Shown: positions 1 to 64,000, counted from the stretch's first letter. The stretch: DNA of 64,000 nucleotides from Bacteroidota bacterium (GCA_020444275.1 JAHLLG010000002.1:1-64000); one strand, 5' to 3'. Numbers and translations are program-made. Notes: generated by a model not told the origin, from the letters alone.

Positions 1-3000
1 TCGCTTCAGCAAAAAATCAGTTAGATTATCCTGATTTTCTTGAAGTACAGTTAAAATCTTTTCAAGAATTTTTTCAACAAAATTCTACAACTGAAGAACG
101 TAAACAGGAAGGATTGTATCAGGTTTTTAGTGAAAATTTTCCTATTACCGATACACGTAATAATTTCGTATTAGAATTTTTAGATTATTACATTGATCCT
201 CCAAGATATTCGATCGAAGAGTGTATTGAAAGAGGTTTAACATTTAGTGTACCTTTAAAAGCGAAACTTAAACTGTATTGTACAGATCCGGAACATGAGG
301 ATTTCGATACAGTGATCCAGGATGTTTATCTTGGAACAGTTCCATACATGACCGACAGAGGAACCTTCGTAATTAACGGAGCAGAACGTGTTATTGTATC
401 GCAATTACACCGTTCGCCAGGTGTTTTCTTTGGTCAGAGTTTACATGCTAATGGAACAAAATTATATTCGGCAAGAATTATTCCTTTCCGTGGTTCATGG
501 ATCGAATTTGCTACCGACATTAACAGTGTTATGTATGCATACATCGATCGTAAAAAGAAACTTCCAGTAACCACACTTTTAAGGGCAATAGGGTACGAGA
601 GTGATAAAGACATTCTTGAAATATTTAATTTGGCGGATGAAATTAAGGTATCAAAAACCGGATTAAAAAAATACGTTGGACGAAAACTAGCTGCACGTGT
701 GCTTAAATCGTGGGTTGAAGATTTCGTTGACGAAGATACCGGAGAAGTTGTTTCTATCGAAAGAAACGAAGTAATTATCGATCGTGAAACAGTTATCGAG
801 AATGAGCATGTTGATCAGATTGTAGATTCAGGTACTAAAACGATCCTTCTTCACAAAGAAGATCAAAGTTTAAGCGACTTTGCTATTATCTACAATACTT
901 TACAAAAAGATCCATGTAACTCCGAAAAAGAAGCTGTTTTACATATTTACCGACAGTTACGTAACTCGGAGCCACCAGATGAGGCTACCGCTCGTGACGT
1001 TATCGATAAGTTATTCTTCTCAGACAAACGGTACGATCTTGGTGATGTTGGTCGTTACAGGCTGAATAAAAAGCTTGAGTTGGATACACCAATGGATACC
1101 AAAGTATTAACTAAAGATGATATCATTCAGATTATAAAATATCTGATCGAATTAATCAACTCAAAAACCGATGTTGATGATATTGACCACTTGAGTAACC
1201 GTCGTGTTCGTACAGTTGGTGAACAGTTATCAAATCAGTTTGGAGTTGGATTAGCACGTATGGCCAGAACAATTCGTGAACGAATGAATGTTCGCGATAA
1301 TGAGGTTTTCACGCCAATCGATTTGATCAACTCAAAAACATTATCGTCTGTAATAAATTCATTCTTTGGTACAAACCAGTTATCTCAGTTCATGGACCAA
1401 ACGAATCCGTTGGGTGAAATGACTCACAAACGTCGTATGTCGGCGTTAGGACCTGGAGGTTTATCAAGAGAAAGAGCTGGTTTCGAAGTACGTGATGTTC
1501 ACTATACACACTATGGTCGATTATGTCCGATTGAAACACCGGAAGGTCCGAATATCGGTCTTATTTCATCGTTATGTGTATATGCAAAAATAAATAAGTT
1601 AGGATTTATTGAAACTCCTTATCGTAAAGTAGAAAACGGGCAAGTAGGTTTAAATGAAGAGTCGGTTACATTCTTAAGCGCCGAAGAAGAAGAAGGAATA
1701 ACAATTGCGCAAGCAAATGCCCCAATTGATGAGGAAGGTAAATTCTTAAATCAGCGAATTAAAACAAGATTAGATGCTGACTATCCGCTAGCAACACCCG
1801 AAGAGGTTGAATTAATGGACGTGGCACCAAATCAGATTGCATCAATAGCAGCTTCGTTAATTCCATTCTTGGAGCATGACGATGCTAACCGTGCATTGAT
1901 GGGATCGAATATGATGCGTCAGGCGGTACCATTATTACAACCACAAGCTCCTATTGTTGGAACGGGTTTGGAAGAGCATGTAATTAAAGATGCTCGAATA
2001 CAAATTGTTGCAGAAGGAACAGGAGTGGTTGAGTACGTTGATGCTGAAGAAATTGTTATCAGATATGAACGAAGCGAAGAAGAGAAATTCATTAGCTTCG
2101 ACGACGATATCAAGCGTTATAGATTACCTAAGTTTGCAAAAACGAACCAAAATACCTGTATTAACCTTAAGCCAATTGTAAAGAAAGGTGACGAGGTTGT
2201 AAAAGGTCAGATATTGACAGATGGATACGGAACAGAGGACGGTGAATTAGGATTAGGACGTAACCTTAAAGTGGCTTTCATGCCTTGGAAAGGTTATAAC
2301 TTTGAGGATGCTATCGTAATATCTGAGAACGTTGTTAAGAATGATGTATTTACGTCGATTCATATCGATGAGTATTTACTTGAGGTTCGTGATACAAAAC
2401 GTGGTTTAGAGGAGCTTACAGCTGATATTCCAAACGTTAGTGAAGAGGCTACCAAAGATCTTGACGAAAATGGATTGATCAGAATTGGTGCTCATGTTAA
2501 ACCAGGTGATATTCTTATTGGTAAAATTACTCCAAAAGGAGAATCTGATCCTTCACCGGAAGAGAAACTTCTGCGTGCAATATTCGGCGATAAAGCCGGA
2601 GATGTGAAAGATGCATCATTAAAAGCATCTCCATCACTGTCAGGAGTCGTTATTGATAAGAAGTTATTCTCAAGAGCATTAAAAGATAAAAAATCTAAAA
2701 ACACCGATAAAATTGAGTTAGAAGCTATCGATAAAGAGTTTGAATTAAAAATTGATCAGTTAACACAAAAATTGATCGATAAATTATTCATTCTTGTTAA
2801 TGGTAAAACTTCACAAGGTGTTAAGGATTATTATAACGTTGATGTGATTCCAAAAGGTACTAAGTTCACTATTAAAATGTTACAGGAACTAGATTTCTTA
2901 AATGTAAATCCTGGCAAGTGGACTACCGATAAATCTAAGAATGAAATCATTAAGAAATTGTTGCATAATTATATTATTAAACGTAAAGAGCTTGATGCTC

Positions 3001-3779
3001 ACTTAAAGCGTAAAAAATATAATGTAACAATTGGTGATGAGCTTCCAACAGGTATTATTCAGATGGCAAAAGTTTATGTTGCTAAGAAAAGAAAAGTTAC
3101 TGTTGGTGATAAAATGGCAGGTCGACACGGTAACAAAGGTATTGTTGCTAAAATCGTTCGTGCAGAAGATATGCCATTCTTAGAAGACGGAACACCTGTA
3201 GATATCGTATTGAATCCTCTAGGTGTACCTTCAAGGATGAACCTTGGTCAGATTTATGAATCTGTTTTGGGTTGGGCTGGTCAAAAACTGGGTGTTAAAT
3301 TTGCAACTCCTATTTTCGACGGAGCTTCATTAGAGCAGATTACTGAATATACAGATAAAGCAGAATTACCTGCGTATGGTAAAACATATTTATATGATGG
3401 TGGTACAGGTGAAAAATTCCACCAGCCAGCTACAGTAGGTGTTATCTACATGCTTAAATTAGGACACATGGTTGAAGATAAGATGCATGCTCGTTCAATC
3501 GGACCATATTCATTAATTACACAGCAACCATTAGGTGGTAAAGCACAATTTGGTGGTCAGCGTTTTGGTGAGATGGAGGTTTGGGCACTAGAAGCATTTG
3601 GTGCATCTAATATCTTACAAGAGATTCTTACCGTTAAATCGGATGATGTTAATGGTAGAGCTAGAGCTTATGAAGCAATAGTTAAGGGTGAAGCCATGCC
3701 TATGCCTGGTATTCCTGAATCGCTAAATGTGTTATTACACGAGCTAAGAGGTTTAGGATTAAGTGTAAATCTAGACTAA
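1..3779 (+). CDS. rpoB: DNA-directed RNA polymerase subunit beta (5' partial)
   Basis: This is the beta subunit of the core RNA polymerase, which forms one wall of the active-site cleft. The frame is open from position 3 to the stop at 3777-3779 (1258 codons), so the true start lies a few codons before the window. The TTG at 114 is not the start, because conserved beta sequence ([12 protein letters not shown]) is read in frame before it. The rifampicin-binding region, about 1375-1480, reads [10 protein letters not shown] and [10 protein letters not shown], so the usual resistance positions look wild type. The C-terminal hybrid-binding and clamp sequences ([12 protein letters not shown], then [20 protein letters not shown]) are intact. 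rpoC follows 79 nt downstream after a strong hairpin. Identity is certain; only the N-terminus is missing. Confidence 0.99.
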
Positions 3780-3789
3780 CTGATATAAC

Positions 3790-3816
3790 GGGATGTCGCT
3801 TATAAGGCGACATCCC
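3790..3816 (+). terminator. rpoB-rpoC intergenic stem-loop
   Basis: A perfect 10-bp stem (GGGATGTCGC at 3790-3799 pairs with 3807-3816) encloses a 7-nt loop, 11 nt after the rpoB stop. It is followed by TTACGATTTT and not a solid T tract, so a partial terminator or an mRNA processing/stability element between rpoB and rpoC is more likely than a full stop. Confidence 0.6.
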
Positions 3817-3858
3817 TTACGATTTTAATATTTACTTACATATTTAATATACAACAAT

Positions 3859-6800
3859 ATGTCATTCAGAAGAGATAATAAGGTAAAGAGTAATTTTACA
3901 AAAATCTCTATAGGTTTAGCTTCGCCGGAAGAAATACTTGAACGTTCAAGTGGTGAGGTATTAAAACCTGAGACAATAAACTACAGAACATATAAACCAG
4001 AAAGAGATGGTTTGTTCTGTGAAAGGATTTTTGGTCCTGTAAAAGATTATGAATGTCATTGCGGTAAATACAAACGAATCAGATATAAAGGAATTGTTTG
4101 CGACCGTTGTGGAGTTGAAGTTACAGAGAAAAAGGTACGTCGTGAAAGAATGGGACATATCTCATTAGTAGTTCCTGTTGCTCATATTTGGTATTTTAAA
4201 TCACTACCAAATAAAATAGGATATCTTTTAGGTCTGCCAACCAAAAAGTTAGATTCGATTATTTACTATGAAAGATATGTAGTTATTAATCCGGGTATTA
4301 AGGCTGAAGATGGCGTTAAATATTTAGATTTTTTAACTGAAGAGGAATATCTTGATATATTAGAGACATTACCAAAAGAGAATCAGTACTTAGACGATAC
4401 GGATCCTAACAAATTTATTGCGGAAATGGGAGCTGAGGCTCTTTATAAACTGCTTGAAAGAATTGATTTGGATGAATTATCTTTCTCACTTCGTCATAAA
4501 GCAAATACTGAAACATCTCAGCAACGTAAAAACGAAGCGTTAAAACGCTTACAGGTTGTTGAGGCATTTAGAGCATCGAAAGGTGTTAACAGACCAGAAT
4601 GGATGGTTGTTAAAGTTGTTCCTGTTATTCCACCAGAATTAAGACCATTAGTTCCATTGGATGGAGGACGTTTTGCAACATCCGATTTGAATGATCTATA
4701 CAGAAGAGTTATTATACGAAATAATCGTTTAAAGCGATTAATTGAAATTAAAGCTCCTGAAGTAATCTTACGTAACGAAAAACGTATGTTACAAGAGGCT
4801 GTGGATTCGCTATTTGATAATTCAAGAAAATCAAATGCGGTTAAAACAGATTCAAACAGAGCTTTAAAATCTTTAAGCGACAGTTTAAAAGGTAAACAAG
4901 GACGTTTCCGTCAGAATCTTTTAGGTAAACGTGTTGACTATTCGGCTCGTTCGGTTATTGTTGTAGGTCCGGAAATGGGATTACACGAATGCGGATTACC
5001 AAAAGATATGGCTGCAGAGCTTTACAAACCATTTATTATCAGAAAACTGATTGAAAGAGGGATTGTAAAAACGGTAAAATCAGCCAAGAAAATTGTTGAC
5101 AGAAAAGATCCTGTAGTATGGGATATCCTAGAAAATGTATTAAAGGGACATCCGGTATTACTTAACCGTGCTCCTACACTGCACCGTTTAGGTATTCAGG
5201 CATTCCAGCCAAAATTAATTGAAGGAAAAGCAATTCAGTTACATCCATTAGTATGTACTGCATTTAATGCCGACTTTGATGGTGACCAGATGGCGGTTCA
5301 CTTACCTTTAGGTAATGCGGCTATCTTGGAAGCACAGATGTTAATGCTTGCAGCACACAATATTTTAAACCCTGCTAATGGTGCGCCAATTGCGGTTCCA
5401 TCGCAGGATATGGTACTTGGTTTATACTACATTACTAAACAAAGAGATGGTGTTAAAGGTGAAGGATTAACTTTCTACTCTCCTGAAGAAGTAACCATAG
5501 CTTATAATGAAGGTGCTGTTGCATTACATGCAAAAATTAAAGTAAAAATCAATGATGTTGTTGATGGTAAGGATGTAAATCACATGATTGAAACTACTGT
5601 AGGTCGTGTAATTTTCAATGAATTTGTACCTAAACATGTTGGTTATATCAATGAGGTATTAACCAAGAAATCATTGCGAGATATTATCGGAAATGTTTTG
5701 AAGAAAACAGGAACCGATGTTACAGCTAAATTCCTTGATGATATCAAACATCTTGGTTACCAAATGGCATTCAAAGGTGGATTATCATTTAACCTTGACG
5801 ATGTTATTATTCCAAAAGAAAAAGAGGAATTAGTAAACGATGGTTATGCGCAAGTTGAAGAGGTATTGAATAACTATAACATGGGATTCATTACAAATAA
5901 TGAGCGTTATAACCAGATTATTGATATTTGGACACATATTAATGCCAGATTAACTCAAACGTTGATGAAGAAATTATCAACCGATAATCAAGGGTTTAAT
6001 TCGGTATATATGATGTTAGATTCAGGAGCAAGGGGTTCTAAAGAGCAGATTCGTCAGTTGTCAGGTATGAGGGGTTTGATGGCGAAACCGCAAAAATCAG
6101 GAACTACCGGTTCTGAAATTATTGAAAACCCAATTCTTTCAAACTTTAAAGAAGGGTTGTCAGTACTTGAGTACTTTATTTCTACTCACGGTGCTCGGAA
6201 AGGTTTGGCCGATACAGCATTGAAAACTGCTGATGCTGGTTACTTAACACGTCGATTAGTGGATGTATCGCAGGATGTAATTATCCAGGAAGAAGATTGT
6301 GGTACGTTAAGAGGACTGGTTGCAACAGCAATTAAAAAGAATGAGGAAGTTGTTGAGACACTGTTCGAAAGAATTCTTGGTCGAACAACTGTACACGATG
6401 TTTATCACCCACTAACAGGTGAGTTAATCATTGGTGCTGGTGAAGAGATTTCAGAAGAAATTGGAAGAAAGATTGAAGATTCACCAATCGAGCAGGTAGA
6501 AATACGTTCGGTATTAACTTGTGAATCTAAAGTTGGAGTTTGTACCAAATGTTATGGTAGAAACTTAGCAACCGGTAAAATGGTTCAGAAAGGTGAAGCT
6601 GTTGGTGTTATTGCAGCACAGTCGATCGGTGAGCCGGGTACACAGTTAACACTTAGAACATTCCACGTTGGGGGTACTGCATCTAATATTGCTGCAGATT
6701 CTAGCGTAATTGTGAAGTATGATGGTGTTGTTGAAATTGATGAATTACGTACTGTTGAAAAAACAGAAGATGATGGTAATAAGGTAAATATTGTTATTGG

Positions 6801-8115
6801 TCGTTTGGCAGAGATGCGTGTCATCGATAAGAACACCGGTATTGTGCTTTCAACGCATACTATACCTTATGGTTCTAGATTATATGTTAAACCGGGTGAT
6901 GAGGTTAAAAAGAATACTACTGTTTGTGAGTGGGATCCATATAATGCTTTAATTATATCGGAAGCTGGTGGTAAGTTGGTATTCGATAATGTAATCGAAG
7001 GTGTTACATATAAGGAAGAATCTGATGAACAAACAGGATTCAAGGAAAAAGTTATTATCGAAACCAGAGATAAGAAGAAAAATCCAAATGCCAAATTAGT
7101 TGGTAAAGATGGAGAAATTATTAAAACTTATAACCTGCCTGTAGGAGCTCACATGAGTATTGAGGATGGGCAAGAAGTTAAATCTGGTGAGATCTTAGCT
7201 AAGATTCCTAGAGCCGTTGGTAAATCAGGTGATATCACTGGTGGTCTGCCTCGAGTAACAGAATTATTCGAAGCAAGAAACCCATCGAATCCAGCAGTCG
7301 TTTCTGAAATCGACGGTGAGGTTGCTTTTGGAAAGATTAAACGTGGTAACAGAGAGATTATCATTACTTCAAAAACTGGTGAAGTAAAGAAATACTTAGT
7401 TCCACTTTCAAAACAAATATTAGTTCAGGAAAACGATTACGTAAGAGCTGGTATTCCATTATCTGATGGTGCTATTACACCTTCTGATATATTAGCAATT
7501 AAAGGTCCTACAAAAGTTCAGGAATATATTGTTAATGAGGTTCAAGAGGTATATCGTCTGCAAGGTGTGAAAATTAATGATAAGCACTTTGAAGTAATTG
7601 TTCGACAAATGATGCGTAAAGTAGTTATTGAAGATCCGGGAGATACTAAATTCCTTGAGAAACAAGTTGTTGATAAATGGGAATTTATGGACGAAAACGA
7701 CTGGATTTACGATAAGAAAGTTATTGTTGAACCAGGTGATTCTCAAATATTCAGAGCAGGACAAATCGTTACAGCACGAAAATTAAGAGAGGAGAATTCA
7801 ATACTTAAGCGTAAAGACCTGAAATTGGTTGAAGCAAGAGATGCAGTACCTGCAACTTCTAGTCAGGTGCTACAAGGTATTACGAAGGCAGCACTTCAAA
7901 CGAAGAGCTTTATGTCTGCGGCTTCATTCCAGGAAACAACCAAAGTATTGAACGAAGCAGCAATTCACGGTAAAGTTGATGGACTTGAAGGACTGAAAGA
8001 GAATGTTATTGTTGGACATAAGATTCCTGCTGGTACCGGATTGCGTGAATACGACAAGATTATTGTTGGATCAAAAGAGGAGTACGATAACTTGATGGCT
8101 TCTAAAGAGGAATAA
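3859..8115 (+). CDS. rpoC: DNA-directed RNA polymerase subunit beta'
   Basis: This is the beta' subunit (1418 residues, normal for Bacteroidota), which carries the catalytic magnesium. The N-terminal zinc finger is visible near residue 70 (CHCGKYKR then CDRCGVEV). The invariant catalytic loop NADFDGD is encoded at about 5266-5286. The second zinc site ([15 protein letters not shown]) is around residue 895, followed by the bridge/trigger-loop region ([19 protein letters not shown]). The ATG at 3859 starts the expected Bacteroidota N-terminus MSFRRDNK. It is co-transcribed with rpoB and a DUF3467 gene 19 nt downstream. No frameshift or missing domain was seen. Confidence 0.99.
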
Positions 8116-8134
8116 ATTTTAAAAGGACTATATC

Positions 8135-8458
8135 ATGGAAGACGAAAAAAAACAAAGAAAAGGTCAAATTAATATTGATTTAAAAGAGGATGTTGCACAG
8201 GGTATATACTCTAATTTAGCAGTAATTACTCATTCAAGTGCAGAGTTTGTTCTCGATTTTGTAAGAGTTATGCCAGGAGTCCCAAAAGCAGAAGTTAAAT
8301 CAAGAATTATTCTAACTCCGGAACATGCAAAACGTTTATTAAATGCATTAGCAGATAATGTAGAAAAATATGAGAAAATGCATGGCCCAATTAAAAAATC
8401 CGAAGGTGGTGGTCCTATGATGCCAATGAATTTTGGTGGTCCGACTGCTCAAGCTTAA
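8135..8458 (+). CDS. DUF3467 family protein
   Basis: A 107-residue soluble protein of the DUF3467 family, which in Bacteroidota is commonly encoded directly after rpoC. The conserved part covers about residues 10-85 and includes FVLDFVRVMPG and ILTPEHAKRLLNAL. The tail is rich in glycine and methionine and looks disordered. AAAGGA precedes the ATG, and the gene sits 19 nt after rpoC and before a strong terminator, so it is the last gene of the rpoBC transcript. The function is not established. The constant link to rpoC suggests a role tied to transcription, but that is inference. Confidence 0.9.
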   Translation: MEDEKKQRKGQINIDLKEDVAQGIYSNLAVITHSSAEFVLDFVRVMPGVPKAEVKSRIILTPEHAKRLLNALADNVEKYEKMHGPIKKSEGGGPMMPMNFGGPTAQA

Positions 8459-8474
8459 GATAATTTATAATAGA

Positions 8475-8510
8475 AAAGAGCGTGAACAATTTATTGTTCA
8501 CGCTTTTTTT
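8475..8510. terminator. bidirectional rho-independent terminator
   Basis: A 10-bp perfect stem (GCGTGAACAA at 8480-8489, TTGTTCACGC at 8494-8503) with a TTTA loop is followed by seven T on the plus strand. It is preceded by an A-rich run that gives T residues on the minus strand. It lies between the convergent DUF3467 and cardiolipin synthase genes and can end transcription from both sides. Confidence 0.9.
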
Positions 8511-8536
8511 ATTTCCACTGTATAGCGTATTAAGGG

Positions 8537-10021
8537 TTATAGCACAGGTGACAATAATCGAACCACCGATTCGATTAACCTTTTGCGTAAAGGTCTTTTT
8601 ATCCAATCTTCAATTGATATTTGTGTACTTTCTTCAAGATCTTTTAAAAACTGTTCTTTTAGTGTATTGTTAAAATCTCTGTCGTAGACAATAGCGTTGG
8701 CTTCGAAATTATAATCGAAACTGCGATAGTCCATGTTGGCAGAACCAATAATACTTAAGTTTTGATCTATGGATATTGTTTTGGCGTGTATAAATCCTTT
8801 TTGGTATTGATATATTTTCACACCAGAGAATAATAGATCATACAAGAAAGTATTTGTTGCAGAGTTTAGTAGCCATGAGTCAGATATTCCGGGAATCAAA
8901 ATACGTACATCGACCCCTCCCAATGCTGCCTGTTTTAGTGCTGTTATAATCCCCTGGTTAGGAATTAAATAAGGAGTTGTAATGAAACATTCCTTTTCTG
9001 CATCAACAATGGCTTTAAAATAGGTCATCATTACGGTTTCTCGCAACAGATCTGGTCCTCCGGAAATAATTTGCACGAGTTTATTCGAATCGTTAGATTC
9101 TACGCTAGGAAAGAAGTCAGTATTAAAATATAATGTTTGATCTGAACAAAACTGCCAGTCAAGTAAAAAGGTATACTGAAGATATCTAATTGCGGTTCCC
9201 TTAATTTTAAGATGAGTATCTCTCCAAAATAAGTTATTCTTCTTGGGAAAATCATTCGTGTATTTATCACTCATATTTAAACCACCAGTATAGCCTGTTT
9301 TTCCATCAATTATGACTATTTTTCTGTGATTCCTGTAATTTATCCTGTTAGCTAGTGAGGGAAAATAGGTTTTATAGAAGGGGAGAATCTCAATACCTGC
9401 ATTCTGAAGGGATTTAATGCTTTTATTTTTTAAACGCCTCGAACCAAAATCATCATAAATAATTCGTACCGAAACACCCTCTTTGCTCTTTCTTGAAAGA
9501 ATTTCTTTAAGCTGTTCAAAGAGTAATCCGTTTTCTATAATGAAATATTCTATATGTATATGATGCTTCGCATTTTCGAGATCATGAAAAAGTTCGGGGA
9601 ACTTCTCTTCTCCATTTACTAATAATTTTACGCTATTTTGATCGGAAAGGCCAAAGTAGTTGTCGTTAAGAAGCATTTTGGCCAACAATGATTTATTGCC
9701 TAATAAATCTTGGTTTTCTCTGATAAGATTTTCTGAGTTTCTTCTTATTTGTTGCAAAAGCTGTTCGATGAAATTTCGGTCAGAATCCTTTTTTATCTCA
9801 AACATTCTTTTTTTGCGGTAATTTCTTCCGATGTAGAAATATATAATTAAACCAACTCCGGGTAAGGTAAAAAGCAATAATATTAAAGCTGAGGCTCGTA
9901 TTGGATTCCTGTTTTCAAGTAGAACAAAAATGGCAACAATAAAAGAAGCAATAAATACTATTAATAAAGCTATTTCGCTAATTATTTTAACGTTTGCCAG
10001 CATAAATAAAAAGTAGTTCAT
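8537..10021 (-). CDS. cls: cardiolipin synthase (phospholipase D superfamily)
   Basis: A 494-residue membrane enzyme that joins two phosphatidylglycerol molecules into cardiolipin and glycerol. Two N-terminal transmembrane segments (about residues 10-30 and 40-60) form the usual PLDc_N region. Two HKD catalytic motifs follow: HRKIVIIDGKTGYTGG near residue 228 and HAKTISIDQNLSIIGSANMDYRSF-type sequence near residue 410, each with a downstream GG or GSAN signature. Length and order match bacterial ClsA/ClsB-type synthases. It stands alone on the minus strand, 112 nt downstream of the Nramp-like gene, and shares the terminator at 8475-8510. Confidence 0.93.
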   Translation of the reverse strand: MNYFLFMLANVKIISEIALLIVFIASFIVAIFVLLENRNPIRASALILLLFTLPGVGLIIYFYIGRNYRKKRMFEIKKDSDRNFIEQLLQQIRRNSENLIRENQDLLGNKSLLAKMLLNDNYFGLSDQNSVKLLVNGEEKFPELFHDLENAKHHIHIEYFIIENGLLFEQLKEILSRKSKEGVSVRIIYDDFGSRRLKNKSIKSLQNAGIEILPFYKTYFPSLANRINYRNHRKIVIIDGKTGYTGGLNMSDKYTNDFPKKNNLFWRDTHLKIKGTAIRYLQYTFLLDWQFCSDQTLYFNTDFFPSVESNDSNKLVQIISGGPDLLRETVMMTYFKAIVDAEKECFITTPYLIPNQGIITALKQAALGGVDVRILIPGISDSWLLNSATNTFLYDLLFSGVKIYQYQKGFIHAKTISIDQNLSIIGSANMDYRSFDYNFEANAIVYDRDFNNTLKEQFLKDLEESTQISIEDWIKRPLRKRLIESVVRLLSPVL

Positions 10022-10133
10022 AAACCTGGATATTATGAAAACCTAAATTTATTTAAAATAGCTATCAATTCAAACCGAAAATAATAAGGTTTTATATGTT
10101 AAATATTATCAAACCCTCGTAGAGATTAGTTTC

Positions 10134-11390
10134 TTATAAAAATAATCTCCAAATAAGATAATATATACCAACTCCGGTTAAAACGATTAATCCAATCCAG
10201 GAGAGAACTCTCAACCATAGTTTGGGTTGGTTTTCTTTTGAAACATTCTTACCCATTACAACTCTTAGATTAAGATATCCCAGGATAGGTGCTGTTAAAA
10301 ATGAGAGTGTAGTGGCCAAATCAACAAGAAAGCTCATACCTTTTAAAAAGAATGCAATAATTAGCAGTGTGCCTGATAATAATACAGTAAGCCATAACCA
10401 CGATAACCAGTTCCAGTTATCACTATCATTCTTTTTTAATGACGGAAATAGAAGCTCAGTTGCCGGTTTTAAAACTCTCGGATAAGCATCTAAACAAGTT
10501 AACGTAGTACTCGACATAGTTGTTAATGCAGCAATTGCAATAAATGGATATGCCCAGCTACCTAAGTTCTCGGTAAAAAGATTGATGAGTTGTCCTGCAA
10601 ACACTGTTCCGCTGCTTGAGAAAGATTCACCTGAACCATACATTACAAGTGCTCCTAAAGATAAGAATCCGATGGAAAGAATTGCAGTACCTATATAACC
10701 AACATTAAAGTCGAAAAGTGATTCTTTAACCGAAGGAATGTGCTTGCCTTCTTTTGTTTTTGCAACAGACCAAAACGAATGCCAAACCGAGATATCTATA
10801 GCTGATGGCATCCAACCTGCGAATGCAATCAGCAGAGCAACATCGCCAAAGTCCCAGTTAAAGATCCTTGTAAACTCCGGATTGGGATTAAATCCTTTTG
10901 CAGATGCTGATACAACAGCTATTATGGTTGAAAGAGCAAGGATTACTATAATGAACTTAATGATCTTATCTAAAAATGAATATTTACCAAACGTTACAAT
11001 TAGTGTTGCAATCCCTAAGATTAGTATAGCCCAAAACACAATACCAAATGAATTAGGAAAAACAAATGAGAACAAACCGGCTGTAACAACTGTAATTGCA
11101 GCTTGCAAGGTAAACATGGTGGCAATTGTTAAAATCAGATACAGAATTAGAGCTCCTTTACCTAACCGTTTGTAACCATGCAACAGACTTTCGCCGGTTG
11201 ATGAAGCATATCTTGGACCAAATTCAAAGAATGGATATTTGAAAAGGTTAATTAATAAAATAATTCCAACAAGTTGAAAACCATAGATTGCACCTGCACG
11301 TGTAGATTGAACCAGGTGAGAAACACCAATTGCAGCACCAGCCCATAGTAAGCCCGGACCTAGTGATTTTAATAATCCTTTTAAATTCAT
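10134..11390 (-). CDS. divergent Nramp-family transporter
   Basis: A 418-residue polytopic membrane protein of the Nramp (LeuT-fold) superfamily with about 11 transmembrane segments. The first helix has the family frame GPGLLWAGAAIGVSHLVQ and then RAGA. Where classic manganese/iron transporters carry DPGN this protein reads GVSH, and in helix 6 the usual MPH is MPS (AGWMPSAIDISVWHS). The metal-binding Asp and Asn of canonical Nramp are therefore absent, and substrate and mechanism cannot be taken from MntH. Similar divergent forms are annotated broadly as Nramp family divalent metal transporter in Bacteroidota. It is monocistronic with its own predicted promoter at 11410-11439. Family confidence is good; substrate is unknown. 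Confidence 0.8.
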   Translation of the reverse strand: MNLKGLLKSLGPGLLWAGAAIGVSHLVQSTRAGAIYGFQLVGIILLINLFKYPFFEFGPRYASSTGESLLHGYKRLGKGALILYLILTIATMFTLQAAITVVTAGLFSFVFPNSFGIVFWAILILGIATLIVTFGKYSFLDKIIKFIIVILALSTIIAVVSASAKGFNPNPEFTRIFNWDFGDVALLIAFAGWMPSAIDISVWHSFWSVAKTKEGKHIPSVKESLFDFNVGYIGTAILSIGFLSLGALVMYGSGESFSSSGTVFAGQLINLFTENLGSWAYPFIAIAALTTMSSTTLTCLDAYPRVLKPATELLFPSLKKNDSDNWNWLSWLWLTVLLSGTLLIIAFFLKGMSFLVDLATTLSFLTAPILGYLNLRVVMGKNVSKENQPKLWLRVLSWIGLIVLTGVGIYYLIWRLFL

Positions 11391-11409
11391 TGTGGTAATT
11401 TTAAAAAAG

Positions 11410-11439
11410 CAAATTTAAAAGAGTTAATTGGTTTTGAAA
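11410..11439 (-). promoter_or_regulatory. predicted promoter of the Nramp-like gene
   Basis: On the minus strand the -7 box is TAAATTTG (11410-11417), an exact match to Bacteroidota TAnnTTTG. TTTC (11436-11439), 18 nt upstream, serves as an imperfect -33 box. The start codon is about 20 nt downstream. Confidence 0.5.
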
Positions 11440-11454
11440 AAGAATACTTAAATA

Positions 11455-11472
11455 TTATCAACCTGTTAATAA
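11455..11472. promoter_or_regulatory. 18-nt inverted repeat upstream of the Nramp-like promoter
   Basis: TTATCAAC-CT-GTTAATAA has 8-bp arms with one mismatch and lies about 15 nt upstream of the predicted -33 box of the Nramp-like gene. It could be an operator for a metal-responsive regulator; no regulator gene is nearby. Confidence 0.35.
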
Positions 11473-11571
11473 AATAATGAATATTGTTGAAATTGATTCG
11501 TATTTATTGATTCAAAAGTATGTAAAATTAGTATGTTTGAATTTCTTTTTTAGAATAATTCCAAAAAGCAG

Positions 11572-11590
11572 ATTGTTGACTATTAACAAT
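11572..11590. promoter_or_regulatory. 19-nt dyad upstream of the etf promoter
   Basis: ATTGTTGACTATTAACAAT has six outer base pairs. It resembles the Rex-type dyads elsewhere in the window, but its half-sites are separated by 3 nt and not 4, so Rex binding is doubtful. It lies about 45 nt upstream of the predicted etf promoter. Confidence 0.3.
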
Positions 11591-11635
11591 GCGTTAATAT
11601 GTAGATATTTATATAATTATTAGTAAGTTTGGATT

Positions 11636-11667
11636 CTTGTTTTCTTAGGCACTTATAACTATATTTG
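11636..11667 (+). promoter_or_regulatory. predicted promoter of the etf operon
   Basis: TATATTTG (11660-11667) matches the TAnnTTTG -7 box exactly. CTTG (11636-11639) sits 20 nt upstream where the -33 TTTG is expected. This implies a leader of roughly 160 nt before etfB. Confidence 0.45.
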
Positions 11668-11832
11668 CCAACCTGTAAAAAGAAAATTTTTAGACCAAAT
11701 TAGTTATTTAGGTAATAGCATATCGTAAGGTCTTAAAAAAGAAAAATTTATAATTATTGTTGAGTTTGTTTTTTTTCGAACGAAACAACCAGTTGAAGTA
11801 AGAATTTAATTATTAACTTAAATAAAAATTAA

Positions 11833-12582
11833 ATGAAAATTCTAGTTTGCATAAGTAATGTGCCGGACACTACAACAAAAGCAAAATTTGTAAACGATAA
11901 CACTGCTTTTGATACAACCGGAGTTCAGTGGATTATTAATCCTTGGGATGAACTTGCATTAACAAGAGCGATTGAACTTAAGTCAGACGCTGCAAATTCA
12001 ATTGAAAACATTACAGTAATAACAGTAGGTGCAAAAGATGCTGAACCTACCATAAGAAAAGCATTAGCTATTGGTGCTGATGATGCAGTAAGAATTGATG
12101 CAGAACCAAAAGATGCCTATTTTGTGGCTGCTCAAATAGCAGAATATGTTAAAAATAATCCTTTCGATTTGATTTTTAGTGGAATTGAATCAGCAGATCA
12201 TAATGGTTCTGCAGTTGGTGGAATGGTTTCAGAATTCCTTGATATTCCATCGGTTTCAGCAGTTTCAGGTGTAAATATTGAAAATGGACAAGTAAAAATA
12301 ACAAGAGATATTGATGGTGGTAACGAACAGGTTACGGCAGAATTGCCGGTTTTAACCATTGTTCAGAAAGGTATTGCAAAAGAGCCTATGATTGCTGCTA
12401 TGCGTGGTATTATGATGGCTCGTAAAAAGCCTTTAAATGTAGTTGCTCCGGTTGAGGTTGAAGCGTTAACCGAAGTGGTAAATTATGAAATGCCACAACC
12501 TAAACCACCTTGTAAAATGGTTGATCCTGAAAACGTAAAAGAATTGGTAGACTTACTTCAAAACGAAGCTAAAGTTTTATAA
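11833..12582 (+). CDS. etfB: electron transfer flavoprotein subunit beta
   Basis: The small subunit of the cytosolic electron transfer flavoprotein, which takes electrons from acyl-CoA dehydrogenases and passes them to a membrane quinone oxidoreductase. At 249 residues it has the normal length, starts with MKILVCISNVPDTTTKAKF, and carries the AMP/flavin-binding fold (NPWDELALTRAIEL, FSGIESADHNGSAVGG) and the recognition-loop region (MRGIMMARKKPLNV). etfA follows 48 nt downstream, with the Fe-S module and an acyl-CoA dehydrogenase in the same direction, so it serves fatty or branched acyl-CoA oxidation, or the reverse reaction. Whether this Etf is bifurcating cannot be told from sequence by eye. 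Confidence 0.95.
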   Translation: MKILVCISNVPDTTTKAKFVNDNTAFDTTGVQWIINPWDELALTRAIELKSDAANSIENITVITVGAKDAEPTIRKALAIGADDAVRIDAEPKDAYFVAAQIAEYVKNNPFDLIFSGIESADHNGSAVGGMVSEFLDIPSVSAVSGVNIENGQVKITRDIDGGNEQVTAELPVLTIVQKGIAKEPMIAAMRGIMMARKKPLNVVAPVEVEALTEVVNYEMPQPKPPCKMVDPENVKELVDLLQNEAKVL

Positions 12583-12630
12583 TTCAAGGATCTTTAAACA
12601 ATATTAATTAAGAACTTAATAAAATTAGAT

Positions 12631-13590
12631 ATGTCAGTATTAGTATTTACAGAAAATTGGGATGGAAAATTCAAGAAAGTATCTTTTGAATTAGTTTCCT
12701 ATGCAAGTAAGATTGCTGAAATGTTAAATACCCAAACTGTTGCCCTTTCAATTGGTAACGTTCAGGATGATGAATTAAATTCTCTTGGAAAATATGGTGC
12801 AGATAAAATTGTATCTGTAAACAACGAGAAACTAAATATTTTAGATAACCAGGCATATACTTCCGTTATAGCACAGGTTGCCGAAAAAGAAGATGCTAAA
12901 GTTGTTGTTATTGCTCAAAACAATATGGGTAAAGCATTGGCTCCTCGCTTATCGGTTAAGTTAAAAGCTGGTTTAGGTGCAGGTGTTAGTAAGTTACCTT
13001 CAAGTGTTGAGCCTTTTACAATCTTTAAAAAGGTATATTCGGGAAAAGCATATTCAAATGTAGTTATCAAGTCTGATGTTAAGATTTTAACTTTAGCTCA
13101 AAACTCTTTTGAGTTTGAAGAAAATCCAAAATCACCTGCAATAGAAACATTTGAGCCAACAATTGGTGAAATTAAAACAAATGTTGAAGAGGTTGAAAAA
13201 CAATCAGGACAATTATTGTTAACAGACGCTGAAATTGTAGTTTCAGGTGGACGTGGAATGAAATCGCCAGATAACTGGGGTCCAATAGAAGAATTGGCAG
13301 GTGTTCTTGGTGCAGCTACAGCTTGTTCTCGTCCGGTTTCCGACGAAGGTTGGAGGCCTCACGGAGAGCATACCGGACAAACAGGTAAAATTATCGCTCC
13401 AAATTTATACATTGCTTTAGGTATTTCAGGTGCAATTCAGCATTTGGCAGGTATTAGCGGATCGAAATGTATTGTTGCGATTAATACAGATAAAGATGCT
13501 CCAATTTTCGAAGCTGCAGATTATGGTATAGTTGGTGATGCTTCAAAAGTTTTACCGGAACTAATTCAGGCAGTTAAAGACGTTAAATAA
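12631..13590 (+). CDS. etfA: electron transfer flavoprotein subunit alpha
   Basis: The large Etf subunit (319 residues), which binds FAD in its C-terminal domain. Visible FAD-site elements are VSGGRGMKSPDNW (about residue 205), AATACSRPVSDEGW and the GQTGKIIAPNLYIALGISGA segment, as in the family. It pairs with EtfB directly upstream. A strong stem-loop (13620-13654) separates it from the Fe-S membrane gene, which may lower expression of the distal genes relative to etfBA. Confidence 0.95.
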   Translation: MSVLVFTENWDGKFKKVSFELVSYASKIAEMLNTQTVALSIGNVQDDELNSLGKYGADKIVSVNNEKLNILDNQAYTSVIAQVAEKEDAKVVVIAQNNMGKALAPRLSVKLKAGLGAGVSKLPSSVEPFTIFKKVYSGKAYSNVVIKSDVKILTLAQNSFEFEENPKSPAIETFEPTIGEIKTNVEEVEKQSGQLLLTDAEIVVSGGRGMKSPDNWGPIEELAGVLGAATACSRPVSDEGWRPHGEHTGQTGKIIAPNLYIALGISGAIQHLAGISGSKCIVAINTDKDAPIFEAADYGIVGDASKVLPELIQAVKDVK

Positions 13591-13619
13591 TGAATCAGAA
13601 ATTAATATGATCTAGATGT

Positions 13620-13656
13620 AAAATGCCTAATGTGATTCAAAACTTAGGCATTTTAT
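13620..13656 (+). terminator. stem-loop inside the etf gene cluster
   Basis: A perfect 11-bp stem (AAAATGCCTAA at 13620-13630, TTAGGCATTTT at 13644-13654) with a 13-nt loop ends in a short T run. It lies 29 nt after etfA and 33 nt before the next gene. It looks like a leaky terminator or processing site, because the downstream genes belong functionally with etfBA. Confidence 0.6.
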
Positions 13657-13689
13657 CGATTTTAGATACTTCTTTAAAACTTTAAAACT

Positions 13690-15009
13690 ATGATAAATAG
13701 TATAATTTTTATTCTGTTATGGATAGCTGCAATTGCTTTCTTTACCTGGAATGTTAAAAAGATCTCAAGAAATATAAAACTTGGGAAGGATGTTGACATT
13801 AAAGACAATAAGAAAAAACGTTGGGGCCTGGTAATGAAAGTTGCAGTTGGGCAATCAAAGATGTTTGGGTTACCCATTTCAGGTATTTTACATGTATTTG
13901 TTTATGCCGGATTTATTCTGGTAAACATTGAAATGCTTGAAGTAATGGTCGATGGTGTTGCAGGAACTCACAGGGCTTTGGCAGATATTTTTGGATTTTT
14001 ATATCCTATTGCCATTAGTGCTTTTGAGTTTTTTGCTTTGCTGGTAATAATTGGCTGTGTGGTATTCCTTATTCGTAGAAATATTCTACGTTTAGATCGT
14101 TTCTGGAAACCTGAAATGAAGTGGTGGCCTCGATTAGATGCAAACATCATTCTTATAACTGAAGTTGTATTGATGTTTTCAATCTTTTTTATGAATGCTT
14201 CGGATTACATTCTTCAAACAAGAGGTGTTGAGCATTATAAAGAAGTTGGATCATTTTTCTTAAGTTCATTCTTTGTTCCAATGCTTCAGAATTTACCATC
14301 AGAAACATTACACATTATTGAAAGAACATGTTGGTGGTTGCATATTGTAGGGATCATGGTGTTCTTAAACTATATTCCATATTCAAAACATTTCCATGTA
14401 TTCTTATCATTCGTAAACGTATTTTACTCGAAATTAGCTCCTGCTGGAAAAGTAGACAACATGCCTTCAATTACTAAAGAAGTAAAAAGTATGCTTACAG
14501 GAGAAGAGCCTCCAATGGAAGAAGAAGGAGAAGAGGTTTCTTTTGGTGCTAGTGATGTAAAACAACTTACATGGAAACACTTAATGGATTCATATACATG
14601 TACCGAGTGTGGTCGTTGTACAAGAGTTTGCCCTGCAAACATAACAGGTAAAAAATTATCTCCACGGAAATTAATTATGGATGTTCGTGATCGTTTAGAG
14701 GTTACAGGGAAAAATATCGATAAGCATGGTAAAGATTATGTTGATGATAAATCTTTATTTGAATATATCACCAATGAAGAATTGTGGGCATGCACAACAT
14801 GTAATGCTTGTACAAATGCATGTCCGGTAAATATCGACCATGTATCCTTAATTCTTGAGTTACGAAGATATATTGTTATGGAACAAGCTGCATCTCCTGG
14901 TGAGCTGAATGCTATTTTCAATAACATCGAAAATAACGGAGCACCGTGGCAATTCTCACAGGATGATAGAATGCTATGGGCTGATGAGCTTTATATTAAC
15001 GAGAAATAA
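13690..15009 (+). CDS. membrane 4Fe-4S protein, NarI-like (EMO N-terminal part)
   Basis: A 439-residue inner-membrane protein. The first 250 or so residues form about five to six transmembrane helices of the nitrate-reductase-gamma (NarI) type, which bind b hemes and quinone in relatives. A soluble domain follows with two 4Fe-4S motifs, CTECGRCTRVCP near residue 303 and CTTCNACTNACP near residue 367. The next gene supplies a CCG cysteine-rich domain. Fused, this domain order (NarI-like, 2x4Fe-4S, CCG) is that of DUF224-type EtfAB:menaquinone oxidoreductases. With etfBA upstream and an acyl-CoA dehydrogenase downstream, electron transfer between Etf and menaquinone is the likely job. The function is inferred from domains and context. 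Confidence 0.8.
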   Translation: MINSIIFILLWIAAIAFFTWNVKKISRNIKLGKDVDIKDNKKKRWGLVMKVAVGQSKMFGLPISGILHVFVYAGFILVNIEMLEVMVDGVAGTHRALADIFGFLYPIAISAFEFFALLVIIGCVVFLIRRNILRLDRFWKPEMKWWPRLDANIILITEVVLMFSIFFMNASDYILQTRGVEHYKEVGSFFLSSFFVPMLQNLPSETLHIIERTCWWLHIVGIMVFLNYIPYSKHFHVFLSFVNVFYSKLAPAGKVDNMPSITKEVKSMLTGEEPPMEEEGEEVSFGASDVKQLTWKHLMDSYTCTECGRCTRVCPANITGKKLSPRKLIMDVRDRLEVTGKNIDKHGKDYVDDKSLFEYITNEELWACTTCNACTNACPVNIDHVSLILELRRYIVMEQAASPGELNAIFNNIENNGAPWQFSQDDRMLWADELYINEK

Positions 15010-15037
15010 TTTTAGAAGATAACGAATAGAAAATATT

Positions 15038-15838
15038 ATGTCTGAAAATAAAAGAAAAGTCGAAGTTCCTGTAATGGCCGATGTTTTTGCAAAAGGCGAA
15101 AAACCTGAATATCTGCTTTGGGTTGGTAGCGCAGGTGCATTCGATGATAGATATAAAAAAGTAACGCGTGCATTTGTTAAAATCTTAGAACACTTAAAGA
15201 TTAGCTATGCAGTTTTAGGTGTTGAAGAATCATCAAGTGGAGATGTTGCTCGTCGCGCCGGAAACGAAATGTTGTACCAGATGCAGGCGCTAACAAATAT
15301 TGAAATTTTGAATGGATATGAAGTAAAGAAAATTCTTACTTGCGATCCGCATGCATTCAATACATTCAAAAATGAATATCCCGATTTAGAAGGAAACTTT
15401 GAGGTAATTCATCATACACAATTTTTACGTCAGTTAATTGCCGATGGCACCTTGAAAATTGATAGCGATAAGTTTAAGGATAAAACCTTAACATATCATG
15501 ATCCTTGTTATCTTGGGCGTGCGAATGGCGAGTACGATGCACCAAGAGAGGTATTAGAAGCAATTTCTTCTAAAAAGGTAGAAATGAAACGTAACAAGAG
15601 TAATGCTTTATGTTGTGGTGCTGGTGGCGGACAGATGTTTAAAGAAGCGGAAGAGGGAGATAAGGAAGTTTTTATCGAAAGAATTGAAGATGCTTTAGCA
15701 ACTAACGCAAATATTGTGGTTACTGCTTGCCCTTACTGTATGGTTATGATGACCGACGGGTTAAAGTACAAAAACAAAGAAGAAGAAATAAAAAATTACG
15801 ATATTGCTGAATTAATAGAACAAACCTTAGAATTATAA
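15038..15838 (+). CDS. CCG-domain Fe-S oxidoreductase (EMO C-terminal part)
   Basis: A 266-residue soluble protein with the cysteine-rich CCG signature of HdrB/HdrD, GlpC and LutA proteins: YHDPCYLGR, then ALCCGAGGGQMF near residue 191, then TACPYCMVMM near residue 230. These cysteines usually hold a special 4Fe-4S cluster. A partial upstream CCG-like segment (LTCDPHAFNTFKNEYP) is also visible. It starts 28 nt after the membrane Fe-S gene and 16 nt before the acyl-CoA dehydrogenase. Together with the preceding protein it matches one split Etf:quinone oxidoreductase of about 705 residues. Heterodisulfide reductase itself is less likely, given the neighbours. Confidence 0.85.
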   Translation: MSENKRKVEVPVMADVFAKGEKPEYLLWVGSAGAFDDRYKKVTRAFVKILEHLKISYAVLGVEESSSGDVARRAGNEMLYQMQALTNIEILNGYEVKKILTCDPHAFNTFKNEYPDLEGNFEVIHHTQFLRQLIADGTLKIDSDKFKDKTLTYHDPCYLGRANGEYDAPREVLEAISSKKVEMKRNKSNALCCGAGGGQMFKEAEEGDKEVFIERIEDALATNANIVVTACPYCMVMMTDGLKYKNKEEEIKNYDIAELIEQTLEL

Positions 15839-15854
15839 TTTAAACGTAAATAAA

Positions 15855-17639
15855 ATGGAAGAAAAATTAACCATAAAAGGTGGTGAATTCCTGATTAAAC
15901 AAACGGAAGCCAACGAGATTTTTATCCCGGAAGAGTTTGATGAAGAACAACAGATGATCGCACAATCGTGCGACGATTTTTTAGAAACTGAAGTATTTCC
16001 AAATCTTGAGAGAATTGATGCTCAGGAAGAGGGTTTAATGGAAGAAATTGTAAAAAAAGCTGGTGAATTAGGTTTATTAGGAATTTCCGTTCCTGAAGAA
16101 TATGATGGATTTGGACAATCATTTGTTACATCAATGCTAGCAAGTGAAAGAATGGGTGCTGGTAATTCATTTGCAGTTGCTTATTCTGCTCACACAGGTA
16201 TTGGTTCTTGTCCTATTGCTTATTACGGAAATCACGAGCAAAAACAAAAATATTTATCAAAACTAGCTACTGGTGAATTAACTGGTGCATATTGCTTAAC
16301 CGAACCTGGATCTGGTTCTGATGCGAACTCAGGTAAAACAAAAGCAGTTCTATCAGAAGATGGAAAACATTACATTTTGAACGGACAAAAAATGTGGATT
16401 ACCAATGGTGGTTTTGCTGATGTTCAGACGGTTTTTGCTAAAATAGATAATGACCGTGTTTACAGTGCTTTTATCGTAGAAAGCAAGTGGGATGGAATTA
16501 CTTTTAATCCGGAAGAAAAGAAAATGGGTATTAAAGGTTCTTCTACTCGTCAGATTTTCTATAATGATGTGAAAGTTCCTGTAGACAATTTATTAGGAAA
16601 AAGAGGTGAAGGATTCAGAATCGCGTTGAATATTCTGCATATGGGACGTATCAAATTAGGTGGTAACGTTCTTGGTGCAGCAAAAAGAGCTGTTGATCAG
16701 TCGGTTAATTATTCAAACGAACGTAAACAATTTGGTCAGTTAATTTCTAGCTTTGGTTCAATAAAGCATAAATTAGCGCAACAAGCGATTAAAACCTTTA
16801 CATCCGAATCTGCAGTGTACAGAGTAAGTAGAAATATCGACGAAGCTTATGAGGTATATAAAAATATGGAAGGTTGTGATTTAGGTCGTGCTACTATGGA
16901 TGCCTACGGACAATTTGGTTCTGAAGCAGCTATTATGAAAGTATTTGCTTCTGAAGCATTAGATTATATTGTTGATGAAGAAGTTCAGATTATGGGAGGT
17001 ATGGGATTCTCTGCTGAAATGCCTGCAGACAGAAACTATAGAGACTCTCGTATTAATAGAATCTTTGAAGGAACAAACGAAATCAATCGTATCTTAGTAA
17101 CAGATACAATTGTTAAGCGTGGTGCTAAAAATCATATTGCACTTTTTGAAAAGGCAAAAGAAGTGATCGCCGAATTGGATAACCTGAAAGATGATTATAA
17201 ATCGCAGGGATATTACGAAGATAAAAGACATTATGTAGAGAACTTCAAGAAAGTAGCTTTAATGTTAATGGAAGTTGCAACCAATAAGTTCGAACGCAAA
17301 TTAGTTCACGAACAAGAGGTTTTAAATAGCATAGCTGATATATTAATGAATGTGTATGTTGCTGAGTCAACTATGTTGCGTGTTCAGAAGCTGGAAGCTA
17401 TTAAACCAGCCGATATGTGTGCTTTATACAAAGATATGCTTGATGTATATATTTTCGAAGCTGCATCGGTAATTTCTAAACATGCATTAGATGCTATTCA
17501 TTCAATTGAAGATGAAACAATGACTGAAAAGCTATTAAATGCAGTACGTGTTTATACAAACGTAGCTGGAGTAAATACAAAAGATGCTCGCAGACGAATT
17601 GCTGATAAATTAATTGAAGAGAACAAGTACTGTTTCTAA
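15855..17639 (+). CDS. acyl-CoA dehydrogenase (long form)
   Basis: A 594-residue FAD enzyme that introduces the alpha,beta double bond in acyl-CoA and passes electrons to Etf. The core (about residues 20-420) carries YCLTEPGSGSDANS, WITNGG and the C-terminal catalytic-Glu region IFEGTNEINRIL near residue 405. An additional helical domain of about 180 residues follows, as in VLCAD/ACAD9-like forms, making it longer than the usual 380 residues. It is the last gene of the etf cluster and is followed by a terminator. The substrate chain length cannot be read from the sequence. Confidence 0.93.
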   Translation: MEEKLTIKGGEFLIKQTEANEIFIPEEFDEEQQMIAQSCDDFLETEVFPNLERIDAQEEGLMEEIVKKAGELGLLGISVPEEYDGFGQSFVTSMLASERMGAGNSFAVAYSAHTGIGSCPIAYYGNHEQKQKYLSKLATGELTGAYCLTEPGSGSDANSGKTKAVLSEDGKHYILNGQKMWITNGGFADVQTVFAKIDNDRVYSAFIVESKWDGITFNPEEKKMGIKGSSTRQIFYNDVKVPVDNLLGKRGEGFRIALNILHMGRIKLGGNVLGAAKRAVDQSVNYSNERKQFGQLISSFGSIKHKLAQQAIKTFTSESAVYRVSRNIDEAYEVYKNMEGCDLGRATMDAYGQFGSEAAIMKVFASEALDYIVDEEVQIMGGMGFSAEMPADRNYRDSRINRIFEGTNEINRILVTDTIVKRGAKNHIALFEKAKEVIAELDNLKDDYKSQGYYEDKRHYVENFKKVALMLMEVATNKFERKLVHEQEVLNSIADILMNVYVAESTMLRVQKLEAIKPADMCALYKDMLDVYIFEAASVISKHALDAIHSIEDETMTEKLLNAVRVYTNVAGVNTKDARRRIADKLIEENKYCF

Positions 17640-17660
17640 GATTTTTTCTAAATACTTACT

Positions 17661-17694
17661 GCCCCGGTTCCTTTGGTTCCGGGGTATTTTGTTT
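17661..17694 (+). terminator. rho-independent terminator after the acyl-CoA dehydrogenase
   Basis: CCCCGG (17662-17667) pairs with CCGGGG (17679-17684), with a short inner stem, and is followed by a T-rich run. It lies 22 nt after the stop and closes the etf cluster. Confidence 0.75.
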
Positions 17695-17701
17695 TATAAG
17701 G

Positions 17702-17732
17702 TTTGAAACCTGAAGAATTTCAATTAAATTTA
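17702..17732 (+). promoter_or_regulatory. predicted promoter of the DUF2520-S46 operon
   Basis: TTTG (17702-17705), 19 nt, then TAAATTTA (17725-17732) fits the Bacteroidota -33/-7 pattern with one mismatch in the last base. The start codon at 17753 is 20 nt downstream. Confidence 0.45.
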
Positions 17733-17752
17733 CTGAACTTAAAAAATAAATA

Positions 17753-18553
17753 ATGAGTTTAGGTAAAACATTTCAAAATGGTATTGTAATTCTTGGTGCA
17801 GGAAATGTAGCTACTCATTTATCGTTAGCTTTAAAAAAATCCAATATTAACATTCGTACCATTTATAGTAAAACCGCTCAATCTGCTAAATCACTTGCTT
17901 CAAAAATTGATACAAACTTCACTACTACTATTGATGATATTCCTAAAGATGCGGATTTATATATTATTGCCGTTAAAGATGAAGTGATTATTGATATTAT
18001 ACGAAAATTACAAATTAAAAATGGTGCTGTAGTGCATACAGCCGGCAGTGTATCCATGAACTTATTTCAGGATATCTATTCAACGTATGGTGTATTGTAT
18101 CCGCTACAAACATTCTCTGTTAGTGAAGATGTTGATTTTTCTGAGATACCTATATTTATTGAGGCCAATGATCAAAAGTTGGAAAATGACCTACTAGTGC
18201 TGGCAAAAAAAATAAGTAACTCAGTGAAAGTAATGAGTTCGGAAAAGAGGACATTTTTGCATCTGGCAGCAGTATTCGCATGCAATTTCTCAAATCACAT
18301 GTATTCTATCGCATCTGAAATTATTGATCAGGCAGATGTGTCATTTGATGTACTTAAACCATTAATAAAAGAAACTACACGAAAAGCTATAGCCGGTAAC
18401 CCTTTGGATGCACAAACAGGTCCGGCTTTACGTAATGATCAATATGTTATACAAAAGCATATTGAGATGTTAAATGATAATGAAGATTATGAGAAAATAT
18501 ATAGATTTGTGAGTGATAGTATTTTTAAGCTAAAGCAAAAGAAAGAAAAGTAA
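17753..18553 (+). CDS. Rossmann-like NADP oxidoreductase, DUF2520 family
   Basis: A 266-residue protein with an N-terminal dinucleotide-binding fold (VILGAGNVATHLSLAL) and a C-terminal DUF2520 helical domain containing LHLAAVFACNFSNHM. The family resembles ProC-like pyrroline-5-carboxylate reductases and ketopantoate reductases, but its own reaction is unknown. It is the first gene of an operon with spacings of 3, 4, 9 and 11 nt to the HAD phosphatase, UbiA protein, Maf and S46 peptidase genes. The pairing with a KdsC-like phosphatase is common in Bacteroidota. Confidence 0.85.
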   Translation: MSLGKTFQNGIVILGAGNVATHLSLALKKSNINIRTIYSKTAQSAKSLASKIDTNFTTTIDDIPKDADLYIIAVKDEVIIDIIRKLQIKNGAVVHTAGSVSMNLFQDIYSTYGVLYPLQTFSVSEDVDFSEIPIFIEANDQKLENDLLVLAKKISNSVKVMSSEKRTFLHLAAVFACNFSNHMYSIASEIIDQADVSFDVLKPLIKETTRKAIAGNPLDAQTGPALRNDQYVIQKHIEMLNDNEDYEKIYRFVSDSIFKLKQKKEK

Positions 18554-18556
18554 AAA

Positions 18557-19078
18557 ATGGCAAACTTTAAAGAAGAACTTCAAAATATTAAAGCCTTTGT
18601 GTTTGATGTCGACGGTGTATTTACCGATGGTCAGATATATCTTGATCCAAGTGGTGAATTTGTTCGTTCGGTAAATATGAAAGACGGATATGCAGTGGCA
18701 TATGCCTTAAAGCAAGGGTATATTATTGGTATCATATCCGGAGGTAGCTCAGAGGCTACAAAAAAGCGATTTCAATATCTTGGAATAACGGATATTTATA
18801 TGAATTCGAGAGATAAGGTGAACGATTTTGAAGATTTTTATTTTAAGTATGGATTAAAACCCGAAGAGATTCTTTATATGGGTGATGACCTGCCCGATTA
18901 TGAGGTAATGCAAATTGCCGGTTTGTCTACTTGTCCTTCCGATGCAGCCGAGGAAATTAAAGCTGTTTCCAAATATATTTCAACATTTCCAGGGGGAAGA
19001 GGTTGTGTGCGTGATGTAATTGAGCAAGTGTTAAGGTTACAAGGAAAGTGGAAAAAATGTTTAAGCCTTAAACAGTAA
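18557..19078 (+). CDS. KdsC-like HAD-family phosphatase
   Basis: A 173-residue HAD hydrolase of the KdsC/CMP-NeuAc-domain type. Motif I is FVFDVDGVFTDGQ (residues 13-25), motif II is ISGGSS near residue 63, and motif IV is YMGDDLPDYEVM near residue 113. Family members hydrolyse sugar phosphates such as 3-deoxy-manno-octulosonate 8-phosphate. No kdsA or kdsB is nearby, so the substrate is uncertain. It begins 3 nt after the DUF2520 gene. Confidence 0.88.
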   Translation: MANFKEELQNIKAFVFDVDGVFTDGQIYLDPSGEFVRSVNMKDGYAVAYALKQGYIIGIISGGSSEATKKRFQYLGITDIYMNSRDKVNDFEDFYFKYGLKPEEILYMGDDLPDYEVMQIAGLSTCPSDAAEEIKAVSKYISTFPGGRGCVRDVIEQVLRLQGKWKKCLSLKQ

Positions 19079-19082
19079 GATT

Positions 19083-20033
19083 ATGTTGAGTTTTTTACGA
19101 CTAATACGATATAAAAATCTGCTCATTATAATTTTAACGCAATACTTGATGCGTTGGAGTGTTATTAAACCAATTCTTGAAGTATATGGCTTTAAACTGC
19201 AGTTTTCAGAACTTAATTTTTTCTTCCTTGTTATGGCAACGGTATTTATAACTGCAGCAGGTTATGTAATTAACGACTATTTTGATACCAAAACAGATCT
19301 TGTAAATAAACCTGAAAAGGTAATTTTAGGCAGACAGTTAAACAGGCGTTGGGCAATTATTTTACATATTGTATTCAATACCATTGGCATAGGTTTAGGA
19401 GCATATATTTCATTTTACATTGGAGTACCGATTTTAACCCTGGTTTTTGTTTTAATTACCGGAATTTTGTGGTTCTATTCGACAACATACAAGCGACAGT
19501 TTTTGGTTGGCAATTTAACGGTAGCATTATTAACAGCACTTGTTCCTTTAATGGTTATTCTTTTTGAAATACCTTTGCTTAATGAAGAGTATGGCTTGTT
19601 GTTAAAAGAAATGCATATTAATTTTACGCATATTATATTATGGGTTGGAATGTTTGCTGTTTTTGCTTTTTTACTTACGCTTATTCGCGAAATAATTAAG
19701 GATATGGAAGATTTTGAGGGAGATCAGGCATATGGTCGAAATACGCTTCCGATAGTACTGGGTATTATTAATACCAAAATTGTTGTGATCGGATTAAGCA
19801 TTTTTACATTGTTATCTCTGATATATTTATATGTAAGATTTTTAAATGACTCCATTACACTGGTTTATTTTGGCGTATTTTTAGTTATGCCTCTCATCAT
19901 ATTAGGCTATAAATTAATTAAATCCAATAAAAAGAAAGATTATCGCTGGGCAAGTAACTTATCAAAATTGATTATGTTGGCTGGTATTTTCTATGCTATT
20001 GTGGCGAATTATATTATTGTTCAAAATTTCTAA
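19083..20033 (+). CDS. UbiA-type prenyltransferase (GGGP synthase-like)
   Basis: A 316-residue membrane protein with about nine transmembrane helices. It carries both aspartate-rich motifs of the UbiA family: NDYFDTKTDLVNKPEK near residue 62, and REIIKDMEDFEGDQAYGRNTLP near residue 206. Bacteroidota homologues are usually named geranylgeranylglycerol-phosphate geranylgeranyltransferase, but they differ from the archaeal lipid enzyme and the acceptor is not settled. It lies 4 nt after the HAD gene and 9 nt before maf. Confidence 0.85.
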   Translation: MLSFLRLIRYKNLLIIILTQYLMRWSVIKPILEVYGFKLQFSELNFFFLVMATVFITAAGYVINDYFDTKTDLVNKPEKVILGRQLNRRWAIILHIVFNTIGIGLGAYISFYIGVPILTLVFVLITGILWFYSTTYKRQFLVGNLTVALLTALVPLMVILFEIPLLNEEYGLLLKEMHINFTHIILWVGMFAVFAFLLTLIREIIKDMEDFEGDQAYGRNTLPIVLGIINTKIVVIGLSIFTLLSLIYLYVRFLNDSITLVYFGVFLVMPLIILGYKLIKSNKKKDYRWASNLSKLIMLAGIFYAIVANYIIVQNF

Positions 20034-20042
20034 TGTATTCTT

Positions 20043-20633
20043 ATGTTTATTCCTAACATCGATGATTATAAATGTATTCTAGCTTCCCAATCGCCCAGGC
20101 GACATTATCTGTTAAAAGAAATTGGGTTGGAATTTGAAATTAAGCAAAAACAGTTTATCGATGAAAGTTACCCTGATCATCTTGTAAAAGAGGAAATCCC
20201 TGTATTTATTGCAAAGAAAAAAGCAGATGCTTTTGGGGTACTCCAGGAAAAAGAAATTTTAATTACAGCAGATACCATTGTTTGGTTAAATAATAAAGTG
20301 CTTCAAAAACCTACCGATGCCGACGATGCAATAAGAATCCTAAAGGAACTCTCAGGTGAATGTCATCAGGTTTACACGGGGGTTTGCATCAAATCAACAG
20401 AGAAAGAACTAGTATTTTCTGCTTGTACCGATGTTTACTTCAAAAAACTTACCTATGCTGAAATAGATTACTATATAAACCATTTTCAACCCTTCGATAA
20501 AGCTGGAGCCTATGGTATTCAAGAGTGGATAGGGTATATCGGGGTGGAAAAAATTAACGGATCGTTTTTTAATGTCATGGGATTACCCATTCAGAAATTA
20601 TATACAGAATTAGATGATTTTATAAACGGATAA
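20043..20633 (+). CDS. maf: Maf-family nucleotide pyrophosphatase
   Basis: A 196-residue house-cleaning pyrophosphatase of the Maf family. The signature CILASQSPRRHYLLKEIG is at residues 11-28, ITADTIVWLNNKVLQKP near residue 78 contains the catalytic Asp region, and FDKAGAYGIQEW near residue 156 is the conserved C-terminal motif. Relatives hydrolyse dTTP, UTP or modified nucleotides. It starts 9 nt after the UbiA gene and ends 11 nt before the S46 peptidase. Confidence 0.93.
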   Translation: MFIPNIDDYKCILASQSPRRHYLLKEIGLEFEIKQKQFIDESYPDHLVKEEIPVFIAKKKADAFGVLQEKEILITADTIVWLNNKVLQKPTDADDAIRILKELSGECHQVYTGVCIKSTEKELVFSACTDVYFKKLTYAEIDYYINHFQPFDKAGAYGIQEWIGYIGVEKINGSFFNVMGLPIQKLYTELDDFING

Positions 20634-20644
20634 ATAGATTAATT

Positions 20645-22774
20645 ATGAAAAGAATAGTATTAACGGTATTAAGTATTTTTATTCTGCTAACTAGCCAGTT
20701 AAGGGCCGATGAAGGAATGTGGATTCCTTTATTGATTGAAAAGTTTAATATTGAAGATATGCAAGCTAAAGGTTTTAAACTTTCTGCAGAAGATATCTAC
20801 AGCATAAATCAGGCATGTATTAAAGATGCTATTGTAATTTTTGGTCGTGGTTGTACCGGAGAATTAGTTTCTGATCAGGGACTGATATTAACAAACCACC
20901 ATTGTGGATATGGAGCCATTCAGCGACACAGTTCTATTGAAAACGATTATCTGACTGATGGTTTTTGGGCAATGAGTAAACAAGAAGAGTTACCAAATCC
21001 GGAACTTACGGTAACCTTTTTAGAGCGAATTGAAGATGTGACAGATCAAGTTTTAGATGGAGTAAAGAAAAAGCATACAGAAGCAGAGAGAAAAGAAATT
21101 ATAGAAAAAAATGCTGAAAAAATCGAATCTGAAGCTGTAGAAGCACCTGATCTAACAGCAAGTGTAAGATCTTTTTATTATGGTAATCAGTACTTTTTAT
21201 TTATTTACAAGCAGTATAAAGATGTGCGTTTAGTTGGAGCACCACCTTCTGCAATAGGTAAGTTTGGTGGTGATACTGATAATTGGGTTTGGCCTCGACA
21301 TACCGGAGATTTTTCCGTATTCAGAATTTATGCAGATAAAGACAATAATCCGGCCGAATATTCACCTGATAATGTACCGTACAAACCTAAAAAGTTTTTA
21401 CCAATTTCACTAAAAGGAATTGACGAAGGTGATTTTACGTGGGTTTTAGGTTATCCAGGAGGAACATCACAGTATATAACCTCTGATGCGATTCGCTTAA
21501 TAAAAGAAGTACGGAATCCAAATCGCGTAGCTGTGCGAGATAAGCGCATAGAAGTAATGAATAAGTATATGGATGCGAACGATACCATACGAATTAAGTA
21601 TGCAAGCAAAAATGCAGGAGCAAGTAATTCATGGAAACGATGGAAAGGTGAGATTGTTGGATTAGAGCGATTAAATGCAATCGAAAAGAAAGAGAAACTG
21701 GAACAAGATTTTATGAATTGGGCAAAAAAGAATAAAGAATATAAAGGTGTTCTTCCAGAACTGGGAAAAATATACGATAATATAGAAGAGTACGCTGTAG
21801 CTATGGATTATTATTGGGAGGCTATTCGCTCTGTTGAAGTAATTCGTTTTGCAGCACGATTTAGGGATTTAATTGAGATGGCACAAAGCGATGAGCAAAA
21901 TGATAATTGGGAGTCTGAAATAGAAGAACTGGAAAAACAGACAGAAAGATTCTTTAAAGATTATGTTGTGAAGATCGATCAGGAAATATTTGAGCAACTA
22001 TTGCCTATGTATTTTAATAATGTAGATGAAGAATTTCAGCCTGAAATAAAAGGCTTAAATGATAATTATAAAGAGTACGTTAATTCAATTTACCAATCAA
22101 CAATTTTTACCGATAAAGATAAAGTACTTGAAGCATTAAACGGTAGTAAAGAGGATGTGAAAGCTCTGTCTGAAGATCCGGCGTATAAATTATTTTCAGA
22201 ATTTAGTGATGTGGTTAAAGAAGAGGTATATCCAGTCTACGACTCGTTAGATTTGAAAGCAAATCAGCTATACAGATTGTATATGAAAGGATTGATGGAA
22301 ATGCAAGATGATAAAATCTTATTCCCCGATGCAAACTTCACCATGCGGGTTTCTTATGGAGAAGTGAAAGGATCATATCCAAGAGATGGTATAATTTATA
22401 AGTACTATACAACCCTCGACGGAGTAATTGAAAAGGATAATCCTAAGATCTATGATTATGATGTTCCGGATCGATTAAAGGAACTATACGAATCCAAAGA
22501 TTATGGTAGATATGAGGTTGATGGAACAGTTCCGGTTTGTTTTATCGCTACAAACCATACAACAGGAGGTAATTCAGGAAGCCCGGTTCTTGATGCCGAA
22601 GGTAATTTAATCGGATTAAATTTTGATCGTATGTGGGAAGGAATTATGAGCGATATGGTTTTTGATCCTGCTCATAGCCGCAATATTACCTTAGATATCA
22701 GATATGTATTATTTATAATAGATAAGTTTGCCGGCGCTGATCATCTTATCGAAGAAATGAAAATAATTGAATAA
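20645..22774 (+). CDS. S46 family dipeptidyl-peptidase, DPP11-like
   Basis: A 709-residue secreted or periplasmic serine exopeptidase that removes N-terminal dipeptides. A signal peptide spans about residues 1-21. The catalytic His lies in TNHHCGYGAIQ near residue 84, and the catalytic Ser in GGNSGSPVLD near residue 643. The specificity position after GLNF is Arg (FDRMWEG), which from knowledge of the family points to the acidic-residue-specific DPP11 type; DPP7-type enzymes carry Gly there. In asaccharolytic Bacteroidota such enzymes feed amino-acid fermentation. It is the last gene of the operon and is followed by a terminator. Confidence 0.9.
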   Translation: MKRIVLTVLSIFILLTSQLRADEGMWIPLLIEKFNIEDMQAKGFKLSAEDIYSINQACIKDAIVIFGRGCTGELVSDQGLILTNHHCGYGAIQRHSSIENDYLTDGFWAMSKQEELPNPELTVTFLERIEDVTDQVLDGVKKKHTEAERKEIIEKNAEKIESEAVEAPDLTASVRSFYYGNQYFLFIYKQYKDVRLVGAPPSAIGKFGGDTDNWVWPRHTGDFSVFRIYADKDNNPAEYSPDNVPYKPKKFLPISLKGIDEGDFTWVLGYPGGTSQYITSDAIRLIKEVRNPNRVAVRDKRIEVMNKYMDANDTIRIKYASKNAGASNSWKRWKGEIVGLERLNAIEKKEKLEQDFMNWAKKNKEYKGVLPELGKIYDNIEEYAVAMDYYWEAIRSVEVIRFAARFRDLIEMAQSDEQNDNWESEIEELEKQTERFFKDYVVKIDQEIFEQLLPMYFNNVDEEFQPEIKGLNDNYKEYVNSIYQSTIFTDKDKVLEALNGSKEDVKALSEDPAYKLFSEFSDVVKEEVYPVYDSLDLKANQLYRLYMKGLMEMQDDKILFPDANFTMRVSYGEVKGSYPRDGIIYKYYTTLDGVIEKDNPKIYDYDVPDRLKELYESKDYGRYEVDGTVPVCFIATNHTTGGNSGSPVLDAEGNLIGLNFDRMWEGIMSDMVFDPAHSRNITLDIRYVLFIIDKFAGADHLIEEMKIIE

Positions 22775-22780
22775 TTAAAT

Positions 22781-22816
22781 GGCGCTCCTGATATAACTAT
22801 TGGGAGCGTCTTTTTT
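22781..22816 (+). terminator. terminator abutting the MBL gene start
   Basis: GGCGCTCC (22781-22788) pairs with GGAGCGTC (22803-22810) with one G-T pair, followed by six T (22811-22816). The last T directly precedes the ATG of the MBL-fold gene. Confidence 0.8.
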
Positions 22817-23887
22817 ATGAGCAATATACTAGTTAGAATAAACGGAAGAGGTAATGCCTGGCCAGTGCTATTAGGTCAGGATCACCCTTTCTATGATCGA
22901 AATAATATCCAGGATTTGGCGAATGCTTCCTGTTCTGTTATTAAATCGGATGAGGTAAATCCAAAAACGAATGAAATACAATGGGAGTTAATGATAGATG
23001 CCGGACATGGAGCTGTTCAATACCTGTTAAAAAACTGCAACAGAATACCTGAAGCTCTTTTTATTACACATCCTCATATCGATCATACTTTGGGAATGGA
23101 TTGGATTGTTCAGAGCTATTTTAAACTATATAAAAAGAAATACCCGGTTTATGCAACTAGTCCATGTTGGGAGATAACAAAAAGTACATTTCCACAACTT
23201 GAAGAGCTTATTGATTTTAGGGACTTAGTACCATTCCAAACAAGAAAAGTTAATGAAGTAGAAGGTTCAACGGTTACTGCTTATCCTGTATATCATGGTA
23301 ATAGTGCTATTGGTGCTTCTATGCTGCTATTTGAGATTGAGGAGAAAAACAAAAGTGTAAAAGCGTTATTTACAGGCGATGTTTTGTGTCCTTTACTTCG
23401 CAAGGAAGATTATGCCAATATACAAAATATTGATCTGTTAGTTTGCGACGCAAATAATCGATTTCCTTATCCCAAAAGTAATCACTGGAGTATAACAGAC
23501 GGTAAGTCTGGTCAGCAATCCAAATTTTTACAAGGTTTTATAAATGAAAGCAGCATAGGGACATTATTATCTCCTCACCTTAAGCATATAAGTTTTGAAA
23601 GCTACAGTCGGTGTTTTGATTATTTTTTAAATAGTGAGTATCATCCTAAAGCATTCCATTTTACAGCAGAATCTTTTATCAATGCCATAAAACCCCAAAA
23701 AGTTGCTTTTATACATTATAGTGGGAGCGAAGATGAAAAACATTATGAATCCAGGATTTTAAATGATTCTGAGTTAATCAATTGGATAGAAAAGAATATC
23801 CGTAATGCACCATCTCATATCCGGTTTTATGTTCCATATGTTAGTCAACATATGGAATTAATAACTACTTTAAAAACAAACACATAA
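22817..23887 (+). CDS. MBL-fold metallo-hydrolase
   Basis: A 356-residue metallo-beta-lactamase-fold protein. The metal-binding motif is THPHIDHTLGMDW near residue 84, with later ligands in YPVYHGNSAIGAS, FTGDVLC near residue 190, and FIHYSGSE near residue 297. The substrate is unknown. The N-terminus MSNILVRINGRGNAWP is a conserved part of such proteins, so the ATG at 22817 is probably right even though it touches the T run of the upstream terminator. No RBS can fit there, so translation may be leaderless or depend on read-through. The next gene starts 178 nt away. Confidence 0.8.
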   Translation: MSNILVRINGRGNAWPVLLGQDHPFYDRNNIQDLANASCSVIKSDEVNPKTNEIQWELMIDAGHGAVQYLLKNCNRIPEALFITHPHIDHTLGMDWIVQSYFKLYKKKYPVYATSPCWEITKSTFPQLEELIDFRDLVPFQTRKVNEVEGSTVTAYPVYHGNSAIGASMLLFEIEEKNKSVKALFTGDVLCPLLRKEDYANIQNIDLLVCDANNRFPYPKSNHWSITDGKSGQQSKFLQGFINESSIGTLLSPHLKHISFESYSRCFDYFLNSEYHPKAFHFTAESFINAIKPQKVAFIHYSGSEDEKHYESRILNDSELINWIEKNIRNAPSHIRFYVPYVSQHMELITTLKTNT

Positions 23888-23902
23888 ACACCAAGCTAAA
23901 CC

Positions 23903-23928
23903 ACAAACATGACATTTGTCATATTTGT
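23903..23928. promoter_or_regulatory. 26-bp palindrome upstream of the first hydrogenase operon
   Basis: ACAAA-c-ATGACA-tt-TGTCAT-a-TTTGT is symmetric except for one central-arm pair and the spacer. The dyad could bind a CRP/FNR-type dimer, or form an mRNA hairpin at the end of the MBL transcript. No T tract follows, so an operator is favoured. Confidence 0.45.
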
Positions 23929-24008
23929 AAATAATAAATATCATGTTCTTGGCTGGTATACAATTCTATATTTAGTTCTGAAAATCATACGGTTAAAACA
24001 ATTTTAAG

Positions 24009-24024
24009 TGTTACTAAATTAACA
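24009..24024. promoter_or_regulatory. Rex-like operator 1 (first [FeFe] operon)
   Basis: TGTTAC-TAAA-TTAACA fits the Rex-type dyad TGTTAA-N4-TTAACA with one mismatch. It lies 17 bp (start to start) before a perfect copy and 42 nt before the hydC-like start codon. Confidence 0.6.
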
Positions 24025-24025
24025 C

Positions 24026-24041
24026 TGTTAAAAAATTAACA
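24026..24041. promoter_or_regulatory. Rex-like operator 2 (first [FeFe] operon)
   Basis: TGTTAA-AAAA-TTAACA is a perfect dyad that matches the Rex consensus, 24 nt before the ATG at 24066. The rex gene is at 44.4 kb in the same island. Confidence 0.7.
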
Positions 24042-24065
24042 ATAACTAAATAAAACTTAATTAAA

Positions 24066-24533
24066 ATGCCAGAAATTAAAGAATTAGTTAAAGGTTTAGC
24101 TGATAAGCATGGAAGAACAAGAGAGAGTTTACTTCCAATTTTGCAAGGCATCATTTCTGAGGAGAGATTTATCTCAGATGCTGCTATGACAGAAGTTGCA
24201 AGAGAGTTAGATATGTCTGCTGCACTAGTATATGGTACAGCTACTTTCTATTCTTTCCTTGATACTAAGCCAAGAGGCAAGTATGTAATTCGCGTTTGTA
24301 GAACCATTACTTGCGACATGAAAGGTAAAAAGCAAATTGTAAAAACCTTAGAGGATTTGCTGAAAGTTAACGTGGGTGAAACTACAAAAGACAATAAGTT
24401 TACTTTATTAGAAACAAATTGTCTGGGTTGGTGCCATAAAGGCCCGGCTATGCTAATAAATGATGAAGCATACACCGAACTAACAGAAGAGAAAGTTAGT
24501 GAGATTATCGGTGATTATATGAAAAATAAATAA
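24066..24533 (+). CDS. hydC: NuoE-like [2Fe-2S] subunit of NADH-linked [FeFe] hydrogenase
   Basis: A 155-residue thioredoxin-fold protein of the NuoE/HydC/HndA family that carries one [2Fe-2S] cluster. The ligands are in CRTITC near residue 78 and CLGWC near residue 119. It is the first gene of a three-gene operon with a NuoF-like and an [FeFe] hydrogenase subunit, and starts 24 nt after a tandem pair of Rex-like sites. In this enzyme class it shuttles electrons between the flavin subunit and the rest of the complex in the cytosol. Confidence 0.9.
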   Translation: MPEIKELVKGLADKHGRTRESLLPILQGIISEERFISDAAMTEVARELDMSAALVYGTATFYSFLDTKPRGKYVIRVCRTITCDMKGKKQIVKTLEDLLKVNVGETTKDNKFTLLETNCLGWCHKGPAMLINDEAYTELTEEKVSEIIGDYMKNK

Positions 24534-24562
24534 TTGTTAATTAGTTAAAGGAGATTATAATT

Positions 24563-25726
24563 ATGCCAGATAAAAAACTAAAAAGAGTAGACCTTATTTT
24601 CAGCGAAGACTGTGGTTATAAAGATGTTTTGGCTGAGAGTTTAAAAATGTCTAATGAAAAAATACTTCAGGAAATCTTAGATTCGGGATTAAGAGGCCGT
24701 GGTGGTGCTGGTTTCCCTACAGGACTAAAGTGGAAATTTACTTCTCAGGAACCAGGCGATGAAAAATATGTTGTTTGTAATGCCGACGAAGGTGAACCTG
24801 GAACATTTAAAGATAGAGAAATATTATCACGTGTACCATTAAAAGTTTTTGGTGGTATGGCCGTTTGTGGTAAAGTTATTGGTGCAAAACATGGTTATAT
24901 TTACTTACGTGGTGAATATCAATTCCTAAAAGCTGACTTAGAAAAAGCTTTGGATGAGTTCCATGCTTCACTTAAAGAATCAGGTTTTGATTTCCAAATT
25001 CATATTCTAATGGGATCAGGCGCCTATATTTGTGGTGAAGAAAGTGCTTTATTCGAATCAATGGAAGGTAAACGAGGTGAGCCAAGAAATAAACCTCCAT
25101 ATCCAACAATTGCAGGTTTTAGAAGCAAGCCAACTGTTATCAATAATGTTGAAACATTAGTATATTCATTCATGATCTGCAGAATTGGAGCTAAGAAATT
25201 CCAGGAATTAGGAACTGCCGATTCAAGAGGTTCTAAAGTTTTCTCAATTTCAGGAGATACTCCAATAGCTGGTATTTACGAGCTTGAGCTTGGTATGTCA
25301 TTAGAAGATTTTGTTGAAGAGTTTGGCGATGGCGATACAAAAGCAGTTCAGGTTGGAGGAGCTGCAGGCTTCTGTGTACCTAGAAAAAAATTCAAAGATA
25401 CAATCATTGGTTTCGAAGGTGTTCCAACCGGAGGATCTATGATGCTTTTCAATAGTTCGCGTTCAATGTACAACGTACTAAAGAACTATGTTGAGTTTTT
25501 CGAAGAAGAATCATGCGGTCAGTGTACTCCTTGCCGTGTAGGTTGTCAGCAACTTAAAAAAGGTATTGAAGCTGTTAAGAAAGGTGATAAATCTGCACAT
25601 TACCTTGAAACACTTCAAAAATTGGCAGAAACTATGAAGGTAACTTCAAAATGCGGTTTAGGTCAATCTGTTGCGAACTCATTCTCTTCAATCGTTGATA
25701 ACTTTAAAGAAGAAATGATTTACTAA
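24563..25726 (+). CDS. hydB: NuoF-like FMN/NADH-binding hydrogenase subunit (short form)
   Basis: A 387-residue flavoprotein subunit that binds NADH and FMN (GLRGRGGAGFPTGLKW near residue 42, CNADEGEPGTFKDRE near residue 72) and one 4Fe-4S cluster (ESCGQCTPCRVGCQQL near residue 314, last Cys in KCGLGQ). It lacks both the N-terminal thioredoxin-like [2Fe-2S] domain and the C-terminal two-cluster ferredoxin domain found in the 597-residue paralogue at 55330. The loss of these clusters may mean this complex uses only NADH, or a different electron route, rather than bifurcation; that is inference. AAAGGAG precedes the start. Confidence 0.92.
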   Translation: MPDKKLKRVDLIFSEDCGYKDVLAESLKMSNEKILQEILDSGLRGRGGAGFPTGLKWKFTSQEPGDEKYVVCNADEGEPGTFKDREILSRVPLKVFGGMAVCGKVIGAKHGYIYLRGEYQFLKADLEKALDEFHASLKESGFDFQIHILMGSGAYICGEESALFESMEGKRGEPRNKPPYPTIAGFRSKPTVINNVETLVYSFMICRIGAKKFQELGTADSRGSKVFSISGDTPIAGIYELELGMSLEDFVEEFGDGDTKAVQVGGAAGFCVPRKKFKDTIIGFEGVPTGGSMMLFNSSRSMYNVLKNYVEFFEEESCGQCTPCRVGCQQLKKGIEAVKKGDKSAHYLETLQKLAETMKVTSKCGLGQSVANSFSSIVDNFKEEMIY

Positions 25727-25763
25727 AAAATTAAGGTTGTAAAAAATAAAATTAAGATAAAAC

Positions 25764-27554
25764 ATGGCTAATACAGTAAATTTAAAAATAGACGGAATCG
25801 ATGTTAGCGTTGAGGAAGGTAAAACTGTTCTTGATGCTGCGAAGAAACTAAATATACATATTCCAACGCTTTGTCATCACGAAGATTTGTGTGTTGCCGG
25901 TAACTGTAGAGTATGTGTTGTTGAACAAGAAGGTGTTAAAAACCTTGTTGCTTCATGTGCAATGCCTGCTCAAGAAGGAATGGTTATCCAAACAAATACA
26001 CATAAAGTTAGAAATGCACGCAGACATGTAGTAGAATTATTACTTTCTGAGCATAATGCTGATTGTACAAAGTGTTACAAAAACACAAAATGTGAGTTAC
26101 AATCATTGGCTAACGAAATGGTAATGGGCGATCATATGTTCATCGATCTTGTTCCTGATAAGAACTATACGGTTGATATGATGTCTCCATCAATCATTAA
26201 AGATGATAGCAAATGTATTCGTTGCCAGCGTTGTGTAAGAACTTGTACTGAGTTACAGCATGTAAGTGCGCTTGGTGTAGCATACAAAGGTGATCATATG
26301 AAGATTTCAACATTCTTCGAAAACCCAATGTACGACGTAGTTTGTACAAATTGCGGTCAGTGTGTGAACCGTTGTCCTACAGGTGCTTTAATCGAGAAAA
26401 ACTATGTTGATGAAGTTTGGGATGCAATTTACGATGAAAACAAGCACGTTGTTGTTCAAACTGCACCTGCTGTTCGTATTGCACTTGGCGAAGATTTAGG
26501 TTTTGATGTTGGAGAAAGAGTAACCGGTAAAATGGTAACTGCTCTTAAACGAATTGGATTCGATTCAGTATTAGATACCGACTTTACTGCCGACTTAACC
26601 ATTATGGAAGAAGGTACTGAGTTATTAACAAGATTAAAGAAAGCATTGGTTGATAAAGATACAAGTGTTAAATTACCAATGACTACATCTTGTTCTCCAG
26701 GATGGATTAAATTTATCGAGCATACTTTCCCTGAGTATTTAGAAAATGTTTCTACTTGTAAATCACCACAGCAAATGTTTGGTGCATTAGCAAAAACATA
26801 CTATGCTCAGAAGCGTAATATTAATCCTGAAAATATTGTTTCTGTTTCTATTATGCCTTGTACAGCGAAGAAATTTGAAGCAAATCGTCCTGAAATGCGA
26901 GATAGCGGATATCAAGATGTTGATTACGTATTAACAACCAGAGAGTTGGCTATTATGATTAAACAAGCTGGTCTTGATTTCTTAACATTACCAGATGATA
27001 AGTATGATAGTATTATGGGTGATTCAACAGGTGCTGCTGTTATTTTCGGAGCAACTGGTGGAGTTATGGAAGCAGCATTGCGTACTGCATACGAATTAGT
27101 TACAGGAAGAGAAGTTCCTTTCGAAAACCTAAACATCACTGCAGTTCGCGGTATGGAGGGTGTTCGTGAAGCAGCTGTAAAAATCGAAAATGTATTACCT
27201 GAATGGAGTTTCCTTGAAGGTGTTGAGCTTAAAACAGTTGTTGCTCACGGTTTAACAAATGCTAAGAAAGTAATGCAAGCTGTTAAAGATGGTAAAGCCG
27301 ACTGGCATTTTATTGAGATTATGGCTTGTCCAGGTGGATGTTTAGGTGGTGGAGGCCAACCTATTCCAACTACTCCAGAAATTCGTCAGAAACGTGCTGA
27401 AGCGATCTATGCTGAGGATGAAGGATTACCAATCCGTAAATCTCATGAAAACCCGGAAGTTCAGCAGATTTATAAAGATTTCTTAGGAGAACCTCTTGGA
27501 CATAAATCGCACGAACTATTGCATACTCACTATCACGAGAGAAAAAGAGTATAA
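25764..27554 (+). CDS. hydA: [FeFe] hydrogenase catalytic subunit 1 (M3 type, L1 variant)
   Basis: A 596-residue catalytic subunit that reduces protons or oxidises H2. The N-terminus holds a [2Fe-2S] ferredoxin fold (NCRVCVVE), a His-ligated cluster motif (HNADCTKCYKNTKC) and two 4Fe-4S motifs (CIRCQRCVRTC, CTNCGQCVNRCP). In the H-domain L2 is MPCTAKKFE (Cys366) and L3 is EIMACPGGCLGGGGQP (Cys522, Cys526), both canonical. L1 reads TSCSPGW (Cys310, Ser311) where most enzymes, including the paralogue at 57139, read TSCCPxW. A fused small-subunit tail is present. It is the last gene of the Rex-site-controlled operon and is followed by a terminator. The maturases HydEFG are not in the window. Confidence 0.95.
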   Translation: MANTVNLKIDGIDVSVEEGKTVLDAAKKLNIHIPTLCHHEDLCVAGNCRVCVVEQEGVKNLVASCAMPAQEGMVIQTNTHKVRNARRHVVELLLSEHNADCTKCYKNTKCELQSLANEMVMGDHMFIDLVPDKNYTVDMMSPSIIKDDSKCIRCQRCVRTCTELQHVSALGVAYKGDHMKISTFFENPMYDVVCTNCGQCVNRCPTGALIEKNYVDEVWDAIYDENKHVVVQTAPAVRIALGEDLGFDVGERVTGKMVTALKRIGFDSVLDTDFTADLTIMEEGTELLTRLKKALVDKDTSVKLPMTTSCSPGWIKFIEHTFPEYLENVSTCKSPQQMFGALAKTYYAQKRNINPENIVSVSIMPCTAKKFEANRPEMRDSGYQDVDYVLTTRELAIMIKQAGLDFLTLPDDKYDSIMGDSTGAAVIFGATGGVMEAALRTAYELVTGREVPFENLNITAVRGMEGVREAAVKIENVLPEWSFLEGVELKTVVAHGLTNAKKVMQAVKDGKADWHFIEIMACPGGCLGGGGQPIPTTPEIRQKRAEAIYAEDEGLPIRKSHENPEVQQIYKDFLGEPLGHKSHELLHTHYHERKRV

Positions 27555-27578
27555 TATAAAGTTATATAGATTAGAAGA

Positions 27579-27607
27579 GGACAGCATTTTTGCTGTCCTT
27601 TTTTTTT
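27579..27607 (+). terminator. rho-independent terminator of the first [FeFe] operon
   Basis: GGACAGCA (27579-27586) pairs with TGCTGTCC (27591-27598) around a TTTT loop and is followed by nine T. This rules out the upstream in-frame ATG at 27590 as the start of the next gene. Confidence 0.95.
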
Positions 27608-27621
27608 ACTCTAATTAATTG

Positions 27622-27636
27622 TATTTTCACATTACA
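27622..27636 (+). promoter_or_regulatory. predicted -7 region of ccsBA
   Basis: TATTTTCACATTACA lies 20 nt before the ccsBA start. It is nearly identical to TACTTTCACATTACA at 59669-59683, ahead of the outer-membrane protein gene. Both resemble TAnnTTTG with the last base changed. Confidence 0.4.
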
Positions 27637-27655
27637 GACATTTAACTCTTTTATT

Positions 27656-30600
27656 ATGCAAAAAGTAAAGAAAGTATTTCTTTTTAGTCCCTGGTTTATG
27701 GGTGTTCTGTTCATATTATTTGCTCTTGCCATGGCTTTTGCTACATTTTTTGAGAATGATTATGGTGCTCAGGTAGCACGAATTTTGGTTTATGAGTCAA
27801 AATGGTTTGAATTAATTATGTTGCTGCTGGTTATTAACTTCATAGGGCAGATATTTTATTTTAAGCTTTACCATCGAAAAAAACTTACGATACTTATATT
27901 TCACCTGGCACTTGTTATGATGATTATTGGAGCCGGAATGACACGATATCTTGGATTTGAAGGCACTATTCATATTCGCGAAGGTCAGGAGCAAAATATA
28001 TGTAAGTCGAAGGAAAATTACGTTAAAGTTAATGTCTTGAATACGCAAGAGAAACTGCTGTTTTCTGATGACCAAAAAATGATGGTTACACATGTTAAAT
28101 CAGACAGATATAAGAATAGTTTTCTCGTGGAAGAAAAGAAATATCGTTTAGAATTTAAGAAGCACATTCCTAATGTAACGGAAACCTTGATAGATGTTGA
28201 GAATGGTAAACCATCAGTGGCACTAATTATTTCCAATAAAATGATGGAAAGAGAAAGTGTCCTGCTATCAGAAGGTGATATAAAGAATGTAAAAGGTATT
28301 ATAATTGGATTTGGAAAAATGGAATCTGCAGATGTTAATATAACATACCAAAACAACTCATTTCAGATTCAATCAGATCACGGAATTCAACGAGCAAGTA
28401 TGGGAGTGAGTAATAGCAAAGATGCCCCAAATAAGAATACAATGTCGTTAGAACGGATGAAACTTTATGAAATAGAGAATCTTTCAATTGTTGCTCAAAA
28501 CTTTACTACAAGCGGAGAAATACAACCGATTCAAATGAATTACAACATACAACTAACAAACAAATCGGTTCTGGTATTCGAGTTATCAGATGATGTGAAA
28601 AGTACCGATTTATATGTGTGGACAGGAGAAGGAATACCTCATGAAGCAATATATATAACTGATAAATACATATTTAAGTTAAGCTATGCACCTAAAGAAA
28701 TTGAGCTTCCTTTTAAAATTAAACTGGAAGACTTTATTTTAGATCGATATCCCGGATCAAGCAGTCCTTCGTCATATAAGAGCAAAGTAGTTTTAATAGA
28801 TGATCAGAACAATATAAAAAAGCCTTATTCGATTTATATGAATCACATTTTAAAATATAAAGGCTGGAGATTTTATCAATCATCTTATGATCAGGATGAG
28901 AAAGGAACTACTCTATCCGTTAATAAGGATTTCTGGGGAATGGCAATTACTTATACCGGATATTTTTTACTTTTCTTGTTTATCATTCTTTCTGTACTGA
29001 ATAAAAACTCGAATTTTAGAAAGGTCGGCAAAAACTATTTTAGTTCGAAAGCCGGTAAGATGTTGGTTATGTTATTAATGCTGGTAGGCGCATCATTTTT
29101 AGCCCAAGCTCAAAACCAAAAGTTGGTTGTAAATAAAGAAACAGCAAATCAATTTGGTAAAGTGCTTGTTCAGGATCAAAAAGGAAGAACAGAACCGGTT
29201 TATACCCTAAGTCATGATATTTTACGAAAAGTTAGCAGAAGTGTAGAATACAACGGGTATAACCCGATGCAGGTTTTCTTAGGCTTTTATTTTGATTTTG
29301 AAAACTGGCAAAACGAAGCATTAATAAAAGTATCAAACAAACAGTTAAAGAGAATATTAGGAATAGCTGGAAACCATGCAGCGTTTTCCGATATTGTTAA
29401 TTTAAAAGACAATACATATAAACTAAAGCCATATCTGGATGCTGCATATTCCAAACCTTCAGGTGCCAGAAACAAGTTCGATAAAGAAATCATTAAAGTT
29501 GATGAGCGTATTAATATTTGTTACATGATACACATTGGTGAGTTCATGAAGATTTTTCCGGTACACGATCCGAATAATAAATGGTATTCACCGAAAGATG
29601 CATACCAATTCGCTAAAAATGCTGATGATTCTCTTTACCTGAAAAATATAATGATTCTTAATCATCAAACTATTTTGAATGATGAAAACAACAAATCCGG
29701 TGAGTATCTAAATTCAATCATTAACTATCAAAGAAAATTTGCTCAGTATGATTTACCTTCGGAGAGTAAAATTAATGCAGAGATCTTTTATTACAAATCA
29801 AAAATATATGAACGTTTGTTTCCTTATTATACTGCGCTAGGATTTATCCTACTTGTAATTTTAATTTTTGAAATCGTAGCTCAGAAAAAGAATTTTAGAA
29901 AAACTTTAATCATATTTAAAGTGTTATTAATAATTGGTTTTTTGTTTCATACACTGGGACTTGCTATACGGTGGTATGTTTCGGGCCATGCTCCTATGAG
30001 TAATGGATACGAATCGATGATTTTTATTTCCTGGGTAACAATCTTGGCAGGGTTTATTTTCAGTAAACGATCGGCGCTGGTATTGGCTGCGACTTCTGTC
30101 TTAGGAGGTTTTACGTTAATGGTAGCTCATTTGAGTTTTATGGATCCTGAAATTACAAATTTAGTTCCTGTACTGCAATCGTATTGGTTAACCCTGCATG
30201 TGTCAGTTATTACAAGCAGTTACGGATTTCTAGGTCTGGGAGCAATTCTGGCAATTATTGTTTTAATACTTTATTCATTAATTTCAGTTGGAAATAAATC
30301 CAGCATACATTCAACCATCGAAGAGTTAACTATTATTAATTATAAATCATTAACCATCGGATTGTATCTTCTAACCATCGGAACCTTTTTAGGAGCCATC
30401 TGGGCCAACGAAAGTTGGGGAAGATACTGGGGATGGGACCCAAAAGAAACCTGGTCGTTAATAACCATCATTGTTTATAGTTTTATAATTCATTCAAGAA
30501 TGATTCCGGGATTAAAAGGTTATTACAGTTTTAATTTGATGGCATTATTCGGGTTTTCATCTGTTTTAATGACCTACTTTGGAGTAAATTATTACTTAAC

Positions 30601-30730
30601 CGGATTACATTCTTATGCTGGTGGTGACTCGATTCCTGTACCTAATTTTGTGTATTTAAGTGTGGTTTTAATAGTTACACTTTCATTGTTTGCACACTGG
30701 AAGAAAAAAATAATAGTAAAAGAACATTAA
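27656..30730 (+). CDS. ccsA: fused cytochrome c biogenesis protein CcsBA
   Basis: A 1025-residue membrane protein that exports heme and attaches it to apocytochromes c (system II). The N-terminal half is ResB/CcsB-like, with transmembrane helices and a large periplasmic domain. The C-terminal half (from about residue 720) is CcsA, with the heme-handling WWD-type motif WGRYWGWDPKETWS near residue 921 and conserved histidines (for example GLAIRWYVSGHAPMSNGYE). The true start is the ATG at 27656, because the longer frame from 27590 runs through the upstream terminator. No c-type cytochrome gene is in the window. It sits between the two hydrogenase clusters without an obvious direct role. Confidence 0.92.
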   Translation: MQKVKKVFLFSPWFMGVLFILFALAMAFATFFENDYGAQVARILVYESKWFELIMLLLVINFIGQIFYFKLYHRKKLTILIFHLALVMMIIGAGMTRYLGFEGTIHIREGQEQNICKSKENYVKVNVLNTQEKLLFSDDQKMMVTHVKSDRYKNSFLVEEKKYRLEFKKHIPNVTETLIDVENGKPSVALIISNKMMERESVLLSEGDIKNVKGIIIGFGKMESADVNITYQNNSFQIQSDHGIQRASMGVSNSKDAPNKNTMSLERMKLYEIENLSIVAQNFTTSGEIQPIQMNYNIQLTNKSVLVFELSDDVKSTDLYVWTGEGIPHEAIYITDKYIFKLSYAPKEIELPFKIKLEDFILDRYPGSSSPSSYKSKVVLIDDQNNIKKPYSIYMNHILKYKGWRFYQSSYDQDEKGTTLSVNKDFWGMAITYTGYFLLFLFIILSVLNKNSNFRKVGKNYFSSKAGKMLVMLLMLVGASFLAQAQNQKLVVNKETANQFGKVLVQDQKGRTEPVYTLSHDILRKVSRSVEYNGYNPMQVFLGFYFDFENWQNEALIKVSNKQLKRILGIAGNHAAFSDIVNLKDNTYKLKPYLDAAYSKPSGARNKFDKEIIKVDERINICYMIHIGEFMKIFPVHDPNNKWYSPKDAYQFAKNADDSLYLKNIMILNHQTILNDENNKSGEYLNSIINYQRKFAQYDLPSESKINAEIFYYKSKIYERLFPYYTALGFILLVILIFEIVAQKKNFRKTLIIFKVLLIIGFLFHTLGLAIRWYVSGHAPMSNGYESMIFISWVTILAGFIFSKRSALVLAATSVLGGFTLMVAHLSFMDPEITNLVPVLQSYWLTLHVSVITSSYGFLGLGAILAIIVLILYSLISVGNKSSIHSTIEELTIINYKSLTIGLYLLTIGTFLGAIWANESWGRYWGWDPKETWSLITIIVYSFIIHSRMIPGLKGYYSFNLMALFGFSSVLMTYFGVNYYLTGLHSYAGGDSIPVPNFVYLSVVLIVTLSLFAHWKKKIIVKEH

Positions 30731-30782
30731 GTATACCTATAAGCAAAACGAGCAAAAAGGATGAAGGCTGTCTGCCGATAGG

Positions 30783-30804
30783 CTCATAATTAATGAGATT
30801 TTTA
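30783..30804 (+). terminator. weak terminator after ccsBA
   Basis: CTCAT (30783-30787) pairs with ATGAG (30793-30797) and is followed by ATTTTTATT. It lies between the convergent ccsBA and permease genes. Confidence 0.4.
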
Positions 30805-31518
30805 TTACAATCCTAAAAACTGAATACTAGCACCACATAAAAAGATGGTGGCTCCGGCAATAGCATGCATAAATCGTTCAACATTAACTTTTGGCAGAAA
30901 TTTAAAACCAAGATATGAGCTGGTTACAATTAGCATCATAGTTCCGACGGTTACCACACTGAAAATAATCGTAACCATAACCATTGCCAAAATATTATTT
31001 TGCGCAGCGGGATAAAGTAAAATCGGAATAAAAGGTTCACAAGGACCAAAAATAAAAATGGTAAATAAGATCCAGGGAGTTAATTCTTTAATGCTTCTCT
31101 TATCATGTATATGCGAATGTTCTTTAATGTGTGCGTGTTTATGCACGTGAATAGTACCATCATGGTGCACATGTTTATGGGTATGTTCTTTTTGCTTATA
31201 GGCTTTTCTCATTCCCCAAATAAAATAGACCAAACCAAAAGCAATCATTAACCAGGCAGCTACAGAACCCCGGGTAGCTTCAATTGGTGTAAGTTGGTTA
31301 ACAGCAATTCCTAGTAAAATTCCAATAAACCCAATCATAACAGAGGAGCCTACATGACCTATTCCACAGATCAACGTAATTAGATTTGTTTTCAGTAAAG
31401 ACCACTTGCGGGCTTTCGAAATAACAATAAAGGGTAAATAATGATCAGGCCCCAAAAGAGTATGGAAAAACCCTATTGAGGCAGCTGTCAGGTAAAGAAC
31501 ACTTGAATCTATTTGCAT
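30805..31518 (-). CDS. TauE/SafE- or UreH-like permease with His-rich loop (probable Ni2+ transport)
   Basis: A 237-residue membrane protein with about six helices. The first helix carries the HxxxxxPDHYLPF pattern (FFHTLLGPDHYLPFIV) typical of the NiCoT/UreH/RcnA group. A cytoplasmic or periplasmic loop around residues 113-143 is extremely rich in histidine (THKHVHHDG, HVHKHAHIKEHSHIH). It is the last gene of the [NiFe] hydrogenase cluster, 49 nt after a zinc-ribbon gene. Nickel uptake or sequestration for the hydrogenase is the natural guess. The superfamily also includes efflux pumps and sulfite exporters, so direction and substrate are not settled. Confidence 0.75.
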   Translation of the reverse strand: MQIDSSVLYLTAASIGFFHTLLGPDHYLPFIVISKARKWSLLKTNLITLICGIGHVGSSVMIGFIGILLGIAVNQLTPIEATRGSVAAWLMIAFGLVYFIWGMRKAYKQKEHTHKHVHHDGTIHVHKHAHIKEHSHIHDKRSIKELTPWILFTIFIFGPCEPFIPILLYPAAQNNILAMVMVTIIFSVVTVGTMMLIVTSSYLGFKFLPKVNVERFMHAIAGATIFLCGASIQFLGL

Positions 31519-31567
31519 TACAACTTTTTTAATTTCAAATTACAAAAAACAATTGTATTTTGAAATA

Positions 31568-31975
31568 CTATAGATATTTTTTATCTTCTTCAGGAACATC
31601 AAAATATTGTTTGTACCGGATCGCATCAGGGCCTATTTGCTCAATACTTTTATCACTTATTTTATAGGTGCATTTTTCACCTGCTAAACTTGAAAAATAA
31701 ACTTCAAATTCTTCATCGCCATCTTTTAAATAAATTTTTACCAAGTTTGGGTTTTCTTCTCTGTTAAGTGTTGCATGGCAAATAGGGCAGTAGAAGGTAT
31801 ATTCTTCTCCTTCGTGAATTTCAAAGGTTGGATGAGTAGTTATAGAGTAGTCACCTATTTCAGAGTTTAGAAAAATTAAACCCTTTTCATTCTTTGCCGA
31901 TTTTGCCGACAACAAAATGGAGTTCTTAACTCTCAATTGTCCTTTGCAGATCGGACAGTAATAATCTTTTGCCAT
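31568..31975 (-). CDS. zinc-ribbon protein of unknown function
   Basis: A 135-residue soluble protein with two CxxC pairs, YYCPICKG at residues 5-12 and FYCPICHA near residue 61, which probably hold one zinc or iron. No catalytic motif was recognised. It lies between the hydrogenase protease and the permease in the minus-strand [NiFe] cluster, 12 nt after the protease stop. The position suggests a role in assembly or metal delivery for the hydrogenase, but nothing in the sequence proves it. Confidence 0.7.
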   Translation of the reverse strand: MAKDYYCPICKGQLRVKNSILLSAKSAKNEKGLIFLNSEIGDYSITTHPTFEIHEGEEYTFYCPICHATLNREENPNLVKIYLKDGDEEFEVYFSSLAGEKCTYKISDKSIEQIGPDAIRYKQYFDVPEEDKKYL

Positions 31976-31987
31976 AGTGTTTGGGTT

Positions 31988-32434
31988 TTAATGGTTTGTA
32001 ATTTCTAATATTTCGTGTACAGCGTTTAATACAGTTTCTGATAATTCTTCTCCAAAGTCGATACTTTTGGGCTGAATCCCCAAAATATACACCGGCATTT
32101 TAAATAACTCTGATATTCGTTTTAATGAAATATTGTGTGTATTTAGCGTATAATCTTTAAGTTCATTGGCAGGAATTAAATTATAATATCCCGGTTTCTT
32201 GCCAAAATCTACACAATCAATAAGAATAAGAACATCAGGATTTATAGCATTAATTTTACCGATATAATTTTCTATACTTACTTCAACAGTTAATTTTTGA
32301 ATGGTTGATTTTTCTTTTATTCTGTTACTGATGAACACACCAACACCATCATCACTTTTTAATACATTACCAATTCCTACAAATAGTATTTTTTGGTCTG
32401 TTTTATTGATTAAAAAGTCTAACGTTAAAGTCAC
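31988..32434 (-). CDS. [NiFe] hydrogenase maturation protease (HycI/HyaD family)
   Basis: A 148-residue endopeptidase that clips the C-terminal tail of the large subunit once nickel is in place. The family motif FVGIGNVLKSDDGVGVF (residues 19-35) contains one metal-binding acidic residue; IDCVDFGKKPG near residue 73 supplies the second, and a His lies in NTHNISL near residue 101. Its start overlaps the ferredoxin gene by 4 nt, so the two are translationally coupled. The likely substrate is the large subunit at 38869, which has a 33-residue tail after the last Cys-x-x-Cys motif. Confidence 0.9.
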   Translation of the reverse strand: MTLTLDFLINKTDQKILFVGIGNVLKSDDGVGVFISNRIKEKSTIQKLTVEVSIENYIGKINAINPDVLILIDCVDFGKKPGYYNLIPANELKDYTLNTHNISLKRISELFKMPVYILGIQPKSIDFGEELSETVLNAVHEILEITNH

Positions 32435-33045
32435 TCAAAGGTATATTTAATTAAAACTTCTCTTAAACAGTTGGGACAAAGAACATTAAACATGTCTTTT
32501 CGTTTCAGGCCATCTTTAATATTCGATTCAGAACTTTGTTTCGATGCCAAACGGAGTTTTTCATTTAATATATTTAGGTTCTGAATGGAAGCAAAAGCTT
32601 TTGGTCCCAGCTTCTTGTGCATATATACCAGATGATCTTTAGTAGTAATCACTGCATTGCAATTTTTACAAATAATGAGTTCTCTTTCTTGGTATTCAAT
32701 AGCCTGGCTTCGGTCAAAATTAGCAATGTCAAATATTTTATCTGACAATTTAACTCCCTTTTGTGTTATGCAATGTTCTTGACACTGTCCACAGAAAATG
32801 CATTTTCCATAATCTCGTTTAATTGTCCGAATACCTTTTTCTTTATCATCTTCGAATGTTATAGCATGCGATGGACAAACATTGGAACACGTTTCGCAAC
32901 CCACACAATTCTTCTCATCTACCTCGGGTTTCCCTCTAAAATTCTCGAACGGAACATGTGGTTCCTTTGGGAACTTTGTTGTGTAAGCCGGAGTAAACAG
33001 TGATACTAAAGCTTCTTTTACTTCTCGTATTTTTGGATATTTCAT
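32431..33045 (-). CDS. NuoI/MbhN-like 2x[4Fe-4S] ferredoxin subunit with CxxC tail
   Basis: A 204-residue electron-transfer subunit. Two 4Fe-4S motifs are CVGCETCSNVCP near residue 46 and CIFCGQCQEHC near residue 82. A C-terminal extension adds two CxxC pairs (ICKNCNAV near residue 125, LCPNCLRE near residue 189), a tail also seen in formate hydrogenlyase-type HycF/HyfH subunits. It is expected to wire the [NiFe] small subunit to soluble donors at the cytoplasmic face. It starts 15 nt after the MrpG gene and overlaps the protease gene. Confidence 0.88.
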   Translation of the reverse strand: MKYPKIREVKEALVSLFTPAYTTKFPKEPHVPFENFRGKPEVDEKNCVGCETCSNVCPSHAITFEDDKEKGIRTIKRDYGKCIFCGQCQEHCITQKGVKLSDKIFDIANFDRSQAIEYQERELIICKNCNAVITTKDHLVYMHKKLGPKAFASIQNLNILNEKLRLASKQSSESNIKDGLKRKDMFNVLCPNCLREVLIKYTFE

Positions 33046-33059
33046 TTTAGATCAGACTT

Positions 33060-33386
33060 TTAACTTTTATGAACGTCTTTGTAATCATCCTTAACGCTTT
33101 TGTCTCCTAATTTTATTCCAAATATGTATGCACCTTTTACCAATGCATGAGCAGCAACGGTGGCTGCAAAGAATAATATTGGAATAGCAACTATAGCTTT
33201 TATTCCGCCATTAGTAAATCCATAATAAAATACAACGCCAATTAATATGCTGCAAGTGCCTAAGGTCACACACTTGGTAGCTGATTGCAAACGGTTGTAT
33301 ACATCTGGTAATCGGATTAATCCAATACATCCAAAGAGATTAAACAATATTCCAATACAGATAAATATAAATCCTATAATTTCCAT
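33060..33386 (-). CDS. mrpG: Mrp antiporter subunit G
   Basis: A 108-residue membrane protein with three helices. The family motif LFGCIGLIRLPDVYNRLQSATKCVTLG is visible, shown here by its core GLIRLPDVYNRLQSA. An upstream in-frame start at 33410 would overlap mrpF by 23 nt; the ATG at 33386, one nt after the mrpF stop, is preferred. It belongs to the membrane Mrp module of the [NiFe] cluster. Confidence 0.9.
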   Translation of the reverse strand: MEIIGFIFICIGILFNLFGCIGLIRLPDVYNRLQSATKCVTLGTCSILIGVVFYYGFTNGGIKAIVAIPILFFAATVAAHALVKGAYIFGIKLGDKSVKDDYKDVHKS

Positions 33387-33387
33387 T

Positions 33388-33654
33388 TTATTCGTTGAGT
33401 TTTTTACCACTTAAATATTTAGCCAATGTTAAGGTGCCTATAAAACTTAAAATTATCCATGCTATTCCGATGTCTAGAATATATGATCTTTTGGTAATAA
33501 TGGATAAGATCGCACAAATTCCAACAACAAGAATCCCGAAAATATCTATTCCTACCATTCTATCGGCAATGGATGGCCCCCGTATAATCCTGAATAGGCA
33601 GAATACGCATAGTGCAATTTGCACATAAAGCAAGATGTTAAGATAATCGATCAT
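33388..33654 (-). CDS. mrpF: Mrp antiporter subunit F
   Basis: An 88-residue protein with three helices and the family core RIIRGPSIADRMVGIDI near residue 23. It overlaps mrpE by 4 nt (ATGA type), which indicates coupled translation. In Mrp-type and Mbh-type complexes this subunit sits with E and G at the distal end of the ion-translocating module. Confidence 0.92.
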   Translation of the reverse strand: MIDYLNILLYVQIALCVFCLFRIIRGPSIADRMVGIDIFGILVVGICAILSIITKRSYILDIGIAWIILSFIGTLTLAKYLSGKKLNE

Positions 33655-34142
33655 TCGAATATTTTTTTTATATATTTTTCAAATCTGCCAGCTATTTTTT
33701 GACTGTACTCTTCAACATTATCTGTCGAAATATAAATCCAATGCACATATATTTCGTCACCAACAATATCAACAGATATGGTTCCCGGTGTCATCGTAAT
33801 TGAGTTTGCCAAGATAGTTTTAGCGATATTGGTTTTTAATCCCAATTTAACTTTTACTATTCCCGGTTTAATTGGCATTGCCGGATGCAATACTCTGTAC
33901 GCAACATCAAAGTTGGCTTTTATACATTCCCAGGTGAAAATGAACAGGTAAATGATTAACCAGTAATATCGTTGGATCTGTAAAAAGGGTCTTACGTGTT
34001 TAAGAAAGTATTTCCCGAAAACAAAAGATGTAACCAAAGCTGCTGCAATGCCAACGACAATATTTGATATACTGAAACTAAAGGTTAGCAGAATCCAGAA
34101 TATGAATGATAATATAAATATAGCAATGTATTTCATCATCAA
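33651..34142 (-). CDS. mrpE: Mrp antiporter subunit E
   Basis: A 163-residue protein with two or three N-terminal helices and a soluble C-terminal domain of the MnhE family (ANFDVAYRVLHPAMPIKPGIV, here shortened to its core VAYRVLHP and IKPGIV, then NSITMTPGTISVDI). It overlaps mrpD upstream and mrpF downstream by 4 nt each. Equivalent to MbhA of archaeal membrane-bound hydrogenase. Confidence 0.92.
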   Translation of the reverse strand: MMMKYIAIFILSFIFWILLTFSFSISNIVVGIAAALVTSFVFGKYFLKHVRPFLQIQRYYWLIIYLFIFTWECIKANFDVAYRVLHPAMPIKPGIVKVKLGLKTNIAKTILANSITMTPGTISVDIVGDEIYVHWIYISTDNVEEYSQKIAGRFEKYIKKIFE

Positions 34143-35677
34143 ATACCTATTATAGTTTGTACATATTGATTCGGATTTGTTAAAACATCAATGGCCGGAC
34201 CTAGAATCTGTTCACGAATTCCGGGGAAAGCCAAAAGACTAAAAGCAAGACATAAGATTCCCATAACAATCATACTAAAGAGCATTGGGAATGGAACTTC
34301 CTTAATTTTTGATGTTGAACGATGTTCTGATTTATTATAAAATGCATAACGCTGAAACTTAAGAAATGATGCAAGTGTTATGACGCTTACAAAAACAGCT
34401 AAAAATGCCACCAAATAGAATTTTGCCTGAACGGCTGCAATAATTATGATTAGTTTGCTAAAAAATCCATTGAAAGGAGGAATTCCGGAAATAGCCATGG
34501 ATGCAATAAATGATGTTCCGGATGTTACGGGCATATGTTTGCTTAAGCCTCCCATTTCTTTTAAGTTCCTGGTATTAATTCGGTGTTCTATGGCTCCGGC
34601 ATTTAAAAAGAGCAATCCTTTAAATACAGCATGATTAACCATGTGAAACAATCCTCCGGCTATAGCTAAGGTTGCTACAGTTGGTTTAACTCCGCGGGCT
34701 AATAATACCAAGCCTATACCAATACTTAGTACAACATACCCCATCTGACTAATACTATGGTATGCTAAAAGTCTCTTGATATCCCACTGCCCAATAGCTA
34801 AAAGAACTCCGATAACCATTGATATTGTTCCTAGTGTTGTGATGAGTAGTGAGATCTCTTCAGAAACTATAAACATAGTAAAGAACAAACGTATAATTAC
34901 ATAAATACCGACAGCTTTAATAAGAACTCCTGACAGCATTGCAGAAATTGGCGATGGTGCTGAGGAGTGCGCATCTGGCAACCACGCATGGAATGGCATC
35001 ATGGCTGCTTTTAAACCAAAACCTGAAATCAATAGAATTTGAATAAACAGATCAAATGTACTGGTTTCGTGAGAGTGGAAAAGCGCTGATATATCTGCAA
35101 TATTAAGGGTTTTAGTTCTCCAGTAAATTAATCCAATAGCAAAAAGAATGATAAATGATGCAATTCCTCCCAATACCTGATATTTGAAAGATGCTTCCAG
35201 TTCTTCTTTTTCTGTTCCAAATGCTACTAATGCATAGGATGAAATCACTGAAATTTCAAGGAAAACGAATAGATTAAATAAATCGCCACTTAAAACCACA
35301 CCACTCATTCCGGTTATCATTAAACAGAGTAACGAATAGAAGTTATTTTCCGAAGTAAATTTTGCAATATAAGAGATTGAATATACCGATGCCAGAAATC
35401 CTATTAAACTAATAATACAAAGTAGAATTAACGAAAATCCATCCATTACAAAGTAAATTGCAATAGGAATATTATCGATAGGTTCCCAACCGCCAATGGC
35501 ATAAGTGTATGAATTCGAGTGATTATTCAATAAGCAATAGAAACTTAATACTGTTAGGAAAAGAAGAACTAATGGCGTAATTGTTTTTTGAAATCCATTA
35601 ATAAATTTCCCCAGAATCATTATGAGAAATGATGTTGCTAAAGGTACTATAACAAATAATGGTATTAATGAATTCAT
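34139..35677 (-). CDS. mrpD: Mrp antiporter subunit D (proton-conducting NuoM/N-like)
   Basis: A 512-residue antiporter-like subunit with about 14 helices. Hallmarks are the helix-5 glutamate in LFVFLEISVISSY, the helix-7 region GFGLKAAMMPFHAWLPDAHS with its lysine, LLAYHSISQMGYV, and MVNHAVFKGLLFLNAG. All key ion-path residues appear present, unlike in the 623-residue paralogue at 36997. Equivalent to MbhH/MrpD. It sits 3 nt after mrpC. Confidence 0.95.
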   Translation of the reverse strand: MNSLIPLFVIVPLATSFLIMILGKFINGFQKTITPLVLLFLTVLSFYCLLNNHSNSYTYAIGGWEPIDNIPIAIYFVMDGFSLILLCIISLIGFLASVYSISYIAKFTSENNFYSLLCLMITGMSGVVLSGDLFNLFVFLEISVISSYALVAFGTEKEELEASFKYQVLGGIASFIILFAIGLIYWRTKTLNIADISALFHSHETSTFDLFIQILLISGFGLKAAMMPFHAWLPDAHSSAPSPISAMLSGVLIKAVGIYVIIRLFFTMFIVSEEISLLITTLGTISMVIGVLLAIGQWDIKRLLAYHSISQMGYVVLSIGIGLVLLARGVKPTVATLAIAGGLFHMVNHAVFKGLLFLNAGAIEHRINTRNLKEMGGLSKHMPVTSGTSFIASMAISGIPPFNGFFSKLIIIIAAVQAKFYLVAFLAVFVSVITLASFLKFQRYAFYNKSEHRSTSKIKEVPFPMLFSMIVMGILCLAFSLLAFPGIREQILGPAIDVLTNPNQYVQTIIGI

Positions 35678-35680
35678 TTT

Positions 35681-36019
35681 TTAACCTCTTAAATTATTAA
35701 TTTCTCTAATGTCGAATGTTTTATATTTTCGGTAAAGCCTAATTGCAATGGCAAGTAGCATTGCTGTTGTTGCCAATCCAATTACTATTGCTGTTAAAAC
35801 CATTGCCTGTGGAAGAGGATCAACATAAATAACATTTTGATTACTTAGCTCAACAATAGGAGCCACACCTGCATCGATGTAGCCTATAATTACAAGGAAC
35901 AGAAACACACTAAATTCCATGATAGATAAAGAAATCACAATCTTAATCAGGTTCCTTCGTGTAATCAGACCATAAAGTCCAACCAGAAATAATATAAAAC
36001 ATAGAATATATACAATCAT
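35681..36019 (-). CDS. mrpC: Mrp antiporter subunit C (NuoK-like)
   Basis: A 112-residue protein with three helices, a NuoK homologue. The helix-2 region IKIVISLSIMEFSVFLF contains a membrane glutamate, and DPLPQAMVLTAIVIGLATTA is the typical helix-3 block. It overlaps mrpB by 4 nt. Equivalent to MbhG. Confidence 0.93.
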   Translation of the reverse strand: MIVYILCFILFLVGLYGLITRRNLIKIVISLSIMEFSVFLFLVIIGYIDAGVAPIVELSNQNVIYVDPLPQAMVLTAIVIGLATTAMLLAIAIRLYRKYKTFDIREINNLRG

Positions 36020-36453
36020 TTTTTTACCTCTTCTTTAAAAATAACTAATGCAAGAAATATGGTAATAATAGCTGCTGCCACTTCTATTCCAATGAAAATA
36101 TTATACAGTGGAATGGCACCGGCACTTATAATTTCTCCCAACTGACCTTTAGGTAAATAGTTTGCAAAGAATATCTTTGAACCTATGAATAGAGCAAAAA
36201 CAGCCAGCATTAGAACAATAAATATTGCCAGACTTTCAGATAATGAAGATCCTTGCTCTTTGTTTTTAAGGTTCATCGCATCTGAACCAAAGGCAAGAAT
36301 GTTTAAGATATAAGCTCCTGCAATTATGGCACCGCCGGCAAATCCTCCTCCCGGAGTTAAATGCCCGTGTGTTATGATATAAATACCATAAAGGAATATT
36401 AATCCTGATATTAATTGCGCTACTTTTTTTACTATGATCGACATTCCTTTCAT
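36016..36453 (-). CDS. mrpB: Mrp antiporter subunit B
   Basis: A 145-residue MnhB-domain protein with four helices. The family hallmark YIITHGHLTPGGGFAGGAI is near residue 24. Equivalent to MbhF. It starts 5 nt after the DUF4040 gene and overlaps mrpC by 4 nt. Confidence 0.93.
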   Translation of the reverse strand: MKGMSIIVKKVAQLISGLIFLYGIYIITHGHLTPGGGFAGGAIIAGAYILNILAFGSDAMNLKNKEQGSSLSESLAIFIVLMLAVFALFIGSKIFFANYLPKGQLGEIISAGAIPLYNIFIGIEVAAAIITIFLALVIFKEEVKK

Positions 36454-36458
36454 ATTGC

Positions 36459-36986
36459 TTACTTTTTGCCTTTAATTCTTAAAACGGTTAAAACACCCAG
36501 GGCAGCAGCAAATAAAATGGTTGCTTCTCCCAGTGTATCATATCCTCTGAAATCAAATAATATACCTGTAACTAAGTTAATACTGCCCGTTTTTTCAGCT
36601 GCTTGATCAACATAAGCTTCAGCCATTCTTAGGGTGTGGTCTCCAAATAGATTGAGTTCGGCGGTGGCTTGAACAAAGAAAAACAAGAGAACTGCAGCAA
36701 AAATAATAGACAAGACAATGTTAGAATACGATTTAAAATCAGGTTTAACTTTTAATTCTTCTCGTGTACTGTCTAAAACAACTGCAACCATTATAATTAA
36801 AGTAATCGTCTCAATTACTATTTGAACAATTGCCAAATCGGGAGCTTTAAGTAATAAGAAGGCTATTACCAAACTGTAGCCGACAATTCCTGTTGTAATA
36901 ACAGCTGAGAGTAAATCTTTTGCGTGTATGGCGAATATCGCACCAAGAATCATAAATCCAATCAATATAGAAAGCGTTAATTCCAT
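36459..36986 (-). CDS. MrpA C-terminal/DUF4040 subunit (MbhD-MbhE fusion type)
   Basis: A 175-residue membrane protein. The first 80 or so residues match MbhD/DUF4040 (ITTGIVGYSLVIAFLLLKAP then DLAIVQIVIETITL). The second half matches MbhE or the MrpA C-terminus (GSINLVTGILFDFRGYDTLG then EATILFAAALGVLTV). In Pyrococcus these are two genes and in true MrpA they are the tail of one large protein, so the arrangement here is intermediate. The membrane glutamates expected in the ion path (IETIT and DTLGEA) are present. Confidence 0.88.
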   Translation of the reverse strand: MELTLSILIGFMILGAIFAIHAKDLLSAVITTGIVGYSLVIAFLLLKAPDLAIVQIVIETITLIIMVAVVLDSTREELKVKPDFKSYSNIVLSIIFAAVLLFFFVQATAELNLFGDHTLRMAEAYVDQAAEKTGSINLVTGILFDFRGYDTLGEATILFAAALGVLTVLRIKGKK

Positions 36987-36996
36987 TGTTTCGCTT

Positions 36997-38868
36997 TTAA
37001 ATCATGATTAATAACATTATAATTAATCCGGCAAAAATCCAGATAGCGTAATTGCTTAAAATGCCATTATGTGTATCACTAAATAAGTGACTAAACCATA
37101 ATATGCATCGTTTTGACAAATCGTAAATGTCAAACCATTTCTCCTCTGCTTTTTTATAGAGATAATTAAATAGTTTAAACTCTGAGATGGTTTTGTAAAA
37201 TTCAACTGCGTTATAATCAGCTTTTTCATACATTTTTTCTCCTCCACCAACGAAACTATCTGCTGTTCGGTAATTTTTAATATTTCCAATAAAATAGATA
37301 ATTAATCCAATTACGATAGAGGCTAAAATGAGTATTGATACTGTTTCTGATTGCCAAATCCCTACAAAACTGAAGCTTCCGGTAATTGGATAAAATAGTT
37401 TGGGTACAACATAACCAGAGGCAAATACACCGAACCCTATACAGAAGAAGGCAAGTATAATAAGAGGTAGCCACATGAAGAATGAGACTTCTTTTACTTC
37501 TTTAAACTCCTCTTTTTTGCGACCTAAGAAAATCCCTCCAATAAACTTAATGAAACTGGCTAAGGTAAGAGCTGAGCCCAGAACTGCTAATGCTAACCAT
37601 ACAATCCACAACTGATTGGCAATTCCTGATCCCGCACCAAAATCAATAATGCCTTGATAAATCATCCATTTCGAAGCAAATCCGTTCAATGGCGGAATAC
37701 CTGAAATAGATAATGCAAAAACCAATGCAGCAATAAAGGTTATTGGCATAGCCTTAGATAATCCACCAACTTCTTCTATATTGTTTTTACCTGTTCTATG
37801 TTCAACACAACCAGCAGATAGGAGTAATCCACTTTTATACAATGCGTGATTTATCATATGGAATAATCCGGCTGCAACACCAATCATGGTTCCTAAACCG
37901 AAACCAATAACCATATAACCAACCTGCGAAACAGCATGGAATCCAAGTAGTTTTTTGTAGTCATGTTGAACCAGAGCCATCATAACAGCTGTTATAATGG
38001 TAATAACTCCTAAGGATAACATAATTACCCGTAAGCCATCATTAAGAATGAATATGTAATTACAAATACGTGCTAAGAAATATATACCCAGGAGTTTATC
38101 TAAGGATGCAGGTAAAAATGCAGATGACGATGCAGGTGCATTTTTAGTATAATCAGGAATCCATGAATGGAAAGGAAATGCTCCGGCTTTTGTAAACGCA
38201 CCAATGAGTAGCGCAAAAAAGGCAGAAGTAATCAGAGGACTAGTTGTGTTTAAGGTTATTTCACTCATATTCAGTGTTCCTGTAACTCGCCACAGAATTG
38301 CAATTCCAAGAATCATGATTCCATCAGAGGCACCAACAATAATCAACGTTTTTTTTGCAGCAGCTGAGCTATCTTCGTTGTATGCTTTTATTAATTTATA
38401 AAGTGTTAACCCAAGTAAACCCCAGAAAATTAGGAATAAAAGCATGTTATCTGCTGCTGCAGCACCGAAGGAACATCCAAGGGTTATGAGGAAATATTCA
38501 TAATAGTTACTGAAGTTTTTTTCTTTGGTAATATAGATTACTGAATACAATAAAATCAGGAATGCAAAAATGCCAATGAATAATAATATGAGTTGATTCA
38601 GTGCATCAATATTAAAAGCTGAGTATTTTATTAAATCAAAATTGATCGATTGTATTAAATTAGAATTTGATTGGTTTAAAAAAGTATACGGAGTATAAAA
38701 AAACTCTTTACCTGTAAATATTGTTGCTGCATAAAACAAACAAATCATGGAAGTTATGATGGCAAGAACTCCTTTTAAAATATTGAGTTTACCTGGTATT
38801 ATAAATAGTGCCAGACCAACCAGTATAGGAATGATTATGATGTATAAAAGTTCTTCCATGGTTATCAA
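36997..38868 (-). CDS. NuoL/MrpA-like antiporter subunit lacking the helix-5 glutamate
   Basis: A 623-residue polytopic subunit of the complex I antiporter family with about 16 helices and a C-terminal amphipathic stretch plus a last helix. The helix-7 block AFTKAGAFPFHSWIPDY keeps its lysine near residue 230, and LLGFHAVSQVGYM and MINHALYKSGLLLSAG are canonical. The helix-5 block reads LIFWGLLGLTLYK, with Gly150 where NuoL/M/N carry the FWE glutamate needed for proton transfer. It follows the [NiFe] large-subunit gene with no gap. It supplies a second antiporter-like subunit besides MrpD, as in full Mrp systems, whereas archaeal Mbh has only one. Confidence 0.88.
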   Translation of the reverse strand: MITMEELLYIIIIPILVGLALFIIPGKLNILKGVLAIITSMICLFYAATIFTGKEFFYTPYTFLNQSNSNLIQSINFDLIKYSAFNIDALNQLILLFIGIFAFLILLYSVIYITKEKNFSNYYEYFLITLGCSFGAAAADNMLLFLIFWGLLGLTLYKLIKAYNEDSSAAAKKTLIIVGASDGIMILGIAILWRVTGTLNMSEITLNTTSPLITSAFFALLIGAFTKAGAFPFHSWIPDYTKNAPASSSAFLPASLDKLLGIYFLARICNYIFILNDGLRVIMLSLGVITIITAVMMALVQHDYKKLLGFHAVSQVGYMVIGFGLGTMIGVAAGLFHMINHALYKSGLLLSAGCVEHRTGKNNIEEVGGLSKAMPITFIAALVFALSISGIPPLNGFASKWMIYQGIIDFGAGSGIANQLWIVWLALAVLGSALTLASFIKFIGGIFLGRKKEEFKEVKEVSFFMWLPLIILAFFCIGFGVFASGYVVPKLFYPITGSFSFVGIWQSETVSILILASIVIGLIIYFIGNIKNYRTADSFVGGGEKMYEKADYNAVEFYKTISEFKLFNYLYKKAEEKWFDIYDLSKRCILWFSHLFSDTHNGILSNYAIWIFAGLIIMLLIMI

Positions 38869-40059
38869 TTATTTATTTTTTAGTTTGCTTGTTTTTTCAG
38901 CAGATAAAGCAATGAGTTCGTTACCATTCAAAATCCTTTCTCCTGTTTTCCAGTCGTATGCTACTGCCATTCTTTCCGTACAACAATAACATGGATCAAC
39001 AGCCGCTAAAGAAATGGTTGCATCGGAAATTGTCTGGCCAATGCATGATTTCTTAAAGGTTGCAATATTGGTATAACTTGGAGCACGGATCTTATGACGT
39101 GCAGGAGAGTTAGAGCCATCGGTTAATACATAATGGAACACCTCACCACGAGGAGCCTCGGCATGTCCTGTTCCCCAACCGGCTGCAATATTTTTAACTT
39201 TAACTTCTATTTCTCCTTCCTTTTCTTTCTTTAATCCTTCCAGGCATTGCTCAATAATTGAGATAGATTCGTACATCTCTAGCAAACGGACTTCTGCTTT
39301 TGCAAACACATCGCCTTTTTCGGCTGTAATCACTTTCCAGTTTACCAATGGATATGCAGCATATGGATCGTCTTTACGAACATCAATAGCAACGCCGGAA
39401 GCCCTTGCTGTAGGTCCAACCGCTGCATAATCAATGATATCTTGTTTGGTTAAGATTCCAACTCCTTTGGTTCGTGCATGGATAACTGGATCGTCCATTA
39501 CTGCACCAACAAGTAGGTCATTCTTCTTCTTAAATTTATCAAGCGTTTCTTTAATCTTAGGTATTTTGTTATTTTCAATATCTCTTCTAACGCCACCCAC
39601 TTTGAACATGGCATAACTATTTCTATTACCAGATATCATTTCGAATAAGTCCAAAATAGGTTCGCGATATTTCCATGCCCACATAAATACGGTATTATAT
39701 CCTAAAAAATGGCCTGCTAATCCAACCCATAATAAATGACTATGAATTCTTTCTAGTTCTCCAACAATACTTCGAATATATTTTGCCCGGTTGGTAATTT
39801 CAATATTTCCAGCTTCTTCAACTGCATTAGCAAAGGCAAAAGGATGCGAAGTAGAACAAATTCCACATACACGCTCTACCAGGAAGAATGATTGATCGAA
39901 CGTTTTTTTCTCACTTAATTGCTCAATACCACGATGATTATACCCTGTTTCCCACTTAATATCCTTTACGATTTCTCCTTCGCAATACAGTTTAAACAAT
40001 TCAGGTTCTTCCTGAAGCGGATGATATGGTCCAATTGGTATGAGTGTTTTTTTAACCAT
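38869..40059 (-). CDS. group 4 [NiFe] hydrogenase large (catalytic) subunit
   Basis: A 396-residue NuoD-like subunit with both nickel-iron ligand pairs: RVCGICSTSH (Cys65, Cys68) and DPCYCCTER (Cys357, Cys360). It is therefore a hydrogenase and not a Cys-less complex I or Mbs homologue. A 33-residue tail follows CTER, a likely target of the protease at 31988. The EchE/HycE/MbhL style ending and the membrane partners place it in group 4. It interacts with the NuoB-like small subunit and sits on the NuoH-like anchor. The reaction is H2 evolution or oxidation coupled to ion transport; direction cannot be read from sequence. Confidence 0.94.
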   Translation of the reverse strand: MVKKTLIPIGPYHPLQEEPELFKLYCEGEIVKDIKWETGYNHRGIEQLSEKKTFDQSFFLVERVCGICSTSHPFAFANAVEEAGNIEITNRAKYIRSIVGELERIHSHLLWVGLAGHFLGYNTVFMWAWKYREPILDLFEMISGNRNSYAMFKVGGVRRDIENNKIPKIKETLDKFKKKNDLLVGAVMDDPVIHARTKGVGILTKQDIIDYAAVGPTARASGVAIDVRKDDPYAAYPLVNWKVITAEKGDVFAKAEVRLLEMYESISIIEQCLEGLKKEKEGEIEVKVKNIAAGWGTGHAEAPRGEVFHYVLTDGSNSPARHKIRAPSYTNIATFKKSCIGQTISDATISLAAVDPCYCCTERMAVAYDWKTGERILNGNELIALSAEKTSKLKNK

Positions 40060-40070
40060 TTTTAATCTTT

Positions 40071-40508
40071 TTACTTGAATTCTCTTCTGTAAGGATAAAC
40101 TCCTTCGGCCCAGTTACCTTCCGATATTAATTTTTCAGGCTCAGGGTGATTTTTAAATACGATACCATATAATTCGTGCATTTCGCGTTCAATCCAGTTG
40201 GTAGCCGAAAACATATTCGATAATGATTCGATTTCGGGTTTTTCAACAGGAAGCACAACATGTAAATTGACAATGGATCCTATGCTATCTTTCGTAAAAT
40301 GATATAAAATTTCAAATCCTTTTCGGGTATGATTAGCAGTTGCTATAATAAATCGTAACTCAAGATCTTTATAAACATACTCGGCAACAGGTAAAATAGA
40401 TTCGGGTTTAATGGTAATGATGGCTCTTGTTTCCGATTTTTTGAAAACATCCAGTACATCAGCACTAAATTTATTTTTTACACTATTTAAAATATCATCG
40501 GTATTCAT
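40071..40508 (-). CDS. NuoC-like hydrogenase subunit
   Basis: A 145-residue protein of the 30 kDa complex I subunit family (MbhK/EchD-like). The family signature NWIEREMHELYGIVFKNHP is near residue 101. It is a structural subunit next to the catalytic subunit and has no cofactor of its own. It lies 11 nt before the large-subunit gene. Confidence 0.92.
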   Translation of the reverse strand: MNTDDILNSVKNKFSADVLDVFKKSETRAIITIKPESILPVAEYVYKDLELRFIIATANHTRKGFEILYHFTKDSIGSIVNLHVVLPVEKPEIESLSNMFSATNWIEREMHELYGIVFKNHPEPEKLISEGNWAEGVYPYRREFK

Positions 40509-40521
40509 ACTCGAATATGTT

Positions 40522-40932
40522 TTACTTGTTTAAAAGTTTTACAATTCCTGCTAAGATAGCTTCTGGTTTTGGTGGGCAACCCGGGATATAAGCATCTACC
40601 GGAATGATTTTATCAACTGGTCCGGCAAATGTATTTCCTTCTGCAAAGATTCCTCCTGTACAACCACAAGCACCAATAGCTACGACTAAAATTGGTTTAG
40701 GAGCTTGTTCGTAAAGCTCTAATAATCTGCTTTTGTCTCTTTGGTTGATAGATCCATTTACAAGCAATACATCGGCATGACGAATACTTCCCACGAGTAA
40801 CATTCCAAAACGTTCAACATCGTATCGTGGTGTTAAACAATCGAGAATTTCAATATCGCAATTGTTACACGATGCACCACCGAAATGGAACAACCACAAA
40901 GACTTTTTAAAACAGAATTCTTTAAATCCCAC
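40522..40932 (-). CDS. NuoB-like [NiFe] hydrogenase small subunit
   Basis: The electron-transfer small subunit with one proximal 4Fe-4S cluster. Ligand motifs are SCNNCDIEILDCLTPRYD near the N-terminus, AIGACGCTGGIF and GCPPKPEAI. No ATG is available: an in-frame TTG at 40977 would overlap the NuoH-like gene by 32 nt, while the GTG at 40932 begins 14 nt after its stop and leaves a normal-length leader before KSLWLFHFGG. The GTG (about 136 residues) is preferred with moderate certainty. Confidence 0.9.
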   Translation of the reverse strand: MGFKEFCFKKSLWLFHFGGASCNNCDIEILDCLTPRYDVERFGMLLVGSIRHADVLLVNGSINQRDKSRLLELYEQAPKPILVVAIGACGCTGGIFAEGNTFAGPVDKIIPVDAYIPGCPPKPEAILAGIVKLLNK

Positions 40933-40945
40933 GTTTTTTAAATTT

Positions 40946-41878
40946 TTATAATCCAAAATATGATAGCACAATTGCAATGATAGCTAACAGATTCATCCAA
41001 ACCAGGAAGTACCTGATAGCTTGTTTAATTTTTACTCTCGGATTAGTGTTCCTGATAAGTGTCAGCAAGAGCACTACAAATAATATTTTTAATATCGACC
41101 AGAGTATGTTGATTCCTTCAAAATTTAATCCTCCCCAAAGCAATCCTATTAAGAATGCCGGAAGGATAAAAAACATAATATATTTTGCCATCTTAATCAT
41201 GGCATAGGGTGTTCCCGAATATTCAATCATAATTCCTTCTGAGATTTCAGTTTCAGCTTCGGGCATATCGAAAGGAACCAATGCAAGCTTTGCTTGTATA
41301 CAGAAAATAAATACGATAAATAATAATATGCCAGAAATGCTACCTGCAAAGGCTCCATTGATAGTTTGTAAAGAGATTATTTCGTTAAAACTTATCGTCA
41401 TTCCTGCTTTTTGTATTATACCAGCAAGAACCAATAAGAATGTTAATTCATAACTTAAAATTAATTTCATTTCGCGAGAGCCACCAACTGCTGCGAGCGG
41501 ATTACCCGATGCCAAAGCTCCAATTATATATGTTAAAGATGGAATAGTTAACAAATAAAATATAACAATGATATCGCCTTTAAATCCGGTTTCAATTCCA
41601 AGTAATGGCAGTAAAATAAATACTCCTGCTATAGATGCCCCAAATACGGCAAATACTGGTGCTGCAAGAAATACACCTTTTGATCCGTGTTTTGGTAAAA
41701 TAGTTTCTTTTACTAAAAGCAATTTTAAAAAATCATAAAATGGCTGGAACAATGGTGGTCCTTTTCTAAATTGAACCCAGGCAGTAATTTTTCTATCATA
41801 CCATGATAAAAGCCCTCCAACTATTGCTGCAAATAATAGTCCTGGAAAAATTAAAAAGTAAAATAATTGTTCTGCCAT
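40946..41878 (-). CDS. NuoH-like membrane anchor subunit
   Basis: A 310-residue membrane protein with eight helices, homologous to NuoH/MbhM/EchB. Hallmarks are YDRKITAWVQFRKGPPLFQP near residue 27, SYELTFLLVLAG near residue 140, and the loop FDMPEAETEISEGIMIEYSG near residue 203. It anchors the hydrogenase peripheral arm and links it to the antiporter subunits. It lies 6 nt after the ferredoxin-like gene. Confidence 0.94.
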   Translation of the reverse strand: MAEQLFYFLIFPGLLFAAIVGGLLSWYDRKITAWVQFRKGPPLFQPFYDFLKLLLVKETILPKHGSKGVFLAAPVFAVFGASIAGVFILLPLLGIETGFKGDIIVIFYLLTIPSLTYIIGALASGNPLAAVGGSREMKLILSYELTFLLVLAGIIQKAGMTISFNEIISLQTINGAFAGSISGILLFIVFIFCIQAKLALVPFDMPEAETEISEGIMIEYSGTPYAMIKMAKYIMFFILPAFLIGLLWGGLNFEGINILWSILKILFVVLLLTLIRNTNPRVKIKQAIRYFLVWMNLLAIIAIVLSYFGL

Positions 41879-41884
41879 GATATA

Positions 41885-42382
41885 TTATGATTTATCAGTA
41901 CTCCAATTTTTTTCTTTAACTAAAATTTTATCATTCAATTTATAAATATCTTTTTCTGGATCTTCATCCATTTTAACTAGTTCTACAGACCCAATAGGAC
42001 AGGCTTTTATAAATTCTTTTATTTCGTGATCATTGGATAAATCAAAGTACAAATCCTTTTTACGATGATGATCAAAAAAATCACTCATCATAGTCCCGAA
42101 CGGACAAATGGTAACACATGATTTACAGGAGATACATAAATTGATATGTCGTTCAATCATTCCATCATCATTTTTTTCCAAAGCTTCAGTAGGACATACA
42201 TTGATACAAGGAGCATCTTCGCAACGCCGGCATGTAAAACTAAAAACTGCTAACTCCCGAATCGATTTTAGTCCGTTCGTTGTTGTTAAATGACTAAAAA
42301 ATCCCTCCGGAGGAGTTATGTCGCAGCTTTTGTTGCCACAATCTCTGAATTTACTCAAATCTATTAATAGCTTTTTGTCCAT
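41885..42382 (-). CDS. 4Fe-4S electron-transfer protein (HycB/CooF-like)
   Basis: A 165-residue ferredoxin-type protein with several cysteine groups: CGNKSC near residue 15, FTCRRCEDAPCINVCP near residue 50, LCISCKSCVTICP near residue 82 and CPIGSVEL near residue 131. The layout suits three or four 4Fe-4S clusters, as in HycB, HydN or CooF. It lies between the diaphorase genes and the membrane hydrogenase genes (3 and 6 nt gaps), so it is a good candidate for the wire between the two modules. Confidence 0.85.
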   Translation of the reverse strand: MDKKLLIDLSKFRDCGNKSCDITPPEGFFSHLTTTNGLKSIRELAVFSFTCRRCEDAPCINVCPTEALEKNDDGMIERHINLCISCKSCVTICPFGTMMSDFFDHHRKKDLYFDLSNDHEIKEFIKACPIGSVELVKMDEDPEKDIYKLNDKILVKEKNWSTDKS

Positions 42383-42385
42383 ATC

Positions 42386-43210
42386 TTAACTCCAGATATC
42401 TGGTTGATCTTTAATTTCATCATAAGTAAAAACAGGCCCTTCTTTACAAACAAAGTATTTACCCATCATACAGTGTCCGCATTTTCCTAATCCGCACGAC
42501 ATATTTTTTTCCATCGACAGGTAAATGTCGTGATCAGGATATCCCATTTCTAATAATTTTTGGGTTCCGAACTTCATCATAATTGGAGGACCACAACATA
42601 CAGCTATCGAGTCCTTAATATTTATGTTGATTTTATCTAACAAAACGGTTGCAACACCTACATTTTCCGTCCAGGTTTCATCAGGATCATCAACTGTTCT
42701 ATGTACTTCAAATTTCGGTGTGTTTCTTAGTTGGTCTACATATGGCCTGTAAATACATTCATCAGGCGTTTTTGCTCCGTAACACAATGTAACTTTTTTG
42801 AGTTTGTCGGATATGGCTGCTAAATTGTAGAGCAGCGATCGTATAGGTGCAAAACCACATCCTCCGCCAAGAATTAAAACCTCTTTATCGTAGAATCTTT
42901 CAACCGGATATCCACGTCCGAATGGACCACGAATTCCCAGTGTTTCACCGGCTTTCATGTTATGAAGATATTCGGTTACATATCCGGTTTTCATTACGGT
43001 AACTTCAATTTGTTTCGTTTCAAGAGGTGATGATGAAGGAGTAAAAGGTGCTTCTCCAATTCCGTCAACTGTTAATTCAATAAATTCGCCGGTTTTGAAC
43101 GAGAACGCTTCTTCGGGTTCCATTACAAAAGTTTTGATTGTGGGAGATTCTGTGATCACTTCCAACAATTTTGCCCTGATTGGCTTGTATATGTTTTTCG
43201 TTTCTGACAT
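42386..43210 (-). CDS. FAD/NAD(P)-binding sulfhydrogenase gamma-like subunit
   Basis: A 274-residue ferredoxin-reductase-fold protein. It has an FAD-binding segment (GEAPFTPSSSP and LGIRGPFGRGYPV), a nucleotide-binding loop (VLILGGGCGFAPIRSLLYNL), a C-terminal NAD(P) motif (CCGPPIMM near residue 205) and a [2Fe-2S] motif (SCGLGKCGHCMMGKYFVCKEG, core CGLGKCGHC). This is the gamma subunit of cytosolic sulfhydrogenases and is also close to AsrB and dihydroorotate dehydrogenase PyrK. Here it is fused by gene order to a membrane group 4 hydrogenase. It probably oxidises or reduces NAD(P)H. Confidence 0.88.
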   Translation of the reverse strand: MSETKNIYKPIRAKLLEVITESPTIKTFVMEPEEAFSFKTGEFIELTVDGIGEAPFTPSSSPLETKQIEVTVMKTGYVTEYLHNMKAGETLGIRGPFGRGYPVERFYDKEVLILGGGCGFAPIRSLLYNLAAISDKLKKVTLCYGAKTPDECIYRPYVDQLRNTPKFEVHRTVDDPDETWTENVGVATVLLDKININIKDSIAVCCGPPIMMKFGTQKLLEMGYPDHDIYLSMEKNMSCGLGKCGHCMMGKYFVCKEGPVFTYDEIKDQPDIWS

Positions 43211-43214
43211 TATA

Positions 43215-44216
43215 TTAATTAGCTACCTCCCTGAATAATTCATTTTTATTGATTTTACCAATACAAGCTTCTATGCATCTTCCACAACCGGTGCAAGCCA
43301 GAGATTTAAATTTCTGTGGTTTCCAAACATATTTACAGAAATAGCGGTTCTGAAATCTTCGGGGTAATGCACCCAATGCATCTTCTCCACCTGCAACACG
43401 CTCAAATCCGGGATATTGACAAGCATCTAATTGACGAACCTTTTCAAAATTGGGTTTATCAACCAGTAAAAAACAGGTACACGTTGGGCAAATGGTTGCA
43501 CAGGCACCACATGATACGCAGGTTGATGAATACTTTTTCCATATCTCATCGCTGGCTTTTTCAACAATTTTGCCTGTTTTTTTATAATCTGGTAATCCCG
43601 GATTGTCGGCTATGATTTGGTTCTCTATTTTACTTTGCTTTAGTTCAATATCCTTTATTTCAGATTCAGGAGAATTAGATATAGCAGTTTTATCCTTTAA
43701 CTGCTGAATAAAATATTCTCCCTTATCAGATAACACTTCTAAATGGACCTTTTGATCAACACGCGACAACGAGATATCGGCTATGGTTTTTGCATATGGA
43801 TTAATACCATAAATCATGCAGTGACAATGTTCCTGCGTTTCAAAACACGATGAGGATATTAGGATTGTCTTATCTCGTTTAGTTTTATACGCGTGATCAA
43901 TATAATCTTTGTCCAGATAAATTTCGTCGAGAATTCCTAAGCCTTGAATATCGCAATTCGGCGTTCCTATAATTATTCGCTTACTGTTTAATTTTCCCTG
44001 GGATGTTAAGTTTTCTTTAACAGGTAAGAAGAAAGTTTTAAGTGGAGTTGTAGGTTTAGGTATATTATAAATAATTTCCGGGATATGCTCTGTATCTATG
44101 AATTCATAGTCAATAGAATCACTATTCTCTATTGGAGCATAAATGCTATAATCTTCTAAAAGCTGTGCGATAGCCTTTTCCCAATCAGAGATTAATAATG
44201 AATAATAATTTTTCAT
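43215..44216 (-). CDS. sulfhydrogenase beta-like 4Fe-4S subunit
   Basis: An iron-sulfur protein of about 333 residues from the SH-beta/AsrA family. The C-terminal part holds CVSCGACATICPTCTC (about residue 230) and CTGCGRCIEACIGK (about residue 308); the N-terminal part has the family segments GTPNCDIQGLGILDEIY and SSSCFETQEHCHC. A GTG at 44234 is the longest start, but the ATG at 44216 (MKNYYSLLISDWEKA) fits the family better and leaves the Rex-like dyad at 44220-44235 outside the gene. It is the first gene of the 19-gene minus-strand [NiFe] cluster. No asrC or group 3 hydrogenase subunit is present. Confidence 0.87.
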   Translation of the reverse strand: MKNYYSLLISDWEKAIAQLLEDYSIYAPIENSDSIDYEFIDTEHIPEIIYNIPKPTTPLKTFFLPVKENLTSQGKLNSKRIIIGTPNCDIQGLGILDEIYLDKDYIDHAYKTKRDKTILISSSCFETQEHCHCMIYGINPYAKTIADISLSRVDQKVHLEVLSDKGEYFIQQLKDKTAISNSPESEIKDIELKQSKIENQIIADNPGLPDYKKTGKIVEKASDEIWKKYSSTCVSCGACATICPTCTCFLLVDKPNFEKVRQLDACQYPGFERVAGGEDALGALPRRFQNRYFCKYVWKPQKFKSLACTGCGRCIEACIGKINKNELFREVAN

Positions 44217-44219
44217 ATC

Positions 44220-44235
44220 TGTGACATCATTCACA
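44220..44235. promoter_or_regulatory. Rex-like operator 3 ([NiFe] cluster / rex intergenic)
   Basis: TGTGAC-ATCA-TTCACA is a dyad that fits the Rex consensus TGTGAA-N4-TTCACA with one mismatch. It lies 3 nt upstream of the preferred start of the first [NiFe]-cluster gene and in the region divergent from rex. It also fits TGTGA-N6-TCACA, the CRP pattern. Confidence 0.55.
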
Positions 44236-44407
44236 TATAAAATTACCCGGTCGAAAAATCAAAAGTCAAGTATTTTGTCAAAAAAATGCTATAAAACATA
44301 TTAACAATACACATAACTATCTGAAAATAAAATAAAAAAGAATATATTTTTTATTTCAAAAAAACTTGTATAACTTGCTTAAAATAGCATTAGTCGAATT
44401 TTTTATT

Positions 44408-45040
44408 GTGAAATACATCACAAAACATATTATTCGAAACGATCTTAAAAGATTATTTACTTATCGTTTATGTCTGATTGGATTTAAACGAAAAGGATTT
44501 GATCGGTTATACTCTTATACATTAGGTGAAGAGGCCGGTGTAAGCGCAGACCAGGTGCGAAAAGATTTCTCAAATTATAAAATAAAAGGCAATAAAAAAG
44601 GAGGCTACAAGATTGATGATCTCTTACGGTCAATAGATGATGTGATCAAACATCAGGATGAACAGTATATGATTTTGGTTGGAATGGGAAATATTGGAAG
44701 AGCATTGGTTCAATACAAAACGTTTAAACTACGAAAAATGATCATTGTTGCCTCTTTCGATATTGATCCGTCGAAGCAGTCCAAACGATTTGGTGTTCCG
44801 GTTCTTCCGTTGGAGATGTTGGAAGATATCATAAAAAAGTTTCATGTTCACGTTGCAATTCTTGCTGTACCGGCTATTTCTGCTCAAGATGTAGCAAATC
44901 GTTTAATCGATTTAGGCATCAAGGGAATTTTGAATTTTGCGCCGGTTATTCTTAAAGCTCCGGAAGATGTTATTGTAAATAATATTAATATCGGAGATGA
45001 GCTGGAGAGTGTGATTTATTACACTCAAAAGGTTATGTGA
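44408..45040 (+). CDS. rex: redox-sensing transcriptional repressor Rex
   Basis: A repressor of about 211 residues that binds DNA when NADH is low and leaves it when NADH rises. The winged-helix recognition segment is LGEEAGVSADQVRKDFSNY (about residues 39-57), and the Rossmann NAD(H) motif is VGMGNIGRALVQY near residue 95. The GTG at 44408 is preferred as start; a TTG at 44366 would add 14 residues of atypical sequence. It is divergent from the [NiFe]-diaphorase cluster and upstream of hypF. Five matching dyads in the island suggest it controls both [FeFe] operons and the [NiFe] cluster. Confidence 0.93.
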   Translation: MKYITKHIIRNDLKRLFTYRLCLIGFKRKGFDRLYSYTLGEEAGVSADQVRKDFSNYKIKGNKKGGYKIDDLLRSIDDVIKHQDEQYMILVGMGNIGRALVQYKTFKLRKMIIVASFDIDPSKQSKRFGVPVLPLEMLEDIIKKFHVHVAILAVPAISAQDVANRLIDLGIKGILNFAPVILKAPEDVIVNNINIGDELESVIYYTQKVM

Positions 45041-45091
45041 TTTACATTTTGAATTATAAAACCTCTTGCTATCAAAAAGTCTGTTTCCATA

Positions 45092-47311
45092 TTGGTTGAA
45101 GGACTTGTTCAGGGCGTTGGATTTCGTCCCTTCATATATCGATTGGCTAAAAAACATCAGTTAGCAGGCAATGTTACTAATCGAACGGATGGAGTACTTG
45201 TAAATGTTAATGGAGAAGAAGGTGTTATTGATCTTTTTATTAACGAAATTGAAACGCTTGCGCCACCTGCTGCTTATATAAGGAATATATCTCAGAATAC
45301 GTGTAGTGATCTATTGAAAGATGATTTTGTTATACTTTCGAGTCAGGCAATACAGGATCAAATTACAGAAATAAGTCCTGATATTGCTGTTTGCAGTGAT
45401 TGTCTTGCTGATTTAAAAAAACAGGAACACCGCAAAAATTATCCTTTTATTAATTGCACCAATTGCGGACCTCGTTTCTCTATCGTTAAGAAACTGCCTT
45501 ACGACAGGATAAATACCACCATGCATCAATTTCAGATGTGTGAAAAATGTTCAGAGGAATACCACCATGTTTTAGATCGAAGATTCCATGCGCAGCCCGT
45601 AGCTTGTAATCATTGTGGTCCGGTTTATATATATAATGACAAACGCAATTTTAATAAGATATTAAATGAATTGGTTATAAAAATTCAGCAGGGTGAGATT
45701 GTAGCTGTGAAAGGTCTGGGAGGATATAATTTGATCTGCGATGCCCAAAATAACTTAGCAGTAAAAAGGTTGAGGAAAATTAAGGGGCGCGATGCAAAGC
45801 CGTTTGCCATAATGTTTAACGAGTTGCACACAGCAAATGGGTATTGCTATATGAACGAATTTGAGCAAAAAATGATTACCTCATGGAGACGCCCGATTCT
45901 GATCTTAAAACAGCGAAGAAGGCTTTGTGAATCAGTTAATAACGGCTTGGGAAGTATTGGTGCCTTATTGCCATACTTGCCCTTTCATTATATGTTGTTC
46001 AGAAAGCTATCAATCTCAGCCATAGTTTATACGAGTGCCAATAATTCGGGTGAACCAATTATCTCAGATGATCAATTCGCTTCTGAAACGTTAAGTAAAA
46101 AGGTCGATGCGTTGGTAAGTCATAATCGGGAAATATACAATCCCATTGACGATTCGGTTGTGAAAATTGTACAACAAAAAACACAGATTATTCGCCGGGC
46201 AAGAGGATTTGTGCCAAATCCAATACCTATAAAAAGTAGAGTTGATGGCATATTTGCTGCAGGTGCAGAATTAAAAAACAGTTTTGCCATTGGAAAAGGC
46301 CAGCAAGCTATTTTAAGTCAATACATAGGTGACTTAAAGAATTTGGAGACCTACACTTTTTATAAGAAAACAGTAAGTCAGTTTTTTAGATTATTTAAAT
46401 TCAAACCTCAAATTATAGCTTGTGATTTGCATCCGGATTATTTATCTGCTCAGTTTTCAGAGAATTTGAATCAAGGTAAGCTAAATGGAGGTCAGATTCC
46501 AATAATCAAAGTACAACACCATCATGCACATATTGTGTCATGTATGGCCGAAAACCTAATACAAGATAAGGTTATTGGTGTGAGTTTCGATGGCACAGGA
46601 TACGGAACTGATGGAAATATTTGGGGAGGGGAATTTTTAATATGTGATACCAAATCTTTCGACCGTATTGCTCATTTCGATTATGCAAGCATGCCAGGTG
46701 GCGATTTAGCAGCAGATGAACCATGGAGAATGGTATTGTCTTATTTTAATCAATATAGTATAAATAAACCTGATATTTTTTGTGGTATCGACCAAAACAA
46801 ATTGGCCGTTGTGAGTGAAATGATACGAACCGGAATTAATTCACCTATCACTTCGAGTGTGGGTAGATTATTTGATGCCGTATCCTTTTTAGTTAACAAG
46901 GTTGCCATAAATTCTTTCGATGCCGAAGGGCCTATGCGTTTGGAATCAATTGCAGATAAAGCTGAAACGGATGCGTATTCATTTTCTTTAAATGATGGTG
47001 TAATAGTGCTGGAAAAAATGTTTCGTAAACTTATTGCCGATTTGGATCAACTATCACCATCCAGGATTTCGGCTAAGTTTCACAATACCATGGTTGAAAT
47101 AATTTGTAACGTAGCAAAAAAAATAAGATCAGAAACCGGTATAAACAAAGTTGTTTTATCTGGTGGAGTTTTTCAAAACAGCTACTTACTCGAAAAATCA
47201 ATAGAGAATCTGGAAAATAATCAATTTACAACATTCACAAACCACTTAGTACCCCCAAACGATGGCGGGATTGCTTTAGGACAATTAGTAATAGCATCAA
47301 ATTATTTGTAA
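45092..47311 (+). CDS. hypF: carbamoyltransferase HypF
   Basis: HypF makes the thiocyanate precursor of the CN ligands of the [NiFe] site, from carbamoyl phosphate. About 739 residues in the usual order: acylphosphatase domain (GLVQGVGFRPF), two zinc-finger motifs (CSDCL then CTNCGPRFS; CEKC then CNHCGP), a YrdC-like domain (GLGGYNLICDA) and a Kae1-like domain (VQHHHAHIVSCMAE). The N-terminal strand begins before the TTG at 45092: the frame is open to 45053 and reads KKSVSILVEGLVQG, but it offers only ATT, ATA or ATC codons as starts. The start codon is therefore uncertain or unusual. hypC follows with a 1-nt gap. Confidence 0.94.
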   Translation: MVEGLVQGVGFRPFIYRLAKKHQLAGNVTNRTDGVLVNVNGEEGVIDLFINEIETLAPPAAYIRNISQNTCSDLLKDDFVILSSQAIQDQITEISPDIAVCSDCLADLKKQEHRKNYPFINCTNCGPRFSIVKKLPYDRINTTMHQFQMCEKCSEEYHHVLDRRFHAQPVACNHCGPVYIYNDKRNFNKILNELVIKIQQGEIVAVKGLGGYNLICDAQNNLAVKRLRKIKGRDAKPFAIMFNELHTANGYCYMNEFEQKMITSWRRPILILKQRRRLCESVNNGLGSIGALLPYLPFHYMLFRKLSISAIVYTSANNSGEPIISDDQFASETLSKKVDALVSHNREIYNPIDDSVVKIVQQKTQIIRRARGFVPNPIPIKSRVDGIFAAGAELKNSFAIGKGQQAILSQYIGDLKNLETYTFYKKTVSQFFRLFKFKPQIIACDLHPDYLSAQFSENLNQGKLNGGQIPIIKVQHHHAHIVSCMAENLIQDKVIGVSFDGTGYGTDGNIWGGEFLICDTKSFDRIAHFDYASMPGGDLAADEPWRMVLSYFNQYSINKPDIFCGIDQNKLAVVSEMIRTGINSPITSSVGRLFDAVSFLVNKVAINSFDAEGPMRLESIADKAETDAYSFSLNDGVIVLEKMFRKLIADLDQLSPSRISAKFHNTMVEIICNVAKKIRSETGINKVVLSGGVFQNSYLLEKSIENLENNQFTTFTNHLVPPNDGGIALGQLVIASNYL

Positions 47312-47312
47312 T

Positions 47313-47525
47313 ATGTGTTTAAGTATTCCCGGAAAGGTTATAGAAATTAAAGGTGATACAGCAGACGTATCTGTTGGTGGAACCATTGTAAAAGTAGGTA
47401 TGCAAATGGTCGATCGTGTGAAAGAAGGCGATTTTGTATTAGTGCATGCTGGTTTTGCTTTGCAAAAGATTAACGAAAAAGAAGCACTCGAAACTTTAAA
47501 ATTATTTCGAGAAATGAATGAATAA
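47313..47525 (+). CDS. hypC: hydrogenase chaperone HypC
   Basis: A 70-residue HypC/HupF chaperone that carries the Fe(CN)2CO unit to the large subunit. It starts with the invariant MCLSIPGKV, whose Cys2 is functional, and has the usual GDFVLVHAGFALQKI near residue 40. It follows hypF by 1 nt. Confidence 0.96.
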   Translation: MCLSIPGKVIEIKGDTADVSVGGTIVKVGMQMVDRVKEGDFVLVHAGFALQKINEKEALETLKLFREMNE

Positions 47526-47567
47526 TTAAGGTTTAGTTGGCTTTTAAGGAGCATTGGTGAAGTTTAT

Positions 47568-47588
47568 AACAAGTAACAAGTAACAAAT
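47568..47588 (+). repeat. three 7-bp repeats before hypD
   Basis: AACAAGT, AACAAGT, AACAAAT run head to tail and end 3 nt before the hypD ATG. This is the same 7-bp period as the arrays before hypA and hypB. Confidence 0.7.
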
Positions 47589-47591
47589 TTC

Positions 47592-48677
47592 ATGAAATTC
47601 ATTGATGAATATAGAAACTCAGAAATCGTAATGGATTTGGTTAAAAAAATCAAAACCATTAGTCAAAAAGAGATTTCATTAATGGAAGTTTGTGGCGGAC
47701 ATACCATGGCTATCCATCGTTTTGGAATTCCATCTTTATTACCCAATAATATTAAACTGATTTCTGGTCCGGGTTGTCCTGTTTGCGTGTCGGGTATCGA
47801 ATTTATTGATAAAGCGATAGCATTGTCAGGTAAAAAGAATGTAATTATTACTACATATGGCGATTTAATTCGTGTTCGGGGATCGAAAAGTAGTTTAGAA
47901 AAAGAGAAATCTAAAGATGCTGATATTCGGATTGTTTATTCAACATTGGAGGCATTAGAAATTGCAAAGCATAATCAGGATAAGAAAGTTGTATTCCTTG
48001 GAATTGGTTTTGAAACTACTGCTCCGGCAACGGCAGTAGCCATTCAGAAAGCTTATGAGGATAATATTTCTAATTTTTATCTGCTTACTGCTCATAAAAT
48101 CATGCCCCCGGTAATGCAAGCATTGCTAAACGAGAAAGTTAAGATTCATGGATTTATCTGTCCGGGACATGTGAGTGCGATTACAGGATCAAAAATTTAT
48201 GAATTCATTCCCGAGAAATACAAAATAGCTTGTGTAGTTACCGGATTTGAGCCAATCGACATCATGCAGTCGGTTTATATGTTAACAAAACAAATACATG
48301 ACAAAGATCCCAAAGTCGAAATTCAGTATTCACGAGCAGTAACCAAAGATGGAAATACCAAAGCTCAGGAAATTATGAATGAGGTTTTTGAAACCCGAGA
48401 TGATATCTGGCGCGGAATTGGAGAAATTCCCAATAGTGGGTTAAAACTTAGAAAAAAATACAAGGATTTAGATGCTGAGTTAGTGTTTGATATTCAAATA
48501 GAACAGGTAAAAGAACACTCGGCATGTATTTGTGGTCAAATTTTACGAGGACAAAAATCACCCAAAGATTGTAAGTTATTTGGTAAAGTGTGTTCACCCG
48601 ATAATCCGATTGGTGCATGCATGGTTTCAAGCGAGGGAGCTTGTCAGGCATTTTATAAATACAGAAAATATGAATGA
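47592..48677 (+). CDS. hypD: hydrogenase formation protein HypD
   Basis: A 361-residue iron-sulfur scaffold on which the Fe(CN)2CO group is built with HypC. Conserved motifs are EVCGGHTMAIHRFG near residue 36, SGPGCPVC near residue 58 and GFETTAPAT near residue 140. The C-terminal 4Fe-4S region contains CICGQILRGQ, CKLFGKVC and ACMVSSEGACQAFY. It overlaps hypE by 8 nt. Confidence 0.96.
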   Translation: MKFIDEYRNSEIVMDLVKKIKTISQKEISLMEVCGGHTMAIHRFGIPSLLPNNIKLISGPGCPVCVSGIEFIDKAIALSGKKNVIITTYGDLIRVRGSKSSLEKEKSKDADIRIVYSTLEALEIAKHNQDKKVVFLGIGFETTAPATAVAIQKAYEDNISNFYLLTAHKIMPPVMQALLNEKVKIHGFICPGHVSAITGSKIYEFIPEKYKIACVVTGFEPIDIMQSVYMLTKQIHDKDPKVEIQYSRAVTKDGNTKAQEIMNEVFETRDDIWRGIGEIPNSGLKLRKKYKDLDAELVFDIQIEQVKEHSACICGQILRGQKSPKDCKLFGKVCSPDNPIGACMVSSEGACQAFYKYRKYE

Positions 48678-49680
48678 TTTGATAACATTGAATCACGGCA
48701 GTGGCGGCAGAGCCTCTCAGGATTTAATACAGAATGTTTTTATTAAATCTTTTGGAGATCAGAATTATATATTATCCGATTCTGCAGTGCTGAGTTTGCC
48801 TCATAAGCAAGTGGCTTTTACAACGGATTCGTTCGTTATCGATCCGATTTTTTTCCCGGGTGGTGATATTGGGAAACTTGCAATTTGCGGAACGGTCAAC
48901 GATTTGGCTGTTTCAGGAGCTATTCCGAAATATCTTTCTGCATCATTTATTATAGAAGAAGGTTTTGCAATAAATGAACTCAAAAAGATTGTTGAATCCA
49001 TGGCGCAGCAGGCAAAAATTGCTGATGTGAACATAGTGGCCGGCGATACCAAAGTAGTTCAGAAAGGAAAATGTGATAAGATCTTTATCAATACAACCGG
49101 AATTGGTGTTTTTCAGAAGGATTATTCGTTTATAAGTACAGGAGAAAAAGTGGAGACAGGCGATAAAATTATAATCAATGGATTCTTGGGAGATCATGCA
49201 ATAGCAGTTCTGGGTGCTCGAAACGACCTCGACTTTAGGGTTGATGTGCAATCTGACTGTGCTTGTTTAAATGATTTGATACAAGCGGTTTTAAAGGCAG
49301 GAATCAGTGTGAAATTTATGCGTGACGTTACTCGTGGCGGTATGGCAACCGTTTTAAATGAACTGGCTGATATGGTTAACGCTGGAATTGAACTGGAAGA
49401 AAAGGATATTCCGGTAAGAGAAACAGTAAGCGGATTATGCGAAATTCTGGGATTTGATCCGCTCTATTTAGCTAACGAAGGAAAAGTTGTAATGGTTGTT
49501 CATCCTGATGATGCTGAGAAAGCAATTGAAATTCTCAAAAAGCAATCTTTAGGAAAAGAAGGTAAAATAATTGGGGAGATAACAGCTGATCATCCAAAAA
49601 TGGTTGTAGGTAAAACGGAGATAGGTGGAAAAAGAATTATAAACATGTTGCGAGGGGAACAATTACCTCGAATTTGCTAA
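48670..49680 (+). CDS. hypE: hydrogenase expression/formation protein HypE
   Basis: A 336-residue ATP-dependent dehydratase that turns the carbamoyl group on its C-terminal cysteine into thiocyanate. It starts MNDLITLNHGSGG, contains FTTDSFVIDPIFFPGGDIG and RDVTRGGMATVLNE, and ends PRIC with the essential terminal Cys. A longer open frame from 48532 lies inside hypD and is not the start. The ATG overlaps the hypD stop (ATGAATGA), which couples translation. Confidence 0.96.
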   Translation: MNDLITLNHGSGGRASQDLIQNVFIKSFGDQNYILSDSAVLSLPHKQVAFTTDSFVIDPIFFPGGDIGKLAICGTVNDLAVSGAIPKYLSASFIIEEGFAINELKKIVESMAQQAKIADVNIVAGDTKVVQKGKCDKIFINTTGIGVFQKDYSFISTGEKVETGDKIIINGFLGDHAIAVLGARNDLDFRVDVQSDCACLNDLIQAVLKAGISVKFMRDVTRGGMATVLNELADMVNAGIELEEKDIPVRETVSGLCEILGFDPLYLANEGKVVMVVHPDDAEKAIEILKKQSLGKEGKIIGEITADHPKMVVGKTEIGGKRIINMLRGEQLPRIC

Positions 49681-49682
49681 TC

Positions 49683-49703
49683 TGAAATTTGGAATCTGAA
49701 ATA
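49683..49703 (+). repeat. three 7-bp repeats before hypA
   Basis: TGAAATT, TGGAATC, TGAAATA run head to tail after the hypE stop and end 5 nt before the hypA ATG. Confidence 0.6.
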
Positions 49704-49708
49704 TAATT

Positions 49709-50053
49709 ATGCACGAACTAAAAATTGCAGAAGAGTTAATAGGAATAATCAAACAGGTTGCCGAAGAAGAAAACCTTAAAAAAGTAACCAAGGTGAATAT
49801 TCAGTTTGGCAAAATGATCATGATTGTTCCCGATGTTTTTCATTTTGTTTTTGATGGAGCTGTTAAAGGAACGATTGCAAAAAATGCCAGACTGCATCTT
49901 GAAATTCTTCCTGTAAAATTTGTGTGCAAAAAGTGCAGAGAAGAAACCGAAATAGATGATTTGCTGTTTGTATGTCCGCTCTGTGGATCAAACGACCTGG
50001 AATTGATACAAGGTCGCGAAACAGTGATTGAAAGTATAGAAGGAGAGAAATAG
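49709..50053 (+). CDS. hypA: hydrogenase nickel insertion protein HypA
   Basis: A 114-residue nickel chaperone. His2 of MHELKIAEELI is the nickel ligand of the family; the zinc site is formed by CKKCREE near residue 73 and CPLCGSN near residue 90. It acts with HypB to load nickel into the large subunit. It lies 28 nt after hypE and 148 nt before hypB. Confidence 0.95.
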   Translation: MHELKIAEELIGIIKQVAEEENLKKVTKVNIQFGKMIMIVPDVFHFVFDGAVKGTIAKNARLHLEILPVKFVCKKCREETEIDDLLFVCPLCGSNDLELIQGRETVIESIEGEK

Positions 50054-50158
50054 TTCATTGGTGAATTGGTGAAATAGTAAAATGGTTGAATAGGCAATAA
50101 CCTGACAGAGTTTATTCCGACAATAGTAGCGAGCTCAACGAATGAAAAGAGTTAAACT

Positions 50159-50193
50159 TGAAATCTGAAACCTGAAATTTGAAACCTGAAATT
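50159..50193 (+). repeat. five 7-bp repeats before hypB
   Basis: TGAAATC, TGAAACC, TGAAATT, TGAAACC, TGAAATT form a perfect-period array that ends 8 nt before the hypB ATG. Two copies of ATTGGTGA (50057-50072) lie earlier in the same 148-nt spacer. Confidence 0.8.
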
Positions 50194-50201
50194 ATATAGT
50201 T

Positions 50202-50852
50202 ATGGAAATCAAAATACGTAAAAATGTTCTTGACCGCAATAAGAACAAAGCCAACGAAGTAAGGGCGCTGTTAAAAGAAAAGAATGTACTCATGGTGAAT
50301 ATGATTAGTTCTCCCGGCGCAGGAAAAACTACACTACTCGAAAAAACACTGGAAAATCTTAAAAGTAAATTTAAATTGGCAGTAATAGAAGGTGATATTA
50401 CAACCGATCGTGATGCTCAACGACTAAAAGGGCATGGAGTTCCTATTGTTGTAATTAATACCGAAGGTGGTTGCCATCTCGATTCTCATAGTATTTCCAA
50501 GGTGCTACCCGAATTTGACTTAGATAATCTTGATGTTGTTTTTGTCGAAAATGTAGGAAATCTGGTTTGTCCTTCACACTTTGATCTGGGTGAATCTTTT
50601 AAGTTGGCTCTTGTGAGTACTACAGAAGGAGATGATAAACCCATTAAATACCCCATGTTGTTTCGCGAAGCAAAGGCTATATTGTTAAATAAAATTGATC
50701 TTATACAATATACAAACTTTAATAAATCATCTTTTCATACCGATCTGAACAATGTAAATGGAAAAGTTCCGCTCTTTGAGGTTTCGTGTACTCAAAATCT
50801 GGGTATGGAAAAATGGTATACCTGGATCACTAATCAGATTGTTTCTAAATAA
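50202..50852 (+). CDS. hypB: hydrogenase nickel incorporation GTPase HypB
   Basis: A 216-residue SIMIBI-class GTPase that drives nickel release to the hydrogenase large subunit. The P-loop is SSPGAGKTTLLEKTL near residue 34, the metal site is GGCHLDSHSI near residue 89, and VENVGNLVCPSHFDLGE is the switch region. The His-rich N-terminal nickel store of some HypB proteins is absent; the His-rich permease at 30805 could fill that role. It is the last gene of the hyp run. Confidence 0.95.
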   Translation: MEIKIRKNVLDRNKNKANEVRALLKEKNVLMVNMISSPGAGKTTLLEKTLENLKSKFKLAVIEGDITTDRDAQRLKGHGVPIVVINTEGGCHLDSHSISKVLPEFDLDNLDVVFVENVGNLVCPSHFDLGESFKLALVSTTEGDDKPIKYPMLFREAKAILLNKIDLIQYTNFNKSSFHTDLNNVNGKVPLFEVSCTQNLGMEKWYTWITNQIVSK

Positions 50853-50878
50853 GCAAATAGGCTGTATAACATATTTGT

Positions 50879-50907
50879 GTTTTAACGGATATAAATATCT
50901 GTAAAAC
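50879..50907 (+). other. stem-loop after hypB
   Basis: GTTTTA (50879-50884) pairs with TAAAAC (50902-50907), and CGGATAT with ATATCTG inside it with one G-T pair. There is no T tract. It may be an mRNA end or processing element before the next promoter. Confidence 0.4.
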
Positions 50908-50951
50908 AGAATGTAAATACGTGTGATAAATGTATATCTTATAATATTAAG

Positions 50952-50967
50952 TGTGAACAGAATAACA
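50952..50967. promoter_or_regulatory. Rex-like operator 4 (second [FeFe] operon)
   Basis: TGTGAA-CAGA-ATAACA fits the Rex-type dyad with two mismatches in symmetry. It starts 17 bp before operator 5, the same spacing as the pair at 24009 and 24026. Confidence 0.55.
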
Positions 50968-50968
50968 G

Positions 50969-50984
50969 TGTGAAAAAAATAACA
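50969..50984. promoter_or_regulatory. Rex-like operator 5 (second [FeFe] operon)
   Basis: TGTGAA-AAAA-ATAACA repeats operator 4 with different spacer bases. It overlaps the position expected for the -33 box of the promoter at 50995. Confidence 0.55.
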
Positions 50985-50994
50985 AAAAGGTTTT

Positions 50995-51002
50995 TATATT
51001 TG
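50995..51002 (+). promoter_or_regulatory. predicted -7 box of the regulatory/[FeFe] operon
   Basis: TATATTTG matches TAnnTTTG exactly, 52 nt before the ATG at 51054. Its -33 region would fall in operator 5, so binding there should block polymerase. Confidence 0.6.
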
Positions 51003-51053
51003 TAGCAGATTTATATAAGATAATATTTGAAAGAAGCTTAATTCATTGTAAAA

Positions 51054-51398
51054 ATGAAAATTAACGAAATAGTAAACATAATTGGTGGTAAAGTAATATG
51101 CGGAGAAGCCATGTTAGATACTGAAGTGAACAAAGGTTTTGCTTCGGATCTTATGAGCGATGTACTTACGCTCGACACTGATGATGTTATGCTTATTACT
51201 GGTTTGGCTAATTTACAGGCCATACGAACAGCAGAAATGTCAGACATTTCATGTGTCGTAATTGCCAGAAAAAAGAAGGTAAGCAATGAAATGAAAAAAT
51301 TGGCTGAAGACTGCAATATTGTTTTAATTGAATGCTGCGGCTCTGTTTTTAAAACTGCCGGTAAACTATACCAGGCCGGAATAAAACCTGTGTTTTAA
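51054..51398 (+). CDS. DRTGG-domain protein 1
   Basis: A 114-residue stand-alone DRTGG-type domain. It resembles the second such protein at 53188 (shared starts MKINEIVNIIGG and MKVSDIVKKLGL, shared SDLMSDV/SDLLSDV near residue 35, shared AGKLYQ/AGKLYD at the end), so the two are paralogues. DRTGG domains occur next to CBS and PTA/serine-kinase domains and their ligand is unknown. It is first in an operon that runs to the second [FeFe] hydrogenase, and ends exactly where the next gene begins. Confidence 0.8.
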   Translation: MKINEIVNIIGGKVICGEAMLDTEVNKGFASDLMSDVLTLDTDDVMLITGLANLQAIRTAEMSDISCVVIARKKKVSNEMKKLAEDCNIVLIECCGSVFKTAGKLYQAGIKPVF

Positions 51399-51821
51399 AT
51401 GATGCATTTTGAGTTCGACATAGAAGGAGGGGATTTTTCCAAAGCTGGTTTCGCATCAAGTCAGTTAAAACGAATACTTAAGCAACTGGTAACTGATCAT
51501 AAGGTTGTTAAAAAAACGGTTGTTGCACTATATGAGGCGGAAGTTAACGTGGTGGCTCATGCATATTCGGGTAAAGTAATTATAGATATTGATACAGATA
51601 AAATTCAAATAAAAGTAAACGACAAAGGTCCTGGCATAGAAGATATTGAACAGGCAATGGAAGAAGGGTATTCTACAGCTTCGGAACAAGTTAGGGAAAT
51701 GGGATTTGGAGCAGGAATGGGATTGGCTAACATTAAAAATAACTCTGACGAATTTAATATTACAAGCGAAGTTGGAGTAGGCACTCAGTTGGAAATTATA
51801 GCTTATTTGGAAATAATTTAG
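51399..51821 (+). CDS. GHKL ATPase, RsbW-like anti-sigma/serine kinase type
   Basis: A 140-residue HATPase_c_2 protein. The N-box region is VVALYEAEVNVVAHAYS near residue 45, G1 is KVNDKGPGIEDIEQAM near residue 70, and G2 is MGFGAGMGLANIKN near residue 104. Such small kinases act as switch proteins on STAS-domain partners or sigma factors. No STAS or sigma gene is adjacent; the neighbours are the DRTGG protein (no gap) and the hydrogenase-like Fe-S protein (2 nt). Confidence 0.82.
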   Translation: MMHFEFDIEGGDFSKAGFASSQLKRILKQLVTDHKVVKKTVVALYEAEVNVVAHAYSGKVIIDIDTDKIQIKVNDKGPGIEDIEQAMEEGYSTASEQVREMGFGAGMGLANIKNNSDEFNITSEVGVGTQLEIIAYLEII

Positions 51822-51823
51822 TT

Positions 51824-53176
51824 ATGGAACAAAAAATATTTCATCACGCATTAAAAATTCAAAAAGATCGCTGTATCGGATGTTCGCATTGCATGAACAT
51901 TTGTCCTACCGAGGCTATTCGCGTTAAGAATGGTAAAGCTGATCTTTTCGAAAACAGATGCATCGATTGTGGTGAATGTTTTAGAGTGTGTCCGGTAAAT
52001 GCAATTATTATAGAACAGGACGATTTTAATAAAATTTTTCAATATAAACATCGCATTGCGCTATTACCAGCAGTTCTAATCGGGCAGTTTCCTGAAGATA
52101 TTAAAACATCGCAAATCTATAATGTACTTATTGATTTGGGATTTACCGATGTGTATGAAGCCGAACATGGAGTAGATATCCTAAAGAACTCTATGAAAGC
52201 GTATGCAGATAATCATGATCAGAATAAACCGCTAATTTCATCATTTTGTCCTGCCGTTATACGTTTAATCCAGGTAAAATTTCCGGCATTAGTTGATCAT
52301 ATTATACCTCAACATCCACCGTTAGATATTGCTGCAGTGTATTATAAACAAAAATTAGTTAACCAGGGAGTCGACGAATCGGATATCGGTATATTTTATG
52401 TAACTCCATGTGCTTCAAAAATTGCAGCTATTAAAAGTCCGGTTGGCGATGAAATATCTCCAATTAACGGAGTTATTAATATGGATTTCATTTATAACAA
52501 GGTGTATACCAGTGTTAAGCGTGGCGATTATGATAAAGTACAAAAACTAAAAGCAGAGAGACTTTCTCCCGAGGGAACTGTTTGGAGTCTTACTAATGGC
52601 GAGGCCGATATTATGCAAGGACGATGCTTAGCTATTGATGGTGTGCATAATGTGATGGACTTTTTGGAGAAAGTAGAGAATGAAGAGATCAAAGATGTTG
52701 ATTTTCTTGAATTAAGAGCTTGTGATGAAAGTTGTGCAGGAGGAGTTCTTACAGCGCAAAACAGATTTTTAACCGTAGAAAGATTAAGAAAAAGAGCAGA
52801 CTACATAAAGAGTAACTACTCTGATTACAATAACAAAGATATACTTAATTATTCCGAATATTTGAACTCAAAAATTACACTCGGCAAAATAAAACCTCGA
52901 TCCATGATGAAACTGGATGAGAATATGGCCGAGGCAATGAAAAAAATGCGTCGTGTAAAGGAAATCTTAAAATGCTTACCCGATGTTGATTGTGGTGCTT
53001 GTGGAGCACCTAACTGTCAGGCATTGGCCGAAGATATTGTTCAGGAGCGTGCAGTAATTAATCATTGCATATTTATCCAGCGGATTTTTGAGAAGAAAGG
53101 AATAATCGATTGGGAAGAGTCACGCAAAATTATGCAGGAAATTTGGGGTGAAGAAAAATTAAACAGAAAATGCTAA
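51824..53176 (+). CDS. divergent [FeFe]-hydrogenase-like sensor candidate
   Basis: A 450-residue iron-sulfur protein. Two 4Fe-4S motifs (CIGCSHCMNICP near residue 20, CIDCGECFRVCP near residue 48) lead into a hydrogenase large-subunit domain. H-cluster ligands are kept in altered loops: SSFCPAV (Cys142), TPCASK (Cys196) and RACDESC (Cys300, Cys304). The first L1 cysteine is Phe141 and the glycine-rich end of L3 is shortened, so fast catalysis is unlikely. A C-terminal 4Fe-4S domain (DVDCGACGAPNCQALAEDI) is present, but no PAS domain. The family is linked to HydS-type H2 sensors by domain layout. A sensor role is inferred from the altered loops and the regulator-like neighbours. Confidence 0.85.
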   Translation: MEQKIFHHALKIQKDRCIGCSHCMNICPTEAIRVKNGKADLFENRCIDCGECFRVCPVNAIIIEQDDFNKIFQYKHRIALLPAVLIGQFPEDIKTSQIYNVLIDLGFTDVYEAEHGVDILKNSMKAYADNHDQNKPLISSFCPAVIRLIQVKFPALVDHIIPQHPPLDIAAVYYKQKLVNQGVDESDIGIFYVTPCASKIAAIKSPVGDEISPINGVINMDFIYNKVYTSVKRGDYDKVQKLKAERLSPEGTVWSLTNGEADIMQGRCLAIDGVHNVMDFLEKVENEEIKDVDFLELRACDESCAGGVLTAQNRFLTVERLRKRADYIKSNYSDYNNKDILNYSEYLNSKITLGKIKPRSMMKLDENMAEAMKKMRRVKEILKCLPDVDCGACGAPNCQALAEDIVQERAVINHCIFIQRIFEKKGIIDWEESRKIMQEIWGEEKLNRKC

Positions 53177-53187
53177 AACGTAAAGCT

Positions 53188-53520
53188 ATGAAAGTATCAG
53201 ATATTGTAAAAAAGTTAGGATTAACAGTATATTCAGGTGTTTCAGGAATTCATAAGGAAGTAACAGGTGGTTATGTTTCTGATTTATTGAGTGATGTTAT
53301 GGGGCACGCAAAAGAGGGACAGGTATGGTGCACATTACAAACACACAAAAACGTAATGGCTATTGCATCGCTAAAAGATTTGGCAGCAGTTATTCTTGTA
53401 AAAGGCTACCAGCCTGATGATGATATGGCTGCACAAAGTGAAGTTGAAGGAGTTCCTGTATTGGGAACTAAAGAGAATACTTTTGAAATAGCTGGTAAAC
53501 TTTATGATCTATTAAAATAG
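53188..53520 (+). CDS. DRTGG-domain protein 2
   Basis: A stand-alone DRTGG-type protein of about 110 residues, paralogous to that at 51054. The ATG at 53188 (MKVSDIVKKLG) is preferred over 53170, which overlaps the previous gene by 7 nt and adds six residues not shared with the paralogue. Conserved points are VTGGYVSDLLSDVMG near residue 26 and EIAGKLYDLL at the end. It is followed by a PHP protein after 1 nt. Function unknown. Confidence 0.8.
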   Translation: MKVSDIVKKLGLTVYSGVSGIHKEVTGGYVSDLLSDVMGHAKEGQVWCTLQTHKNVMAIASLKDLAAVILVKGYQPDDDMAAQSEVEGVPVLGTKENTFEIAGKLYDLLK

Positions 53521-53521
53521 T

Positions 53522-54262
53522 ATGAAGAATTACAAGGCAGACCTGCACATACATACCGTGTTGTCTCCTTGTGGAGATCTGGAGATGAGTCCGCGAAATA
53601 TTATTAAGCGGGCAAAAGAGGAAAATATAGAGATATTAGGAATAACAGATCATAATAACACCAGAAACTGTAAAGTACTGGAAAAACTGGCAAATGAAAA
53701 CGATATTTTAGTTCTTAAAGGAGCTGAAATTAACTCGAAAGAAGAGATACATTGTTTAACGTTCTTTGAAACTGATGATGAATTATTTGATTTTCAAAAC
53801 TATCTGGATAAGCATCTTCCAAAAGTAATGAATGATACCAAGAAGTTTGGATATCAGGTTGTTGTCGATGAGGATGACAATATTCTGGATCAGGTTGAAC
53901 CGCTTTTAATTTCGGCGCTTGATGTGAGTATAACCGAAATTGAGCAAAAAGTGCACGAATTACATGGTTTGTTTATTCCTGCACACATCGATAGGGAGAG
54001 ATACTCAGTAATAAGTCAGCTGGGGTTTGTTCCTGCCGACCTGAAAGTAGATGCATTGGAATTATCAAAATTTGTGTCAAAAGAGGATTTTATAAACAAG
54101 AATAATTATCTGGCAGATTATTCTTTTATACAAAGCTCTGATGCACATTTTACCGAGAACATCGGAGATATCCACATTACCTTTCAGCTCAAAAAACGGT
54201 CGTTTGATGAAATAAGAATGGCTTTAAAATCTGTAAACGGAAGAAAAACCATAGTATCGTGA
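53522..54262 (+). CDS. PHP-domain phosphoesterase
   Basis: A 246-residue metal-dependent phosphoesterase of the PHP family. Metal ligands are in ADLHIHTVLSPCGD (residues 5-18), GITDHNNT near residue 40, KGAEINSKEEIHCL near residue 65, IPAHIDRE near residue 152 and QSSDAHF near residue 203. Related proteins with this domain occur next to [FeFe] hydrogenases in Thermotoga-type clusters. The substrate is unknown. The following gene starts inside the stop (GTGA overlap), so the two are coupled. Confidence 0.88.
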   Translation: MKNYKADLHIHTVLSPCGDLEMSPRNIIKRAKEENIEILGITDHNNTRNCKVLEKLANENDILVLKGAEINSKEEIHCLTFFETDDELFDFQNYLDKHLPKVMNDTKKFGYQVVVDEDDNILDQVEPLLISALDVSITEIEQKVHELHGLFIPAHIDRERYSVISQLGFVPADLKVDALELSKFVSKEDFINKNNYLADYSFIQSSDAHFTENIGDIHITFQLKKRSFDEIRMALKSVNGRKTIVS

Positions 54263-54804
54263 ATAATATTTCAATGCATATATTAGATATTGTACAGAAT
54301 GCAATTCGTGCACAAGCAAGCCTGATTGAAATTCGCATTACAGAAGACCTGAAGAGAAATGTTTTTGAAGTTTTACTCAAAGATAATGGCAAAGGGATGG
54401 ACAATGAATTACTGACTCATGTTGCAGATCCATATATAACCACCCGAACCACCCGAAAGGTTGGTTTGGGTATACCTCTTTTAAAGCATAGTGCAGAGCA
54501 GGCTAATGGGTATATAAAGGTGCATTCGGAGCAAAATATTGGAACAACCATTCTCGCAACTTTTCAGCACGATCATATGGATCGTCCTCCATTGGGAGAT
54601 TGTGCAGGAACTATTGTTCTTTTGGCATCAGCGAATCCTGAAATTGATTTCAAATATATTCATTCGGTAAATGATAAATCGTACACCTTCGATACCCGTG
54701 AGGTAAAAGAGGTTTTAGACGATGTAAAAATAAGTAACCCTAAAATTAGGGGTATGCTTAAGGAAATGATAAGCGAGAATTTAAACGAAATATATGTTGT
54801 ATAA
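54259..54804 (+). CDS. GHKL (HATPase_c) protein
   Basis: A 181-residue histidine-kinase-like ATPase without a sensor or dimerisation domain. The N-box is LDIVQNAIRAQASLIEI near residue 10, G1 is KDNGKGMD near residue 42, and G2 is TRKVGLGIPLLKHSAEQ near residue 65. The C-terminal 70 residues are specific and include MDRPPLGDCAGT. The GTG start at 54259 overlaps the PHP stop; an ATG at 54274 is an alternative. It is the last gene of the regulatory cassette before the hydrogenase genes. Confidence 0.82.
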   Translation: MNNISMHILDIVQNAIRAQASLIEIRITEDLKRNVFEVLLKDNGKGMDNELLTHVADPYITTRTTRKVGLGIPLLKHSAEQANGYIKVHSEQNIGTTILATFQHDHMDRPPLGDCAGTIVLLASANPEIDFKYIHSVNDKSYTFDTREVKEVLDDVKISNPKIRGMLKEMISENLNEIYVV

Positions 54805-54856
54805 TATTCATGTTATAGGATATCTAATTTAAGATGATTCTTAACACTTGAAACAA

Positions 54857-54864
54857 TAACTTTG
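54857..54864 (+). promoter_or_regulatory. possible internal promoter before the second hydrogenase
   Basis: TAACTTTG matches TAnnTTTG, 43 nt before the start at 54908, in a 103-nt gap. No clear -33 box or Rex-like dyad was seen here. Confidence 0.35.
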
Positions 54865-54907
54865 TAAAACAATAATGCTAATAACACTTTAAAATTAATA
54901 AGCAAAT

Positions 54908-55309
54908 ATGGCAAAAATCAAAACTTTAGCAGATCTTAAGAAAATGAAAGAAGATATGCGGACAAAAGTAGATATCAGGGAAAAAGCGGACACACCTGAA
55001 AACTACGTTCAAATAAAAGTTGGTATGGCAACCAGCGGAATTGCTTCTGGTGCAAAAGAGGTAATGGACTTTTTGATTGAAGCTCTCGAGAAAAGAAACA
55101 TTGAGGCCGTTGTTACACAAACTGGCGATATGGGGTATAGTTATGCAGAGCCAACCATTGAGGTTAAGAAACCTGGTGAAGAGCCTATTGTTTTTGGTTA
55201 TGTAGATACCAAAAAAGCAGATGAAATTATTGAAAAGTATATTAAGTTAGGCGAATTGGTTGATGGAATTATACCGGTTAATTATCAGGTAATTGATGAT
55301 GACAAATAA
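54908..55309 (+). CDS. hydD: cluster-less thioredoxin-like hydrogenase subunit (HndB/HydD-like)
   Basis: A 133-residue thioredoxin-like [2Fe-2S] ferredoxin-fold protein, the usual partner of HydB/HydA in four-subunit [FeFe] complexes. It contains no cysteine at all. Where relatives have cysteines it reads GMATSGIASGA and TQTGDMGYSYAEP, so it cannot bind the cluster and is probably structural. Its C-terminus fits the NuoF partner surface seen in the family (GELVDGIIPV). It lies 20 nt before hydB, which has an AGGAGG-type RBS. Confidence 0.85.
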   Translation: MAKIKTLADLKKMKEDMRTKVDIREKADTPENYVQIKVGMATSGIASGAKEVMDFLIEALEKRNIEAVVTQTGDMGYSYAEPTIEVKKPGEEPIVFGYVDTKKADEIIEKYIKLGELVDGIIPVNYQVIDDDK

Positions 55310-55329
55310 AAACTAGGAGGAATAAAAAT

Positions 55330-57123
55330 ATGGCAAAATATAAAATGCATTTGTTAGTTTGTGGTGGTACAGGTTGTAGAGCAGCAGAAAGTGATGCTAT
55401 CGTTACAAACTTACAACAGGAACTAGAGAAAAATGGACTGCAAGATCAGGTACAGGTAGTAATGACAGGTTGTTTTGGTTTTTGTGAAAAAGGACCGATT
55501 GTAAAAGTATCACCTGATAATACGTTTTATACACAGGTAAAACCTGAAGATGCTGCTGAAATTGTAGCAGAGCACGTTGTAAAAGGACGTCAGGTTAATC
55601 GATTATTATATAAAGATCCGGAGAAAAAAGAAACAGTATCTGATTCTAAACATATGGATTTCTATAAAAAGCAAATCCGTATTGCTTTAAGAAATTGTGG
55701 ATTTATCGATCCGGAAAATTTAGATGAATATATTGCTCGGGATGGTTACATGGCTTTAGGTAGATGTTTAACCGAACTAAAACCACAAGATGTAATCAAC
55801 GAAATTAAGGAATCAGGCTTGAGAGGTCGTGGAGGAGGAGGTTTCCCAACTGGTATTAAATGGGAAATTGCTGCAAAGAACGATGCCGACCAAAAATATG
55901 TAGTATGTAATGCCGACGAAGGAGACCCTGGTGCTTTCATGGATCGTTCGATCCTCGAAGGTGATCCTCACGCTGTGTTAGAAGCTATGGCAATTTGTGG
56001 TTACTCAACCAATGCAACAAAAGGTCTTATTTATATTCGTGCAGAGTATCCGCTTGCTATTAAGCGATTAAAAATAGCCATTGACCAGGCTCGCGAATAT
56101 GGTTTGTTAGGAAAAAATATTTTCGGAACCGATTTCGAATTTGATATTGAATTAAGATATGGTGCCGGAGCATTTGTTTGTGGTGAAGAGACCTCATTGA
56201 TTCACTCTATGGAAGGCTTACGTGGTGAGCCAACTATTAAACCTCCGTATCCGGCAGAATCAGGATATCTTGGAAAACCAACCAACGTAAATAACGTGGA
56301 AACGTATGCCAACATTCCTGTAATTATAAATAAAGGTGCTAATTGGTTTAATAAAATTGGTACTGAAAAATCAAAAGGAACTAAAGTATTTGCCTTAGCA
56401 GGAAAAATTAACAATGTTGGATTAATCGAAGTTCCTATGGGAACAACTCTTCGCGAAGTTATATTCGAAATTGGCGGTGGAATAAAAGATGGTAAGAAAT
56501 TTAAAGCAGTACAAACTGGTGGACCATCTGGAGGTTGTTTAACGGAAGAGCACCTAGATACACCAATCGATTTTGATAACTTGGTTCAAGCAGGCTCAAT
56601 GATGGGATCCGGAGGTATGATCGTTATGGACGAAGATGACTGCATGGTGTCGATGGCTAAATTCTATCTCGATTTTACCGTTGAAGAATCATGTGGTAAG
56701 TGTTCTCCTTGTCGTATTGGTAACAAACGATTGTATGAGTTGCTCGATAGAATTACTCAGGGGAAAGGTGAGATGGAAGATCTACAGCGATTAAGAAACA
56801 TGAGTCAGGTAATTAAAGATACTTCACTTTGCGGATTAGGTCAAACTTCTCCAAACCCAGTATTGTCAACTCTGGATAATTTCTATGATGAATATGTGGC
56901 ACACGTTACAGATAAAAAATGTCCTGCAGGTCAGTGTAAAGATTTAATGACATACACAATTATAGAAGAAAATTGTGTGGGTTGTACAGCTTGTGCACGG
57001 GTATGTCCTGTTGGAGCAATCAGCGGTGAGAAAAAACAAGTTCATAATATCGACCCTGAAATTTGTATTAAGTGTGGTGCGTGTATAGAGAGATGTAAGT
57101 TTGATGCAATCATTGTTAAATAA
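55330..57123 (+). CDS. hydB: NuoF-like hydrogenase subunit HydB (full length)
   Basis: A 597-residue FMN/NADH subunit of an electron-bifurcating type [FeFe] hydrogenase. The N-terminal thioredoxin-like [2Fe-2S] domain has CGGTGCRAA and GCFGFCEKGP (residues 11-55). The FMN/NADH core has GLRGRGGGGFPTGIKW near residue 168 and CNADEGDPGAF near residue 198, with ESCGKCSPCRIG near residue 454. The C-terminal ferredoxin domain has CVGCTACARVCP and CIKCGACIERC (about residues 552-592). The good RBS AGGAGG precedes the start at 9 nt. The extra domains set it apart from the short paralogue at 24563. Confidence 0.95.
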   Translation: MAKYKMHLLVCGGTGCRAAESDAIVTNLQQELEKNGLQDQVQVVMTGCFGFCEKGPIVKVSPDNTFYTQVKPEDAAEIVAEHVVKGRQVNRLLYKDPEKKETVSDSKHMDFYKKQIRIALRNCGFIDPENLDEYIARDGYMALGRCLTELKPQDVINEIKESGLRGRGGGGFPTGIKWEIAAKNDADQKYVVCNADEGDPGAFMDRSILEGDPHAVLEAMAICGYSTNATKGLIYIRAEYPLAIKRLKIAIDQAREYGLLGKNIFGTDFEFDIELRYGAGAFVCGEETSLIHSMEGLRGEPTIKPPYPAESGYLGKPTNVNNVETYANIPVIINKGANWFNKIGTEKSKGTKVFALAGKINNVGLIEVPMGTTLREVIFEIGGGIKDGKKFKAVQTGGPSGGCLTEEHLDTPIDFDNLVQAGSMMGSGGMIVMDEDDCMVSMAKFYLDFTVEESCGKCSPCRIGNKRLYELLDRITQGKGEMEDLQRLRNMSQVIKDTSLCGLGQTSPNPVLSTLDNFYDEYVAHVTDKKCPAGQCKDLMTYTIIEENCVGCTACARVCPVGAISGEKKQVHNIDPEICIKCGACIERCKFDAIIVK

Positions 57124-57138
57124 AAAAATGTTAGAACG

Positions 57139-58914
57139 ATGGATAAAGTAAAATTAACTATAGATAACAAGCAAATAGAGGTAGAAAAAGGGACTACCAT
57201 CTATCAAGCTGCCAAAAAATTAGATATTGAGATCCCGGTATTGTGTTATATGAACCTGGAAGATTTGGGTATCGAAAATAAACCCGGAGGATGCAGAATT
57301 TGTGTTGTTGAAGTAGAAGGCAGAAATAACCTTGCACCTTCATGTTCAACCGAAGTATGGGAAGGAATGGTTGTACATACGCATACCATGCGAGTGATTA
57401 ACGCACGTCGCACTGTAATGGAATTTATTCTTTCCGATCACCCAAAAGATTGTTTAACATGTGCTAAATCGGGTAACTGTGAGTTGCAGGATATGGCTGT
57501 GAAGTTAGGAATCAGAGAGATACCTGGTCAGGAATATGCAGAAATGTCGGAATATAAAGTAGACTTTTCGCCTTCAATTATTCGCGATTTGGATAAATGT
57601 ATCATGTGTCGTCGTTGTGAGATGATGTGTAATGAATTCCAAACGGTTGGTGCACTTTCAGCATTCCACCGTGGATTCGAAGCAGCTGTAGGACCAGCAT
57701 TTGAAATGGATTTGGAACACTCGCCATGTACCTATTGTGGTCAGTGTGTTGCTGTTTGCCCAACCGGAGCACTAACAGAAAAAGACCATACCAGAGATGT
57801 AATTAACGCATTGTCTGATCCTACTAAAAAAGTGATCGTTCAAACTGCTCCTGCTGTTCGAGCAGCGTTAGGCGAAGAGTTTGGAATGGAACCGGGAACA
57901 TCCGTAACAGGACAAATGGTTTCTGCATTACGTCGTTTAGGTTTCGATTATGTTTTTGATACCGATTTCGCAGCAGACTTAACCATTATGGAAGAAGGTA
58001 CCGAGTTGTTAGATCGTTTGACTAAGCACTTAAATGGTGATAAAGAAGTTAAACTGCCTATTTTAACATCTTGTTGTCCTGCATGGGTTCAGTTTTTCGA
58101 GCATAATTTTCCAGAAATGAAAGATGTTCCATCATCAGCTCGATCACCACAGCAAATGTTTGGTGCTATTGCAAAAACATATTTTGCTGATAAGATTAGT
58201 GTAAAACGAGAAGATTTGGTTGTTGTTTCTATTATGCCATGTTTAGCTAAAAAATATGAAGCACAGCGTGATGAGTTTAAGCTTGATGGAAATCCTGATG
58301 TTGATTTCTCAATATCGACTCGTGAGTTAGCACATCTTATTAAAGAAGCAAACTTAGACTTAAATACCTTACCTGTTGAAGATTTTGATAAGCCACTTGG
58401 AGAATCTTCTGGTGCAGGTGTTATTTTTGGTGCAACAGGTGGTGTTATTGAGGCTGCAACACGTACAGCATATGAAATACATACCAATAAAAAACTTGAA
58501 AAACTTGATTTTGAAGAGTTGCGTGGTTTAGATGGAATCAGAAGTGCAACAATCGATTTTGATGGCACTCCAATTAACATTGGAATTGCACACGGATTAG
58601 GTAATGCCCGTAAATTATTGGAAGACATCAAAGCTGGAAAATCACAATTCCACGCTATTGAAATTATGTCATGCCCCGGAGGTTGTATCGGTGGCGGTGG
58701 TCAACCAATACATCACGGCGATTCAAGTATACTAAAAGCGCGTACAAAAGCTATTTATGCTGAAGATGCCGGAAAACCAATCCGTAAATCTCATGAGAAT
58801 CCTTACATCATAAAATTGTATGAAGAGTTCTTAGGTAAACCGATGAGCGAAAAAGCGCATCATTTATTACATACTGCTTATTTCGATAAAAGTAAAAAGA
58901 TTGAGATCAGCTAG
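57139..58914 (+). CDS. hydA: [FeFe] hydrogenase catalytic subunit 2 (M3 type, canonical)
   Basis: A 591-residue catalytic subunit. Clusters: a [2Fe-2S] domain with GGCRICVVE, a His-ligated HPKDCLTCAKSGNC, and two 4Fe-4S motifs CIMCRRCEMMC and CTYCGQCVAVCP. The H-cluster loops are canonical: TSCCPAW (Cys312, Cys313), MPCLAKKYE, and EIMSCPGGCIGGGGQP. A C-terminal small-subunit segment is fused. The closest relatives by layout are the HydA/HndD subunits of trimeric or tetrameric NADH-ferredoxin hydrogenases. It lies 15 nt after hydB and 34 nt before hydC. Confidence 0.96.
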   Translation: MDKVKLTIDNKQIEVEKGTTIYQAAKKLDIEIPVLCYMNLEDLGIENKPGGCRICVVEVEGRNNLAPSCSTEVWEGMVVHTHTMRVINARRTVMEFILSDHPKDCLTCAKSGNCELQDMAVKLGIREIPGQEYAEMSEYKVDFSPSIIRDLDKCIMCRRCEMMCNEFQTVGALSAFHRGFEAAVGPAFEMDLEHSPCTYCGQCVAVCPTGALTEKDHTRDVINALSDPTKKVIVQTAPAVRAALGEEFGMEPGTSVTGQMVSALRRLGFDYVFDTDFAADLTIMEEGTELLDRLTKHLNGDKEVKLPILTSCCPAWVQFFEHNFPEMKDVPSSARSPQQMFGAIAKTYFADKISVKREDLVVVSIMPCLAKKYEAQRDEFKLDGNPDVDFSISTRELAHLIKEANLDLNTLPVEDFDKPLGESSGAGVIFGATGGVIEAATRTAYEIHTNKKLEKLDFEELRGLDGIRSATIDFDGTPINIGIAHGLGNARKLLEDIKAGKSQFHAIEIMSCPGGCIGGGGQPIHHGDSSILKARTKAIYAEDAGKPIRKSHENPYIIKLYEEFLGKPMSEKAHHLLHTAYFDKSKKIEIS

Positions 58915-58948
58915 TAAAGAGATTAATTAAAAATTGGAGGAAAAATCA

Positions 58949-59434
58949 ATGTCAAGTATAAAAGTTAAATTAAAAGAAGCAGACTTAAATAAAATCAAAG
59001 AAATATGTAAGTCTTTTGATAACAAGGAAGGTGAGTTAATAAATGTTTTACACAAGACCCAGGAACATTTTGGTTACCTGCCTGCTGAAGTTCAGGAAGC
59101 AGTTGCACAGGAATTAAAAATGTCCGTAGCAAAAGTGTATGGTGTAGTAACATTTTACTCATTCTTTACAATGCTCCCAAAAGGTAAGCATCCCATTTCA
59201 ATTTGTACAGGGACAGCTTGCTATGTTCGTGGTGCCGATAATGTATTACAAGAGTTTAAGCGCCAGCTGGATATAGAAGTTGGAGAAACTACCAAAGACG
59301 GTAAATTCTCACTAAGCTGCTTACGCTGTGTGGGTGCTTGTGGTTTAGCTCCTGTTGTTTTAGTGGGTGACAAAACGTTTGGAAGAGTTTCACCTGATGG
59401 AGTTAAAGAAATATTAGAACAATATAAAGATTAG
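58949..59434 (+). CDS. hydC: NuoE-like [2Fe-2S] subunit HydC/HndA
   Basis: A 161-residue NuoE-type subunit with ligands CTGTAC near residue 88 and CLRCVGAC near residue 126. The ATG at 58949 is the true start, because GGAGG at 58936-58940 is its Shine-Dalgarno sequence; the longer frame from a TTG at 58934 would translate the RBS itself. It is the last gene of the operon. Its place at the end differs from the first hydrogenase, where the NuoE gene comes first. Confidence 0.94.
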   Translation: MSSIKVKLKEADLNKIKEICKSFDNKEGELINVLHKTQEHFGYLPAEVQEAVAQELKMSVAKVYGVVTFYSFFTMLPKGKHPISICTGTACYVRGADNVLQEFKRQLDIEVGETTKDGKFSLSCLRCVGACGLAPVVLVGDKTFGRVSPDGVKEILEQYKD

Positions 59435-59443
59435 TTTAAGAAA

Positions 59444-59474
59444 GGAATTCTTTCATTACGAAAGAATTCCCTTT
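59444..59474 (+). terminator. terminator of the second [FeFe] operon
   Basis: A perfect 11-bp stem (GGAATTCTTTC at 59444-59454, GAAAGAATTCC at 59460-59470) with an ATTAC loop is followed by CTTT. The T run is short but the position, 9 nt after hydC, supports termination. Confidence 0.75.
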
Positions 59475-59499
59475 AAAAATACTATAGTTTAGGGTTCAG

Positions 59500-59639
59500 G
59501 ATTGAAATAGTGTAAATTGTTCAATTAAATTTTGGCCTGTTAGCCAACAGGTTAGTGGTTAAGTAATAGTTTTTACTTATCAAAAGTGTCCAGTAGTTAA
59601 AGCACCTCTTCCGATATAACGGCAGGAGGTGCTTTTTTT
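59500..59639 (+). ncRNA. candidate structured non-coding RNA
   Basis: Three hairpins in a row and no coding frame: CCTGTT-AGCC-AACAGG (59536-59551), TAAGTAA with TTACTTA (59560-59579), and AGCACCTC with GAGGTGCT (59601-59633) followed by T. The last is a strong terminator with no gene before it except across the previous terminator. The 5' end is not defined and no known RNA family was recognised. Confidence 0.3.
59601..59639 (+). terminator. second strong terminator downstream of hydC
   Basis: AGCACCTC (59601-59608) pairs with GAGGTGCT (59626-59633), with an inner CCG/CGG pairing, followed by a run of seven T. Confidence 0.85.
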
Positions 59640-59645
59640 ATATAG

Positions 59646-59683
59646 TTGTAAAATCATAAAAAAATAACTACTTTCACATTACA
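59646..59683 (+). promoter_or_regulatory. predicted promoter of the outer-membrane protein gene
   Basis: TTGT (59646-59649), 19 nt, then TACTTTCACATTACA (59669-59683). The latter is nearly identical to the sequence before ccsBA and similar to TAACTTCATATTGCA at 60973. Confidence 0.4.
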
Positions 59684-59786
59684 CTTTTAGCCTGCGTGCC
59701 ACTTGCGGGTAAGGAACGTACTTTTTTAGAAAGAGAGTAAGGTATTTATAACTGAATTAAATTTTGTTAATTAAAATTGTTAAAGT

Positions 59787-60503
59787 ATGTTCAATTTTCG
59801 AAAACTAACACACAGATTTTTTATCATTTTGCTTTTTACACTTGTAGCTATTGGTGCAAAAGCACAACATAATGCTAGAATCACATTTAAGATATCTCCG
59901 ATGCTTTCCTATTTAAATATCAAAAATGAGGATTCAGCACGACCACGAGAAGGTGTTGAAACTCCCAGGTTAGGATATAGCTTGGGATTAAGAGCGGAGT
60001 TTAACCTGGATAAATATCTTGGAATCAATATTGGATTTAACTATGAACGCAGAAACAATGAGTATACAGTAAATTACCAGGATGTTGAGGAAACTACTAT
60101 CTATCTTCCTGAACGAACCACTACGAAATATTCCTACGAATTTTATGCATTGCCGGTATCTTTTAAAATCAAGTATTTTAATCGATCAAAACTCAGCATC
60201 TATCAGAATCTGGGTTTGCAGGTTAGCTGGTTGCAATCTATTGCCTATGAATCAACAGCATATGATGAGAATAATGTGACAAGTTTATCCGGAAATTATG
60301 ATGAGTATGCTACTGATAACATCGTAAGCATATTTTCATCTATAGGAGTTTCAAGAAAGATTAACGAAAAATGGGCAGTGATAATTGAACCTGGATTTGT
60401 ATATAATCTGAATAGCGTTTTTAACGAAAAATGGCCTGATGATGAGGAAGAGCAACGCTTTTTTGATATTAAAGTAGATGTAGGGTTAAGTTATTATTTT
60501 TAA
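59787..60503 (+). CDS. outer-membrane beta-barrel protein
   Basis: A 238-residue protein with a signal peptide (about residues 1-26, cleaved after AKA) and then alternating strands ending in SYYF with a C-terminal aromatic residue, typical of small porin-like beta-barrels (OMP_b-brl type). Segments such as LGYSLGLRAEFNLDKYLGI and YALPVSFKIKYF suit strands. The function is unknown. It is monocistronic behind a predicted promoter. Confidence 0.8.
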   Translation: MFNFRKLTHRFFIILLFTLVAIGAKAQHNARITFKISPMLSYLNIKNEDSARPREGVETPRLGYSLGLRAEFNLDKYLGINIGFNYERRNNEYTVNYQDVEETTIYLPERTTTKYSYEFYALPVSFKIKYFNRSKLSIYQNLGLQVSWLQSIAYESTAYDENNVTSLSGNYDEYATDNIVSIFSSIGVSRKINEKWAVIIEPGFVYNLNSVFNEKWPDDEEEQRFFDIKVDVGLSYYF

Positions 60504-60756
60504 TATAGTTTTTATTTAGGAACCTTCACTAACTATGGAGAGTAGAGCTCTTCATTTTAACAGGTTTATGTTTGATAGCATAGTTCTGTCGAAATTTAAG
60601 AATGAAATTAATTTAAGTTTCTCTATATGAGTTGATAGAATGTGCATTCTTTCTAAAGTGCTCACCTTTAAATATAAAGTTAACCTACAGCAAATTGTAA
60701 CCTGATCGATTTTCACTCGTAAGGAGAATTCGGAAAACAACAAAAAACTAATAAAA

Positions 60757-60885
60757 ATGAAAAAAAAAGTACTTATAATCCTTGGTGTATTAGCAATCGT
60801 AATATTAAGTTCATGTTCTGGTTCCAATATGTGTCCGGCATATGCAGATAATACAATAAAGGATACCATACAGCAAGTTAATTAG
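60757..60885 (+). CDS. 42-residue lipoprotein
   Basis: A very short secreted lipoprotein: a positively charged start (MKKK), a hydrophobic core, and the lipobox LSSC with Cys20. The mature part is only 23 residues and contains a second cysteine in MCPAYADN. The start is preceded by AAGGAG further upstream (60721) and an A-rich leader; a terminator follows 21 nt after the stop. Similar tiny lipoproteins with a CPAY-like core occur in Bacteroidota, to my knowledge without known function. Confidence 0.65.
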   Translation: MKKKVLIILGVLAIVILSSCSGSNMCPAYADNTIKDTIQQVN

Positions 60886-60905
60886 CTTTTAGCTTTTTTA
60901 TACAT

Positions 60906-60942
60906 AAAATGTTCATTTCTAAATTGGAGTGAACATTTTTTT
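60906..60942 (+). terminator. terminator after the small lipoprotein
   Basis: AAAATGTTCA (60906-60915) pairs with TGAACATTTT (60930-60939), and the T run continues to 60942. It supports the small lipoprotein gene as a real transcription unit. Confidence 0.8.
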
Positions 60943-60972
60943 GTATAAGTTTTTATTTATCTAAAAAATAAT

Positions 60973-60987
60973 TAACTTCATATTGCA
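60973..60987 (+). promoter_or_regulatory. predicted -7 region before the DUF985 gene
   Basis: TAACTTCATATTGCA, preceded by AAAAAATAA, resembles the sequence at 59669, which is also preceded by AAAAAATAA. It lies about 130 nt before the DUF985 start. Confidence 0.3.
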
Positions 60988-61070
60988 CTTTAAGAAGGGT
61001 TATTTAATCGAAAGGGTGTAGGTATATTGTAGATCAATTACCAATCCCGCTAACAATTAACCCTAAATTA

Positions 61071-61097
61071 AAAAGCGCTGTGCTCTGCAGCGCTTTT
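61071..61097 (+). terminator. stem-loop in the DUF985 leader
   Basis: A perfect 10-bp stem (AAAAGCGCTG at 61071-61080, CAGCGCTTTT at 61088-61097) with a TGCTCTG loop lies 22 nt before the DUF985 start. It looks like a terminator or attenuator between the predicted promoter and the gene. Confidence 0.65.
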
Positions 61098-61119
61098 ATG
61101 CGTTTAATAATTTAAAGCA

Positions 61120-61584
61120 ATGAAAAAGATTCAGGAAATTATAGCAAAGTATCAACTTCAACCTCATCCTGAGGGAGGTTATTTTCGTGAAGTATACAGA
61201 TCCGAACAGATTCTTAACTCTCCTATTAATGGCCAACAGAGAAATGCTGTTACACACATTTACTTTTTACTTGCAAATGGACAAATTAGCCGTTTTCATA
61301 AAGTTCTGCACGACGAAATTTGGAATTTTTATGAGGGTTCTCCATTAAAACTTATTGAGTTTGATGGAAATAGAATTCAGGAGACGATTATTGGCGAAGG
61401 TGATTATTTTAAAGTGATAAAAGGAGGGGTGTATCAAGCAGCTGAATCAATCGGTGAATATTCGCTGGTGGGGTGTTCTGTTGCTCCCGGTTTTGATTTT
61501 AACGATTTTTCATTTATTACCGGTGAATCAAGTTTAATTAAGGTTTTCGAAAGCAATTACCCTGAATTTATAAGATTTGTATAA
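61120..61584 (+). CDS. DUF985 cupin-fold protein
   Basis: A 154-residue cupin of the DUF985 family. The family signature HPEGGYFREVYRS is at residues 17-29, and VTHIYFLLANGQISRFHKVLHDEIWNFYEG (core SRFHKVLHDEIWNFYEG) near residue 55 contains probable metal ligands. The C-terminal VGCSVAPGFDFNDF is also typical. The enzymatic role is not established. It stands alone behind a stem-loop. Confidence 0.9.
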   Translation: MKKIQEIIAKYQLQPHPEGGYFREVYRSEQILNSPINGQQRNAVTHIYFLLANGQISRFHKVLHDEIWNFYEGSPLKLIEFDGNRIQETIIGEGDYFKVIKGGVYQAAESIGEYSLVGCSVAPGFDFNDFSFITGESSLIKVFESNYPEFIRFV

Positions 61585-61755
61585 TCTTATCGGTTTACTC
61601 TTATTTTTAATATTTTCAGACTCTAAATAAGTCGCTTCAGGTTATTTTTGAAAAAATATCTTACTATTTTTTAATTTCTTTGTTAAGGTTGTATAAATCA
61701 TTTTACAAATCAAAACAGATTCGTAAATTTATTCCATTTTAAACCAAATAAATTA

Positions 61756-64000
61756 ATGAAAACTCGATTATTGGTAGTAGTAATGTTATGCTTTGGGGTT
61801 AATCTTATTTTTGCTCAAGAAGCCGACACGCTTTCTCACCCTAAAATAGGACTGGTATTAAGTGGTGGAGCAGCAAAGGGAATTGCTCATATAGGCGTGC
61901 TTAAAGTATTAGAGGAAATAGGCATTACACCCGATTATATAACCGGAACAAGTATGGGGGCTGTAGTTGGTGGGTTATATGCACTCGGTTATTCTGCCCA
62001 GGAGATATCAGAGCTAAACGCACAAGCCGATTGGGAAATGCTGTTGTCCGATCGTATTCCGTTAAATGAAGTGGTATTTGAAGAAAAATCAGAATATAAG
62101 CGATATATTGTTGGTATACCAATTCGAAATTACGAATTTAAGCTACCCTCGGGAGTGATTGAAGGACAGCAGCTCGAACGATTCTTTGCCGGTTTAATGT
62201 GGCCTTTGCCTGAGCAGGAAAGTTATGATAGCTTGCCCATTCCGTTTCATTGTATGGGAGTAGATCTTATTAGTGGTAAAACGATTGAGTTTCAGTCAGG
62301 TAATATGGCAGAAAGCATTAGAGCCAGCATGTCTATTCCAAGTATTTTTGCTCCTGAGAGTATAGATACCATGCTTTTTGTAGATGGTGGTGTGTTTCGT
62401 AATTTTCCGGTCGATGAGGTTAAAAACATGGGAGCCGATTATGTAATTGGAGTTTATGTTGGTTTTGACGAAAAGGTAACCAAAGAAGATTTATTCTCCT
62501 TATCTGATGTGCTTTCCAGAGCTACAGTGTTTTATGGTATTTTTGATTCTAAGAGGCAAATGCAAAAGACAGATCTCCTTATTCAACCCAATTTACATGG
62601 GTTAGGAGCTACTGATTTTACCAAAAATAAACGTATCGAAGTTCTTGGTGAGGTATCTGCTCTCGAAATTCAGGATGAGTTATATCGATTAGCCGATAGC
62701 TTGAACCTGAAAAAAAGGACGATAAGGAAAATTGATCAGCCTGAAAAAATATTTATCAAAGAGATAAAAGTAATTAATGATCGTCCGTTTGTTGCTGATC
62801 GTTTTATCATTAAGCGTTCAAAAATAAAAGAAGGTAGTTATGTTTCAAAGAATGATTTGTTGCAAGCTATGGATAATATTTATGGTACGCAGTACTTTAG
62901 AAAAGTAACATATTCATTAGAAAAACTGGAAGATGATACTTTTAGGCTTTATTTCAAAGTAAAAGAGAGTACACGAGCGTTTTTAAATTTTGCAGCACAC
63001 TACGATAATCAATACGGACCTGGTATTATTACTAATCTTACCTTACGAAATTATTTAACCACAGAATCGAGGGCAACGGTTACGTTAAATATAGCAGAAA
63101 ACCCGGGAGCAAGAGTCGATATCAATAAATACTGGGGAAAAAACCAGCGTATCATGGATAATATTTTTCTTAATTGGAATCAAAATGAGAATGGATTATT
63201 CGAAAATGCTATGGAGATGGGAACTTATCGTTTTTCTTACCTGAATATGGGTATTGGAACTAAATATTCAATTAGCTATAATCAACAAATTGGTGTATTA
63301 GGATTTTATGAGATAAATAAATTATACCCTCAGGATAACCTGAGAAATTATTTTAATGTTCCATCATTTGAAAATTATGGATATGATGGATTTGCATATG
63401 AGTTATTTTATAAAGTGAATACAACCGATGATAATTTCTTTCCTACCAGAGGGATCAACTTGAATGCTGCATACAAATATAATTTTGAACCTTCAGTTAA
63501 GATAAAAGTCGATAATACAGATAAAGTAACTCTATTGCAAAATGGATTATTTACCGAATCGGTAACTGACTATTATTCAGCAAATTTTGACTTCGATGTG
63601 TACGCAAATATTTATAAAAAGGTTATTTTCAATATTGGTATTTCGGCAGGAATAACATCAGATGCTTCTCCTGAGTTAAGTAATTATGTTTTAGGTGGAT
63701 ATGATGACAAGAGTCGACGCATAAGTTTTGTGCCATTCGCAGGATTAAATATAGCGGAAGCTATTGTACCTAATTATGGACTTGTACAAGCTTCATTTGA
63801 TTTTCAAATAGTCCCGCGTGTGTATATCTCATCACGAGCAAATATAGGATTTTATACAGAGTCTGTTGATGATTACCTGGATTACATAAAATACAGTCCG
63901 CTAGATGCTTATATCAAAGGATTTTGTTTGGGAATAAGAGTCAATACGGTTGCAGGGCCAATTAATATTATGTATGGCGATAATGATGTGGATGGCCAAA
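61756..64000 (+). CDS. patatin-like phospholipase with POTRA and beta-barrel domains (3' partial)
   Basis: An outer-membrane protein of the PlpD type. The visible 748 codons run open to the window end. A signal peptide (about residues 1-21, ending FAQ) precedes the patatin domain with the oxyanion motif GLVLSGGAAKGIAHIGVL (residues 32-49), the nucleophile GTSMG near residue 72 and the catalytic Asp in VDGGVFRNFPVDE near residue 215. A POTRA-like region (about residues 330-400) and a surface-antigen beta-barrel follow. Relatives secrete their own lipase domain to the surface. The frame reads through to GPINIMYGDNDVDG at the edge, so only the last strand or two are missing. Confidence 0.93.
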   Translation, partial: MKTRLLVVVMLCFGVNLIFAQEADTLSHPKIGLVLSGGAAKGIAHIGVLKVLEEIGITPDYITGTSMGAVVGGLYALGYSAQEISELNAQADWEMLLSDRIPLNEVVFEEKSEYKRYIVGIPIRNYEFKLPSGVIEGQQLERFFAGLMWPLPEQESYDSLPIPFHCMGVDLISGKTIEFQSGNMAESIRASMSIPSIFAPESIDTMLFVDGGVFRNFPVDEVKNMGADYVIGVYVGFDEKVTKEDLFSLSDVLSRATVFYGIFDSKRQMQKTDLLIQPNLHGLGATDFTKNKRIEVLGEVSALEIQDELYRLADSLNLKKRTIRKIDQPEKIFIKEIKVINDRPFVADRFIIKRSKIKEGSYVSKNDLLQAMDNIYGTQYFRKVTYSLEKLEDDTFRLYFKVKESTRAFLNFAAHYDNQYGPGIITNLTLRNYLTTESRATVTLNIAENPGARVDINKYWGKNQRIMDNIFLNWNQNENGLFENAMEMGTYRFSYLNMGIGTKYSISYNQQIGVLGFYEINKLYPQDNLRNYFNVPSFENYGYDGFAYELFYKVNTTDDNFFPTRGINLNAAYKYNFEPSVKIKVDNTDKVTLLQNGLFTESVTDYYSANFDFDVYANIYKKVIFNIGISAGITSDASPELSNYVLGGYDDKSRRISFVPFAGLNIAEAIVPNYGLVQASFDFQIVPRVYISSRANIGFYTESVDDYLDYIKYSPLDAYIKGFCLGIRVNTVAGPINIMYGDNDVDGQ

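What the first reader, a model, noticed from the sequence alone, without database searches (positions are those of the whole stretch)
30805..44234. Hybrid cluster: sulfhydrogenase diaphorase + group 4 [NiFe] hydrogenase + complete Mrp antiporter
One minus-strand run encodes SH beta-like and gamma-like subunits, a HycB-like wire, NuoH/B/C/D-like hydrogenase subunits with intact NiFe ligands, a NuoL-like subunit, MrpA-tail, MrpB-G, a NuoI-like ferredoxin, a protease, a zinc-ribbon protein and a probable nickel permease. From family knowledge, SH beta/gamma belong with cytosolic group 3b enzymes and Mrp genes with Mbh. Here they are consecutive, with gaps of 0-20 nt and many 4-nt overlaps. The inference is a membrane NAD(P)H:H+ oxidoreductase that uses or builds an ion gradient. 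NADH to H2 is uphill at standard conditions, so reverse ion flow could drive it, or H2 oxidation could make NADH and a gradient.
Basis: partly seen in the sequence, partly recalled or inferred. Interest (0 to 1): 0.9.

Follow-up and report, generated by a model that had tools for sequence, protein, structure and literature searches.

The report
Probable NADH-fed, ion-pumping membrane hydrogenase
A run of sixteen genes, kept together in many groups of mostly uncultured bacteria, appears to encode one membrane machine that joins an NADH-oxidising unit, a hydrogen-making unit and an ion pump, whereas hydrogenases of this kind have been assumed to run on ferredoxin.

Summary
One minus-strand operon encodes SH-beta/AsrA-like and SH-gamma/AsrB-like diaphorase subunits, a HycB/CooF-like ferredoxin, a group 4 [NiFe] hydrogenase with intact ligands, antiporter subunits covering all Mrp parts, a HycF-type ferredoxin and a protease. 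It is a conserved family: of 86 related loci 70 reach far enough upstream, and 69 have SH-beta/gamma beside the hydrogenase. All 46 loci with 9 kb downstream have the full arm; two shorter loci do not. A sister group 4 enzyme from another phylum lacks the diaphorase, the HycB-like protein and the HycF-type dock in nine loci. A Rex (NADH sensor) gene lies divergently upstream; 56 of 57 Rex-type palindromes in 1.37 Mb of loci lie in front of this operon. Best explanation: a reversible, ion-translocating NADH:H+ oxidoreductase, probably ion-driven H2 evolution. Cofactor, direction and complex formation are untested. Similar parts were reported once, as enigmatic, in one Saganbacteria genome (PMC6349859); HydDB's 4g entry reads 'Ferredoxin-coupled (putative)'. 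New variant of a known kind.

The parts
43215..44216 (-). SH-beta/AsrA-like Fe-S electron-transfer subunit (start corrected from GTG 44234 to ATG 44216)
   Evidence: NCBIfam ShyB E 2e-40, AsrA 1e-35, HydB 5e-35, all below cut-offs; PDB best 9nez_B P. furiosus SHI beta E 2.5e-27; single copy in own genome at E 1e-5
42386..43210 (-). SH-gamma/AsrB-like FAD/NAD(P)-binding diaphorase subunit with 2Fe-2S ligands
   Evidence: Pfam NAD_binding_1, FAD_binding_6, DHODB_Fe-S_bind; PDB best 9nez_C SHI gamma E 8.7e-48; 74 rows of this family are one side of a branch against six references, SH-aLRT 98
41885..42382 (-). HycB/CooF-like ferredoxin
   Evidence: Fer4 families; PDB hits 6cz7_B, HDCR HycB3/HycB4, FHL HycB; eight Cys conserved 78/78
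40946..41878 (-). NuoH-like membrane anchor
   Evidence: Pfam NADHdh E 8e-62
40522..40977 (-). NuoB-like small subunit, proximal 4Fe-4S (true start probably downstream of the listed TTG)
   Evidence: Pfam Oxidored_q6 E 3e-32; cluster Cys 75/78
40071..40508 (-). NuoC-like subunit
   Evidence: Pfam Complex1_30kDa E 2e-22
38869..40059 (-). group 4 [NiFe] hydrogenase large subunit
   Evidence: PDB best 6cfw_L MBH E 3e-82, then 7z0s_E FHL HycE E 4e-75; four NiFe Cys 85/85; only PF00374 match in own genome
36997..38868 (-). NuoL/MrpA-N-like antiporter subunit
   Evidence: Pfam Proton_antipo_M E 3e-60; PDB best 6cfw_H MbhH, then MrpA 7qru_A
36459..36986 (-). fused MbhD-MbhE (MrpA C-terminal part)
   Evidence: Pfam MbhD and MbhE
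36016..36453 (-). MrpB-like
   Evidence: Pfam MnhB
35681..36019 (-). MrpC/NuoK-like
   Evidence: Pfam Oxidored_q2
34139..35677 (-). MrpD-like second antiporter subunit
   Evidence: Pfam Proton_antipo_M E 2e-69; NCBIfam cation/H+ antiporter subunit D models, below cut-off
33651..34142 (-). MrpE-like
   Evidence: Pfam MNHE E 9e-44
33388..33654 (-). MrpF-like
   Evidence: Pfam MrpF_PhaF
33060..33410 (-). MrpG-like
   Evidence: Pfam PhaG_MnhG_YufB
32431..33045 (-). NuoI/HycF-like ferredoxin with a C-terminal cysteine quartet of HycF type
   Evidence: PDB best 7z0s_F FHL HycF; two late CxxC in 54 of 57 relatives, the other three cut by contig ends, and 0 of 9 in the sister family
31988..32434 (-). 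HycI-type hydrogenase maturation protease
   Evidence: Pfam HycI; NCBIfam hydrog_prot above cut-off
31568..31975 (-). two-CxxC (zinc-ribbon-like) protein, role unknown, seen only in Bacteroidota loci
30805..31518 (-). His-rich membrane protein, possible metal transporter (unconfirmed)
   Evidence: only DsbD_2 below cut-off
44220..44235 (.). Rex-like operator TGTGA-N6-TCACA at the operon start
   Evidence: two in window, 0.05 expected; conserved in relatives
44407..44422 (.). second Rex-like operator, next to rex; lies inside the ORF as listed, so the rex start is probably downstream of it
44366..45040 (+). Rex-type NADH/NAD+-sensing repressor, divergent (listed TTG start uncertain)
   Evidence: Pfam Put_DNA-bind_N and CoA_binding; translation
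45092..50852 (+). [NiFe] maturation genes hypF, hypD, hypE, hypA, hypB
   Evidence: Pfam

Best explanation
The operon encodes one membrane complex of the complex I superfamily whose electron input is an SH-beta/gamma diaphorase. NADH is oxidised at the FAD of the SH-gamma-like subunit. Electrons pass through its 2Fe-2S cluster, the clusters of the SH-beta-like subunit, the HycB/CooF-like ferredoxin (docked on the cysteine-quartet extension of the HycF-like subunit), the HycF-like clusters and the NuoB-like proximal cluster to the [NiFe] site, where protons become H2. The NuoH-like anchor couples this to an arm with two antiporter-like subunits plus MrpB, C, E, F and G. Because NADH is a weak donor for H2, I think the usual direction is H2 evolution from NADH helped by inward ion flow when NADH builds up; it would run backwards (H2 to NADH) at high H2. 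Shown: genes, ligands, linkage, operator sequences. Inferred: one physical complex, NADH rather than NADPH, direction, coupling ion, Rex binding.
For: SH-beta and SH-gamma within 6.5 kb upstream in 69 of 70 loci with at least 4.3 kb upstream, HycB/CooF-like in 70 of 70; the exception L103 has SH-beta/gamma about 8.7 kb upstream. All nine arm and ferredoxin genes in 46 of 46 loci with at least 9 kb downstream. Where NuoI has moved next to the large subunit the diaphorase is still there (L172-L174). The sister group 4 family (about 44% identity) shows no SH-beta, SH-gamma or CooF of its own in nine loci (L169 is cut 0.6 kb upstream of its large subunit), and its NuoI-like subunits lack the HycF-type quartet (0 of 9, against 54 of 57 here with the other three truncated). 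In E. coli FHL the HycF extension carries such a quartet and contacts HycB (PMC9474812, passages). Diaphorase-type large subunits are one side of a branch, 68 of 68 rows used, SH-aLRT 99. Own genome: one SH-beta copy, one PF00374 match, AsrC best 40.1 bits against a cut-off of 324.1; in 22 of 30 other genomes of the clade this large subunit is the only PF00374 match. Cluster Cys nearly invariant. An aspartate in 72 of 73 SH-gamma where P. furiosus SHI gamma has none. Rex gene and operators.
Against: No biochemistry. Rex does not prove NADH as substrate: C. bescii Rex also represses its Ech hydrogenase operon (PMC6391272, passages). 29 of 69 loci with readable upstream DNA have no exact operator, and TGTGA-N6-TCACA is also a CRP-type core (recalled). 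The aspartate is equally present in two bacterial group 3b gamma proteins, so it does not settle NADH against NADPH. The HycF-like subunit might also take ferredoxin. Linkage is not perfect: L115 has no SH-gamma in the 125 bases before its CooF, where the contig ends; L122 has a TPR gene between CooF and NuoH and lacks MrpB, E, F and G in its 5.7 kb downstream; L165 shows no arm gene but NuoI in 4.6 kb downstream. Distances of NuoB follow the large subunit poorly (r 0.49; SH-gamma 0.89, SH-beta 0.84, CooF 0.81, MrpD 0.80), unexplained.
Confidence: 0.7

Rival explanations
1. Ferredoxin remains the main donor, as assumed for 4g: reduced ferredoxin enters at the HycF-like or HycB-like subunit, and the SH-beta/gamma module is a side exit or second entry, making a ferredoxin/NAD/H2 junction or even a confurcating membrane enzyme.
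For: HydDB calls 4g 'Ferredoxin-coupled (putative)' (PMC5037454, passages); two ferredoxin-like subunits are present; Rex also controls Ech in C. bescii (PMC6391272; Ech being ferredoxin-dependent is recalled).
Against: SH-gamma is the only flavoprotein that Pfam recognises in the operon, so there is no obvious bifurcating flavin. The sister family keeps a NuoI-like subunit without diaphorase or HycF-type quartet, suggesting that the dock here serves the diaphorase branch.
Confidence: 0.17
2. The same complex, but working mainly in the other direction: H2 oxidation reduces NAD+ and exports ions, conserving energy.
For: H2 at high pressure is a stronger reductant than NADH (textbook potentials, recalled); group 3b enzymes with the same diaphorase type are reversible (PMC5037454 table).
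Against: Rex is described as repressing NADH-oxidising genes at low NADH/NAD+ (PMC5317091, passages), so Rex-type control favours NADH disposal. Two antiporter-like subunits would need a larger drop than H2 to NAD+ normally gives (inference).
Confidence: 0.25
3. The diaphorase is NADPH-specific, as stated for group 3b hydrogenases.
For: Closest solved relative is P. furiosus SHI gamma; HydDB lists 3b as NADP-coupled.
Against: The aspartate after the fourth strand (72 of 73) is shared with two AsrB proteins (NADH-linked, recalled) and missing from SHI gamma, but two bacterial 3b proteins have it too; Rex senses NADH/NAD+.
Confidence: 0.15
4. SH-beta/gamma are a separate soluble reductase (AsrAB-like sulfite or sulfur reductase) that only shares the operon.
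For: AsrA/AsrB models score nearly as well as, or better than, SH models.
Against: No AsrC above cut-off in the genome; linkage across phyla persists through gene rearrangement; the HycB-like protein and HycF quartet track with it.
Confidence: 0.05

Closest known systems
Unnamed group 4 [NiFe] cluster of Saganbacteria RX5A (PMC6349859, passages)
   Same: group 4 hydrogenase, Mrp subunits, cooF, asrA, asrB; nearest relatives given as Zixibacteria and Omnitrophica, phyla that hold loci of this clade
   Different: also has a molybdopterin oxidoreductase, absent from the window operon; reported for one genome as enigmatic, donor unknown, hypothesised Mbh-like
HydDB [NiFe] group 4g (passages in PMC5037454, PMC8542988, PMC11257099; section in PMC7886697)
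   Same: Cloacimonadota and Omnitrophota Mrp-linked hydrogenases carry this label in PMC8542988, and those phyla hold loci of this clade
   Different: 4g is a loose, uncharacterised mixture presumed ferredoxin-dependent; the passages read name no diaphorase for it; I could not run HydDB
P. furiosus Mbh (6cfw), group 4d
   Same: hydrogenase core and Mrp-type arm; best PDB match of the large subunit and the NuoL-like subunit
   Different: takes ferredoxin; no diaphorase; one antiporter-like subunit MbhH (recalled) against two here
E. coli formate hydrogenlyase FHL (7z0s), group 4a
   Same: HycB-like plus HycF-like dock with cysteine quartet
   Different: input is formate dehydrogenase FdhF; no Mrp arm
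P. furiosus sulfhydrogenase I (9nez), group 3b
   Same: beta/gamma electron-input subunits
   Different: soluble, other catalytic subunits, NADP-coupled, no pump (HydDB table, and recall)
Respiratory complex I
   Same: shared NuoB, C, D, H, I, L-type core; NADH input to an ion-pumping arm
   Different: NuoEFG diaphorase and quinone site, against SH-beta/gamma and an intact [NiFe] site

Membership tests
group 4 [NiFe] hydrogenase | both CxxC Ni-Fe ligand motifs in the large subunit | tested here: met
   C65/C68 and C357/C360, 85 of 85
group 4 [NiFe] hydrogenase | NuoB-, NuoC-, NuoH-, NuoI-like core plus antiporter-like subunit | tested here: met
   relatives
group 4 [NiFe] hydrogenase | H2 activity | not testable with these tools
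   no biochemistry
HydDB group 4g | HydDB classifier assignment | not tested
   tool not available; 4g label seen only for other genomes of the same phyla
group 4d Mbh (ferredoxin-coupled, Mrp-linked) | Mrp-type arm | tested here: met
   46 of 46 loci with 9 kb downstream; reduced or missing in L122 and L165
group 4d Mbh (ferredoxin-coupled, Mrp-linked) | no dedicated oxidoreductase module, ferredoxin as sole donor | tested here: not met
   SH-beta/gamma present here and in 69 of 70 loci, HycB-like in 70 of 70; use of ferredoxin itself untested
group 4d Mbh (ferredoxin-coupled, Mrp-linked) | large subunit groups with Mbh | tested here: inconclusive
   6cfw_L falls outside the 68-row clade but is a long branch
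group 3b sulfhydrogenase | 3b catalytic (alpha/delta) subunits | tested here: not met
   only PF00374 match in the genome is the group 4 subunit
group 3b sulfhydrogenase | beta/gamma electron-input subunits | tested here: met
   ShyB, ShyC, HydB, HydG models match below cut-off
formate hydrogenlyase (4a) | HycF-type C-terminal quartet and HycB-like subunit | tested here: met
   54 of 57, rest truncated; 70 of 70
formate hydrogenlyase (4a) | formate dehydrogenase in the cluster | tested here: not met
   none in the window operon; no recurring FdhA-sized gene directly upstream in the loci listed; the one large one tested by Pfam (L082) is not FdhA
AsrABC sulfite reductase | AsrC siroheme subunit | tested here: not met
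   best own-genome score 40.1 vs cut-off 324.1
complex I | NuoEFG input and lost Ni ligands | tested here: not met
   NiFe ligands intact; no NuoE/F/G in the operon
Rex regulon | operator TTGTGAANNNNTTCACAA-type at the promoter | tested here: met
   core TGTGA-N6-TCACA; consensus from PMC5317091 and PMC6391272
Rex regulon | NADH-sensitive Rex binding | not testable with these tools
   needs gel-shift

The most novel reading that the evidence does not exclude
This is an NADH-coupled class of group 4 [NiFe] hydrogenase: a complex-I-like machine that gained its NADH module independently of NuoEFG by docking an SH-beta/gamma pair on an FHL-type HycB/HycF relay, and that uses ion flow to make H2 from NADH without ferredoxin. 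It would be a main NADH outlet, often under Rex control, in Omnitrophota, Cloacimonadota, Elusimicrobiota and a set of Bacteroidales, organisms whose 4g enzymes are now presumed to run on ferredoxin.
Probability: 0.55. Interest if true: 0.82.

Novelty: new variant of a known kind. Interest (0 to 1): 0.72.

Why it matters
In the HydDB passages read (the table is cut off within the 4g row) no group 4 subgroup is NAD(P)H-coupled, and 4g is described as uncharacterised and presumed ferredoxin-driven. If a cross-phylum part of it runs on NADH, the energy budgets drawn for many uncultured fermenters change: they could dispose of NADH as H2 by spending an ion gradient, without needing ferredoxin or a very low H2 pressure. 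It would also be a second, independent way in which the complex I superfamily acquired an NADH entrance, bearing on how complex I was assembled.

Tried and rejected
Considered and rejected: chance neighbours or an assembly artefact (same order in many contigs); SH-beta/gamma serving a group 3b hydrogenase in this genome or AsrABC; a formate-linked complex (no FdhA-like gene in the operon; none recurring upstream); other SH-beta copies in the genome (none at E 1e-5). The NAD/NADP residue test proved weaker than hoped once bacterial 3b and AsrB references were added. The distance comparison gave an unexplained low value for NuoB. Placement of Mbh and FHL in the large-subunit tree is unsure because of long branches. 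Promoter and terminator scans gave counts near those of shuffled sequence. No structure prediction or fold search was run.

Limits. Of 30 genomes with a match, only five diaphorase-type regions were fetched (L165, L171-L174). The 30 genomes were my choice among the 80 loci and most are MAGs, so absences may be due to incompleteness. The tree leaves out 19 Bacteroidales rows that I thinned. Alignments leave out short proteins (used: SH-beta 63 of 73, SH-gamma 73 of 75, CooF 78 of 79, NuoB 78 of 83, NuoI 56 of 57, large subunit 85 of 86). Papers: passages only for PMC6349859, PMC8542988, PMC6305446, PMC11257099, PMC11287216, PMC5317091, PMC6391272, PMC5037454 and PMC9474812; section 8 and passages for PMC7886697. 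Statements on what is in print rest on the searches in an open-access library; supplements were not readable.

Full report
What is there. The minus-strand run 30805-44216 holds nineteen genes. In transcription order: SH-beta/AsrA-like, SH-gamma/AsrB-like, HycB/CooF-like ferredoxin, NuoH, NuoB, NuoC, [NiFe] large subunit, NuoL/MrpA-N-like, fused MbhD-MbhE, MrpB, C, D, E, F, G, NuoI/HycF-like, HycI protease, a two-CxxC protein and a His-rich membrane protein (Pfam; NCBIfam). The last is not confirmed as a nickel permease. The window lies in a 4.22-Mb genome in ten contigs; its nearest named relatives are Bacteroidales metagenome-assembled genomes.

Surroundings. Divergently upstream sits a Rex-type NADH-sensing repressor, followed by hypF, hypD, hypE, hypA and hypB. 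Two [FeFe] HydABC-like sets lie on either side, and a sensory-type [FeFe] protein on one. The genome also has RnfC (593.8 bits), so probably an Rnf complex.

Is it a family? In the relatives search 49 of 59 genomes had some match to the large subunit; 17 genomes besides the window's own matched at 77-94% identity over their best place, the other matches being distant. In a phylum sample 2 of 395 genomes matched at E 1e-70, one being the window's own, so it is rare in the phylum at large. With six loci added from genome searches I had 86 with distinct large subunits at 55% identity or more.

Linkage. Of the 86, 70 have at least 4.3 kb upstream: SH-beta and SH-gamma lie within 6.5 kb in 69, HycB/CooF-like in 70; the exception, L103, has SH-beta/gamma about 8.7 kb upstream. 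The other 16 end too early to be counted: four show all three genes, two SH-gamma and CooF, three CooF only, seven none because their upstream ends within 2.2 kb. Of these, L115 has no SH-gamma in the 125 bases before CooF, where the contig ends, and may be a true exception. Of 46 loci with at least 9 kb downstream all 46 have NuoL, MbhDE, MrpB-G and NuoI; HycI is found in 37. Among the 40 shorter ones two depart: L122 (Margulisiibacteriota) has NuoL, an MbhD protein, MrpC, MrpD and NuoI but no MrpB, E, F or G in its 5.7 kb, and a TPR gene after CooF; L165 shows NuoI but no arm gene in 4.6 kb. Some Omnitrophota-type loci have NuoI moved next to the large subunit (L172-L174) and still keep the diaphorase.

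Control. In 35 genomes of one other phylum (that of L107, titled Omnitrophota), 30 match at E 1e-70, and several carry another group 4 large subunit at about 44% identity. Nine loci of this second kind were fetched, eight of them from genomes that also have the first kind. Their order is NuoL-NuoL-MrpD-...-NuoB-NuoC-large-NuoH-NuoI, and none shows SH-beta, SH-gamma or CooF of its own; in L165 such genes belong to the neighbouring cluster, and L169 is cut 0.6 kb upstream of its large subunit, the others showing 4.0 to 9.2 kb. Their NuoI-like subunits lack the C-terminal cysteine quartet (0 of 9); in our clade 54 of 57 have it and the other three are cut by contig ends. In E. coli formate hydrogenlyase that quartet sits in the HycF extension that contacts HycB, and the metal site lies near the FdhF interface (PMC9474812, passages). 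So the input branch, diaphorase, HycB-like wire and dock, goes together.

Tree. In a quick maximum-likelihood tree of 92 large subunits (19 Bacteroidales rows thinned out beforehand) the 68 rows of diaphorase-type loci are one side of a branch (SH-aLRT 99), the nine sister rows another (99); Mbh and FHL fall outside but are long branches. SH-gamma of the complex, 74 rows, is likewise one side of a branch against six references from AsrABC, group 3b and an HdrA-associated cluster (98). Distances of SH-gamma and SH-beta follow those of the large subunit (r 0.89 and 0.84), as do CooF (0.81) and MrpD (0.80); NuoB does so poorly (0.49), which I cannot explain.

No group 3b or Asr partner. The genome has one SH-beta copy, one PF00374 hydrogenase and no AsrC above cut-off. 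In 22 of 30 other genomes, chosen by me from the 80 loci, the group 4 large subunit is the only PF00374 match; the other eight have 1 to 4 more.

Electron path. The four NiFe cysteines are conserved in 85 of 85 sequences; eight HycB-like cysteines 78 of 78; twelve NuoI-like ones 54 to 56 of 56; the four NuoB cluster cysteines 75 of 78; SH-gamma 2Fe-2S ligands 72 to 73 of 73; SH-beta cysteines 62 to 63 of 63 except one at 47 (short proteins left out). SH-gamma has an aspartate after the fourth strand in 72 of 73, missing from the P. furiosus SHI gamma. I recall that NADH-specific relatives such as cytochrome b5 reductase use an acid there; but two bacterial group 3b proteins have it too, so this is weak evidence.

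Regulation. TGTGA-N6-TCACA occurs twice in the window, at 44220-44235 and 44407-44422, against 0.05 expected. Over the 86 loci (1,374,850 bases) it occurs 57 times; 56 lie in the windows from 400 bases upstream to 30 downstream of the SH-beta match start (29,604 bases in all), and the 57th lies in front of rex in L108. Of 69 loci with at least 150 bases upstream, 40 have a site and 29 do not. The pattern matches the Rex consensus TTGTGAANNNNTTCACAA quoted in PMC5317091 and PMC6391272. A divergent rex adjoins the operon in 24 of the loci besides the window, and rex lies upstream in the same direction in L096, L097, L099 and L108. This ties the operon to the NADH/NAD+ ratio, but C. bescii Rex also represses its Ech hydrogenase operon, so it does not by itself name the substrate.

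Mechanism and energetics. With textbook potentials (NAD+/NADH -320 mV, H+/H2 -414 mV at 1 bar, about -300 mV at 10 Pa; recalled), NADH to H2 is uphill or level. An arm with two antiporter-like subunits could push it by consuming an ion gradient, or harvest the reverse reaction when H2 is high. Rex-type control favours the NADH-disposal direction. This step is inference.

Known or new. The same parts plus a molybdopterin oxidoreductase were reported in Saganbacteria RX5A, called enigmatic, with unknown donor, and hypothesised to work like Mbh (PMC6349859, passages). Mrp-linked 4g hydrogenases were reported in Cloacimonadota and Omnitrophota, for Cloacimonadota with ferredoxin as donor (PMC8542988, passages). 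HydDB calls 4g ferredoxin-coupled (putative) with undetermined role; PMC7886697 states that none has been characterised; PMC11257099 says presumably ferredoxin-dependent. My ten literature searches showed no paper that, in the listings and passages seen, proposes NAD(P)H input for a group 4 hydrogenase with SH-beta/gamma; the library is open-access only and supplements were not readable.

Verdict. New variant of a known kind.

Noticed in passing
window 24066-27554 and 55330-59434: Two [FeFe] HydABC-like sets (NuoE-, NuoF- and HydA-like genes) flank the [NiFe] operon and hyp genes, making a hydrogen island.
   Followed up: partly
window 51054-54804: A sensory-type [FeFe] hydrogenase protein with DRTGG, PHP and HATPase-domain genes, a likely H2-sensing regulatory cluster.
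   Followed up: no
window 27590-30730: A fused ResB/CcsA-like cytochrome c assembly protein next to a [FeFe] hydrogenase set.
   Followed up: no
L165 9554-15566: In one genome (G493) the diaphorase-type hydrogenase follows directly on the 44% sister hydrogenase, and no Mrp gene is detected in the 4.6 kb left on the stretch; it may share or lack an arm.
   Followed up: partly
L122 1-9619: Margulisiibacteriota variant with a TPR gene between the CooF-like ferredoxin and NuoH and a reduced arm (NuoL, MbhD, MrpC, MrpD, NuoI), followed by a Na+/phosphate cotransporter.
   Followed up: partly
L123, upstream of SH-beta: Zixibacteria contig with a second, distant large-subunit, NuoC-like and NuoI-like set just upstream.
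   Followed up: no
L101 5146-5553 and L111 4823-5278: A NIL-domain ferredoxin just upstream of SH-beta in Omnitrophota, together with hyp genes.
   Followed up: no
L008 (G017): The large-subunit gene has one in-frame TGA, perhaps a sequencing error or a broken copy.
   Followed up: no
window 31568-31975: Conserved small two-CxxC protein after the protease in Bacteroidota loci, function unknown.
   Followed up: no
window 44366-44422: The rex ORF as listed starts at TTG before an operator that lies inside it; the true start is unclear.
   Followed up: partly
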